A stretch of 64,000 nucleotides of DNA from positions 2,855,453 through 2,919,452 of the forward strand of contig OZ022586.1 of assembly GCA_963669155.1 (NCBI GenBank). Reading direction: 5' to 3'. The translations under genes were made by a program, and so were the position numbers. Below are positions 1 through 64,000 of this stretch, piece after piece. Position 1 is the first letter of the stretch; each line of letters opens with the position of its first letter. The notes below the pieces were generated by a model. The model was not told the DNA's origin and did no database searches. It was given only the letters and a program-made list of their open reading frames with translations. Origin of the DNA: Arbacia lixula. Taxonomy: Eukaryota; Echinodermata; Echinoidea; Arbacioida; Arbaciidae.

Positions 1-445
1 CACCACCACTCCCGGTCTGATGAGCTTGATTTGGATGGTGGTAGTACGACGATTGCGAGTTTGGCCGGGAGTTGTGATTGTGGTGGTGGTGGTGGTGGTG
101 TTGCTGAGAAGGGGGTGGTGGTGGCGGCGACTGGCGCTGCTGGTATTGATGTTGCTGTTGTTGCTGGGGATGTTGCTGTTGTTGGAGGTGTGGTGGTTGG
201 GCGTGGTGTGGATGGTGGTATTGGTGGTGGTTGTGGTGGTAGGGCTGTTGTTGTTGCTGCTGGGGTGGTTGGTGTTGCTGCTGTGGTGGAGGGGTGTAGT
301 AGCTGTTGGGAGGGTAGCGGCCTCTGCGCCCCCGTGAGGCGTGGTGAGGGGGGCTAGGGGGTGGCCCACTGTACCCCCTCCCGTTGTGGTTGTGGTAAGG
401 ACGATGATGTGGAGGACTAGTGTTCCTGGTGGTTACCGTGTAAAC
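1..445 (-). CDS. Gln/His/Pro-rich exon of a minus-strand gene, partial at window edge
   Basis: Read on the minus strand from 445 down to 1, one frame is open for all 148 codons and runs off the window. The exon begins after a good acceptor (pyrimidine-rich stretch ending TTCAAG, 446-465). It encodes VYTVTTRNTSPPHHRPYHN, then a Gly/Arg patch (SRGRRGRYPPNSYY), then long runs of Gln, His and Pro. It looks like the disordered tail of a regulatory or RNA-binding protein, but no domain identifies the family. The frame starts in phase 0, matching the phase-0 end of the exon at 2209-2328. The plus-strand Gly/Val-rich frames here are shadows of CAG/CAC-type codons. Real coding is likely; function is unknown. 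Confidence 0.65.
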
Positions 446-2208
446 CTTGAAGAGCAGGAAATCAAAGAAACATACATGTACCCAACAATGTCCACATACT
501 ATTAAAGGATATATACACTGCAATCATGATATGTTGCTTTGCAATGTCCATGTACCGGAGGTATCAACCTTTTCAGTTCACCATGAAGATCAATTCAGAA
601 AATTGCTTTTTTTTCTCAGTAGCAGATTTTAAACTCTGAAATCTTTTATGGATTTGAAGCAACATAAATACAAATATCTACCACCGTTACATGCACATGG
701 ACAAGAAATTTTCATAAGTCAAATTGCTATGCCATGGTCTTTGAGAAATAATACTGAATGGGACCCCATTTTTTTGCTCATGCCATTATTGGACTACATT
801 TGCATGGTTTGAAATATGGATTTAAAGTTGTGGTATGTCACAAAAATTATCCCAACCCCATGGAATCACCCTCCTACAAACCACAGGAATGACCAGTTCA
901 GATATGCAGCTGATATATTAGCGAGGTGAACAGTGTAAGCACTGCAGTGAGGATAAAGAACAACTTATTTAGGTTTGGCTCTAGTCTTATTACACAATTA
1001 AGATAGATTTAGAATGAATTTTGACAAGTTCACAATATATTAAGTAAAACATTTAAAAAAATAGAAGTGTCCAGTGTCCATAGTTCTAGTCATTGACCAA
1101 ATTCATTAGCTATCAACATTTTACTTTGCTCTCCTCACAAAATAAGTCACAGTTTATACATCAATATGATCTCCAGCGAAAAGGTTGACATATTTACGAA
1201 CCAACTCTTATTTCGTAATTGACAGGAGGGTATGCCCTAATTAGCGGTCACGGTAGGATCAAATGCAATCGTCCAAGCACAGTCCAATAGGTCCACGGTC
1301 AAACAGTCCCATGTACAACAAAGTACTTGCATGCAGACCAGCATTTTCTCCCTGAAACATGTCCAACTAGATATGCTGCCTATTTAAACATGGAACCAGG
1401 TGCACATTATGGACAGTTCATATTTGCATTGTTGCATATTATTTACATCAACTAGTGATCCAGTATCAATGGATGGAATGCACTCTGAATTTATCACTGG
1501 TAGTTGTTGCTGGTTGGAAAACCCTTGGACAAGCTTTGGGGTTACCATTAGTAACACATTTTGTTTTGAAGCTTTGAAAAACATGCAAAATATTTTTGCA
1601 AAGAAATTTAAAAAAAATGGTCTATCAAACCACAGATGATCTGCTCATGCTAAGTTACATACAAAAACAAATTTCAGACTTCTTGGAAGTTACTTTCATG
1701 GCTAGAGTGAAAATCAGCTTAAACCATGCTTGTTCATGCACCACCTTTCTACACAGGTTATAACCTCTCTTTGAGTGCATTTATGCTCAACTTTTAGGGT
1801 CCAAAATCAGCGTTTTGATACGTGTTTAGTTCAAAACATGGTTACATTCATGCTCATTTTGATATTTATAAACGCTGTTTCAAAATGCACAAAAAGGTGC
1901 TTTTGTGATCGCCGATTCTGACAAATCACAATTAACGGGGAAGCATAAACACAGTTCACATTTACGTGTTTAAATGACGTCTTCTCAACAGTAGCAATAT
2001 CCCTGTTAAGGGCGTTTGGGATGAGAGTTTTCAATCAGCATTGCAAAATGCTGATTCTGCCTTCGCAAATTAAGCATAAACACTACCCCCGTTACAATCC
2101 GGATTTCAAAACCCTGATTCTGCCTTCGCAAATTGAGCATAAACGCACCCTTCATCTCTCAAAATCATACAGAAGGGAAACACTCAAAGAAGTCTTTACC
2201 ACAGGTAC
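446..2208 (-). other. Intron between the two minus-strand exons
   Basis: AT-rich, no coding signal seen. It holds a repeat-rich part at about 1760-2160, described separately. The donor is GTACCT at 2208 and the acceptor AG is at 447-446 (minus strand). Confidence 0.5.
1760..2160. repeat. Repeat element with internal direct and inverted copies
   Basis: The motif CTGATTCTGCCTTCGCAAAT occurs twice in direct orientation (about 2049 and 2114), each followed by T(G)AGCATAAAC. Inverted forms (TTTATGCTCAAC) occur near 1780. The layout suggests a small non-autonomous DNA transposon; its ends are not fixed. Confidence 0.4.
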
Positions 2209-2328
2209 CTGGACTGCATTGTTGAAGTTGTGGTAGCGGTGCGCGTTGGCTGGGTGGATGTGGGGTATATCACCGGCACGGCGCAAGGGAGATGCGGGGT
2301 GGTACATCCGACCAACTGCCTGGGACAT
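2209..2328 (-). CDS. 120-bp exon of the minus-strand gene
   Basis: On the minus strand, a pyrimidine-rich acceptor (CCTCCCTCTCGCAG) is followed by 40 open codons starting ATGTCCCAG, and the exon ends CCAG|GTACCTG. The encoded peptide starts MSQAVGRMYHPASPLRRAGD and ends with RYHNFNNAVQ. It is rich in His, Asn and Pro, like the downstream exon at 1-445. Length is a multiple of three and both ends are phase 0, so it joins cleanly to the exon at 445. The ATG may be internal or the true start. No family recognised. Confidence 0.6.
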
Positions 2329-2872
2329 CTGCGAGAGGGAGGATAATCATCAGACTGCATTGCGACAAGGTTCTTAATACAGGTCTGGGGCCCGTTGCAT
2401 GAAACAATACCATTAATCCATTATGTGGTAGATTAAACGCCGCTTAAGATCAGATTTATGTGTTATTACTTGTGCAAAAATACACACATGTCATATAAAG
2501 AGTTAATGGAACTCAGCTATAAATGGTAACTACCTTAGAAGCATTGCTTGACAACCAATCAAATTCAAGGTTTCCATAGAATTTGCCATTGGAACATGGG
2601 ATCAAAGAGAAAATCTTTGTAAGGCATTCTTTTGTGACTAGGAGAGTAGCCTTATGGTACTCCATGTAATATAAACTTCTTACTTTGCCTGGAACACAAT
2701 TGATTTTTTTGTTGCTGGTATTTGGTATAACAAAGAAAGATAGAAACATCAACAAAACTGGGGCCATATTTATCAAAACTTTCTAGCCTAGCTACTAACA
2801 AAACGTCTAGCTAGAAATGTATTTTATCTGAATATTGCTGTAGGCTAAATGTTTCATGAATATGTCCCCAGG

Positions 2873-3203
2873 GCCATGTTGCATACATAACATGTGTACA
2901 TGACATGTAGGTTTTCAATTAATGTAGCTTACCAGCAATGGTAACTACCATGGCAACAGCCAATGACCTCTCAGTATTGCACCTACACATGTATCGCCAT
3001 GGTAGTAACCACTGATGGCAGGTATTGCAAACCTTTATGGCTCAGGGCCATGTTGCAAATAGTTTCCAACTATTGTAACTTACCATTGATGGTATATCTA
3101 CTATAGCAACCGCAGTAAAGCTGAAAGCTCATTGGTTGCTTCTATGGTAGTTACCATTAATGGTAAGTTACAATAAGTGAAAACATATGCAACAAGGTCC
3201 AGG
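2873..3203. mobile_element. Two adjacent foldback (MITE-like) elements
   Basis: The second unit (about 3048-3203) begins GGCCATGTTGCAAATAG and ends with its imperfect reverse complement (CATATGCAACAAGGTCC). Its inner arms include TTACCATTGATGGTA versus TACCATTAATGGTAA. A related unit (about 2873-3048) with the same GGCCATGTTGCA end precedes it. Short, non-coding and palindromic, this is the usual form of MITEs. Confidence 0.6.
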
Positions 3204-3425
3204 TCATTCAACAAGATCCAACCAACCTTTACCTGAAAGATGGAGGATGGAGTGAGGAAGAGAGGAGGATGAAAGATGCAGTTGGAGAAGACTGAAGGCA
3301 CCCCTTGCACTCATTGCTTGAGCGTCACGTAGACATTAGAGCGCTGCCAAGAAGAACAATAAAATACACAAACAAATGCTGTTATGCGTATCAGAATCAC
3401 ATGGTCTGAAGTTTAATTCACAATT

Positions 3426-3910
3426 TAAAGGGAAAGTCTACCCTGAAGTTAATTTGGCCTTGATTAAAACAGAAAATGAAAGCTACATATTAGTGAAGAT
3501 TTGATGCATAATCCGTCAAAGGAGAAGAAAGTTATGACCCCTCTTCAATTTTCTCTTTAGGTCTTTAAATCTCTTTAATTTTGTGATGTCACATACAATA
3601 CTAGGGGGTCCCCCATATCATGTGTGTTGTATGATTCCATACATTGCCTTATGTCTGATTCTTCTTTTATGGAGGAATATATCTTTCCATAGAGGTTTTT
3701 GTGTAAAATCATTTCAAATGCACAGGTAAAATGGTATCTTTTCAGAAAATGGAAAGTTTCGAGAAAAAAATTAGTACACCACTTATGGCAGCATACCGTG
3801 CTATTAACATAACAAAACTAAAAAAAATTGTCAAACGATCGCTACTTTGTTTCTTTCATGTGTCTGCTTTTTTTTGAAAAGCCAACCTAACTTCAGGGTG
3901 GACCTTTTCA
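3426..3910. mobile_element. MITE-like element, GGGAAAGTCCACCCTGAA family, copy 1
   Basis: Starts AAAGGGAAAGTCTACCCTGA and ends with the inverted end AACTTCAGGGTGGACC. The interior has the family phrases AATCCGTCAAAGG and TTGTGATGTCAC. Three other full copies and one partial copy lie in this window. Confidence 0.65.
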
Positions 3911-3959
3911 CATGCACAGGTAAAGTGGTATCCTTTAGAGAAAAGGAGTAGAAACGTGA

Positions 3960-4083
3960 GTAGGGAGAGAGAAACTGAGAGAAAGAAAGAAAGAGAGAGA
4001 GGGGGGGGGGGATGAGGGAACAGAAGCAGAAAGAGACAGAGAGACACAGACAGAGAGAGACAGAGAGAGAGACAGAGAGAGAC

Positions 4084-4163
<80 letters not shown>

Positions 4164-4172
4164 GGGGGGGGG
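3960..4172. repeat. (GA)n microsatellite with G tracts
   Basis: GAGA/CAGA runs about 200 bp long with two G homopolymers. Open frames of poly Arg-Glu and Ser-Leu across it are artefacts of the dinucleotide. Confidence 0.9.
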
Positions 4173-5079
4173 GAGTATTGAAAAAGGGGTGGGGTACCAA
4201 ACTGATATCAAGAATGTTTTAAGAAACATGAATGAAAAATATCATGATCATCTAAGCGAGACCGAGGGTGAGAGAAAAATAAAATGAAAGAGACAAAGGA
4301 AGAGGAGGTGGAAGGGGAGGAGAGGGAGAGATAAGGAAATGAGGAAAGACAATTTATTAAAAAACAGCTTTAGTTTCTATTTCCAGATGATAAATTTGAT
4401 TGATACATTTAATGGCTATCATTAATCACCATTGCAGATTTTCATAACCTGCATGCACCACATACATTTAGCTTTAGCTTTATTTATATTGCTTTTTCTC
4501 TACAGTTCGTTCCCTATACCAGTAAATATTTCATTATTCTAAATATACCAGTTCATTGGTAATTACTTTTCATTTTATTGCAATAACAATTGAACTTTAA
4601 AACAACTTGCAATGTACATGTTGGCATCTTAGCAGGCACATTAATAATATAAATTGTGCATGTATAATGTACGTAGGAGGCCTTCATCTACGTGTATGGG
4701 GGAGATGATGAGAAGAAAATAAACAGAAAGTTCATACAGCTAGCTAGCCACGTCGTCGCAGTCAGAGCGCATCTTTGATTTCAACATTCCATCGGTCGGA
4801 GAGACAAGCCTTTTAATCAGGCAATGGGGCCCAGGTTGCTGTGCATGCAATGCAGTTCAGTCTCTAGCTGCTATGCACTGGGTGTTTCTGTAAGGCTACC
4901 GCAGTGTAACGAAGGCTGGCCTACATCTACACTGTAATGTGCTCATGAACATTGCATGTATACCGTGTATGCAGGGCGACAGTCTACACCCATGAAGAGC
5001 CATACATTTTATTTGCACTGCACCACATAGATTTAGATCATGAACTTACAAGTACATGAACATGGACATAAATGTTCAT

Positions 5080-5260
5080 CGGGGGGGGGGGGGGGGGGGG
5101 GGATGGGGGCTCGTGACGATTTCGCCCCCGAATACATAAAAGAGCCCTGGATAATGTTAAAAGAGCCCCCAAAATTCCCATCACACACTGTAAAATTGTA
5201 GCCAAATCTGCCAATGTGCTCAAAAAGTAGCCCCCGAAAATGTTAAATTATTTTTTTCCC
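5080..5260. repeat. Poly-G tract with flanking AGAGCCC repeat element
   Basis: About 21 G residues, followed by sequence with repeated AGAGCCC and CCCCCGAA phrases. Related sequence recurs at about 9600-9720 with a poly-C tract, so this is probably one dispersed family. Confidence 0.5.
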
Positions 5261-5714
5261 TGATGTTCACAATGTAGTGTATTTATGAATGTAATAAAGG
5301 CATATTTTACAATCTCCGCAGTGAAATTTGCTATAAACTACTGAGCTACATTGTACTGTACCTTCTTGGACGGAGAGCTAACATAAGAGAAATGGAATAC
5401 ATTGTACCTGAAAATTACTTGCTCAATATCCAAATTACTTTCACAACACATTTCACTATAAAGTACAGCTACATGTACTATTGCATAATAATGTTCAGCC
5501 AAATCTCGTGGCCCCAAATACACACTTCTTGAATCAATTTTGTTCAGATTCACAAAACCATGACTTCCGAAACTTGCCTCTTATCAACATGGGTAGCCCT
5601 TTGGCTGGTAAAAGTTTTGTAAAAACCACAGAATTTGAAAGAAAATACTCCATAATAGCTTCCCTCCCAATCATAGAACTGGAAACTGACTTGGAGTGGC
5701 ATTACATTGCTTGC

Positions 5715-5893
5715 TACACTACAGCTCAAAGGAATTGGCATAGGGAAAGGGAAAGGGGGAAAGGGAAGACAGGGAAGGAGCCGCAGTTTTAAACCGCGGT
5801 TTATTTTGTCCAGTTCAGCATGAAACACGATGCTTTTTTGGCTAAAGCATCCCTTTCCCTTTCCCTATGTCAATTCCTTTGAGCTTAAGTGTA
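5715..5893. mobile_element. Small MITE with about 40-bp inverted repeats
   Basis: CTACACTACAGCTCAAAGGA at 5714 is mirrored by the reverse complement of TCCTTTGAGCTTAAGTGTAG at about 5874. The arms continue through GGGAAAGGGAAAG versus CTTTCCCTTTCCC. Confidence 0.7.
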
Positions 5894-6269
5894 GATCGCT
5901 GTTAGGTTTCGGGTAGCTCGTCCAAAGCCTAGTGGTTCCCGAAGCCTACATGTAGAGAACTGAGACTTCAACAACGCACTTTGCCGCTCTCTACTCCACG
6001 GTGATACGCTGACGCAAGGAGCGCACTACCGAGTGATACACTGTGCCATGCAATATGGTGTACAAATCGGGCACTTCACACAAAATCAAGGATGTTTTTC
6101 CACTTTTTATAAGGTTCATGAATCTTTATCTGTGAGACTGCATAATGGTGTTGTCAGATTATACTGCAAGTATTTGCCAAGTTTCACAACTTTTGCAAAT
6201 GGGCTACCCTCTCTTTAAAACTGCTGATGATACCATGGAAATATGGAAATGCCAAGTAAAGGAAGATTC

Positions 6270-6665
6270 CATGATTATCACTTCATGAAAATATGTAGGT
6301 AGATATCATTAGATGAAATCTGAAAAGTAAACATTTGTTTAAAAGCAACTTGAATAGGCCTCTCTCTCCTCCATCTACCCCCCCCCCCCCCCCCCCCCCA
6401 CTCCCCTCCTAATCTATTTGCTGGAAACTTATATTGGATGATGATCACTTCATGAAAATATCATATGGTGAAATCTGAAAAGTAAACATTTATTTCAAAG
6501 CAACTTGAATAGGCCTCTCTATCCCCACCCCCTCCCCTTACCTCCCCTCCTTATCTATTTGCTGGAAACTTATTGGATGATGATCACTTCATGAAAATAT
6601 GTAGACATCACTTGAAATAACATCTGAAAATTCACATTTTCTGAGCAACTTCAGCATGCACTTGG
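6270..6665. repeat. Tandem repeat of about 165 bp, three imperfect copies
   Basis: The phrase ATCACTTCATGAAAATAT is followed by GAAATCTGAAAAGTAAACAT and CAACTTGAATAGGCCTCTCT, with a poly-C region between copies. Copies start near 6277, 6443 and 6583; the third is truncated and diverged. Confidence 0.65.
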
Positions 6666-6735
6666 TTACTCATGGACCCTACTCCATGGGTTACTAGAAG
6701 TAACATGAACAACCCTCCCTTCTACCTTCCTTTCC

Positions 6736-6810
6736 GTCCTCCCCCCCCCCCCCCCCCCACACACACACACAAACACTTACACACCATCCTCATACACACA
6801 CATACACACA
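6736..6810. repeat. Poly-C plus (CA)n microsatellite
   Basis: A C run followed by ACACACAC-type sequence; low complexity, no gene. Confidence 0.85.
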
Positions 6811-7095
6811 CTCACATAGAGGAACCCAGTAGCAAATGGAAGGAATAATTGAAAGCAGATTGTGGCTGCATAGAGCCTAACAGGATAGGCCACGATGAGA
6901 TGCGAGTCAGGGTGAGCTTGAGGTCACACACACAGAGAGCTTTTCCCCATGCTCCTCCACAGTCAAGTCCAGGAATGTCCCACAGTCTTCAGTGATTTGG
7001 CCCCAAACAATCATCTAGTCTCCCTCCAAGCATAGGCTTATCAATTATTTGTAGAATACAAGCGCTGATTCTACACATTTACTGGACCGGGCAAG

Positions 7096-7272
7096 TGTTT
7101 TACCAAGCTGTTCGTAGGTTACAAATGACTTTACGAACGACTGGTGATCCCTTCTTGTGCTAAGTGCAATACCACACTTTATTCATTGAGAATCTGATTT
7201 AGCACAAGAAGGGATCACCAGTCGTTCATAAAGTCGTTCGCAACTTACGAACAGCTTGGTGAAACACCCGCC
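7096..7272. mobile_element. MITE with about 70-bp inverted arms
   Basis: Left arm phrases ACCAAGCTGTTCGTAGGTTA and ACTGGTGATCCCTTCTTGTG are matched on the right by their reverse complements, CACAAGAAGGGATCACCAGT and AACTTACGAACAGCTTGGT. The loop is about 40 bp. Confidence 0.75.
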
Positions 7273-7727
7273 TGCTGTTTATATCCCCAGAAATCAAACA
7301 TAGCAGGTCAGCTAATGGAATTTTATCCCTCAAAAGATTTTTTACAAGTTCTTGCATTTCTTTGTTATCCACTTTAAAATGTTGATTCTGTCAAATAAAG
7401 AAACTAACATTACTCTGCATCCAGATTTCCAATCAGGTAAAAGTGGTTTTGATTTCATGATTTACATCCACCAAATCACTTATTAAGTAGTTTTGGAAAT
7501 GCACATTCTAGCTCAGAAAACTGGATATATTATGCATTATAGGAGGAATTAAACAAAGCAACCATGATCTAGAGAGAAACAGCAGAACACTTGCTTTTCT
7601 TCACGATACTCTCAATATAGAGTTAATAATATAATCACAAGTTTTACCATCTGATCACTTTCTTTGTAATGCTCTTTCTATGAATTATTAATCTTCAATT
7701 TTTCCTTCACATTTGTTGGAGTACTTA

Positions 7728-7945
7728 AATTCAAAATCACAAATCCTCAAAATGTTCTGCCTGAACATATTGAGGGATTGTGATTTAATCACTAATTACT
7801 CAAAATGTGGATCATTTGAGGGCAAATCACTTTCAGCAAGTTTCTAAAATGGACAATACATAATTTTAAGACCATTTGCAAGAGATTGCTCATCATCATC
7901 CTTTTGAAGGCTTGTTGACTTCCCAGTACAGTATATTCCTATGTT
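7728..7945. mobile_element. Dispersed element, ATTTGAGGGCAAATCAC family, copy 1
   Basis: Contains ATCATTTGAGGGCAAATCAC, TTTCAGCAAG, AAAATGGACAATACAT and, at the end, CCCAGTACAGTATATTCC. Related copies are at about 19938-20125 (interior inverted) and 62440-62605. Confidence 0.55.
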
Positions 7946-8847
7946 GACTTTCGCAAAACAGGATATCAGTTCCCCATTGATAAAATTCCCACACATTGTT
8001 TCCATTTGAGATTCAAATCACGCCCAGAATCTGCCCGTAGAGTTATCCTGCTAGTCCAGTATCAGAGTGAAAGTGCGGCAGGCAAATATTATTTCCTCTA
8101 TAGCCCCGTTCATAACCATGATAATACCGTTATATTACCAATGCACGTAAGCAAGTTTCCAGCGAGGCGCCAAAAGCACCATTCATGTAATACACTCAAA
8201 AAGCCTTAATATCGCGGTGTTTTGGACAGTTGGACTTGTTCTGCTGAGCCGTACGAGCAGTGAGATTAACGGACCACGTGCCAGAGCGCGATGCTCAAGG
8301 CGCAACATCTAAGGCTCTTTTGCGGACAGAGTTTATAAGATTCGCTTCCCGCAATATTGCAGTATTATACTAGGTCTTCATCAACAAAGTAGCCGCAAAA
8401 TAAGCAAAAAACAGGAGGAAGCAAATACCCCATTATTTGAGTGATTCCCATTCATATACACCGTACGCAGCTATCAGTAATGCATCAGCAAAATTGCAGC
8501 AAATGTTGCACCCTTTTGCGGATAGGCGGTGCATATGAACGGGGTTAAAGTGAAAGTGCGGCAGTCGAGTATTATTTCCTCTATTTGGTGAAACAATGAT
8601 GATGAACATCCGAGTATGGCTGTGTGACTGTGACCCATTGACTAGTATCCTGTTTTCAGCGACAAACATAGCTCAAAACCAAGTACACAAAATGATTAAT
8701 AATGTAGACTGTAAGTGAAAAAAGAAACAAAATGATTGGCATGGCCTTTTCGAACCTGATATCATGGAACAAAACCACAAAGAGAGGGACTCTGTCTACA
8801 TGTACTTTTAGGAACTCTTTTGCATTGTGGGTACTGTATCTGTAAAC

Positions 8848-9203
8848 AAAGGGAAAGTCCACCCTGAATGTAACAGAAAATTCAAAGCAACATATAAGTA
8901 AAGGTTTATCAAAACTCCCTCAAAGGATAAGTGTTCTTAACCTTTTCATTTTGCAATGTCAATTGCAAGATGTTCTCCAATATGTGGTATACTATTATCT
9001 TTATTCCTTCCTTAAAAAACAGAAAAAGGAAAACATATGGAATCATTAAGCATACAACATAAGGGGTATCATCTGGCACGAGACGTCACATAATCAAAAC
9101 TTAAGAACATCATAAGTTTATTGGTCAACTTTCACTATGTTTCTCTCGTGTTTCTGCTTGAATTTAAACTTTAATACCTAACTTCAGGTTAGACTTTCCC
9201 TTT
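8848..9203. mobile_element. MITE-like element, GGGAAAGTCCACCCTGAA family, copy 2
   Basis: Left end AAAGGGAAAGTCCACCCTGA; right end CTTCAGGTTAGACTTTCCCT. Interior is AT-rich with no frame. Confidence 0.65.
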
Positions 9204-9599
9204 GATGGTGTGAGTACTAGTACGACATTAACACTGATACTACTGGTACGTACATACATGTACGTACTACGTAATACTGGTCCATTTTGAGGGTTGATTT
9301 TTTTCAAGCTCAGAATTACATTACACAGTATTCATTTTCTAAGGCAACAGTTTTGAGCTCTTTTCATTCTTTTCAATGAACTGACAGTAACCCATCCATG
9401 CCTTGCAAGCAAATACAAGTCAAGTCTTTTTTGCATTCTTCGCTTCTGACAAATCCCAGACCACACAAATGCCTCAGAGGTTTTTAACAATAATGTCCTG
9501 TCTGTATTAACTCAGTGTGGTCGATAACCATTGAGATCTATAGCTGTAAAAGCACCAATGATCAGGCATGCATAAGGCAGGTGCATGGATAATTCTCAG

Positions 9600-9720
9600 T
9601 GAAAAAAAAAATACACAGAGGCTAGGGGCATTTTTGCCCCCCCCCCCCCCAATGCAAAAAGTGCCCCTATTTTCAACAAAAGAGCCCTCTGAACTAACAT
9701 TTCCCCTATAGGGGATAATG
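9600..9720. repeat. Poly-C element with AGAGCCC phrases
   Basis: GGGGCATTTTTGCC, a C run, then AAGTGCCCCTATTTTC and AAAGAGCCCTC. Resembles 5080-5260. Confidence 0.45.
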
Positions 9721-10737
9721 TAAACTCTTCATTTCATCACATCATGGCCCTGTTTCAAAGGTTTGCGATCCGGTTGCAACTTGAATTACAATCGATTGCA
9801 ACATTTTGAGATTGATCAATATCAATCATAACTCTGTACATTAGATCTATAGGGATTGGACATGTCCTGTATAATAAAGAGTTACAACTGATATGAAGCA
9901 ATTGGAACTCTTTATATTTCAGGGCTCAAGCCTTAAATCTAACCGCAAATAACCTTCACATTTTTGGCCTGGATTCAGACATGCATAGCCTAACTTCCGG
10001 ACATTCTTTCTTGAACACGCTCCACTGATCACCTTCTCAAGAAACCGCTAAGAAACCTGCTATGTTCATTCTGAGAAAAAGTGTTATGTTGAAATGTCTT
10101 ACTCTTCATTGACCAAAACACACAAATGGTGTGATAAGTTTCCAGTTCTTGTTGCTACATGTAATGTACTAGAGTACTACTAGCTAGCCTGATCATAGAC
10201 CTGAACAAACAAAATAACATTTATAACATGGCAAATCAATCCTCTGTAAAGAATTCCCTAAGAAAAATACAGTAAATGTCCTTTAAAAAGTAATTTGAAT
10301 ATATCCTATTAATCAAAATCACTCACTGCATAATGATGTATAAATCAGAATATATCAGATGTTACCTAATTACCTACAAGAGCAATTTGTTTTATGACAC
10401 GAACTGAATTGAGACTATCATGGATGACGTACATGTAATGCAGTTATAACAACAAGGAAATGTAACAACTTGAGACAGCTGTGGCTCAACATATCTGACA
10501 CCTTTGTGGGAAAACAGTATCAAACAATGCATCCTACACAACAGAAACACAGAAGATTTAACAAAAATATCATACACCTACGCAATAGTATTACAATAAA
10601 TCAATGCAAACATATGAAGGCTATGCAAATACACCCAATATCAACAAATAACGATTGTTAATGGTAAATGACACATCATTATAATGATCACCCAGCATAC
10701 AAACTCACAAAGCATGGAGGAAGTATAGTGAGTGATA

Positions 10738-10822
10738 GGGTGGGGGGTGAAGAAAGAATACATGTGGGGGGGGGGGGATGTTAAGGGGGAGGGGCCAGAA
10801 TGGGGTGGGGGGGGGGGGCTAG
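10738..10822. repeat. G-rich low-complexity tract
   Basis: Several G runs of 8-10 with GGGGTG spacers. The minus-strand Pro-rich frame is an artefact. Confidence 0.8.
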
Positions 10823-11107
10823 TCATTAATCACATTATTGTGAACTGTATTGGGCTAGTTTCATTCTAATGTTGATATTTCAAGTATCATATGATTTTCT
10901 AAGAGGACTTCATTTAGAATATTGAAATACAGAATTTTGAGACGATAATGATATAAAAAGAAACCTTTAAGAATTACTTTGGACATAAGTTGTTGATAAT
11001 ACCCATGCACAAAATAATTATATTTCCCTTGATCTTGGTAAAAGGAGAAACACAAGGGAGATCATTCCTGAAATCCATATTGATATCAGAGCAAGTCATT
11101 TGGAGGT

Positions 11108-11190
11108 GACCTCCCCTCCTCCCCCCCCCCCCCTCCCACACACATATACACACACACACAGTCACATACCATCCCACCCCACCCCATGCC
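11108..11190. repeat. Poly-C and (CA)n tract
   Basis: CCCCTCCTCCCC-type run followed by ACACACACA; low complexity. Confidence 0.8.
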
Positions 11191-12209
11191 CAATTTGCCC
11201 GTACACAATTCCAACTTTAAATAAATTGATCGTGTTGATACTTAACTCAAATCAAATAAAAACTAAGTCTAAGTGTACATTTTATGCCAACCAATATACA
11301 CAGATATAATTTATGACAACGAACGTCTAGCAATAATACGCTCTAAATCGGCCTACTCGCAGAAGGTGTAATGATGCATGCATTGCCATTGGAATTGCGC
11401 TCGGACTCCAGTGCAATGCCATAAAAAGAGTAAACAACATGCATGCAAATACTGTACCAAGTAACCCTATGCCTTGCCTCGGCGAGGCCCCTGCTCATCC
11501 ATGGCAGGAGAGAGAACACAGTAAAACTAAATCGACAGCATAACTAACCTTTCAGACAAGTCAAAGTAATGGCCGTAAATTCCAGTCCAACGCGGCACGA
11601 TACTCCAACAAAATTCCACTTTGGAACACTAGAAATCATCACAAAATCCCTTTCCACTTCTGTATATGCCCCGTTAAGTCAGCGGAGCTCGCTAGTTCAT
11701 GTACGGCATATCGGCCCGCTGATTCAAGTGTGTCGTCTGTTAAATTCTGCGTCCGTACTAGATAGCCTGTATTGTAGCATACACACACATCAATACAAAG
11801 GCTTACAAATATGCTGGGCGAGTTGAGTTCGGGACCTACCGATATGACAAGCACAGTGTATGTCATAATACGACCTGCCTTTCCCAGCTGTCACTTAGCA
11901 CTGACGGGCCTAGACTCTGGGACAGTCACTTGGTGTCGATTGGAAAATGGGAAGGGGGTAAATATACTAAATATCATGGAAGACTTAATAGCATTGTTAG
12001 TGTTGTTATAAGCTATTTAGAATGCAAAATATGTATAGTTCGGTCCAACGTGCATCCATTGCAATATGTACACGTAACCCATCAGAATTACACAAAGATT
12101 TGAAAATAGGTAAAATGCAGAGATGAGAGGAGAGGAAGAGGAAGAGGATATGAGAGGAAGGGGGAGGATAGAAACAAGTAAACAAAATGATATGTAAAAC
12201 GCAAATGGG

Positions 12210-12283
12210 GGAAGGAAAAAGAGAGAGGGAGAGACTGGAGGCTGAGAGACAGAGCAACCGATCGAGAGAGAGGGGCAGAGAAG

Positions 12284-12319
<36 letters not shown>

Positions 12320-12356
12320 GGGAGAAAGAGAGGGACATACAGGCAGATGGAGAGAG

Positions 12357-12429
<73 letters not shown>
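12210..12429. repeat. (GA)n microsatellite
   Basis: About 220 bp dominated by GAGAGA. Ser-Leu and Arg-Glu frames here are not genes. Confidence 0.92.
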
Positions 12430-12432
<3 letters not shown>

Positions 12433-12613
12433 CATAGTAACTGCAATCATAACAACACAATACAGAACACTAATTGTTGGTAATAACAAGTTGGTACTTA
12501 AACAACTTGAAAGAAATAACTATCGTATATGCGCAGGAGACGATATTTCACAATGCGTTTTTACTCTACCAGTAAGCTTAACTTTATCAATTTAATCTTT
12601 TTGATAATGGTAG

Positions 12614-12835
12614 TCAAGGGCGGAAATCGCTCCCCGAAGTGGGGGGGACATGTTTTTGCCTCAAGAACTAACCGCTGAGCGGAAGGGGGGGGGGGGGGCA
12701 GGTCCGAAAACAGTGGGGGGAGGGCATTTGATCTTGTGGGGTACGGTACAGGAACGAAAATAGTGGGGGGGGGGGACACGTCCCCCCCCGCCCCCCCCCC
12801 CCCCTCCCCCCCCCCCCGGATTTTTGTGACGCTTA
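12614..12835. repeat. G/C-homopolymer dispersed element
   Basis: Begins near GGGCGGAAATCGCTCCCCGA and alternates GTGGGGGG and C-run blocks with a palindromic tendency (GGGGGGACACGTCCCCCC at its centre). Probably a non-autonomous element. Confidence 0.5.
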
Positions 12836-13332
12836 CAATAATATTGTTGCGTTTACTTTTATTCAAATTTATATCATTATAGCAGGATGACCAACGATAT
12901 AAATACTGATGTATAGACCTACATTCAAGTGTCAGTCTCCTGATACTCAACAAAAAGTTAACCTTTCTTAAAATCATTTTGTTTAGCGTTCCGTTGCCTG
13001 TTCTTTCAGGTATGATGAAAACAAAATGTTACAATGGACATTCAATAAGTCAATACATTGATAAGAAAGATAATTGTAAATTACTTTATTATGTAGAGTA
13101 AGAAGAATCGTGTTTTGCGAAGAAAAAAAAATCATCAGAACAAAAAAGAATACATTGAGAAACGCAAAGCAACAAAAGACAAACAAGAAATGGAAGGCTG
13201 AGGGCAAATATGTAAACAAGAAGGAGAATAAAGGATAAGACTAAAAGGAAAAACAAAAGGTAAACAAGTGAAGGTTGGTAAAAAAAAAAGAGGAAAGGGA
13301 AGTGAAATGAGAAAATGGTAAAAGAAGAAGGA

Positions 13333-13582
13333 GAATAATAATAATAATAATAAGAAGAAGAAGACGAAGAAGAAGAAGAAAAAGAAGAAAAAGAAGAAAA
13401 GAAGAAGAAGAACAGGAAGAAGAAGAAGAAAAAAAGAAGAAGAAGAAGAAGAAGAAGAAGAAGAAGATGATGAAGAAGAAGAAGAAGAAGAAGACGAAGA
13501 AGAAGAAGGAGAAGAAGAAGAAGAAGAAGAAGAAGACGACGAAGAAGAAGAAGACGAAGAAGAAGAAGGAGAAGAAGAAAAA
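13333..13582. repeat. (GAA)n / AAG-rich trinucleotide tract
   Basis: About 250 bp of GAAGAAGAA with interruptions, inside a larger purine-rich strand segment (13080-13980). Minus-strand poly-Ser/Leu/Phe frames are artefacts. Confidence 0.9.
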
Positions 13583-13984
13583 GTAAATAACGGCACAAAA
13601 TTATGATGGAGGAAAAGTAGAGGAAGAAGAACAAGAACAAAACAAAACAAAAAAATGATGAAGGCGACGATGAAGAGGAGGATGCAGCAGGAGAAGAGAA
13701 AGAGAAGAGAAGAAAAATTGAGCGGAAGACGAAGTTCTAAGAGAAAGAGAAGAAAACAAGGAGAGAGAGGAAGATAGAGAGGAAAGAAGATGGAATGAAA
13801 GAGAAAGATATATGGAGAGAGTGGGAGAGTACCAAATGCAGACTGACGTCGATGAAGAGGATGATATAGCAGGAGAAAACAAAACACAAAAGAAAAAGAA
13901 AATTTGAGAGGAAGACGTAGTTCTAAGAGAAAGAGAAGAAAACAAGGAGGGAAAGGAAGATCGAGAGGAAGATAGAGGGAATGA

Positions 13985-14018
13985 AAAAGGGATATATATA
14001 TATATATAGAGAGAGAGA

Positions 14019-14063
<45 letters not shown>
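13985..14063. repeat. (TA)n-(GA)n microsatellite
   Basis: TATATATATA followed by GAGAGAGA over about 80 bp. Confidence 0.9.
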
Positions 14064-14065
<2 letters not shown>

Positions 14066-14295
14066 TTGAAGAGACTCATGCAGGTTCAGACTGTCGTAGA
14101 AGTCTACGAGGGGCTTTCTAGGGAGGAAGCTATCATTGCCAATGATGTCATTCATATTCCATGATGTCATCTTCCTGAGTACAGTAGCTACGCGAGAGTG
14201 CCAATCAATGCACTCAGAAAAAACAGTCAACACTAAACAATGGCACCCCAGCTAGCATGTATACATGGCAATCATACTGCACGATGTATACCGTC

Positions 14296-14594
14296 TTTAA
14301 GGGGATAGCTTACCCTGAAATTATTTTGGTTTCAATAAAAGGAGAAACTTGAAATAAACATATTAGTGAAGGTTTAATGAAAATCCGTCAAAGGATAAAA
14401 AAGTTATGATCTTTTAAAGTTTTGATTTTGTGATGTCACGTGACAGTTGCTCTCCCATTATGTTGTGTACAATTGGTTTTTTTTCTCGAAAATGTGCATT
14501 TTCTCAAAAAGATATGCATCCTTTTACTTGTGCATTTGATACATCATTTTGAAATACATTTTGCACACATACCTGAATGAAAGAAATCATTCCA

Positions 14595-14631
<37 letters not shown>

Positions 14632-14813
14632 AATTTATGGTATTTTTTTTAACACACCATATGGGAGAGCATCTCCCAAGTGACGTCACAAAATTGAAAT
14701 TTCAAAAGATCTTGTCCTTTGACGGATTTTCGTCAGACCTTCTCTTATATAGTTCTTTCATGTTTCTGCTTTTGTTTAAACAAACGTAATTTCAGGGTGA
14801 ACTATCCCTTTAA
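14296..14813. mobile_element. MITE-like element, GGGAAAGTCCACCCTGAA family, copy 3
   Basis: Left end TTTAAGGGGATAGCTTACCC; right end TTTCAGGGTGAACTATCCCT. The interior has AATCCGTCAAAGG, its inverted counterpart TTTGACGGATTTTCGTC, and a long A tract near 14600. Confidence 0.7.
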
Positions 14814-15470
14814 TAACGAAACATATTGTAAACTTTCAGCAAATTTCCTTGTGTGTAGGAGACTAAAGGAAAGCCTTTCTTCGAAAACTTTCCTTCCTGT
14901 TTTATCCTTGTTCCGACCGCCTTAAAGCGCTAGCCTTCAGGTATATCATACAAATAACGGGGAATGATTTCAACACTGATTGCAAAGCATAATTCGCCTA
15001 TCAATACAATGTGAAATGAGATCAATATAAACCATACCCTTGAAAGTCCATTTTGATTTCTTGCAAAGTATTATGTCGTGTACACATAGTGAATACATAC
15101 AGCTTTATGTTCGACCTGCATTAATGAAACTCAGTGAATTGCAACATGATTTTGTGCCGTTTTCCCTTTACGTCATTATTATGTGGAACATGTATTTAGG
15201 CCAAACAATCACTTAATATTATTTTGTTGACATTTTAGAGCAATAACAACTTGTGCGTTATTCGTCTTGAATCCGTATAATCTGCTCAAGTTAAATTGTA
15301 TTCTATCATTTTGACAATGATTAAAAAACGATACACAAGAGAACGATCTGACATGATGAAATATTGTCATTGTTTGAACTCAAGGTAAAGAAATGTTTGT
15401 GAGCTCGAGCACTTCTCGAGTCGGCAATCTGCTTCGACCTTTCCTTTTCTTCAGCACTTCAGGGAAAGGT

Positions 15471-16022
15471 TAAAAGGAAAGTCCACCCTGAAGTTCAGAT
15501 GGTCTTGATAAAAGAAAAAAAAATCAAAGAAATATATGAGAAAAGGTTTCACGGAAGTTGTCATTTTATCATTTTGAACTTTTTGAGGTCACGTGCGACT
15601 TGCTCTGTCATATGTTTTGTACTATTATCCCCATAAATTCCCCTGTTACTGTTTTTTCCTGTTCATGAAGAAATAACTGTTTTTCATAGAGGCACACGTG
15701 TGTAAAAGCATTGATAATTGTGAATAATTTCCATAGCTCTCGTATGCTACAAGTGAAGGCTATTATTTATGAAAACATTGTGTTTGAATGAAATCAAAAT
15801 AGATATTTACTGAAAAACAAAAACAAAATGTGTCTAATGATATATTATCAAATGCACAGGTAACATTTTACCCACTATATTCCCTTTCTGGCAAGTGACG
15901 TCACAGCATCAAAATTTAATAAATCATAACTTCTTCTTCTTTGACGGATTTGGGTCAAACTTTCCCCAATGTGTTTCTTTCATTAAAACTATCTAAAATT
16001 CAGGGTGGACTAATTTCCCTAT
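15471..16022. mobile_element. MITE-like element, GGGAAAGTCCACCCTGAA family, copy 4
   Basis: Left end AAAAGGAAAGTCCACCCTGA; right end ATTCAGGGTGGACTAATTTC. The interior shows TTTGACGGATTTGGGTC and GTGACGTCACAG. Confidence 0.7.
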
Positions 16023-16659
16023 CAAACTTGTTTTAAGGAATAAAATCTGCCGACACTATCATTTCCTTCATGGGCTACACCCACTGATCTCTACAGTGGC
16101 TACAACACCAACAAAACTTGTCATGTATCTATGGCATGCCAAATGATCAACCATTCGAAAACTTAGTTTATCCTTGAACACATAAGTTTATATGATCATT
16201 GAGCATCGGGCGCGCCACACACGTGGATAGACGACGACTCTATCAGTATTTGAGAAGATTCAGGAGCAAGTGAATGAGGAGGAGTATGCACAGAGATTGG
16301 AATAGGAATGGAAGAATGTTAATGGGACTGGCGGGTCTGTATATAATGGCATAATGGGGTCGGCTGAATTCGGTATCACTCCCACTCGAAGACTAGCCAT
16401 GATAAATGAACACGGATTCATGCTGGCATACCATGTATGATATCTTATTTTATGGTATTTCATATTTAAAAAAGGTTTGATTCAAATTTACTGCTTTTTA
16501 TATCCAATGTTGTATGTACTGCACATGAAAATCGTGCTACTGCAAAATCTGATTTCAGTGTGAAATTCGTTTGGGATTCATCGCGATATAAATATTGTAT
16601 ACAGTATTCAATGTAGGCCTATGGAAAGCATTAGGTAAATTCTGTGCAAGAAAAGACAT

Positions 16660-16764
16660 AAGATTTGCTTGTTATACTAATGCATTTTTGTGTGAATGTC
16701 ATGTCATACAAAACTAAATATTTTCAAAGAAATACATAATTACAGGGTGATCTATCCCTTTAAG
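16660..16764. mobile_element. Partial right end of the same MITE family
   Basis: Ends AATTACAGGGTGATCTATCC followed by CTTTAAG. Only the right terminus is recognisable. Confidence 0.45.
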
Positions 16765-17003
16765 ATTCTGCGTATAGTCCTGACTCTGTGGAAAAGACTT
16801 AACTGACACATGCGTTCCGGTGGGCGCTCGTAACAAAAACACCGGACTGCATGAACTTCGCAACGTACTGGAAATTAGTTCAGGAAACTTGGAAGTGCGA
16901 ATTAAACGTAGATACGTATGGGAGGAAGGTGACGTCCATGGTGGTTAACTAATGCAGTATGAGATTACAATGATACATCGGGGATGGAGAAGTGAATAAA
17001 TGT

Positions 17004-17009
<6 letters not shown>

Positions 17010-17034
<25 letters not shown>

Positions 17035-17320
17035 ATCTGTCCCTTTCTCTGTCTTTATCTCTGAGCCCCGGCCCCTCCTCTGCCCCTCTGTCTTCCTGAG
17101 CCCATCTCTCTCTGTCTTTGACTGCTCCGTTTCTCTTGACCTGTCGCACTGCATCTCACCCTGTGTGTGTGTGTGTGTGTGTGTGTGTGCACACGTGTGT
17201 GTGTGTGTGTGTATTTGTCTCTCTCTCTCCCTTTCACACAATTTCACACGCACATTTTCACACACAAACACACACACACACACGCACATACACACACACG
17301 TTCGTGTGCATGCACACACA
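17010..17320. repeat. Compound (TCTG)n, (GT)n, (CA)n microsatellite
   Basis: A TCTG block at 17012-17034, GT repeats at 17162-17213 and CA repeats at 17262-17318. Frames across it (Val-Cys, His-Thr) are artefacts. Confidence 0.9.
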
Positions 17321-17494
17321 CTTTTTTATTGTGACTTTATTCATATAAAACTACATGTCATTTTTTTCATAAAGGTTAAATTTTACTTACAAAAATAGAG
17401 ATCACAAAAAAAATAATTACAGTTTTGTTTGGTTTTCGAGTTTCATCAGTTGACCTTAACAACAATCTGTCAATCTGTATATCTCCTTTTTTTT

Positions 17495-17614
17495 AACAAC
17501 ACACACACACACACACACACGCACACACACTCACATACACATAGGCTACACACACAAACACACACACACAGACACCCACACCCACACACACAGACACCCA
17601 CACCCACACCCACA

Positions 17615-17648
<34 letters not shown>

Positions 17649-17650
17649 CG

Positions 17651-17686
<36 letters not shown>

Positions 17687-17692
17687 CTCCCC
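17495..17692. repeat. (CA)n then (CT)n microsatellite
   Basis: About 150 bp of CACACA with CCCACA variants, then 36 bp of CTCTCT. Confidence 0.92.
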
Positions 17693-18486
17693 TCCTTGCT
17701 CTCTTTCTGTATTTCTTTTCAAATGTCACTCTGTGACATTAGTATTGTCTTATTCATTTTCCAAGATTATCAATTCTCCACGCACTCGTCTACGAAGTAA
17801 ATGACTGTCATCATATGATTGATTGATGTACTAAATGAGTATTCTGTATTTTCGTATGTGAATTTTTTTAAAGAGATGTGCACAGAGTAAAATTCCGTTG
17901 CACATCACACGTTCGCGCCAATACACGTAATTATCATTAATAGGTTTTGGACCCCGGCCTTTTGGATCCAATAAATACCCGGCGCGCTCAAGAGTTTTTC
18001 GAGTTATTCTCCGGATGACGGATAGAGCACACTGCCCGAAACGACAAAACTGATACCCTCTCTATCTGACATTGAAAGAAACTTATAGTTAGTTGCAAAT
18101 CTCACTATAATTTCACCACTCTGATTTTCCTGTTTCCTTTCTTTCTTCATTTTTTTTTCTGGATAACTGCTTTGTCACTAGTTCACAACTCTCACCACCA
18201 CACTCACCTTCCTTTCATTTCATCTCATTTATTTTCGGTTTAAACACATAAAGCTGAAGATCAAAACAGTCTTATATAAATGTTAAAAAAAGATTTACAA
18301 AATAAAAATCATCTCTCCTCTTTTCACTCTTTCTTTTCCTTTCTTCACCCCATAAGTATGTCAAACATCATGAAAGAATTCAATCACATGGTGTTACCGA
18401 TCAAAGTTTTACTATTTTCTAAATCGTATTTATTAGCACACTCTTACCAGAAAAAAAAAAAAAGGTTCGCAAAAGGTGCTCAATCT

Positions 18487-18635
18487 TGTTACAATAGCGG
18501 CACGTGTTTTGGTGCTTACGGGCACCATTTTGACGTAAGAAAGGTTCTCATCAGCACCATATTGTCTAAAACGGTGTTGACAAGAGCTTTTTGTATGTAA
18601 AAATGGTGCCGCTATTGTGACAAAAATGGTGCTGA
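18487..18635. mobile_element. Small foldback element
   Basis: TTGTTACAATAGCGGCAC at the left is mirrored by GTGCCGCTATTGTGACAA at the right, with inner GGTGCTTACGGGCACC and repeated GGTGC/GCACC pairs. Non-coding. Confidence 0.6.
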
Positions 18636-19937
18636 AACAAACCCTTTTTCTTAGACTGTACCCTCCAGAAGGCTTGTTATACGTCCTATAGACTTAACCA
18701 AGGGGGTCATTAAAAGTGAAAAGGCGATGCTCCTTGGATGAGGTCGATAAAGGCTTTGAAACAAAATAACAAGTTCATTTTTATCAAATGTTTTTGCAGA
18801 TATAACATGCGTTACTCAGCTACATGTCCACAACAAGCTTTTTGTTTTACGACTCCCGATGCCGTTATCATGTGTTTTATTGCATATTTTTTTTATTAAT
18901 ATATATAAATCACTCCATCAGTACGAATTCAATGTCATTACTAGTGCAATTTGCTTGATTTATTCTGATCATGTTGATATAATATTGTTCAACTAAGCAA
19001 CAAAAAGACGAATTGAATACAATCATGTATCAAATGGAACTGAACTGAAGTGAGTTGAAATGAATTATTAAAAAGATATCCCATTGAAGTTGGTATAAAA
19101 ACATCCCACGCATTCTGTATGGGCGACAGTGCAGAGCAAAATTATGGACATATAGTGACGACCCAATCTCTTCTGACGTCTGACGTCATAGCAGCATGTT
19201 GGCAAGACAACTGGTTGTTAACTATGTGGGTAGAGCGAATATTGGTGATCATAGCGGGGACTCTCATTGGGAACGCCCGATACTTGCCCGCTAGACTATG
19301 CGGACCAGTGAAAGTCTCACGTGGGTGATGTTGTTTAGAGAGAAGGTGTGCGATACTTTATAAACCGCTAGCATATTCTTCACCCTGAAGAATTGAGCAG
19401 AAATCTTATCATCAGGTCGCATAATTCCAATTGCGGCAGGGACGTCTTTACAGTTATACCAAAACGACAACATGATTTATACAATATATTCATATACAAC
19501 TACGTTCATAATATATCTCAACAACATTATACATTATAAGCGTAACGAGTGATAGCTTTTGATTTCATGACGTCAGAGCAGTAACTTGAAGAGTGAGCTG
19601 AAATGGGTCCTTAGCATGACAAGCATAGCTTCCAGTTTGGTGGACAATTCTAAGCTAAACTAAAAAGAAATTCTAGTTCTAGTTCTCATAAGACTAGTAT
19701 ACTTTATCATTCTCCTCTTCCATCAGTCCGTCCCAGCCGGAGAAAATGTCGATAATGATTAGTCTAATGCAATCAGACCCCTCTGGTGAAAGGTTAAGTT
19801 ATGGAAAGCTCAACACAGTTACAGCGTGATCAGTGAGATGTCAGATATACCATCTGTGAACGCTAGCTGGCAGCACATAACAAACTCGCAATCCCACATT
19901 AGAGGGAATAAACTGTACCGGGAGACAAAAAACCTTT

Positions 19938-20125
19938 AAAAGGGTGATCATGAGGAATCTTCATGCAAATGGACTTAAATTCATGTGTTGTCCATTTTAG
20001 AAGCTTGATGAAAGTGATTTGCCCTCAAATAATTCACATTTGGGGGAAGTAGTTAATCTTTAAATTGATTAGCCTTTTGAAGGCTTTTTGTCTTCCCAGT
20101 ACAGAATATTCTCTTCCAATTTGAC
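19938..20125. mobile_element. Dispersed element, ATTTGAGGGCAAATCAC family, copy 2 (inner part inverted)
   Basis: Contains GTGATTTGCCCTCAAATAAT, the reverse complement of the core seen in copies 1 and 3. The end phrase CCCAGTACAGAATATTC keeps the same orientation. Confidence 0.5.
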
Positions 20126-20448
20126 GTCTCCTCGTACCTTTCTCACCAGCATATGAGTAAGGTACATCATTATCAGGGTCCATTAGATTACGAAGTACTA
20201 GAATACAAATACGCCCTTATTAATGCAGCCGTATTTGATGATGGGTACACTGACGTTTAATACGGTGACCTTATGATAGTGTACCCAATGCACTTGAACA
20301 TTATGTAAAAACTTTAACATTGCTACCCTGTACATCGCCTATCTATCTCTTATCTAGCTTTAAAATGTTTTGTCGCCAGGAGTGGTGCAATTATGTTAAT
20401 ATTGACCATATTGGTAATTGTAGTAGTAATATGTGATGTTGTTGTAGT

Positions 20449-20477
20449 GGTATTAGTATTCGTAGAAGTAGAAATAA

Positions 20478-20538
<61 letters not shown>

Positions 20539-20603
20539 CGTAGTAGTAGTAATAGTAGTAGAAGTAGTAGTAGCACTACTACTACGACTACTACTACTAC
20601 TAC

Positions 20604-20650
<47 letters not shown>

Positions 20651-20670
20651 ATAGTAGTAGTAGTAGTAGC

Positions 20671-20731
<61 letters not shown>

Positions 20732-20800
20732 TAGTAGTAGTAGTAGTAATAGTAGTAGTAGTATTAGAAGTAGTAGTGTAGTAGCAATAGTAGTAGGAGT
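20449..20800. repeat. (AGT)n trinucleotide microsatellite
   Basis: About 300 bp of AGTAGTAGT with an inverted ACTACTACT segment at 20574-20604. Poly-Val and poly-Leu frames are artefacts. Confidence 0.93.
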
Positions 20801-21081
20801 AGTAGTAGTAGTATAAGTATAAGTAGTATAAGTACTAATAGGCCTAGTAGAATTATGAGTAGTATCTGTATCATAAGTATTGGTAGTAGGCCATTACAGC
20901 TGTAGAAGTATTAATAGTAGCGAGACAAAAATCAAGATGAGACGGTGCAGTATACACTATCATGCAGTGACTCATCACAGAATTGATGAAACTCGAAAGT
21001 GAATAATAATTATGTAGTGTTCTGAGTGATGTAGTTGTCTCTCAGCGCTGCCTAGCCTTTCGCAGCCCGGTCAGCTCATAC

Positions 21082-21131
21082 CGGAATCACAGTCTCGTTG
21101 AGCATGCACGGAGTGTCGGTTCTCCTGATAT
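21082..21131 (-). CDS. Candidate 5' exon of the minus-strand gene
   Basis: On the minus strand a strong acceptor (TCTCTTCTTTTGCTCAG) precedes 50 bp ending CCG|GTATGAG. One frame contains ATG and reads MLNETVIP to the donor in phase 0, which would join the phase-0 exon at 2328. The link would need an intron of about 18.7 kb. It could equally be a 5' UTR exon or chance. Confidence 0.22.
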
Positions 21132-21511
21132 CTGAGCAAAAGAAGAGAAACAGAATATCGGGGGAAAAGTTAGAGAACGTGCAGTTTTACTGGGAAAAGA
21201 GATGACCAAGGCAACATGCTGTATAATCGCTGTATAACTGCTGTGAAATGGAAAGTTCCGGAGTTGGCTATTTCCGCTACAGAAATGTCTAAACTTTAGT
21301 TTTAGTTCTAATATTGTCTAATACATACAAACACATTTTAAGATTTACATATGTTATTTTAATGTGATGAATATCTCTTGCAAGCACGGATTTTACAGAA
21401 ATGTAAATACCACAGATTTTCGAGAAAAAAAGGTGCAAGGGGATTGTATTGACCGTTATAATGAGAATTGACATCTTGTAAGGCAGTCAGGCCATTTGAA
21501 GCATTTCAACA

Positions 21512-21565
21512 ATTTTCGCGCGTGCGCGCGTGTTCGCGCGTTTTTCCGTGCGTAGCGCGAATGCA
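21512..21565. repeat. Alternating CG/TG tract
   Basis: CGCGCGTGCGCGCGTGTTCG followed by CGCGTTTTTCCGTGCG. Alternating purine-pyrimidine sequence in an AT-rich background. Confidence 0.6.
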
Positions 21566-22354
21566 ACGAGATTTTTTTTTTGTTTTTACTGGTTTCATGT
21601 TTCTAACACTACATACATCACATTCTATCATTTTAAGCCGTTTCCATGCAATAATAGGGTCGTGCGGGTGTGTTAAAGTTGAAAGTCTGCGCGTGCGTCA
21701 ATACATTTTTGTGTGAAAATATGGCCAAAAACACGACTATCTATATTCAGCCATAGCTCCTCAGAGCTGAAAGGTTATGAAATGTAGATGCGATTTCATG
21801 TCTTACCATGTCCTCAAGTACATTTTCAAATGACCATAGCTCCTCAGAATTGCTATTGACCCCCGATTTTTTTCTCAATATTCTGAAAGAGTGTGATGTG
21901 TAGATGTGATTTTATGATTCATTATGTCGTTATGTACATCGTAACGTCATTACATTGCCATATGAAAATTAAAAATGAATTTTCATTTATGACGTCATGA
22001 ATTTTTACCCGCTTGAGCGTATCTTAGTAATCCTCGATCAACCAATTTTCAGTATGTTGTGCCTGAGACATTGCTCTATGGTAAAAATGCCTTTATGCAC
22101 ATTTTGATTACACCATCATGGTGTAAATTTTGATTAAAAGCATCATTTCAAATTCTCACATATTTACGTGTAATGTCTATGGGAGGGGCATTTATTTAAA
22201 ATCATGAATTGGCATAGCGATTTTTTGGGCCCGTATCTCGCTTTATGCTTGGATATTTTACACTAAAAGTCCTAACTCTTTAGGGGAGGAAGCAAGGCAG
22301 ATCCCAATCGTTGCCGGGCCATCCAACAAGCCTTGAACCTTGGTAGTGAACCTT

Positions 22355-22440
22355 GGAGTTAGCTGGATTCGAACCCGTGCGAGCTAGCACGAGTGTGAGG
22401 TACTCCCGGCGCTTACCGCTAGGCTATAAGACGTCGGTGC
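22355..22440 (-). repeat. tRNA-derived SINE-like unit
   Basis: On the minus strand there is an A-box-like TAGCCTAGCGGTAAGCGC (complement of about 22409-22426). About 50 bases on is a B-box-like GGTTCGAATCC (complement of 22365-22375), at tRNA spacing. The would-be acceptor stem ends do not pair, so I call a tRNA-derived SINE or pseudo-tRNA rather than a functional tRNA. Confidence 0.5.
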
Positions 22441-23639
22441 TGAAGCTGGGGATTTTTTACGTATAGACTGTTAGTTTCAAATTTACGCGAGAATAGCAAA
22501 AAGGAATTCTAGCGCCGGGTCTCAGACTGGAACTCTTGCCTCATTACCTCATTCCTTTTGCAATGTGATATTTGCCGCCGTCTTCTGTTCTCTCCCTCAC
22601 TTTGTCTTTCTCTTTGAGATTGTCTTTCCCATTTGTTTTCTCCCGCCCCATCATCTTAAATGGCTTTTAATTACATTTTATGAGCACATACATGTGACCA
22701 TTCAGCACGTTTCTGAAATGTTAGTATGTTGTACATGCGCTATGAGCTTTCTTGAGCGTTGACTCTGATTTCTAATGCATAGATGTTGTCACCGTGTATT
22801 TACCAGCCTACGTCTTTGCATGAATTTATCAATACAGACCACCTTATACTTGCCCACAAGGATGTCTCGTTTCAATATGTAAATTGCACATTTTGATGGT
22901 TTTTGTTACCTAGAACTTGAACTACTGACAGCCTATATTTGGAATATCACAATGTGAGCGGCTCGATTGGATAGATGTAGTATGGAATAATGGGGGTCAA
23001 TGGATATATATATAAGCCAACGGGAGATGCCATTAGTAACTTCAATGTAATTGTATATTTGAACAAGTTGGGCTTGAGCAGTATATATACTACAAATTGT
23101 ACGTTTGTTCATATGCTACCAAATTACTTTGAATTTTACCTTGCACCAAACTGGATCTTGTGTGTAATGCAATGTTTAAATCAATACATTTGTCTCATAC
23201 ACTTCACTACGTCTATACCTTCAGAAAGATTAGAAAGAATAATCTGCCACAAATCAAAACTTTATTTTAGTACAAGCAATGATGAAAACACGGAGGATGG
23301 GAATTATTAATTACTTTACAGTGTTCTTATTCCGTACATATTTGTTCTGCATATTTGTGTAGGTGTGTGTGTGTGTGTGTGTGTGTGCTCTTGTATGCCA
23401 ACACGTTTGAGGAGCTATGAGTTTACACACACCCACAAAATGAGGAGTTACAAGTGTGTGTACAGTTATTTGAGGAGCTCCCCAAATGCATATTGCAGTT
23501 GAAATTACTGCAAAGTGTATTCTTATTATGAACATGATACCCACGGAATTCCTCCTCGAATTACTGTTAGTAAGCACACTGAATAACAAACTGCATGTGG
23601 GGGTAGGGACAATGCGTGTTTCCTGACAGCAAATTGTAA

Positions 23640-23846
23640 AGCACGCCCTCTATCGAACTCCTCCTTTTTCCTCCTCTGATTGCATACATCGATCGTATAC
23701 CCACGTGCCACGCGCACGCCTTGAATGCATACATGGTACGCGCGTGACGCGCGGTATTTGAGCGGACTATAACACTAGGCTGAACTGAAATACGACGTGA
23801 ACTGCCTGTACCATACCCCATTTCGGTGATACCTAGGTCCTAAATG
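23640..23846 (+). promoter_or_regulatory. CpG-richer stretch, possible promoter and first exon
   Basis: CpG dinucleotides cluster here (CACGTGCCACGCGCACGCC, GGTACGCGCGTGACGCGCGG) against an AT-rich background. The stretch ends with ATG directly followed by a strong donor (ATG|GTGAGT, donor at 23847). A start codon on a splice donor is a known layout for short first exons. Which gene it serves is inferred from position only. Confidence 0.3.
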
Positions 23847-23963
23847 GTGAGTGATTCGACACCATCATCATTTTATAGTTAAGCTATAGGCCTAAGTTAC
23901 CTTTTAATCTTTTACCTACTCTCAAAGTGTCATCTAAGTTCATGTTCTTTGACTTCGTTTTAG

Positions 23964-23988
23964 GCGGTGGCTGCATGCTGCTCTCGCA
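23964..23988 (+). CDS. Candidate short second exon (possible upstream ORF)
   Basis: Acceptor TTCGTTTTAG precedes 25 bp ending CGCA|GTAAGC. Joined to the ATG at 23844 it reads MAVAACCSR and ends in phase 1. If the donor is not used the frame stays open to a TAA near 24070. Confidence 0.25.
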
Positions 23989-24923
23989 GTAAGCCTAGTC
24001 GTAGCCCGACCAGACCCGGTGCGCAGCAGCACGGCGTTGCCGTGCGCAGCGACAGCTGTGGGCATTACTAAGCCTAGCCCTATGGCTATAGGCCTGTGGT
24101 ATTCTGAAAATTGTCTTAACTTTTCTATCAATTATCTTTTATCTCAGTAAGATAATAGCTCGCTAAGATTATCTTAAATCGGTATTCTGAAAATTGTCTT
24201 ATCTTTCTAAGGACCGCCTTTATAATATTTCTGGCACTGCCATTTTATTGCCTTTAACCAGTCATATAAATGTTTTATTTGAGTAGATCAACAAATACTA
24301 TAGTCTATACTCTATAGAAACGTAGTTATGTGAAAATAATGGCGCATTATTGACAATGGTCAATATCCGTAGATCTATATGAACCTTGTGCCTCTTGTGC
24401 TAAGTAATGGCCGTGCGCTTTCATGTGCTTGGAATACATGTGGTGGTTCTTCTTGTCATGGCATCTTTGAAAATGATCATCATTTCAAATTGGATCATAA
24501 ATGACTTGAAAATAAGGGAATCCTTAAATACAATAACTGTAGAATGTCTCCTCTCCTTGCCCGATTCAGCTTGGAATAACCCCGTTGAGCAAGGAAAATC
24601 ACATTTGACATCGAGATACAATAGCCCCCTAACTCTTGTAAGTTTTGTCTTTGTTTCCAAGGAAGATAAAAAATCAATTGAATCAATTTCTTATAGGCCT
24701 AAATGTGCTATTGAGTATTATGTAGTGATAGGTGAATAACTTATAATGCTTTCTTAATTATTTGCTATAAAATTGGTATTTTCACAAAAATAGAACCCCC
24801 ACTTTTCTCATAGGTAATTAATGTACCCATTAATATTTTGCCACTTGTCATTTTATAATTAGACTCTACATGAATTTTGGTGCATTAAGCTGATGGTTCA
24901 ATACTGTCTTATTTTATGTTCAG

Positions 24924-25083
24924 CAGATATGCCAGTGCAGCATGACCATGGAGAAGTGTTTATGCTTGAAGTGCAAGGGACTGTACATTGTCTCATGCTT
25001 CTAATAGAGGCATACAAACAAAACGTCATCTCTCAGGAAGAATTAGTACAGATGTTGGTGGATGTTTTATATCAACTTTAGCT
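24924..25083 (+). CDS. Candidate exon with short ORF ending two bases before a donor
   Basis: Acceptor TTTTATGTTCAG, then an open frame DMPVQHDHGEVFMLEVQGTV and on to VDVLYQL with TAG at 25079-25081. The donor GCT|GTAAGT follows at once. It accepts a phase-1 join from 23988, giving a predicted 61-residue peptide with a helical, hydrophobic C-terminal half. It may be an upstream ORF of the SET-recombinase transcript or a separate small protein. No family recognised. Confidence 0.35.
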
Positions 25084-25318
25084 GTAAGTTATGTTTTGAA
25101 AACTTGTAAAATCTTTGGACATTTAAAAATATTGTATTGAAATTGTATTACAATACTTATGGTAACGTGTATTTTTGTGGGCATAAAGAAAGAGTTGTGG
25201 AATTTCTCCTTTACTGTACAACATGTAGGCCTACAGTAAAAGAGAAATTCCCTATAATTTAAGTTTCTATCAAAAATACAAACAGTTGAAACCCACTTGT
25301 TATTCATACATGTTCGAT

Positions 25319-25890
25319 TTAAAGGTCCCCTGTCATCAAAATGTATAGACTTATGTTGATGCAACATAATGTGTACATAGCAAAATCACTAACTGTTCAA
25401 TATAAATATGTGTCCTATATTTTAAAATAATTTTTCGTTATTTTTTGTCTGCACTCATAAGCCCTGCCTCCAAAATATCCAACTCAAGATCCCCCCTGTG
25501 ACATCATCAAAGGTAGAAATTAGCATGATAATAAGCAGAATTTATGCACAAATTAAATACTGCAATGACTACCTCCACCTGCCCACAAGAGCATTACATG
25601 TCTTCACACAATACCATGGAACAACGTTTCATTTTGGAATAATCGTTTCAGAAATGTGCTAGCTTTGTGATTATAAGCACTTGCAGGTAGTCATTGCAAT
25701 GTTTAGTTTGTGCTTAGATTATGTCTATTATCCTGCTAATTTCTACCTTTGATGATGTCACAGGGGGGAATCTTGAGTTGGAGGATATTTGGAGGCGGGG
25801 CTTATCAGTGCTGAGAAAAAAGAATAATACACCCTCAGCAGCTACATGTACAAAAAACAGGCCACAATTTTGATCCGATCACCTGGTTTA
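25319..25890. mobile_element. Foldback (MITE-like) element just upstream of the SET exon
   Basis: Left arm phrases CATAAGCCCTGCCTCC, AACTCAAGATCCCCCCTGTG and CATCATCAAAGGTAGAAATT have reverse-complement partners on the right: GGAGGCGGGGCTTAT, CACAGGGGGGAATCTTGAGT and AATTTCTACCTTTGATGATG. Arms are about 150 bp or more, with a loop near 25600-25680. Confidence 0.7.
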
Positions 25891-25962
25891 AATATGTAGT
25901 TAATGAATTAGTCAATAAAAGTTCAGTGTGATTTCCTGTTTATTATTTATCTATGAAGACAG

Positions 25963-26089
25963 TACAATACCATGAAGACAAGGACAAAGGGAAGAGGAAC
26001 AGAAGAGGAGGAGAGGCCAGCATATGAATGCTATTTAAGAGAAAAGAAGGACCCCCCTTTTTTTAGGCAGGAGCTCTTTGCAGAAAAAG
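25963..26089 (+). CDS. First coding exon: N-terminus of the SET protein
   Basis: The open frame begins at ATG 25972 (context ATACCATGA) with an in-frame TGA just upstream (25954-25956). A weak acceptor AG at 25961-25962 could start the exon. The frame is Lys/Arg/Glu-rich, then reads DPPFFRQELFAEKG across the junction (donor AAAG|GTGAGG). KEG-type residues before RGV match the entry to the KMT5A SET domain, where GKGRGVIA is typical. The exon ends in phase 1, as the next exon requires. Confidence 0.7.
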
Positions 26090-29000
26090 GTGAGGAAATA
26101 ATGAGACTTGAACTTCATGATGAGGGAGGAGTATTGGTGTGAATTTGCATGAAGGGCATTATGCATGCAGATTTTATTTTGCTTAGTACAACGTAAGTAG
26201 GAGAGGCAAAACATTTTTTTTTTAGGATCTGTGATTTCATGAAAAATGTGGGAACTGTCCTGAAATCAATAGAATTGTCAAATGTATGCTTCAGAATAGA
26301 GTGAAATTATATGATACTGGAAAGCATGCATTCTTGTTTCATTTACATTCATGACTGCCAATATATCATATGAAAGTAGTACTACTACATGTATGCGATT
26401 TTCTCTCCTTTTTAGTTGGTTTTATATTAATGTTGTTCCAACAAGTTCATGGTAAATTGTTGATGTAAATTATTTCCACAAAAGTCACCTAAATACTAGT
26501 TTCTCATGTTGGTAACATTCATGGACATGTCCCTTATCATTGGTTTTTTTTTAACATCTGTTAATTACCACAATCCTCATCTGAGAAGAAAAAATCAACA
26601 TGTGGTAAATATCTATCATGCACTATTCCTAATTCCATAGCATTGTTACCAAAATACATGTATTCTTGTCTTTCATCTTGAATAGGACGTGGTGTTGTAG
26701 CAGCCACACAATTTCATAGAGGGGAATTCCTGCTGGAATACAGAGGAAAGTTGATTAGCAAGGATGAGGCAGATGAGTTGGAAGAGCTGGTGCCGTCTTG
26801 CTTCAGGTTCTTTTTTTCATTTAAGGGAAAACGTCTTTGGTAAGTGGAATACATTAAAAGTTAACTGGCATTCCTTTGCTAATTATGTAAACTTAATGGT
26901 AGTTGATCAGTGCTCAGTGTTCGTGTCAATAACTCCAATTTCAAACTTGATAACATAGCCCCATTTCCAAAAAGATTATGTTTGGAATTATATCTTTTGC
27001 AGTTATTCAGCAGATTCATTTGTGTTGCACAGCAGCAGACGCATTTCTAGTTATTACATATGTATACATGATCAAAATAAGATGAAATTGGAAATATTAA
27101 ACCTCTTGTTTCAATTTCTTTGTGTACATGTATGTTCCCAATTAACAGTTGGGCTTTTAGATTGTCACAAATGATACGCAATGTTATATTTGGAGTAAGC
27201 GAGTCTTTGGTTTCATTCAGTGGGATTCACAAAAATCAGTGTATTTTTTTTTTAAATATCGGTACAGTTTAGGAGTGGGACAAAGAGAACGATGTATCTA
27301 TTACATCATTTAATGTTGACTTTCATGTTTGTAGTGTTGATGCAACAGATGAACCTGACACCACATGTGAAGAAGCTGTACTTGGCAGACTAGTGAACCA
27401 TGGACGTGGTCGTGGGGCCAACGCAATCATCCGTGTAGTCCCTTATGAAGAGGTGCCAAGATTGTGCATATTCGCTAAAAGAGACATTCTTATAGATGAA
27501 GAAATATTGTATGACTATGGACTATCCAAGCTGCCTTGGATTAGCAACTCAAGGGTAAGCTGAACTTCACTGTTTTTCCATGAAATAGATGTCATTTAAC
27601 CCATCAATGCCCATTCCCACATTTTTGTGGGAAAATTTTCAAATCTTTATAACTTCAGACTGACAGCTTCAAAAAAATTGCACTTGGCACCATTTATAGA
27701 CAGAGAAAAATCTGCTATTAATGGGAGTGTTAAAATAAGACTTTTATGCATTATTCATAGAGCTGTTATTATTCAAAGATATTTTGTTGCCTGAGAGCTA
27801 AATGTCATATTTTGCATGGGAAATTGGCAACTAGATGTATGAATAATTCATTGATCAGATAAGATTCCAGCAATGGGAGTCAAGAATTAGGACATCATTG
27901 CTCTCCATTTGCATATCCTGTGGGCTGACTGTAGTGCATGGCTGCAGTGAGCTGTGTGTGTGTGGAATGCACATGCAATGTGTGTGAAACTGTGCATTGA
28001 ACTGTGTAGCCTGTGTGTGGAGACATGTGTACACAGAATCAAGATGGTGAAAGTTCATTATGGAAATGTACCTATAAAGGTCTTTTTTCATGTGGCAGGT
28101 AATGTTCTGTTTGTGTAACATCACTAGTTTTTACTGGTTGACATTAATTTTACAGCACAATTACTAAAATTGTGACAGAAGTATTGATTTGATTTGATTT
28201 TGAGGATAAAGCTGATACAGAACTTTGCGTGCACTGTGGCTGAACTACAGACCAGACAGCATTCATTTTTTACGGAGTATTAACGTTAGGCATGGCAAAC
28301 AAGCATGTTGAAATCTGAATTTAGGCAAGCAAGGCCATTGGTAAATATACATGGACAAATTAATATGACTTGTGACAATTGATGCTTGTCTGAATGATTT
28401 AGTGCAGCAACTGTCTTAGCAGTAACTGGCTAGGACCCATATGGGCCATGCCTAGCCTAAAAAAGCAAGCTCACGCTAGCATCATCATTCTTCTTGACTG
28501 TTTATAAACATGAAAAGATAAAACAATTGCTTGTCGAACTGTAATAATCCTTGAATAAATATCCGTTGATACAATTTGTACTTATTTTATTTTACCCACT
28601 GGTCACCTATTATCAAACAAATAATGAAATATGACACACTACATAGTCGGTATCAGATCAGATTTGTGCCCACTGAATTACTTCACTTAAGATTAGAAAG
28701 TGAACATTTGTGTCCAAACTCGCGATAATAAGTCAATTGATCTAAATCGAACAATTACTTCTTGATTTGTCTGTCAAACCTGATACAACTGAAATACTAG
28801 TAATTTGATTGTGCATCCAAAATAATTCATGTCCATTTCTCTCACACACTCACACAGTTGCATGCAAGGGTAGTGTGATCAAACTTGTGCATATTTATAC
28901 ACAAGCGTCGGAATGATCGATTATGTGGGGACAGCTCATTCTTTCATGAATTTGAATAGCATGAGAATTTTATTTCAACAAATATGTAGACTCTCTAAAT

Positions 29001-32000
29001 ACACTAATTTTAATTCAGTCGAAAATAAATTTCTACAGTTTTTTAAATTGCATTTATGCTCTTTTCTTTCTTTCACAGTATCTTGCAAATTATAATTCCC
29101 TCCGCAACATTTACACAGTCCCTCCATAAGAAATGGACTATGTCCAATGTAGGTAAAATGGTTCAAAGTGTTGCCGATTGTAACATAGCACATGGTGATT
29201 ATTTTTGGTCTGGAGAAGGCATTGATGGGTTAACTGAAAGCTTATGACATCCATTTGATTTAGAAGTAGGTTTTCGTCAAGTATAATGATTCTACATAAA
29301 TCAGATTCATTTTAAGGGCTGTGAAGGACTACAATCATAAAAGCCTGTTTGAAATGACAAATATACCAAAATATATTGATATATTTGCTGAAAAGCAATC
29401 ACAGGTCAGGATTTCAGTTGAAAATATCAATAGTTGTTATTGATGTCATTGATTACAAGTTTAATGTTCAAGGCCTTGAAGTGGGATATTCATTTCCTGG
29501 AAGTCAAGATGAATACGGCTCTGCAATTATTAGGTATGAATTGCCTATTTAGATAAACTTTAAGTGAGTTTAGTTACAAATTGTAAATATTTCAGGAAGC
29601 TCCTGGATCTCCTGGACTTGGAGATGGTGGACTGCTCTGCCCACAGGGACCTGAGGCCACTGGAGAAGCTAGAAGACAGGCGGTCACTGCTCTCAAGGAA
29701 ACAGAACTTCATGGACCATCAGGAGACTTTGTAAGTGACCATTTCAGATTTCCTTTGTACTTTTGCAATTTATTAAAAGTCATTGTTTAACATTGTTGTG
29801 GATCAATTTAGAAACTTGTAGAATTGAGGTGGCTATTTTCCGGACCCATGATTATGAAAAAAAAAAAACCCATGCATTCAGGAAGTCCCGGAAGCCTGGT
29901 GTTCTGAGCTTGCTGCATAAGATATGAATGTAATGAAAACATGGCTCCAGACTCATTATAAAGGACTGGAAAGTCTGCTGCCTTGAAATTTCTGGCGTTT
30001 TCACATCCTCTATTACAGAAGAATGGCAGTAGATGTATGAAAACTTGATTTTGTAAGCCCTTGTAACTGTGTTTTAATTTGTGCTTGTCATTTCTTTTTA
30101 TAGTAGGTTAATAAAGCGGACTCCCCAATTTGTATTTACAGTACCATCACTTAAAAGGGAAGAATAAAACTGTGTTTTAATTTGTGCTTGTCATTTCTTT
30201 TTATAGTGGGCTAATAAAGCGGACTCCCCAATTTGTATTCACAGTACCATCACTTAAAAGGGAAGAATATAACTGTGTGTTTTAATTGGTTCTTGTGATT
30301 TCTTCTTGTAGTGGGTTAAAAAGTAGGACTCCCCAATTTGTATTTACAGTACCCTCACTTGAAAGGGAAGAATATAATTGTGTTTTAATTGGTTCTTGTC
30401 ATTTCTTTTTATAGTGGGTTAATAAGTAGGACTCCCCAATTTGTATAATTTACAGTACCCTTACTTAAAAGGGAAGAATATAACTGTGTGTTTTAATTGG
30501 TTTATGTCATTTCTTTTTATAGTGGGTTAATAAGTTGGACTCCCCAATTTGTATTTACAGTACCATCACTTAAAAGGGGAGAATGTAACTGTGTGTTTTA
30601 ATTGGTTCTTGTCATTTCGTCTGATAGTGGGTTAATAAAGCGGACTCCCCAATTTGTATTCACAGTACCCTCACTTAAAAGGGAAGAATAAAACTGTGTG
30701 TTTTAATTGGTTCTTGTGATTTTTTCTTATAGTGGGTTAATAAAGCGGACTGCCCAATTTGTATTTACCGTACCCTCACTTAAAAGGGGAGAATATGACT
30801 GTGTGTTTTAATTGGCTCTTTCATTTCTTCTGATAGTGGTTTAAAGGTAGGACTCAAATTGTAAATATTTCAGGAAGCTCCTGGATCTCCTGGACTTGGA
30901 GATGGTGGACTGCTCTGCCCACAGGGACCTGAGGCCACTGGAGAAGCTAGAAGACAGGCGGTCACTGCTCTCAAGGAAACAGAACTTCATGGACCATCAG
31001 GAGACTTTGTAAGTGACCATTTCAGATTTCCTTTGCACTCTTGCAATTAATTAAAAGTCATTTTTCAACATTGTGGTGGATCAATTTAGAAACTTGTAGA
31101 ATTGAGGTGGCTATTTGCCGGACCCATGATTATGAAAAAAAAAAAAACCCATGCATTCAGGAAGTCCCGGAAGCCTGGTGTTCTGAGCTTGCTGCATAAG
31201 ATATGAATGTAATGAAAACATGGCTCCAGACTCATTATAAAGGACTGGAAAGTCTGCTGCCTTGAAATTTCTGGCGTTTTCACATCCTCTATTACAGAAG
31301 AATGGCAGTAGATGTATGAAAACTTGATTTTGTAAGCCCTTGTAACTGTGTTTTAATTTGTGCTTGTCATTTCTTTTTATAGTGGCTTAATAAAGCAGAC
31401 TCCCCAATTTGTATTTACAGTACTGTCACTTAAAAGGAAAGAATATAAGTGTGTGTTTTAATTGGTTTTTGTCATTTCTTTTAATAGTGGGTTAATAAAG
31501 CGGACTCCCCAATTTGTATTTACTGTACCCTCACTTAAAAGGGAAGAATATAACTGTGTGTTTTAATTGGTTCTTGTCATTTCTTTTTATAGTAGGTTAA
31601 TAAGTAGGACTCCCCAATTTGTATTTACAGTACCATCACTTAAAAGGGAAGAATATAAGTGTGTGTTTTAATTGGTTCTTGTCATTTCTTTTAATAGTGG
31701 GTTAATAAAGCGGACTCCCCAATTTGTATTTACAGTACCATCACTTAAAAGGGAAGAATATAAGTGTGTGTTTTAATTGGTTTTTGTCACTTCTTTTAAT
31801 AGTGGGTTAATAAAGCGGACTCCCCAATTTGTTTTTACAGTACCCTCACTTGAAAGGGAAGAATATAATTGTGTTTTAATTGGTTCTTGTCATTTCTTCT
31901 GATAGTGGGTTAAAAGTAGGACTCAAATTGTAAATATTTCAGGAAGCTCCTGGATCTCCTGGACTTGGAGATGGTGGACTGCTCTGCTCACAGGGACCTG

Positions 32001-35000
32001 AGGCCACTGGAGAAGCTAGAAGACAGGCGGTCACTGCTCTCAAGGAAGCAGAACTTCATGGACCATCAGGAGACTTTGTAAGTGACCATTTCAGATTTTC
32101 TTTGCACTTTTGCAATTAATTAAAAGTCATTTTTTAACATTGTGGTGGATCAATTTAGAAACTTGTAGAATTGAGGTGGCTATTTGCCGGACCCATGATT
32201 ATGAAAAAAAAAACCCATGCATTCAGGAAGTCCCGGAAGCCTGGTGTTCTGAGCTTGCTGCATAAGATATGAATGTAATGAAAACATGGCTCCAGACTCA
32301 TTATAAAGGACTGGAAAGTCTGCTGCCTTGAAATTTCTGGCGTTTTCACATCCTCTATTACAGAAGAATGGCAGTAGATGTATGAAAACTTGATTTTGTA
32401 AGCCCTTGTAACTGTGTTTTAATTTGTGCTTGTCATTTCTTTTTATAGTGGGTTAATAAGTAGGACTCCCCAATTTGTATTTACAGTACCCTCACTTAAA
32501 AGGGAAGAATATAACTGTGTGTTTTAATTTGTGCGTGTCATTTCTTTTTATAGTGGGTTAATAAAGCGGACTCCCCAATTTGTATTCACAGTACCATCAC
32601 TTAAAAGGGAAGAATATAACTGTGTGTTTTAATTGGTTCTTGTGATTTCTTCTTGTAGTGGGTTAAAAAGTAGGACTCCCCAATTTGTATTTACAGTACC
32701 CTCACTTGAAAGGGAAGAATATAATTGTGTTTTAATTGGTTCTTGTCATTTCTTTTTATAGTGGGTTAATAAGTAGGACTCCCCAATTTGTATAATTTAC
32801 AGTACCCTTACTTAAAAGGGAAGAATATAACTGTGTGTTTTAATTGGTTTATGTCATTTCTTTTTATAGTGGGTTAATGAGTTGGACTCCCCAATTTGTA
32901 TTTACAGTACCATCACTTAAAAGGGGAGAATGTAACTGTGTGTTTTAATTGGTTCTTGTCATTTCGTCTGATAGTGGGTTAATAAATCAGACACCCCAAT
33001 TTGTATTTACGGTACCCTCACTTGAAAGGGAAGAATATAACTGTGTGTTTTAATTGTTTCTTGTCATTTCTTCTGATAGTGGGTTAAAAGTAAGACTCAA
33101 ATTGTAAATATTTCAGGAAGCTCCTGGATCTCCTGGACTTGGAGATGGTGGACTGCTCTGCCCACAGGGACCTGAGGCCACTGGAGAAGCTAGAAGACAG
33201 GCGGTCACTGCTCTCAAGGAAACAGAACTTCATGGACCATCAGGAGACTTTGTAAGTGACCATTTCAGATTTCCTTTGCACTCTTGCAATTAATTAAAAG
33301 TCATTTTTTAACATTGTGGTGGATCAATTTAGAAACTTGTAGAATTGAGGTGGCTATTTGCCGGACCCATGATTATGAAAAAAAAAAAACCCATGCATTC
33401 AGGAAGTCCCGGAAGCCTGGTGTTCTGAGCTTGCTGCATAAGATATGAATGTAATGAAAACATGGCTCCAGACTCATTATAAAGGACTGGAAAGTCTGCT
33501 GCCTTGAAATTTCTGGCGTTTTCACATCCTCTATTACAGAAGAATGGCAGTAGATGTATGAAAACTTGATTTTGTAAGCCCTTGTAACTGTGTTTTAATT
33601 TGTGCTTGTCATTTCTTTTTATAGTGGGTTAATAAAGCGGACTTCTCAATTTGTATTTACAGTACCCTAACTTAAAAGGGAAGAATATATAACTGTGTGT
33701 TCAAATTTGTCCTTGTCATTTCTTTTTATAGTGGGTTAATAAGTAGGACTCCCCAATTTGTATTTACAGTACAGTACTCTCACTTAAAAGGGAAGAATAC
33801 AACTGTGTGTTTTAATTGGTTTTTGTCACTTCTTCTTGTAGTGGGTTAAAAAGTAGGACTTCCCAATTTGTATTTACAGTACCCTCACTTAAAAGGGTAG
33901 AATATAACTGTGTTTTAATTTGTGCTTGTCATTTCTTTTTATAGTGGGCTAATAAAGCGGACTCCCCAATTCGTATTCACAGTACCCTTACTTAAAAGGG
34001 AAGAATATAACTGTGTGTTTTAATTGGTTCTTGTGATTTCTTCTTGTAGTGGGTTAAAAAGTAGGACTCCCCAATTTGTATTTACAGTACCCTCACTTGA
34101 AAGGGAAGAATATAATTGTGTTTTAATTGGTTCTTGTCATTTCTTCTTATAGTGGGTTAATAAGTAGGACTCCCCAATTTGTATTTACAGTACCATCACT
34201 TAAAAGGGAAGAATATAACTGTGTGTTTTAATTGGTTCTTGTCATTTCTTTTTATATTAGGTTAATAAGTAGGACTCCCCAATTTGTATTTACAGTACCA
34301 TCACTTAAAAGGGAAGAATATAAGTGTGTGTTTTAATTGGTTTTTGTCATTTCTTTTAATAGTGGGTTAATAAAGCGGACTCCCCAATTTGTATTTACAG
34401 TACCATCACTTAAAAGGGAAGAATATAATTGTGTGTTTTAATTGGTTTTTGTCATTTCTTTTAATAGTGGGTTAATAAAGCGGACTCCCCAATTTGTTTT
34501 TACAGTACCCTCACTTGAAAGGGAAGAATATAATTGTGTTTTAACTGGTTCTTGTCATTTCTTCTGATAGTGGGTTAAAAGTAGGACTCAAATTGTAAAT
34601 ATTTCAGGAAGCTCCTGGATCTCCTGGACTTGGAGATGGTGGACTGCTCTGCTCACAGGGACCTGAGGCCACTGGAGAAGCTAGAAGACAGGCGGTCACT
34701 GCTCTCAAGGAAACAGAACTTCATGGACCATCTGGAGACTTTGTAAGTGACCATTTCAGATTTCCTTTGCACTTTTGCAATTAATTAAAAGTCATTTTTT
34801 AACATTGTGGTGGATCAATTTAGAAACTTGTAGAATTGAGGTGGCTATTTGCCGGACCCATGATTATGAAAAAAAAAACCCATGCATTCAGGAAGTCCCG
34901 GAAGCCTGGTGTTCTGAGCTTGCTGCATAAGATATGAATGTAATGAAAACATGGCTCCAGACTCATTATAAAGGACTGGAAAGTCTGCTGCCTTGAAATT

Positions 35001-38000
35001 TCTGGCGTTTTCACATCCTCTATTACAGAAGAATGGCAGTAGATGTATGAAAACTTGATTTTGTAAGCCCTTGTGACTGTGTTTTAATTTGTGCTTGTCA
35101 TTTCTTTTTATAGTGGGTTAATAAGTAGGACTCCCCAATTTGTATTTACAGTACCCTCACTTAAAAGGGAAGAATATAACTGTGTGTTTTAATTTGTGCG
35201 TGTCATTTCTTTTTATAGTGGGTTAATAAAGCGGACTCCCCAATTTGTATTCACAGTACCATCACTTAAAAGGGAAGAATATAACTGTGTGTTTTAATTG
35301 GTTCTTGTGATTTCTTCTTGTAGTGGGTTAAAAAGTAGGACTCCCCAATTTGTATTTACAGTACCCTCACTTGAAAGGGAAGAATATAATTGTGTTTTAA
35401 TTTTTTTTTCATTCCCTTTTATCGTGGGTTAATAAGTCAGACACCCCAATTTGTATTTACGGTACCCTCACTTGAAAGGGAAGAATATAACTGTGTGTTT
35501 TAATTGGTTCTTGTGATTTCTTCTTGTAGTGGGTTAAAAAGTAGGACTCCCCAATTTGTATTTACAGTACCCTCACTTGAAAGGGAAGAATATAATTGTA
35601 TTTTAATTTTTTTTTCATTCCCTTTTATCGTGGGTTAATAAGTCAGACACCCCAATTTGTATTTACGGTACCCTCACTTGAAAGGGAAGAATATAACTGT
35701 GTGTTTTAATTGGTTCTTGTGATTTCTTCTTGTAGTGGCTTAAAAAGTAGGACTCCCCAATTTGTATTTACAGTACCCTCACTTGAAAGGGAAGAATATA
35801 ATTGTGTTTTAATTGGTTCTTGTCATTTCTTTTTATAGTGGGTTAATAAGTAGGACTCCCTAATTTGTATAATTTACAGTACCCTTACTTAAAAGGGAAG
35901 AATATAACTGTGTGTTTTAATTGGTTTATGTCATTTCTTTTTATAGTGGGTTAATAAGTTGGACTCCCCAATTTGTATTTACAGTACCATCACTTAAAAG
36001 GGGAGAATGTAACTGTGTGTTTTAATTGGTTCTTGTCATTTCGTCTGATAGTGGGTTAATGAGTCAGACACCCCAATTTGTATTTACAGTACCCTCACTT
36101 AAAAGGAAATAATACAAATGTGTGTTTTAATTGGTTCTTGTCATTTCTTTTTATAGTGGGTTAAAAAGTAGGACTCCCCAATTTGTATTTACAGTACCCT
36201 CACTTAAAAGGGAAGAATATAACTGTGTGTTTTAATATGTGCTTGTCATTTCTTTTTATAGTGGGCTAATAAAGCGGACTCCCCAATTTGTATTTACAGT
36301 ACCCTCACTTGAAAGGGAAGAATATAATTGTGTTTTAATTTTTTTTGTCATTTCTTTTTATAGTGGGTTAATAAGTCAGACACCCCAATTTGTATTTACG
36401 GTACCCTCACTTGAAAGGGAAGAATATAACTGTGTGTTTTAATTGTTTCTTGTCATTTCTTCTGATAGTGGGTTAAAAGTAAGACTCAAATTGTAAATAT
36501 TTCAGGAAGCTCCTGGATCTCCTGGACTTGGAGATGGTGGACTGCTCTGCCCACAGGGACCTGAGGCCACTGGAGAAGCTAGAAGACAGGCGGTCACTGC
36601 TCTCAAGGAAACAGAACTTCATGGACCATCAGGAGACTTTGTAAGTGACCATTTCAGATTTCCTTTGCACTTTTGCAATTAATTAAAAGTCATTTTTTAA
36701 CATTGTGGTGGATCAATTTAGAAACTTGTAGAATTGAGGTGGCTATTTGCCGGACCCATGATTATGAAAAAAAAAAAACCCATGCATTCAGGAAGTCCCG
36801 GAAGCCTGGTGTTCTGAGCTTGCTGCATAAGATATGAATGTAATGAAAACATGGCTCCAGACTCATTATAAAGGACTGGAAAGTCTGCTGCCTTGAAATT
36901 TCTGGCGTTTTCACATCCTCTATTACAGAAGAATGGCAGTAGATGTATGAAAACTTGATTTTGTAAGCCCTTGTAACTGTGTTTTAATTTGTGCTTGTCA
37001 TTTCTTTTTATAGTGGGTTAATAAAGCGGACTTCTCAATTTGTATTTACAGTACCCTAACTTAAAAGGGAAGAATATATAACTGTGTGTTCAAATTTGTC
37101 CTTGTCATTTCTTTTTATAGTGGGTTAATAAGTAGGACTCCCCAATTTGTATTTACAGTACAGTACTCTCACTTAAAAGGGTAGAATACAACTGTGTGTT
37201 TTAATTGGTTTTTGTCACTTCTTCTTATAGTGGGTTAAAAAGTAGGACTCCCCAATTTGTATTTACAGTACCCTCACTTAAAAGGGAAGAATATAACTGT
37301 GTTTTAATTTGTGCTTGTCATTTGTTTTTATAGTGGGCTAATAAAGCGGACTCCCCAATTCGTATTCACAGTACCCTTACTTAAAAGGGAAGAATATAAC
37401 TGTGTGTTTTAATTGGTTCTTGTGATTTCTTCTTGTAGTGGGTTAAAAAGTAGGACTCCCCAATTTGTATTTACAGTACCCTCACTTGAAAGGGAAGAAT
37501 ATAATTGTGTTTTAATTTTTTTTCATTCCCTTTTATCGTGGGTCAATAAGTCAGACACCCCAATTTGTATTTACGGTACCCTCACTTGAAAGGGAAGAAT
37601 ATAACTGTGTTTTAATTGGTTCTTGTGATTTCTTCTTGTAGTGGGTTAAAAAGTAGGACTCCCCAATTTGTATTTACAGTACCCTCACTTGAAAGGGAAG
37701 AATATAATTGTGTTTTAATTGGTTCTTGTCATTTCTTCTTATAGTGGGTTAATAAGTAGGACTCCCCAATTTGTATTTACAGTACCATCACTTAAAAGGG
37801 GAGAATGTAACTGTGTGTTTTAATTGGTTCTTGTCATTTCTTCTGATAGTGGGTTAAAAGTAGGACTCAAATTGTAAATATTTCAGGAACCTCCTGGATC
37901 TCCTGGACTTGGAGGTGGTGGACTGCTCTGCCCACAGGGACCTGAGGCCACTGGAGAAGCTAGAAGACAGGCGGTCACTGCTCTCAAGGAAGCAGAACTT

Positions 38001-41000
38001 CATGGACCATCAGGAGACTTTGTAAGTGACCATTTCAGATTTTCTTTGCACTTTTGCAATTAATTAAAAGTCATTGTTTAACATTGTGGTGGATCAATTT
38101 AGAAACTTGTAGAATTGAGGTGGCTATTTGCAGGACCCATGATTATGAAAAAAAAAACATGCATTCATGAAGTCCCGGAAGCCTGGTGTTCTGAGCTTGC
38201 TGCATAAGATATGAATGTAATGAAAACATGGCTCCAGACTCATTATAAAGGACTGAAAAGTCTGCTGCCTTGAAATTTCTGGCGTTTTCACATCCTCTAT
38301 TACAGAAGAATGGCAGTAGATGTATGAAAACTTGATTTTGTAAGCCCTTGTAACTGTGTTTTAATTTGTGCTTGTCATTTCTTTTTATAGTGGGTTAATA
38401 AAGCGGACTCCCCAATTTGTATTTAGAGTAGCCTCACTTAAAAGGGATGAATATAACTGTGTGTTTTAATTGGTTTTTGTCATTTCTTTTTATAGTGGGT
38501 TGATAAGTAGGACTCCCCAATTTGTATTTACAGTACCATCACTTAAAAGGGAAGAATATAACTGTGTGTTTTAATTTGTGCTTGTCATTTCTTTTTATAG
38601 TTGGTTAATAAGTAGGACTCCCCAATTTGTATTTATAGTACCATCACTTAAAAGGGAAGAATATAACTGTGTGTTTTAATTTGTGCTTGTCATTTCTTTT
38701 TATAGTGGGTTAATAAGTAGGACTCCCCAATTTGTATTTACAGTACCATCACTTAAAAGGGAAGAATATAAGTGTGTGTTTTAATTGGTTTTTGTCATTC
38801 CTTGTAATAGTGGGTTAATAAAGCGGACTACCCAATTTGTATTTACAGTATCCTCACTTAAAAGGGAAGAATATAACTGTGTGTTTTAATTTGTGCTTGT
38901 CATTTCTTTTTATAGTGGGTTAATAAGTCAGACTCCCCAATTTGTTTTTACAGTACCCTCACTTGAAAGGGAAGAATATAATTGTGTTTTAATTGGTTCT
39001 TGTCATTTCTTCTGATAGTGGGTTAAAAGTAGGACTCAAATTGTAAATATTTCAGGAAGCTCCTGGATCTCCTGGACTTGGAGATGGTGGACTGCTCTGC
39101 CCACAGGGACCTGAGGCCACTGGAGATGCTAGAAGACAGGCGTTCACTGCTCTCAAGGAAACAGAACTTCATGGACCATCAGGAGACTTTGTAAGTGACC
39201 ATTTTAGATTTCCTTTGTACTTTTGCAATTAATTGAAAGTCATTGTTTAACATTATGGTGGATCAATTTAGAAACTTGTAGAATCGAGGTGGCTATTTGC
39301 CGGACCCATGATTATGAAAAAAAAACCCCATGCATTCAGGAAGTCCCGGAAGCCTGGTGTTCTGAGCTTGCTGCATAAGATATGAATGTAATGAAAACAT
39401 GGCTCCAGACTCATTATAAAGGACTGGAAAGTCTGCTGCCTTGAAATTTCTGGCGTTTTCACATCCTCTATTACAGAAGAATGGCAGTAGATGTATGAAA
39501 ACTTGATTTTGTAAGCCCTTGTAACTGTGTTTTAATTTGTGCTTGTCATTTCTTTTTATAGTGGGTTAATAAAGCGGACTCCCCAATTTGTATTTACAGT
39601 ACCTGTGTGTTCAAATTTGTCCTTGTCATTTCTTTTTATAGTGGGTTAATAAGTAGGAATCCCCAATTTGTATTTACAGTACCCTCACTTAAAAGGGAAG
39701 AATACAACTGTGTGTTTTAATTGGTTTTTGTCATTTCTTTTTATAGTGGGTTAATAAAGCGGACTCCCCAATTTGTATTCACAGTACCATCACTTAAAAG
39801 GGAAGAATATAACTGTGTGTTTTAATTGGTTCTTGTGATTTCTTCTTGTAGTGGGTTAAAAAGTAGGACTCCCCAATTTGTATTTACAGTACCCTCACTT
39901 GAAAGGGAAGAATATAATTGTGTTTTAATTTTTTTTTCATTCCCTTTTATCGTGGGTTAATAAGTCAGACACCCCAATTTGTATTTACGGTACCCTCACT
40001 TGAAAGGGAAGAATATAACTGTGTGTTTTAATTGGTTCTTGTGATTTCTTCTTGTAGTGGCTTAAAAAGTAGGACTCCCCAATTTGTATTTACAGTACCC
40101 TCACTTGAAAGGGAAGAATATAATTGTATTTTAATTTTTTTTTCATTCCCTTTTATCGTGGGTTAATAAGTCAGACACCCCAATTTGTATTTACGGTACC
40201 CTCACTTGAAAGGGAAGAATATAACTGTGTGTTTTAATTGGTTCTTGTGATTTCTTCTTGTAGTGGCTTAAAAAGTAGGACTCCCCAATTTGTATTTACA
40301 GTACCCTCACTTGAAAGGGAAGAATATAATTGTGTTTTAATTGGTTCTTGTCATTTCTTTTTATAGTGGGTTAATAAGTAGGACTCCCTAATTTGTATAA
40401 TTTACAGTACCCTTACTTAAAAGGGAAGAATATAACTGTGTGTTTTAATTGGTTTATGTCATTTCTTTTTATAGTGGGTTAATAAGTTGGACTCCCCAAT
40501 TTGTATTTACAGTACCATCACTTAAAAGGGGAGAATGTAACTGTGTGTTTTAATTGGTTCTTGTCATTTCGTCTGATAGTGGGTTAATAAGTCAGACACC
40601 CCAATTTGTATTTACAGTACCCTCACTTAAAAGGAAATAATACAAATGTGTGTTTTAATTGGTTCTTGTCATTTCTTTTTATAGTGGGTTAAAAAGTAGG
40701 ACTCCCCAATTTGTATTTACAGTACCCTCACTTAAAAGGGAAGAATATAACTGTGTGTTTTAATATGTGCTTGTCATTTCTTTTTATAGTGGGCTAATAA
40801 AGCGGACTCCCCAATTTGTATTTACAGTACCCTCACTTGAAAGGGAAGAATATAATTGTGTTTTAATTTTTTTGTCATTTCTTTTTATAGTGGGTTAATA
40901 AGTCAGACACCCCAATTTGTATTTACGGTACCCTCACTTGAAAGGGAAGAATATAACTGTGTGTTTTAATTGTTTCTTGTCATTTCTTCTGATAGTGGGT

Positions 41001-44000
41001 TAAAAGTAAGACTCAAATTGTAAATATTTCAGGAAGCTCCTGGATCTCCTGGACTTGGAGATGGTGGACTGCTCTGCCCACAGGGACCTGAGGCCACTGG
41101 AGAAGCTAGAAGACAGGCGGTCACTGCTCTCAAGGAAACAGAACTTCATGGACCATCAGGAGACTTTGTAAGTGACCATTTCAGATTTCCTTTGCACTTT
41201 TGCAATTAATTAAAAGTCATTTTTTAACATTGTGGTGGATCAATTTAGAAACTTGTAGAATTGAGGTGGCTATTTGCCGGACCCATGATTATGAAAAAAA
41301 AAAAACCCATGCATTCAGGAAGTCCCGGAAGCCTGGTGTTCTGAGCTTGCTGCATAAGATATGAATGTAATGAAAACATGGCTCCAGACTCATTATAAAG
41401 GACTGGAAAGTCTGCTGCCTTGAAATTTCTGGCGTTTTCACATCCTCTATTACAGAAGAATGGCAGTAGATGTATGAAAACTTGATTTTGTAAGCCCTTG
41501 TAACTGTGTTTTAATTTGTGCTTGTCATTTCTTTTTATAGTGGGTTAATAAAGCGGACTTCTCAATTTGTATTTACAGTACCCTAACTTAAAAGGGAAGA
41601 ATATATAACTGTGTGTTCAAATTTGTCCTTGTCATTTCTTTTTATAGTGGGTTAATAAGTAGGACTCCCCAATTTGTATTTACAGTACAGTACTCTCACT
41701 TAAAAGGGAAGAATACAACTGTGTGTTTTAATTGGTTTTTGTCACTTCTTCTTATAGTGGGTTAAAAAGTAGGACTCCCCAATTTGTATTTACAGTACCC
41801 TCACTTAAAAGGGAAGAATATAACTGTGTTTTAATTTGTGCTTGTCATTTGTTTTTATAGTGGGCTAATAAAGCGGACTCCCCAATTCGTATTCACAGTA
41901 CCCTTACTTAAAAGGGAAGAATATAACTGTGTGTTTTAATTGGTTCTTGTGATTTCTTCTTGTAGTGGGTTAAAAAGTAGGACTCCCCAATTTGTATTTA
42001 CAGTACCCTCACTTGAAAGGGAAGAATATAATTGTGTTTTAATTTTTTTTCATTCCCTTTTATCGTGGGTCAATAAGTCAGACACCCCAATTTGTATTTA
42101 CGGTACCCTCACTTGAAAGGGAAGAATATAACTGTGTTTTAATTGGTTCTTGTGATTTCTTCTTGTAGTGGGTTAAAAAGTAGGACTCCCCAATTTGTAT
42201 TTACAGTACCCTCACTTGAAAGGGAAGAATATAATTGTGTTTTAATTGGTTCTTGTCATTTCTTCTTATAGTGGGTTAATAAGTAGGACTCCCCAATTTG
42301 TATTTACAGTACCATCACTTAAAAGGGGAGAATGTAACTGTGTGTTTTAATTGGTTCTTGTCATTTCTTCTGATAGTGGGTTAAAAGTAGGACTCAAATT
42401 GTAAATATTTCAGGAACCTCCTGGATCTCCTGGACTTGGAGGTGGTGGACTGCTCTGCCCACAGGGACCTGAGGCCACTGGAGAAGCTAGAAGACAGGCG
42501 GTCACTGCTCTCAAGGAAGCAGAACTTCATGGACCATCAGGAGACTTTGTAAGTGACCATTTCAGATTTTCTTTGCACTTTTGCAATTAATTAAAAGTCA
42601 TTGTTTAACATTGTGGTGGATCAATTTAGAAACTTGTAGAATTGAGGTGGCTATTTGCAGGACCCATGATTATGAAAAAAAAAACATGCATTCATGAAGT
42701 CCCGGAAGCCTGGTGTTCTGAGCTTGCTGCATAAGATATGAATGTAATGAAAACATGGCTCCAGACTCATTATAAAGGACTGAAAAGTCTGCTGCCTTGA
42801 AATTTCTGGCGTTTTCACATCCTCTATTACAGAAGAATGGCAGTAGATGTATGAAAACTTGATTTTGTAAGCCCTTGTAACTGTGTTTTAATTTGTGCTT
42901 GTCATTTCTTTTTATAGTGGGTTAATAAAGCGGACTCCCCAATTTGTATTTAGAGTAGCCTCACTTAAAAGGGATGAATATAACTGTGTGTTTTAATTGG
43001 TTTTTGTCATTTCTTTTTATAGTGGGTTGATAAGTAGGACTCCCCAATTTGTATTTACAGTACCATCACTTAAAAGGGAAGAATATAACTGTGTGTTTTA
43101 ATTTGTGCTTGTCATTTCTTTTTATAGTTGGTTAATAAGTAGGACTCCCCAATTTGTATTTATAGTACCATCACTTAAAAGGGAAGAATATAACTGTGTG
43201 TTTTAATTTGTGCTTGTCATTTCTTTTTATAGTGGGTTAATAAGTAGGACTCCCCAATTTGTATTTACAGTACCATCACTTAAAAGGGAAGAATATAAGT
43301 GTGTGTTTTAATTGGTTTTTGTCATTCCTTGTAATAGTGGGTTAATAAAGCGGACTACCCAATTTGTATTTACAGTATCCTCACTTAAAAGGGAAGAATA
43401 TAACTGTGTGTTTTAATTTGTGCTTGTCATTTCTTTTTATAGTGGGTTAATAAGTCAGACTCCCCAATTTGTTTTTACAGTACCCTCACTTGAAAGGGAA
43501 GAATATAATTGTGTTTTAATTGGTTCTTGTCATTTCTTCTGATAGTGGGTTAAAAGTAGGACTCAAATTGTAAATATTTCAGGAAGCTCCTGGATCTCCT
43601 GGACTTGGAGATGGTGGACTGCTCTGCCCACAGGGACCTGAGGCCACTGGAGATGCTAGAAGACAGGCGTTCACTGCTCTCAAGGAAACAGAACTTCATG
43701 GACCATCAGGAGACTTTGTAAGTGACCATTTTAGATTTCCTTTGTACTTTTGCAATTAATTGAAAGTCATTGTTTAACATTATGGTGGATCAATTTAGAA
43801 ACTTGTAGAATCGAGGTGGCTATTTGCCGGACCCATGATTATGAAAAAAAAACCCCATGCATTCAGGAAGTCCCGGAAGCCTGGTGTTCTGAGCTTGCTG
43901 CATAAGATATGAATGTAATGAAAACATGGCTCCAGACTCATTATAAAGGACTGGAAAGTCTGCTGCCTTGAAATTTCTGGCGTTTTCACATCCTCTATTA

Positions 44001-47000
44001 CAGAAGAATGGCAGTAGATGTATGAAAACTTGATTTTGTAAGCCCTTGTAACTGTGTTTTAATTTGTGCTTGTCATTTCTTTTTATAGTGGGTTAATAAA
44101 GCGGACTCCCCAATTTGTATTTACAGTACCTGTGTGTTCAAATTTGTCCTTGTCATTTCTTTTTATAGTGGGTTAATAAGTAGGAATCCCCAATTTGTAT
44201 TTACAGTACCCTCACTTAAAAGGGAAGAATACAACTGTGTGTTTTAATTGGTTTTTGTCATTTCTTTTTATAGTGGGTTAAAAAGTAGGACTTCCCAATT
44301 TGTATTTAGAGTAACCTTACTTAAAAGGAAAGAATATAACTGTGTGTTTTAATTGGTTTTTGTCATTTCTTTTTATAGTGGGTTAAAAAGTAGGACTTCC
44401 CAATTTGTATTTAGAGTACCCTTACTTTAAAGGGAAGAATATAACTGTGTGTTTTAATTGGTTCTTGTAATTTCTTCTTATTGTGGGTTAATAAGTAGGA
44501 CTCCCCAATTTGTATTTGCAGTACCATCACTTAAAAGGGAAGAATATAACTGTGTGTTTTAATTTGTGCAAGTAATTTCGTTTCATAGTGGGTTAATAAG
44601 TAGGACTCATCAAGTTGTATTTAAAGTAACATCACTTAAAAGGGAAGAATATTACTGTGTGTTTTAATTTGTGCTAGTCATTTCTTTTTATAGTGGGTTA
44701 ATAAGTAGGACTCCCCAATTAGAGTATTTACAGTTCTTTGGGCAATTCCATGATTTGTTACGTAACACTTTATGGTCATTTTCAATCTAAGGTTGGCTTC
44801 TACAAGAAGATGCTTTGATATTATTTTTCTATTTTTGTAGTGTGAATACCTTTAGACAAAACCTACTTCACACCATCAAATAAAATCATGAGACACATTT
44901 CAGTAAGGGATAACAAGAACTGTCATTTCGGTTAGTTACGTTACACTAAGAGGACATGAAAAAAATGATAAGATTTTGTCCCAAGAGTTTCTTCAAACTA
45001 GGTATTACTGAAACAAACTGTGACATTCGTGTTATTGCGGGTGTCTTGGCAAGTTATTTAATATGAACCATTTTAGGAATAGCTTTCAAGTTTTGTAAAG
45101 CAACAACAAAAACATGGTTAGTTATGTTACACTTTGTCCATGCATTAAAAAATTACATTTGCTCAAATTTTTCTCACACCTAGGGTGCATATGGGGCTTC
45201 ATTTATTTGAAACAGAAGTGCAGAATAGAAATACTGTTCAATTTAGCACTGAGTCTAACTATTTTCTCTTCTAAATAACATTTTATGCCTCTAAAGGACT
45301 AATTCAGCCTTTGGTTTGCAGGGTAATGTTGTCGGATAGCAAGATCTGAAAACATGCATGTAGTCCTGTATTGTGTGCAATTGATACCATGTGGTGCATC
45401 ACATTCATGCAATATGCATACGTTCAGGACATTTGATAATTTCAAAGGAACAAAAACATTTCAATTGCCATGATATTTTAATTAGATATCTTTTGATGTA
45501 GAATACCAATAATGTTGATAAAACTTGTACAATGGGTTCTGTCTGGTCAGTATAGTAGTAAAATAGTTAAGGTGACATTATACTTTTTTTATTACACAAA
45601 ATGACATAAATTGCACTGAGCAACTTCAAAAACATTGTGAATTCTTCAGTTTACATTTGAAACACATCTTGTGCTCATATTTTGATAAAAGTGTTATTAA
45701 AGTGGTGGTTAAAATGACCGTCTCTTCATTACTATGCCTAAACTCGCCACAAACATATTTGCTCATACTGCCAAAGTAAAGTACATAACAATATCAAACA
45801 GTGATGACCTACACATGTGCATCATAATACTAGATAAACATATTTAAACAAAAGGGTTAAATGAAGGTTGTCTTTCCCTTTTTGGTAATATGAATACAAA
45901 ACAAACAACAACATCTTTGCACACACTAAGTAGATGTCTTTGTGATTACAAACTAAATGAATGCCAGGTAACAGTGGTTCATTGTTCAAGCTATCTCACA
46001 GTCATTTGTTGGAGTTGTTTATGTCCGAACAGAAAATTATAAGTGTCCCCTATTGTTTGCAACCTCCAGGACACCCAGTTTGGAAATCATTTTGTCCTGC
46101 ATGTAGTAGATAACATTTTTCTGAGTGGACCATTTCCAGTATTTTCCTGCCCGCTGCATGACAGAAACCAGGAATTCCTCCCCTACCACCACAACTACTT
46201 CACCTGGAAATCTCTGTTCATCATACTTCACAATGTACCAATCTCCAATGCTAATTGACTTTTCTGATGTTATTGGGGCAGCTTGTAGATGGGAAATAAT
46301 CATTCATATCTATGACTGAGTGGCAGCTATCCTTTGACAAGATGAGTCTCCATTTTGCCATCAACTTTTATCAGAGAGTGCATCTTTGCAATGCCTAAAA
46401 TTGCCTGTTCCTGTGCAAACGTCACCTAAACTGAGAGCTCCATTCCTCTAAACAATCTGAGCTGACTTGATTTCTGTAACAACTACATTCTTCATCCCCT
46501 GAGCAGCAGCAACGAAGCTCTCTGCATCCTGCACAAGACATTGCCTTGATAGAACTTTACTCCACACATGGCGTTTTACGGAGCCCCCGATGCTGTCCAC
46601 TGGACCCTTACCATGAGAAGTACAGAAGAAATTCCAGCGGATTTGAACTTTGTGCTTCTTTTGCAGTGCTCCTATACCATACCAGCTGCCACATACCGAT
46701 TCACTGTGAAGCTGGTCCATCAGACCAAACAGACACAGATGTCGCTTTTTCTGGCAGGTCCTGAGCAAATCCAAGTACGCGAGGACTGTGTCTTAAGAGT
46801 GGGTTGTTAGATCATCTGATGCAATTACACATGAGTGTAGGGAACCAGAATGTCACAATGCTGTTGTGAAGAAACTGGCTTGTCGCTGATTCCAGTGCGC
46901 ACTCTGCACTTCGTCTTGAGATACGCACATATAATTCTCAGAAAAGTCAATCTGGATCAATGCACTCTTGTTATGTTCCGTGGCTTGAGATGCTTTCTGA

Positions 47001-50000
47001 TGCTCAGCACTGTCTTTGGATGTTGCAGAGATGCAGCGCATGTAGAGCATGCTTTCAATGGCATTATGGGTAGCCAATTGCCTTCTGCTGCCTTCTTTTG
47101 TCTATATATATATATCCTAATATGCTGCCCAATTGCCACTGCATAGTGCTAAATCAGTGGCAAAGCGGTTAGTTACGTTACATGGACGGTTAGTTATGAT
47201 ACATGGTTAGTTACATTACACATTTTGAGTGCTTCTCAATTCACTATAGCACAATGTTATTGAATTAATTGGACTGTTATGATTTGGGGACTATGCATAG
47301 GAGGAATTTTTAAAATATGAACATTCTGGGCAGTTGTTTTCTTCCCGGGAAAAACAAAGTTAATATATTTTGGTTAGTTACGTTACATTGATTCGAAGGG
47401 GCCAAGATTTCCAAAATTTTGCGTCATTAGCAATCCCAATACAAAGTTTTGATTCAGAATGCTGACAAATTGAAATTTTGTAAAGTTTTGTTCATCAACT
47501 CAATCTGAAATATCAACCATGCAAAAACATTTTTTTGAATATTGTCTTGGAAGTAAAACATCTTAGACAGTTTGCCAGTGTTCTTCAACATATTCTCTAA
47601 CTAAAAAAACAAATTCCACCTCAAAAATCAGAAGTTTAAAATTTAGGGTCATGTCCACTAATTCATGGGCCCATTTCTTTTTATAGTGGGTCAATAAAGC
47701 GGACTGCCCAATTTGTATTTACAGTACCCTCACTTAAAAGGGGAGAATATGACTGTGTGTTTTAATTGGTTTTTGTCATTTCTTTTTATAGTGGGTTAAT
47801 AAGTAGGACTCCCCAATTTGTATTTACAGTACCCTCACTTGAAAGGGAAGAATATAACTGTGTGTTTTAATTGGTTTATGTCATTTCTTTTTACTGTGGG
47901 TTAAAAAGTAGAACTCCCCAATTTGTTTTTACAGTATCATCACTTAAAAGGGAAGAATATAAGTGTGTGTTTTAATTAATTCTTGTCATTTCCTTTTATA
48001 GTGCGTTAATAAGTAGGACTCCCCAATTTGTATTTACAGTACCATCACTTAAAAGGGAAGAATATAAGTGTGTGTTTTAATTGGTTTTTGTCATTCCTTG
48101 TAATAGTGGGTTAATAAAGCGGACTACCCAATTTGTATTTACAGTATCCTCACTTAAAAGGGAAGAATATAACTGTGTGTTTTAATTTGTGCTTGTCATT
48201 TCTTTTTATAGTGGGTTAATAAGTCAGACTCCCCAATTTGTTTTTACAGTACCCTCACTTGAAAGGGAAGAATATAATTGTGTTTTAATTGGTTCTTGTC
48301 ATTTCTTCTGATAGTGGGTTAAAAGTAGGACTCAAATTGTAAATATTTCAGGAAGCTCCTGGATCTCCTGGACTTGGAGATGGTGGACTGCTCTGCCCAC
48401 AGGGACCTGAGGCCACTGGAGATGCTAGAAGACAGGCGTTCACTGCTCTCAAGGAAACAGAACTTCATGGACCATCAGGAGACTTTGTAAGTGACCATTT
48501 TAGATTTCCTTTGTACTTTTGCAATTAATTGAAAGTCATTGTTTAACATTATGGTGGATCAATTTAGAAACTTGTAGAATCGAGGTGGCTATTTGCCGGA
48601 CCCATGATTATGAAAAAAAAACCCCATGCATTCAGGAAGTCCCGGAAGCCTGGTGTTCTGAGCTTGCTGCATAAGATATGAATGTAATGAAAACATGGCT
48701 CCAGACTCATTATAAAGGACTGGAAAGTCTGCTGCCTTGAAATTTCTGGCGTTTTCACATCCTCTATTACAGAAGAATGGCAGTAGATGTATGAAAACTT
48801 GATTTTGTAAGCCCTTGTAACTGTGTTTTAATTTGTGCTTGTCATTTCTTTTTATAGTGGGTTAATAAAGCGGACTCCCCAATTTGTATTTACAGTACCT
48901 GTGTGTTCAAATTTGTCCTTGTCATTTCTTTTTATAGTGGGTTAATAAGTAGGAATCCCCAATTTGTATTTACAGTACCCTCACTTAAAAGGGAAGAATA
49001 CAACTGTGTGTTTTAATTGGTTTTTGTCATTTCTTTTTATAGTGGGTTAAAAAGTAGGACTTCCCAATTTGTATTTAGAGTAACCTTACTTAAAAGGAAA
49101 GAATATAACTGTGTGTTTTAATTGGTTTTTGTCATTTCTTTTTATAGTGGGTTAAAAAGTAGGACTTCCCAATTTGTATTTAGAGTACCCTTACTTTAAA
49201 GGGAAGAATATAACTGTGTGTTTTAATTGGTTCTTGTAATTTCTTCTTATTGTGGGTTAATAAGTAGGACTCCCCAATTTGTATTTGCAGTACCATCACT
49301 TAAAAGGGAAGAATATAACTGTGTGTTTTAATTTGTGCAAGTAATTTCGTTTCATAGTGGGTTAATAAGTAGGACTCATCAAGTTGTATTTAAAGTAACA
49401 TCACTTAAAAGGGAAGAATATTACTGTGTGTTTTAATTTGTGCTAGTCATTTCTTTTTATAGTGGGTTAATAAGTAGGACTCCCCAATTAGAGTATTTAC
49501 AGTTCTTTGGGCAATTCCATGATTTGTTACGTAACACTTTATGGTCATTTTCAATCTAAGGTTGGCTTCTACAAGAAGATGCTTTGATATTATTTTTCTA
49601 TTTTTGTAGTGTGAATACCTTTAGACAAAACCTACTTCACACCATCAAATAAAATCATGAGACACATTTCAGTAAGGGATAACAAGAACTGTCATTTCGG
49701 TTAGTTACGTTACACTAAGAGGACATGAAAAAAATGATAAGATTTTGTCCCAAGAGTTTCTTCAAACTAGGTATTACTGAAACAAACTGTGACATTCGTG
49801 TTATTGCGGGTGTCTTGGCAAGTTATTTAATATGAACCATTTTAGGAATAGCTTTCAAGTTTTGTAAAGCAACAACAAAAACATGGTTAGTTATGTTACA
49901 CTTTGTCCATGCATTAAAAAATTACATTTGCTCAAATTTTTCTCACACCTAGGGTGCATATGGGGCTTCATTTATTTGAAACAGAAGTGCAGAATAGAAA

Positions 50001-53000
50001 TACTGTTCAATTTAGCACTGAGTCTAACTATTTTCTCTTCTAAATAACATTTTATGCCTCTAAAGGACTAATTCAGCCTTTGGTTTGCAGGGTAATGTTG
50101 TCGGATAGCAAGATCTGAAAACATGCATGTAGTCCTGTATTGTGTGCAATTGATACCATGTGGTGCATCACATTCATGCAATATGCATACGTTCAGGACA
50201 TTTGATAATTTCAAAGGAACAAAAACATTTCAATTGCCATGATATTTTAATTAGATATCTTTTGATGTAGAATACCAATAATGTTGATAAAACTTGTACA
50301 ATGGGTTCTGTCTGGTCAGTATAGTAGTAAAATAGTTAAGGTGACATTATACTTTTTTTATTACACAAAATGACATAAATTGCACTGAGCAACTTCAAAA
50401 ACATTGTGAATTCTTCAGTTTACATTTGAAACACATCTTGTGCTCATATTTTGATAAAAGTGTTATTAAAGTGGTGGTTAAAATGACCGTCTCTTCATTA
50501 CTATGCCTAAACTCGCCACAAACATATTTGCTCATACTGCCAAAGTAAAGTACATAACAATATCAAACAGTGATGACCTACACATGTGCATCATAATACT
50601 AGATAAACATATTTAAACAAAAGGGTTAAATGAAGGTTGTCTTTCCCTTTTTGGTAATATGAATACAAAACAAACAACAACATCTTTGCACACACTAAGT
50701 AGATGTCTTTGTGATTACAAACTAAATGAATGCCAGGTAACAGTGGTTCATTGTTCAAGCTATCTCACAGTCATTTGTTGGAGTTGTTTATGTCCGAACA
50801 GAAAATTATAAGTGTCCCCTATTGTTTGCAACCTCCAGGACACCCAGTTTGGAAATCATTTTGTCCTGCATGTAGTAGATAACATTTTTCTGAGTGGACC
50901 ATTTCCAGTATTTTCCTGCCCGCTGCATGACAGAAACCAGGAATTCCTCCCCTACCACCACAACTACTTCACCTGGAAATCTCTGTTCATCATACTTCAC
51001 AATGTACCAATCTCCAATGCTAATTGACTTTTCTGATGTTATTGGGGCAGCTTGTAGATGGGAAATAATCATTCATATCTATGACTGAGTGGCAGCTATC
51101 CTTTGACAAGATGAGTCTCCATTTTGCCATCAACTTTTATCAGAGAGTGCATCTTTGCAATGCCTAAAATTGCCTGTTCCTGTGCAAACGTCACCTAAAC
51201 TGAGAGCTCCATTCCTCTAAACAATCTGAGCTGACTTGATTTCTGTAACAACTACATTCTTCATCCCCTGAGCAGCAGCAACGAAGCTCTCTGCATCCTG
51301 CACAAGACATTGCCTTGATAGAACTTTACTCCACACATGGCGTTTTACGGAGCCCCCGATGCTGTCCACTGGACCCTTACCATGAGAAGTACAGAAGAAA
51401 TTCCAGCGGATTTGAACTTTGTGCTTCTTTTGCAGTGCTCCTATACCATACCAGCTGCCACATACCGATTCACTGTGAAGCTGGTCCATCAGACCAAACA
51501 GACACAGATGTCGCTTTTTCTGGCAGGTCCTGAGCAAATCCAAGTACGCGAGGACTGTGTCTTAAGAGTGGGTTGTTAGATCATCTGATGCAATTACACA
51601 TGAGTGTAGGGAACCAGAATGTCACAATGCTGTTGTGAAGAAACTGGCTGATTCCAGTGCGCACTCTGCACTTCGTCTTGAGATACGCACATATAATTCT
51701 CAGAAAAGTCAATCTGGATCAATGCACTCTTGTTATGTTCCGTGGCTTGAGATGCTTTCTGATGCTCAGCACTGTCTTTGGATGTTGCAGAGATGCAGCG
51801 CATGTAGAGCATGCTTTCAATGGCATTATGGGTAGCCAATTGCCTTCTGCTGCCTTCTTTTGTCTATATATATATATCCTAATATGCTGCCCAATTGCCA
51901 CTGCATAGTGCTAAATCAGTGGCAAAGCGGTTAGTTACGTTACATGGACGGTTAGTTATGATACATGGTTAGTTACATTACACATTTTGAGTGCTTCTCA
52001 ATTCACTATAGCACAATGTTATTGAATTAATTGGACTGTTATGATTTGGGGACTATGCATAGGAGGAATTTTTAAAATATGAACATTCTGGGCAGTTGTT
52101 TTCTTCCCGGGAAAAACAAAGTTAATATATTTTGGTTAGTTACGTTACATTGATTCGAAGGGGCCAAGATTTCCAAAATTTTGCGTCATTAGCAATCCCA
52201 ATACAAAGTTTTGATTCAGAATGCTGACAAATTGAAATTTTGTAAAGTTTTGTTCATCAACTCAATCTGAAATATCAACCATGCAAAAACATTTTTTTGA
52301 ATATTGTCTTGGAAGTAAAACATCTTAGACAGTTTGCCAGTGTTCTTCAACATATTCTCTAACTAAAAAAACAAATTCCACCTCAAAAATCAGAAGTTTA
52401 AAATTTAGGGTCATGTCCACTAATTCATGGGCCCATTTCTTTTTATAGTGGGTCAATAAAGCGGACTGCCCAATTTGTATTTACAGTACCCTCACTTAAA
52501 AGGGGAGAATATGACTGTGTGTTTTAATTGGTTTTTGTCATTTCTTTTTATAGTGGGTTAATAAGTAGGACTCCCCAATTTGTATTTACAGTACCCTCAC
52601 TTGAAAGGGAAGAATATAACTGTGTGTTTTAATTGGTTTATGTCATTTCTTTTTACTGTGGGTTAAAAAGTAGAACTCCCCAATTTGTTTTTACAGTATC
52701 ATCACTTAAAAGGGAAGAATATAAGTGTGTGTTTTAATCAATTCTTGTCATTTCCTTTTATAGTGCGTTAATAAGTAGGACTCCCCAATTTGTATTTACA
52801 GTACCATCACTTAAAAGGGAAGAATATAACTGTGTGTTTTAATTGGTTTTTGTCATTTCTTTTTATAGTGGGTTTAAAAGTAGGACTCCCCAATTTGTAT
52901 TTACAGTACCATCACTTAAAAGGGAAGAATATAACTGTGTGTTTTAATTGGTTTTTGTCATTTCTTCTTATAGTGGGTTAATAAGTAGGACTCCCCAATT

Positions 53001-56000
53001 TGTATTTATAGTACCATCACTTAAAAGGGAAGAATATAACTGTGTGTTTTAATTGGTTTTTGTCATTTCTTTTTATAGTGGGTTAATAAGTAGGACTCCC
53101 CAATTTGTATTTACAGTACCCTCACTTAAAAGGGAAGAATATAACTGTGTGTTTAAATTAATTTTTGTCATTTCCTTTTATAGTGCGTTAATAAGTAGGA
53201 CTCCCCAATTTGTATTTACAGTACCATCACTTAAAAGGGAAGAATATAACTGTGTGTTTTAATTGGTTCTTGTCATTTCTTCTTATAGTGGGTTAATAAG
53301 TAGGACTCCCCAATTTGTATTTATAGTACCATCACATAAAAAGGAAGAATATAACTGTGTGTTTTAATTGGTTTTTGTCATTTCTTTTTATAGTGGGTTA
53401 ATAAGTAGGACTCCCCAATTTGTATTTACAGTACCCTCACTTAAAAGGGAAGAATGTAACTGTGTGTTTAAATTGGTTTTTGTCATTTCTTTTTAAAGTG
53501 GGTTAATAAGTAGGACTCCCCAATTTGTATTTACAGTACCCTCACTTAAAAGGGAAGAATATAACTGTGTGTTTAAATTGGTTTTTGTCATTTCTTTTTA
53601 TAGTGGGTTAATAAGTAGGACTCCCCAATTTGTATTTACAGTACCATCACTTAAAAGGGGAGAATGTAACTGTGTGTTTTAATTGGTTCTTGTCATTTCT
53701 TCTTATAGTGGGTTAAAAGTAAGACTCAAATTGTAAATATTTCAGGAACCTCCTGGATCTCCTGGACTTGGAGATGGTGGACTGCTCTGCCCACAGGGAC
53801 CTGAGGCCACTGGAGAAGCTAGAAGACAGGCGGTCACTGCTCTCAAGGAAACAGAACTTCATGGACCATCAGGAGACTTTGTAAGTGACCATTTCAGATT
53901 TCCTTTGCACTTTTGCAATTAATTGAAAGTCATTGTTTAACATTGTTGTGGATCAATTTAGAAACTTGTAGAATTGAGGTGGCTAAACTGTCTGATAATG
54001 TTACATTGAATAAATAAATACCAAAGAATTATAACCGTTTTAAAAATTATGCCCTCACTTTCAAGATTATATTGAAGAATTGTTATGAAGCAGTGCCTTA
54101 ACTGACCATAGACACCAGAAAACTCAAATTAGTGCATTATTATGTTAAAATATGGTAACTTTTAGTTCTTCCCTGGGAATAAGAGCAAAGATGGAAAACA
54201 TTGTATATGTGGTAAAATTCTCACAGAAACCTTGATTAGTTTACATGTGTTTCGAGTCAAAGGTGTGCCCTTGCTGTAATATCACGAAAATAGTATTTTT
54301 TATTGTTTTGGGTTTGTTTGCCACCCATCCCCATCCATCTGTAAACTTGTTTTATTTCCATTTTTTTCTAGAAAATGCATGATCAGAATTTAACCAAACT
54401 TGGCAGGAATCATTCTTCAGGGAAGGGAATTTAAAGTTGTTCAAATGGTACCCATGACCCCAATGGGGCCCAGTGTAAGGGCCTCCAGTAGCCAAAAAAG
54501 TATGTAAATTTCAAACATATTCTTATCCAGAGCCAGGGGACAGTCAAGTTCTGTTATGCGTATATAGATTCCTTCTTTGGTGAAGAAGAAAAGTTGTTCA
54601 TGACAGTTCCCATGGTGGCCTTAGTTGGCCCTGAGTGGGGTAACAGGTAGCGTAGGGGCTCAGTGTGAAAGTAACCATTCATATATCTTCTTTGAAATGA
54701 GTGAGCAGATTCAAACTTGGCAAGAATTATCCTAATGGGTAGGGGATTGAAGGTTGTTCCAGTAGGACTTATGGCTGTTAACTTTTAATAGCCACTGTTA
54801 AATTATATTGGAAATTAATGCTTTTTATAGAGATTGATTCAAAATTGTTACTTTACAAAACATTTCATTCAACATGTGGTAACAGTTACATTTAGTGGTT
54901 GTATTTTCCCTCAACTGTTTTTTTTTTTCATTTTAATATATTTTGTCATGTGTACCCTTTCTCAAATTTTTAATAATAATACTGTGCACTATAAAGAATT
55001 GTTATGAGAAAGGGAGATTGAAATGACTAAATTAGACTATCCACACATAACAATTTGTTGATCTCTCCTCATTAATTTGTTTCATTTCTGCATTCAGACT
55101 GTCACAAGATTCCCCCCAGCAAAATATATTGCAGAATGGCAGACACAAAGCAGAGATTCGCCAGATAGTGAACAAGACGCAGATACTGATGATTCTGGTA
55201 GTGAGTGGTCTAGAGTGAGCGAAACCCCATCTGATTATTCAGAATCAGACTGTGACAAAATACGTATGGTGAAGCGGCAGTATGTACAAAGAGAAAAAGA
55301 GTGGTCTGGAGTGTCTTCCACTGACCATTCAATTTCTGAAGTGTCTTCCACTGACCATTCAATTTCTGAAGACAGTGACACACAACCTAATGTAAGCCAT
55401 CTTCCTTCCAAGAGAAAGAGAAAGAGACTGAGCCCACAAGAGAGAAAGAGAAGAAAGAAGGATGGTATCACAAAAGGCAAACCAGAAAAAACTGTCTGGA
55501 TACTACCATCTCAAGCCAAAACAGGTGGAAAAGGTCGAATATGGGATAAAAAACACTATTGCATTTATTGCAGCAAACCATACAAAAAACTGCCTGAACA
55601 TTGGGGTGATTGTCATTCTGATGAAATAGAGGTTTGTAAAATCCTTGCTCTTGAGAAAGGTAGCAAAGAAAGACGACAAGAAATTGCCAACCTCCGTAAA
55701 ACAGGCGATTATGAGCATAATAAACTTGTCGTTGAAGGGAAGGCGAATGGTCCCCTGGTGGCATACAAACGTCCCAATTTTGGGGGGAAACAAAAACTGA
55801 AGAATTACACATTCTGCTCTGGCTGTCTGGGACTGTACAAAAAATCATGTCTGTATAGGCATGTTAAGAACTGTGTAAAAAAGAAAAAAACAGCAAGAAG
55901 GGCAAGACATCAGAAGGAAGGGGCAGCTCTAATGCCCATCTCGGGCAGGCTATCTACAAAACTGAAAGAAGTATTCTTCATTATGAAAGATGACGAATAC

Positions 56001-57725
56001 ACCATCATGGCAAAAAATGATCCTCTCATTGTGAAGCTAGGTGAACATTATCTTAATCGGGCAGGGCATAAGAACAATTTCACACACTATGTATCCCAAA
56101 AAATGAGAGAGGTTGCTAGATTGCTAGTAGTAGCCCGATCTCAAGACAGAAGAATAAGCAGTGCCAAAGATTTAATTAATCCAGAACATTTTGACTCTGT
56201 AGTCTTTTCTGCTCAAAAGGTTGCAGGTTTTGATGAAAACACAGCAGGATATGATACACCATCTCTCGTAAGGAAACTTGGACATTCACTAAATCGAATG
56301 GCTGAAATTTGTGAGGCAGAAGTGCTGAAGAGTGCAGGAACAAGTTCATGCAGTGGCCATGGAGAGAGCTTCAAAAAATTAATGGCAATAGAATGGGCAA
56401 CGAGGGTCTCTGGACATGCACTCCGCCAAGCAGCTGACAAGAGATGGCAAAATCCCAAGCAGTTACCCATATCTGAAGACATCTTGAAATTAAGCAAAAC
56501 ACTGTCAGAGGAGGAGAATGACTTAAAGGGGAGAATAAAAGACGAAGGTGTCACAGACAGCACTTTTGCTCAGCTTGCTAAAGTTACTCTTACCCAGATA
56601 ATATTATACAACAGGCGAAGACCAGGAGAGACCCAGTTCCTGAAAGTGAAAGAAGTTCAGACAAACATAAGAGCAGGGAAAGATGCGCAGAGAGAAGTGT
56701 TTAAGGACTTTTCTCTAATAGAACAAATTGCTCTTCCATCTCTCTTGTATATCAGAGGTAAAAGGGACAGAGGAGTTCCTCTGTTATTGACAGAAAGTAT
56801 GAACAAATCAATCATGGTCTTGTCAAATGATGAGGTCAGACAGCATGTTGGCATCAGTGATGAAAACCCGTATGTGTTTGCCAATGATGGCGAGGGTCCC
56901 TATAGAGGACATGATTGCATGAGAGAGTTTGCTTCCCATTGCAAGGCAGTGCATCCAGAGACTCTGAACTGTACATCCCTTAGGAAACATATAGCCACTA
57001 TGTGTCAATTGATGAACCTTAAAGAACATGAAATAGAGCAGTTAGCTGGTCATCTTGGCCATAACATTGCAGTGCATCGCCAATATTATCGCCTTCCTCA
57101 TGAGGCTGCTGTTGTTGCAAAGGTTGGAAAACTACTGAATGTGTTTGAGCAAGGAAGAATACATGAGTATAAAGACAAGTCCTTGGATGATATTGAGCTT
57201 GACATAGGCACAGGTGTGGATGAACCAATCACTTCATCAGACACTCTGCTGTCAGTTGATCAAGTAGAACACGCTGCTTCTCAAAGTGACAAAAGTGACC
57301 AGTTGGATCCACTGAACACTGCATCATCACACACTGCGCCTTCAGGTGATGAAGCAGTTGAACAATCTGTTTCTCATAGTGAGAAAAAAAAATCTCAAAA
57401 GAAAAAATCATGCCACCGTATGCATAATGTGATGGCTGATGATCACCCAGAAAACAGACGTTCAGGTATTCCAAGTAACATTCATGGGCCGAATAAGAAA
57501 AAAAATGCTCCTAAACAGAAATGGAGTCCTGAGGAATTACATACCATGATGGCACTTGATGTAGTGAAGAAATGTCTTGCCTTGGAGAAAATTCCAAGCT
57601 TCTCTGATTGTGAAAATATGAAACGAAATGCCTCCTGTTTAGCACAGAGAACACTAATACAAATCAAGTCAAAGGTTTGGACCATGATACAGAAGAAACG
57701 AAAGCAGAATGGCAGTCTAAATTGA
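25972..57725 (+). CDS. SET / 45-residue repeat / zinc finger / tyrosine-recombinase-like chimeric gene (whole gene)
   Basis: Spliced model: 25972-26089, 26686-26839, 27335-27554, thirteen 135-bp exons from 29596 to 53880, and 55098-57725; about 1,624 residues if every exon is used. The N-terminus is a KMT5A-like SET domain, a family that mono-methylates histone H4 lysine 20. The middle is 13 copies of a 45-residue Gly/Pro-rich repeat. The C-terminus has two zinc-finger-like motifs, a tyrosine-recombinase-like domain and a SANT-like tail. Every junction has a consensus donor and acceptor, and phases agree throughout. Its presence as one mRNA is inferred; alternative use of repeat exons or a SET-only isoform is possible. 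A nuclear, DNA-bound methyltransferase is the natural guess. Confidence 0.7.
26686..26839 (+). CDS. SET-domain exon 1
   Basis: Acceptor TTGAATAG, donor CTTTG|GTAAGT, 154 bp. With the preceding G it reads GRGVVAATQFHRGEFLLEYR and ends CFRFFFSFKGKRL. The GRGV start, the F-x-RG-F-x-EY strand and the aromatic CFxFFF strand are those of KMT5A-type SET domains. No stop in this frame; the other frames are shadows. Confidence 0.8.
27335..27554 (+). CDS. SET-domain exon 2 with catalytic core
   Basis: Acceptor TTTGTAG, donor AAGG|GTAAGC, 220 bp. It reads CVDATDEPDTTCEEAVLGRL, then VNHGRGRGANAIIRVV, then IFAKRDILIDEEILYDYG and LPWISNSR. CVDAT, GRLxNH and EEILYDYG are the S-adenosylmethionine- and lysine-channel motifs of KMT5A. 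The usual NHS is NHG here, a Ser to Gly change. It ends exactly in phase 0, matching the repeated exons. Confidence 0.82.
27555..29595 (+). other. Intron between SET exons and first repeat exon
   Basis: AT-rich, with no other coding exon seen apart from the candidate alternative terminal exon at 29079. No 105-bp minisatellite units are present, in contrast to every later repeat-exon intron. Confidence 0.6.
29079..29129 (+). CDS. Candidate alternative last exon giving a SET-only protein
   Basis: A strong acceptor (CTTTTCTTTCTTTCACAG) is followed in phase 0 by YLANYNSLRNIYTVPP and TAA at 29127. Joined to 27554 it would end the protein shortly after the DYG motif, as in ordinary KMT5A, at about 180 residues. 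Evidence is only the splice site and phase. Confidence 0.35.
   Translation, partial: YLANYNSLRNIYTVPP
29596..29730 (+). CDS. Repeat exon copy 1
   Basis: 135 bp between AATATTTCAG and TTT|GTAAGT, phase 0 on both sides. It encodes EAPGSPGLGDGGLLCPQGPE, then ATGEARRQAVTALKE and TELHGPSGDF. This is the reference form. No family recognised; the Gly/Pro content only loosely recalls collagen, with no Gly-x-y register. A second frame is also open through the exon. Confidence 0.7.
30874..31008 (+). CDS. Repeat exon copy 2
   Basis: Identical in protein to copy 1, with the same splice sites. Confidence 0.7.
31943..32077 (+). CDS. Repeat exon copy 3
   Basis: Relative to copy 1: Pro16 to Ser and Thr36 to Ala. 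Splice sites intact. Confidence 0.7.
33117..33251 (+). CDS. Repeat exon copy 4
   Basis: Same protein as copy 1; splice sites intact. Confidence 0.7.
34608..34742 (+). CDS. Repeat exon copy 5
   Basis: Pro16 to Ser, plus a silent change at Ser42. Splice sites intact. Confidence 0.7.
36506..36640 (+). CDS. Repeat exon copy 6
   Basis: Same protein as copy 1. First exon of the left 4,527-bp duplication unit; its partner is copy 9. Confidence 0.7.
37887..38021 (+). CDS. Repeat exon copy 7
   Basis: Ala2 to Pro, Asp10 to Gly, Thr36 to Ala. Its duplicate is copy 10. Confidence 0.7.
39056..39190 (+). CDS. Repeat exon copy 8
   Basis: Glu24 to Asp and Val30 to Phe, shared with copies 11 and 12. Confidence 0.7.
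41033..41167 (+). CDS. Repeat exon copy 9
   Basis: Same as copy 6, 4,527 bp downstream of it. Confidence 0.68.
42414..42548 (+). CDS. Repeat exon copy 10
   Basis: Same variants as copy 7, 4,527 bp downstream of it. Confidence 0.68.
43583..43717 (+). CDS. Repeat exon copy 11
   Basis: Same variants as copy 8, 4,527 bp downstream. Also the left partner of the 4,769-bp duplication. Confidence 0.68.
44734..47671. mobile_element. Decayed DNA transposon inserted in the minisatellite, copy 1
   Basis: About 2.9 kb of non-minisatellite sequence interrupts the array between two 105-bp units. Six near-copies of GGTTAGTTACGTTACA lie toward the two sides (44930, 45116, 47167, 47188, 47205, 47372). A broken transposase-like reading frame lies in the middle on the minus strand. 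Clear terminal inverted repeats or a target duplication were not found. Confidence 0.5.
46037..47077 (-). pseudogene. Transposase-like pseudogene, copy 1
   Basis: Three minus-strand segments in order: 47077-46853 with QIDFSENYMC and SAHWNQ; then VIASDDLTTHS, a stop, and 46774-46448 with WNFFCTSHGKGPVDSIGG; then 46303-46037 with GDWYIVKYDEQRFPGEV. The phrases DFSENY, SDDL and TSHGKGxxDxIGG recur, from my memory, in repetitive uncharacterised proteins of cnidarians, arthropods and other animals that look like DDE-type transposases. I cannot name the superfamily. Internal stops and frame changes show decay. Confidence 0.5.
48352..48486 (+). CDS. Repeat exon copy 12
   Basis: Same variants as copies 8 and 11, 4,769 bp downstream of copy 11. 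Confidence 0.68.
49503..52433. mobile_element. Decayed DNA transposon, copy 2 (by duplication)
   Basis: Near-identical to 44734-47671 at an offset of 4,769 bp (4,762 after the 7-bp deletion). It arose by tandem duplication of the host segment, not by a second insertion, because the flanks are duplicated too. Confidence 0.55.
50806..51839 (-). pseudogene. Transposase-like pseudogene, copy 2
   Basis: Same three segments as copy 1. The 7-bp deletion changes the frame after SAHWNQ, so the first segment now runs on to CDILVPYTHV before a stop. Confidence 0.5.
53746..53880 (+). CDS. Repeat exon copy 13 (last)
   Basis: Ala2 to Pro only. The intron after it matches the repeat-unit intron for about 105 bp (to about 53986) and then becomes unique, so this is the array's right border. 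Confidence 0.7.
53881..55097 (+). other. Last intron of the chimeric gene
   Basis: Starts GTAAGTGACC and ends with acceptor TTTCATTTCTGCATTCAG. It contains a dispersed repeat at about 54395-54790; otherwise AT-rich with no coding signal. Confidence 0.6.
54395..54790. repeat. Dispersed repeat with two related halves
   Basis: CAAACTTGGCAGGAATCATT followed by GGGAATTTAAAGTTGTTC recurs as CAAACTTGGCAAGAATTATC followed by GGGGATTGAAGGTTGTTC about 320 bp later, so the element is internally repetitive. Confidence 0.5.
55098..57725 (+). CDS. Terminal exon: zinc fingers, tyrosine-recombinase-like domain, SANT-like tail
   Basis: 875 open codons from the acceptor at 55097 to TGA at 57723. The first in-frame ATG is not until 55266, with 56 open codons before it, so the exon is entered by splicing in phase 0. 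In order: a Ser/Asp-rich linker with a duplicated VSSTDHSISE; a basic cluster KRKRKRLSPQERKRRKK (likely nuclear signal); a zinc-finger-like CxxC...HxxxCH motif (55560-55616); a second CxxC...H...C motif (55815-55874); and a recombinase-like domain with RRPGE (Arg at 56619), TSLRKHIAT (56973-56999) and HLGHNIAVHRQYY (57051-57089). The end has a KWSPEE...W SANT-like segment (57520-57700). Arg, Arg, His and Tyr of the tyrosine-recombinase tetrad are present; the His of the HxxR motif is Thr. Very similar repetitive proteins occur in fish and corals, from memory. Crypton or another YR transposon is the likely source. Confidence 0.85.
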   Translation, partial: TVTRFPPAKYIAEWQTQSRDSPDSEQDADTDDSGSEWSRVSETPSDYSESDCDKIRMVKRQYVQREKEWSGVSSTDHSISEVSSTDHSISEDSDTQPNVSHLPSKRKRKRLSPQERKRRKKDGITKGKPEKTVWILPSQAKTGGKGRIWDKKHYCIYCSKPYKKLPEHWGDCHSDEIEVCKILALEKGSKERRQEIANLRKTGDYEHNKLVVEGKANGPLVAYKRPNFGGKQKLKNYTFCSGCLGLYKKSCLYRHVKNCVKKKKTARRARHQKEGAALMPISGRLSTKLKEVFFIMKDDEYTIMAKNDPLIVKLGEHYLNRAGHKNNFTHYVSQKMREVARLLVVARSQDRRISSAKDLINPEHFDSVVFSAQKVAGFDENTAGYDTPSLVRKLGHSLNRMAEICEAEVLKSAGTSSCSGHGESFKKLMAIEWATRVSGHALRQAADKRWQNPKQLPISEDILKLSKTLSEEENDLKGRIKDEGVTDSTFAQLAKVTLTQIILYNRRRPGETQFLKVKEVQTNIRAGKDAQREVFKDFSLIEQIALPSLLYIRGKRDRGVPLLLTESMNKSIMVLSNDEVRQHVGISDENPYVFANDGEGPYRGHDCMREFASHCKAVHPETLNCTSLRKHIATMCQLMNLKEHEIEQLAGHLGHNIAVHRQYYRLPHEAAVVAKVGKLLNVFEQGRIHEYKDKSLDDIELDIGTGVDEPITSSDTLLSVDQVEHAASQSDKSDQLDPLNTASSHTAPSGDEAVEQSVSHSEKKKSQKKKSCHRMHNVMADDHPENRRSGIPSNIHGPNKKKNAPKQKWSPEELHTMMALDVVKKCLALEKIPSFSDCENMKRNASCLAQRTLIQIKSKVWTMIQKKRKQNGSLN

Positions 57726-57732
57726 ATTCACC

Positions 57733-58710
57733 CCAAATCAACCAATTTTCAGACAATTTGTAACCCGACCCCCTTCAATTTTCTTTAACCTTGCACCAAA
57801 TGTTCCCCCAAGTGTCTGACGGAAGATTCTGATATACAACTGAGTTTAAATAAAATTTGCTACTTTAATTGTCCGCTGCAGCCAAGTTAGATGAGTTACA
57901 TTGCTCATTTCCTGTAAATTGAAAGAACTTTATAGTCTTAACATGCACAAAGTTTTGTGGTGCCGATCTGACTATCTGTTATTAAGCATGACGTCAGCGA
58001 AAATGGTGTTAAGCATCAATGGCAATGTGTTTGGGTGCATGTTTGGAAGCTGATAACTTTAAAACTCAATTAATTTAGAACCCAATATTATGCAGATATA
58101 TAGTCTACTTGTTCTACCCACCTACCAAAAAATCGGTCAAAAAACATGCATCATTTTCTCGTAGAGCACCCTCAAATTTTGATTTTTTTAAAAAGTTGCC
58201 AAGTTCAAGGTCTCAAATCACCACTCGTCCCATCGAGAATCGACACCAATTTCAGTGTGTTGATAAACTTTTACCTATATTTTTATAGGGTACCTAAAAA
58301 CTTTTGTGACCGAAATGTTTAATAGCTTCCAAACATGCACCCAAACACATTGCCATTGACGCTTAACACCATTTTCGCTGACGTCTTGCATAATAACAGG
58401 TAGTCAGATTGGCACCACAATACATTGTGCATGTTAAGATTATAAAGTTCTTTCAGTTTACAGGAAATGAGCAATGTAACTCATCTAACTTGGCTGCAGC
58501 GGTCAATCAAAAATAGCAAATTTTATTTAAACTCAGTTGTTCGACCACACATTGGTTGCTAAGGGAGGCCGTATCTTAGCAACCATTTGACCATGGGGCA
58601 AAATATTTCAGAATCTTCCGTCAGACACTTGGGGGAACATTTGGTGCGAGTTTGAAGAAAATTGAAGGGGGTCGGGTTAACACCGTTGGTTGATTTGACG
58701 TGGATTGACC
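57733..58710. mobile_element. Large foldback element directly after the stop codon
   Basis: Left arm 57733-58051, right arm 58324-58710. Mirrored phrases include AACCCGACCCCCTTCAATTT, AAGTGTCTGACGGAAGATTC, CATTGCTCATTTCCTGTAAA and TGTGTTTGGGTGCATGTTTG. The right arm carries about 60 extra bases near 58543-58605. No coding frame. Confidence 0.8.
57849..57854 (+). terminator. First poly(A) signal downstream of the gene, inside the foldback element
   Basis: AATAAA about 125 bp after the stop codon, within the left arm. Other AATAAA sites lie at about 58755 and 58828, beyond the element. Confidence 0.4.
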
Positions 58711-60177
58711 CTATTTCATTATCTATAATTCTGGGAAGGAGTTCATCATCTAAAATAAATATGCATTAAAGATGGGTGTTTTTGTGCCTTAGTACAGATG
58801 CAATACACACAAACTATACAATACCTAAATAAAATTATGCAAATCAATATTTTAATTTCAGCCCCAGTGAAAAAAAAACATTCAATTATTGGTCATTTCA
58901 AACAGAAAACAATGAAGAATTTTAAATATTTGCCTAGAAAGTATTACCAGATTTTTGCAAACCACTCAAATTGATATATTGACAATAGCTAAATGTAAGT
59001 CTGTATTACAAACTTCCTCACCATTTTGACAGGAGATGATCAACTTTCATAATGTTCAACATTATCTTGACAAGTCCAGGAGTTTGCTTTTAAGCTTTGC
59101 TTGCAATCTATTAGTGTTCATTTTGGCATGTTATTAGTTTTATGGCTGCCTTTTATACCAAGGATATCACAGGTGACATAAGTCAGTCATTGTTGATCAT
59201 TGTGGTGGAGTGGTTATATATCACCCAGATGTAATAGTTTACTCTCTAAAAAGCCAGATTCCTAATTAAACAGATTGCCAAGATTCACAATTTTTATGAT
59301 GTTCAAATATTGTTCCTAGTAGTGGTGTTTCCTTTTAAGCTTTTGTTGCAACCTGTACACATGCGCTTCCATGTAATTTCTAAAAAGGCTGAAAGCATTT
59401 CATGTGAAAAGTCAAACAATGTTTTTTTTCTACCAAAGTGTCATTCAATCAATAATGTGATTGCTTTTGTTGGTTTAACAACCTTAGTGGGAAGAATAAA
59501 GTAAAATTGAATAGGATAGTGAAACATGCAAGTAGAGTAATAGATGTCACTGTTAAACAGCTGGAAGATGTTGCAGAAAGGGCAATACACTGTACTAGCA
59601 AAATTGCAAGTGATTGTGAAGGATTCTAATCACCCTCTGCATGGGGAAGTGGTCTTTAACAGATCTGGAAGAATTAGACTGCCTACATAGAGCTATATTT
59701 AAACACTATAGCTCTATGACTGCCTAGAAAAAAGACTGATAGGTTTGGAAAGTCATTCCTTCCGAGTGCGATGAAAGCATTAAACTACAACTTTTGTAGA
59801 TGAATGATCCTGGGGAAACTTCATCACCTCTGAGTACTTCTCTCTACTTTGAATTCTCATTCTTTCTATCTTTCTCCTTGCATTCTCCTTTCCTATCTAT
59901 CTTTCTCTACATCTTCATAGTATAGGAGGTGACTAGTTTTGGTCTGGTCTGAGTTAAAGGGGGGAGGGGGCATCTGAACCTGTCAGTTCTCAGGAATTAG
60001 TTTGACAGTTTGATATTTGACTGTGCTATTATGTATGCATCACTTTACCTCTCCTCTTCTCCTTTTCCTTTCTTTCTCTCTCTCTTCTCCCCCTTGTTTC
60101 TTTCAGTCTTCGTTTTCCACACAAATGTACACGCATGATGTATGTATTAGCATCCAGAATGTATGCATTACCCTTAC

Positions 60178-60252
60178 TCTTCTCCTCTCTCTTTCTCTCT
60201 CTCTCTTCCTCTCTCTCTCTCTCTCTCTCTCTTCCTCTCTCTTTCTTCCTCT
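60178..60252. repeat. (CT)n microsatellite
   Basis: CTCTCTCT with TTC interruptions; a related short CT block lies at 60060-60090. Confidence 0.85.
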
Positions 60253-60706
60253 CCATCTTCTACACTATAAGGTACTGCATACATGGTTTTCTCAACTAGC
60301 ATACAGCTATTCATGTATTATTATCATTATCCAGTTCAGTGCAATAACGGTTATCACAAAGGAATTAAAAGCAATCAACAGATGCAGTATTTAATGTAAC
60401 ATTCTATGGTCAGTGCTGTACATGTATTAAATCATTCCAGACCCCATTGTTCTGGCATGAGGGGTGTTGGAGTGTGGTCGGCGAGTGTAGACTGGTACTG
60501 TAGACTTGCCTCAGATCTGTGTCGTATACTTTGGCAATTTTTATTCTCAATTTCTGTTATTGTAATTTTAGACTGATTTTTGTGTCATTTGTATGTCATT
60601 GCTGATGTCATGTACATTATTATGAAATATTTTTTCTGTATTTATCATCTGCTGGGGGTCAGAGGGGTGCTGACTCTGTGTTGAAATAGGATTTAGCATC
60701 CTTCTG

Positions 60707-60868
60707 GGGCCCATTTCATAAAAAGTTGCCATGATAGCAACTCTTGCTAGATAGAATGTCAACTTCCATTGGAAGAGCCAATCAGGGAGCAGAATTTTCA
60801 TTGTTGTCATAGTAGTTGACATTACAGCAAGAGTTGCTATCATAGCAACTTTTTATAAAATGGGTCCC
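60707..60868. mobile_element. MITE with about 60-bp inverted repeats
   Basis: GGGCCCATTTCATAAAAAGT and GATAGCAACTCTTGCTAGAT on the left. The right has CAGCAAGAGTTGCTATCATA and ACTTTTTATAAAATGGGTCC. Ends of the GGGCCC-TTTCATAAA type are common in marine deuterostome genomes, from memory. Confidence 0.75.
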
Positions 60869-61029
60869 TGGCCCTCATCAGATATTATTATTATTATGCA
60901 TTGTATTGTGTTATACTGTTATGTTCGGAGTTATAAATAGATCTTACGTTATGTGTCTTATGGCGAAAAGAGATCCCTTTTTACGCATTATTTTGGACGC
61001 GCATGTGTACATCAATATAATTGAAGTGC

Positions 61030-61050
61030 CCCCCCCCCCCCCCCCCCGGG
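61030..61050. repeat. Poly-C tract
   Basis: About 18 C residues followed by GGGG. Confidence 0.85.
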
Positions 61051-61300
61051 GTTCAATATTGTATACGTTTAATACAAATGTGACAATTGTACAATAAAGA
61101 TTTACCAACTTTTTTGTTGGAAAAGGTTACTTGAAAGTGTTGAATAAAGATAGTTAAGTCACCCATCACATTTCTTGCACTATTGTCTTTATTAATATGA
61201 AGCATCCCACACGGGATATCACATGCATATAGTACTATTTCTGGCAATATAAAGAAATAGTTAAGATTACCTTGTGAATGCTCTACAGGTCGAGTTCTTG

Positions 61301-61500
61301 NNNNNNNNNNNNNNNNNNNNNNNNNNNNNNNNNNNNNNNNNNNNNNNNNNNNNNNNNNNNNNNNNNNNNNNNNNNNNNNNNNNNNNNNNNNNNNNNNNNN
61401 NNNNNNNNNNNNNNNNNNNNNNNNNNNNNNNNNNNNNNNNNNNNNNNNNNNNNNNNNNNNNNNNNNNNNNNNNNNNNNNNNNNNNNNNNNNNNNNNNNNN
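61301..61500. other. Assembly gap (200 N)
   Basis: 200 unknown bases; apparent frames across it are meaningless. Confidence 0.99.
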
Positions 61501-61605
61501 ATCACGGAAGATAGCTGCTACATCAATCAGCAGCTGATCGATCAGAGAGCGGCACGACGCGGCGCTTTGAAGGAATCAAAGGCAGCAAATACCTGTGATA
61601 TGTAA
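61501..61605. other. GC-richer patch beside the gap, possible exon fragment
   Basis: A plus-strand frame is open from the gap edge for 34 codons (ITEDSCYINQQLIDQRAARR and on to a TAA). Base composition differs from the AT-rich flanks, and an exon may extend into the gap. Not identifiable. Confidence 0.2.
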
Positions 61606-62102
61606 TCAGAAATATGCAGCAAAAGCCAATTACTCTCGGGCTAATACCTATTACATTGATGCTACATATAGTTCAGACCCGTTTTTTCTTTTGCTGCTTT
61701 AAACAAATCTAACAAATAGTAAAACTAATGTAGACTTATGTTAATATGAAGAAGGAAAGTGTTTTAAAAACGTGAAGTCGGCGTTGGTATTGAATGCTTA
61801 TCTTATTGACATAAAAGAGTTTTCCTTTCATCATTCATGTAAATAAGTTGATCATCATAATTCAAGAATCAAGATTCAAGATTCAATTGTATTTTCCACA
61901 AAAAACAACAACAAACAAAATACATGCCTACGGTTCAGATTCAATGAATGTAAACAACAAACAAAAAATAATACCACAATTGAACAGTGCTTGTGTACAT
62001 TGGACCCCGAGTAAAGGTATATATAGATTATGTAATATGAAATACATTCTAAGTAAACATATGTGAACAACTAAAACCGTTCGCTTTACAATGTTTCACT
62101 TT

Positions 62103-62103
<1 letters not shown>

Positions 62104-62136
<33 letters not shown>

Positions 62137-62141
62137 CACAA
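62104..62141. repeat. (AAC)n microsatellite
   Basis: About 11 AAC units followed by ACAACG. Confidence 0.9.
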
Positions 62142-62439
62142 CAACGAAAACAACACATTTCTTTTTCAAATCTTGATACGACATAAATAGATTCATTCTT
62201 TCTTTTAGCATAACTTAATAGAAATTGGATACCATGGAGAAAACACAAATAAACAACTTTTCCCCCCTCGTATTAACAGCTAAACCATATAAAATGAAGT
62301 GTCGAACACAAAGAAAAAGAAATATGATCATGATAAATCTGATTGTGAATGTGACAAATGTGTTGGTAGAGAGAAGGGAATGACTGTCAAATGGTAATGA
62401 TATATTTTGCTATTACTTCGGCCCAAACATTGTGGATTT

Positions 62440-62605
62440 GAGGTTTTATCTTTAATTACTCCAAATGTGAATCATTTGAGGGCAAATCACTTTCAGCAAG
62501 TTGCTAAAATGGACAATACATGAGTTGAAGACCATTGACAAGACGATTGCTCACGATTACCTTTTGGAGTTTTTTTGTCTCCTCAGTACAGTATATTCCC
62601 TTGAG
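62440..62605. mobile_element. Dispersed element, ATTTGAGGGCAAATCAC family, copy 3
   Basis: GAATCATTTGAGGGCAAATC, TTTCAGCAAG, AAAATGGACAATACAT and CAGTACAGTATATTCCC in the same order as copy 1 at 7728. Confidence 0.6.
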
Positions 62606-63237
62606 ATATGATAACATTTATGTAATATCGTTATGTCGATGCAATTAATTGTACATAGCAACGCTTTCCCCACTTCCATGACGTATGTGTTATTAATCGC
62701 TTCGGTAGTTACTGTTTCTTTTAAAGCTCAATGTGATATCAAAGAAAGTAAATTTTAAGTAAATCATATGAGACAGAGTTGAAAATGTTGTAAAGGCAAT
62801 GGGCATATTCATGTTTCACCTGATGTTATACGAAAAAGGTTTAAACTATTCATACCATTTACTAAAATAAAGTAGAACACTAATCATTTGTGGTGCATCA
62901 AATTATTTCTTTCGTTCGGATAGAAATCTAGATTGCAAGGACGAAAATATTCATATCGAGCCGAGGAGACTTGCTATCATCCTTGGACTTGAAAGATGGT
63001 ATAACAAAATAAAATGGTAAAAAAGCTCTAGTCTTCGGGTGATTTTTTTTTTAAAGGTTATTAGTCTTTTTTGTTTTGGGGGAAGCACACAACAAGTTGA
63101 AATAACCATGGTAACCAGGACGATAGGCAGTACGGAGGACATCTTTCTAGGGATTGTGGTGATGATGGTGCGGATAGTGGTGGTGGTGATGACATGGAAA
63201 CAGGCAGGATTGAGCAAGAAAAACGTAAACATTGAGT

Positions 63238-63273
63238 ACCCCCCCCCCCCCCCAAAAAAAAAGGGGGGGGGGA
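63238..63273. repeat. C-, A- and G-homopolymer run
   Basis: About 13 C, 9 A and 9-10 G residues in succession. Followed by a duplicated GTGTAAGTATGAT. Confidence 0.85.
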
Positions 63274-64000
63274 GGTGATGTGTAAGTATGATGTGTAAGT
63301 ATGATGTATCCCTACAAAAACATGAGTTTGTGTTCAATATAGCAATTATATGTGATTATATTGGTCACATTGAAAGGAAAAGTGGACAAAGGGGGGATAG
63401 GTTTTCATCACTTCTTCAGGAAACTTTTATATCTATCACTAGCTACTATTGTGCGTGTAACCGGAAGGGCATATGTGCTACTCAATATGTTTTGAATATG
63501 GTTAATTGATGTACAAATATACCACCTTCGAATGATGTTTATGGCTCGTCATTGGATTTATACTGATTTGTTTTCTTGTGTTTATTTCTTCTCCTTTGTC
63601 ATATTTCTATGTGTCTTTTCTTTCTTATCTTTTCTTCTTCTTGTGCATGAAGTAGTGAAAGCAAAATCGAACCACTCAAAAAGCGACAACACGTCGCTAT
63701 TCGTGTGGTGTGTGAATACCAAAACAGAAATCTGGAAATGACATAGGCATTTTTTTTTTGCGGGGGAACCACATCAGCAAAATTTCATCCTTTCAAAAGA
63801 TAAATAAATGTATTGTAATGAATTCACTTTTCCTTTCGATAACGAAACAAACACAAACACGAGACTTCTTCACTCTGCCAATCAGCCTGAATTCCTGGTT
63901 CGCTAGCATGCATGAACAAAGGATATCCGGACTCCATGGAATCAGCTACTCCAAGCAAAGAGTGAATATATCCAGATAATTATGATGATTAAAGGGACAG

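Follow-up and report, generated by a model that had tools for sequence, protein, structure and literature searches.

The window, a 64,000-nucleotide stretch of the Arbacia lixula genome (C11:2855453-2919452 of a searched assembly of 607 Mb in 590 contigs), carries on its forward strand three exons for a SET domain, an array of short near-identical exons and one long terminal exon containing two zinc fingers and a recombinase-like domain. SET exon 1 (25972-26089) opens with an ATG at 25972, ends in phase 1 and finds matches in other copies of the unit described below. Exon 2 (26686-26839), which carries GRGV, is entered in phase 1 and left in phase 2, as in families B and C, and exon 3 (27335-27554), with the motifs C|VDAT, GRLVNHG and EEILYDYG, is entered in phase 2 and left in phase 0. 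The three phase-compatible SET exons proposed in the initial annotation are thus present, with GT/AG boundaries and phases that run 1, 2 and then 0 at the end, and their splicing yields 164 amino acids that match Pfam SET at E 1.9e-17.

This SET domain is closest to KMT5A. Its best match among PDB sequences is SETD8/KMT5A (4ij8, E 5e-22), 14 of the best 15 matches are KMT5A/SETD8 and one is another SET protein (4ldg), and the next family begins only at E 5e-6. The phase-2 intron at C|VDAT, between exons 2 and 3, is common to the window, families B and C and the host KMT5A gene (L007 on contig C8, recognised by eye from its translation). The upstream SET boundary differs from that of the host gene, leaving one shared intron. 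Because this intron is shared, genomic KMT5A DNA, not a reverse-transcribed copy, is the probable source of the domain. The element reads NHG where KMT5A reads NHS, a replacement that makes the predicted H4K20 methyltransferase activity uncertain.

Two further features lie between the 5' end of the element and the SET exons. An exon-like open reading frame occupies 24863-25081; its last 50 residues are identical in the C3 and C197 copies, while the other fetched loci give no good match and Pfam gives none, and it is possibly a small gene or an upstream exon. Just upstream of SET exon 1, a palindromic MITE-like unit spans 25490-25769, with 93-nt arms that are 87% identical. The eight window reading frames tested apart from SET and recombinase have no Pfam match, to a reverse transcriptase as in DIRS/Ngaro YR retrotransposons or to anything else.

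The repeat array and the terminal exon

Between the SET and terminal exons, positions 29596 to 53880 hold thirteen forward-strand copies of a 135-bp, 45-codon exon separated by blocks of a 105-bp satellite. The exons start at 29596, 30874, 31943, 33117, 34608, 36506, 37887, 39056, 41033, 42414, 43583, 48352 and 53746; the first ends at 29730, and all are 97.8-100% identical to it. As first described, all thirteen are bounded by AG/GT and stay open in phase 0. Selection gives no sign of a coding role for them in this family, since the exons are as alike as the introns: pairwise identity is 98.05% and 98.03%, respectively, over 22 of 24 units, the two last-in-array units being dropped because their 3' intron differs. 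An earlier indication of selection (98.1% in exons against 91.8% in introns) was due to these two array-end units and was rejected, the two values being equal once they are removed. Frame-0 changes over 24 copies comprise 11 that are nonsynonymous and 3 that are synonymous. The repeat can be read in frame 1 (KLLDLL...) as well without a stop in the 24 copies, and that frame has a protein-like look; it needs phase-2 introns, which neither SET exon 3 nor the terminal exon matches. Recent amplification accounts for the array, and use of all thirteen exons is unsupported. Two units within 43583-53880 are enlarged, with steps of 4769 and 5394 bp, by a shared insert that contains a minus-strand reading frame (46448-46792 and 51217-51561) and is perhaps a nested transposon remnant amplified together with its array unit.

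The terminal exon (55098-57725, forward strand) is an 875-codon, phase-0 exon comprising two zinc fingers, a tyrosine recombinase (YR) domain and a basic C-terminal part. Zinc finger 1 (55560-55616) has its ligand codons at C55560, C55569, H55599 and H55614, in the pattern C-x2-C..H..H, and zinc finger 2 (55815-55874) has them at C55815, C55824, H55860 and C55872, in the pattern C-x2-C..H..C. In the catalytic domain (56619-57089), the residues R (56619), K (56760), R (56982, preceded by T at 56973), H (57060) and Y (57087) follow in the order R-K-R-H-Y. All eight zinc ligands and all of these catalytic residues are the same in each of the 11 aligned members, whose invariant columns, in the numbering of the window row, include R369, G371, K416, T487, R490, G515, H516 and Y525 along with the zinc ligands. 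The box II sequence HxxR reads TxxR. The two zinc-finger-like motifs and recombinase boxes that the initial annotation placed in a phase-0 terminal exon are therefore there. Its statement that this exon has no usable early start codon is too strong: the first in-frame ATG stands at residue 57 (55266), ahead of both the zinc fingers and the YR domain, which leaves room for a separate start of the terminal exon in this copy.

The assignment to the tyrosine recombinases is supported by profile comparison. Aligned by hhalign with a profile of six E. coli enzymes (XerC, XerD, FimB, IntS, IntF and IntD), the 11-member alignment scores 40.9 (E 3.4e-4, probability 37.8%), whereas 200 column shuffles score no higher than 24.9 and the alignment reversed scores 15.7; with 10 members the score is 38.3, against a maximum of 27.4 in 100 shuffles. 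The same comparison places the invariant residues in register with the E. coli catalytic residues. Searches with the window exon itself against Pfam, PHROGs, NCBIfam and PDB sequences return no recombinase. The Pfam comparison proposed at the outset thus confirms SET and leaves the terminal exon without a recombinase match. None of 10 members matches Phage_integrase or DUF3504 at E up to 1, and the suggested Crypton-type affiliation has no support from these models. In PHROGs, one of 10 relatives matches integrase at E 0.11, and a profile of the 10 members finds zinc fingers alone, weakly, in PDB. Identification of the domain as a tyrosine recombinase is well supported by its conserved residues and profile scores, short of proof.

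Elsewhere in the genome there are 91 matches to Phage_integrase (PF00589), many with frames of 330-349 codons and equal scores. By eye, none overlaps the YR places found in the terminal-exon search; they are a second, large YR population, which the SET-YR family does not match. The basic C-terminal segment (KWSPEE... / KWSEREK..., window 57500-57720) is similar in loci L030, L039 and L045 and, by eye, resembles a Myb/SANT-like domain. Beginning at the stop codon of the terminal exon, an imperfect palindrome of about 980 bp (57725-58706) carries AATAAA at 57849. It is present and collinear in the other six copies, and may represent a structure of the 3' end or a palindromic element inserted long ago.

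A dispersed element with fixed ends

A search of the genome with the terminal exon yields at least 54 matches. At least seven are full YR exons with an unbroken frame of 887 codons, each on a different contig (C11, which is the window, C14, C3, C10, C1, C19 and C197), and their proteins are 100% identical after rounding; the others are decayed or diverged, with decayed copies on C18, C186 and C9. The SET search finds exon 3 in the same seven copies and on C18, while C9 and C186 give partial matches. Six copies share 99.70-99.86% DNA identity with the window across 5,625 bp that take in the YR exon and its flanks (5,125 bp for the C1 copy, whose first 500 bp have no match), and three other copies follow it at 98.6-99.0% up to position 61300. 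Among the seven copies, 10 of 2625 sites vary in the YR exon, 7 of the 10 changing a residue; 6 of 1504 sites vary downstream of it and 15 of 1101 upstream (six copies). With so few variable sites the seven copies are young, the counts show selection neither way, and constraint on their YR exon is not visible.

The ends of these copies are exact. All seven part at one and the same base, window position 23388, with CTCTTGTATGCCAACACG there and CTCTTGTATGCC as the 5' end; beyond it the flanks are unrelated. In six of the seven, (TG)n stands directly before the element, the C14 copy being preceded by non-TG sequence that ends in ATG. In the window this 5' target flank is the (TG)n microsatellite at 23356-23387, and the sequence before the tract is not common to the other six copies. 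At the other end, the element closes with TTGCACGTTGTACGAG, and TATG(TG)n comes next in all six copies examined (C1, C3, C19, C120, C10 and C14); the terminal 16-mer occurs six times in the genome, and its reversed control does not occur. The five copies with both ends measure 27,974 (C1), 33,640 (C3), 35,882 (C19), 27,466 (C10) and 37,859 bp (C14). Since the flanks are simple TG repeats, a target duplication is unreadable. The 16-bp word ACAGTTATTTGAGGAG lies near both ends in opposite orientations, at 23462-23477 in the window and, inverted, close to the 3' end as seen in the C10 copy. This placement is as expected of recombinase binding sites, and the words are putative sites of that kind.

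The window copy thus begins at 23388 and runs up to a 200-N assembly gap at 61301-61500, so the feature originally placed at 25963-57725 is real but longer, extending from 23388 into the gap. In the C10 copy, about 1 kb of additional 3' sequence lies past the position corresponding to 61301. The sequence that follows the gap matches none of the three copies compared there, which makes the 3' end and 3' flank of the window copy uncertain. Locus L048 (C149:12700-15200) matches the window 5' flank at 94% over 631 bp, up to the TG tract, making it a possible candidate allele lacking the element; its next 4.7 kb have no match to the sequence after the gap, and C149 was set aside as an empty site.

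SET and recombinase in one predicted protein

The joining of SET to YR in the window copy is predicted from exon phases. The same joining is independent of predicted splicing in three diverged families of this genome, because there a single unbroken frame runs from the second half of SET through tandem repeats and two zinc fingers to YR. The frames comprise 1512 codons in L009 and L010 and 1347 in L011, 953 in L014 and L015, and 1331 in the fetched piece of L066; L009 and L010 may be one event or an assembly duplicate, since they are 100% identical over 9235 bp. L009 places 22.9 copies of a 99-bp repeat between SET and YR, and in L066 a SET part is followed by tandem repeats with units of about 50 residues, then by the two zinc fingers and YR. 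The proposal of a SET-repeat-YR fusion is accordingly supported, most strongly by these relatives with both domains in one frame. The aligned relatives have YR domains far from that of the window, nine of them at 31-39% identity and L066 at 21%. Further tandem repeats of unrelated sequence precede YR in L034 (192 bp x 7.8), L043 (69 bp x 6.0) and L032 (108 bp x 2.5), which indicates that repeat expansion recurs at this place; no SET match was found near L043 or L032.

Across the genome, a SET match precedes the YR by no more than 40 kb, on the same strand, at 22 of 38 places. Two of these (C7:3920014 and C73) are unsure, with SET 34.7-34.8 kb away, and the remaining 16 places have no match at the search sensitivity used. 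The 38 places represent 38 of the 54 terminal-exon matches. Of those dropped, fifteen belong to listed places as further pieces or adjoin them, and the other, C21:2944507, is a YR place of its own with no SET match. On the SET side the count draws on 32 of 56 matches, other exons of the same copies being omitted. In a tree of 11 YRs, most of whose deep forks are open, rows with and without SET are unseparated (4 changes, against a shuffled mean of 4.0), and for this reason one capture followed by losses and repeated captures are indistinguishable.

Taken together, the base-exact ends, the dispersal, the TG-microsatellite flanks, the architecture shared by diverged families, the invariant catalytic residues and the intron in common with host KMT5A make it highly probable, at the level of sequence, that window 23388-61300 represents a single copy of a large mobile DNA element of the YR type. 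Its sole recognisable gene would encode one protein in which a tandem-repeat linker connects a KMT5A-derived SET domain to two zinc fingers and a tyrosine recombinase.

Other accounts of the locus fare less well. The initial annotation envisaged that a KMT5A-like gene took a YR transposon as its last exon. On this account a KMT5A paralogue of the host would have undergone a domestication of the SETMAR kind, and the present copies would be later products of segmental duplication. The KMT5A-like SET domain, its N-terminal position in the protein and the intron it has in common with host KMT5A are all as this account would have them. Segmental duplication would have copied the flanks as well, so that unrelated flanks beyond base-exact ends on several contigs count against it, and the fusion recurs in families whose YRs are only 21-35% identical to that of the window. 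Capture of a transposon by a host gene is therefore very improbable: the whole unit is multi-copy with fixed ends in TG microsatellites, meaning that a mobile element carries SET and not that a host gene carries a transposon. Of the related suggestion of a domesticated mobile element with its own chromatin modifier, mobility and the modifier stand and domestication falls away.

SET and YR might instead be separate genes of one element, not joined in the protein of the window family. The in-frame ATG (55266) ahead of the zinc fingers and YR, the lack of constraint on the repeat exons and the 27.5 kb between SET and YR in the window would all suit two genes. Against them stand the agreement of phases from SET through thirteen exons to YR and the three other families, which have neither intron nor stop between SET exon 3 and YR, and separate genes appear unlikely. 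There is also some resemblance to endogenous large DNA viruses, such as the endogenous nimaviruses of crustaceans, of which the locus could be a fragment or relative: passages of PMC10871703 describe nimaviruses as inserting into microsatellites or repeats of telomere type and as having YRs that bear a C2H2 zinc-binding domain. The nimavirus genomes given there span 265-579 kb, however, as against 27.5-37.9 kb for five copies of the element. All eight other window reading frames tested are without a Pfam match at E up to 0.1, and pattern-based scans of IMG/VR confirm no relative of the YR, by single sequence or by profile. A viral origin merits hardly any weight beside the mobile SET-YR element.

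Relation to known systems and possible meaning of the fusion

SETMAR is a domesticated fusion of a mariner DDE transposase with a SET domain in primates. Like the element here, it combines SET with a transposition enzyme; here the fusion is mobile, YR-based and KMT5A-like, and its at least seven full dispersed copies with fixed ends differ from a single-copy immobile host gene of that type. HarbingerS and MuDR transposons use DDE transposases. Families of both in oomycetes carry SET histone methyltransferase genes, as does the element (work cited in the portion of PMC12730594 consulted). In the element, in contrast, SET is KMT5A-like and joined to YR, and the host is an animal.

Cryptons, as described in passages of PMC3212892, are likewise DNA moved by a YR with catalytic R, R, H and Y, and a circular intermediate has been proposed for them. 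Their YR stands alone or with another domain, e.g., a C48 peptidase, and the words 'methyltransferase' and 'microsatellite' do not occur in those passages. Compared via Pfam models, the element differs from them in matching neither DUF3504 nor Phage_integrase, and it differs also in its 27-38 kb length, its introns and its SET domain. Endogenous nimaviruses share with the element a YR with a zinc-binding domain and insertion into microsatellites or telomere repeats, but they are large virus genomes, and the term 'SET domain' is absent from PMC10871703. SET-carrying transposons, YR transposons and YR insertion into microsatellites or telomere repeats are thus already known apart, and no description of SET and YR joined was found in the open-licence PMC literature, surveyed mostly at listing level.

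The closest parallel is a set of genes read differently. According to the parts of PMC10368294 (2023) consulted, there are 65 KMT5A-like genes in Hydractinia, 24 in Hydra and 61 in Strongylocentrotus purpuratus, and a single KMT5A in Nematostella. The genes described there mostly have an N-terminal SET domain and encode long proteins, and both a hydrozoan and a sea urchin have dozens of copies that diverge from one another; the long genes of Hydractinia and urchin are similar at their SET and C-terminal ends (E < 3e-43), and 22 are activated early in Hydractinia. That study reads them as an expansion of host histone methyltransferases with predicted H4K20 activity, and 'recombinase' and 'integrase' do not occur in its main text. 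Their architecture and numbers, likened by description, fit the elements described here, in keeping with the caution in the initial annotation that the fusion might be a known multi-copy family in marine animals. The proposal offered here is that these hydrozoan and sea urchin genes may be SET-YR elements.

A scheme for how such an element might work can be outlined. SET would have been acquired by capture of genomic KMT5A DNA, intron included, and the whole gene would be expressed as one protein. The zinc fingers and YR would bind the subterminal repeats, the fingers guiding YR, which would excise the element as a circle and recombine the circle into TG tracts. SET would methylate H4K20 or a different lysine in the chromatin of the element or of its target, and the mark might ease expression or integration or blunt silencing. 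As for why a transposon carries a KMT5A-type activity, easing expression, tying integration to S phase and countering silencing are all possible. The linker would lengthen and shorten by tandem duplication with the reading frame kept.

A broader reading is favoured by a little over even chances. These elements would form an unrecognised superfamily of animal YR transposons, with their own KMT5A-derived SET fused through a fast-evolving repeat linker, that predates the hydrozoan/echinoderm split or has spread between the two lineages; SET would shape the chromatin of the element or of its TG target, and the embryo-active expansions of H4K20 methyltransferases would be these elements. What is described here would be a DNA transposon that unites a recombinase and a predicted chromatin writer in a single polypeptide, has ends defined to the base and clearly prefers one kind of target. 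Linker repeats of unrelated sequence have expanded repeatedly between SET and the zinc fingers, which raises the new question of why a long linker is tolerated or needed. If the genes of PMC10368294 are these elements, the class is old or crosses phyla, is transcribed and has been mislabelled. This offers a testable alternative to the published reading of a hydrozoan and sea urchin host H4K20 methyltransferase expansion used in early embryos. It also cautions annotators that marine animal genes labelled 'KMT5A-like' may be transposons, and such elements may account for the puzzling KMT5A expansions reported in some of these animals.
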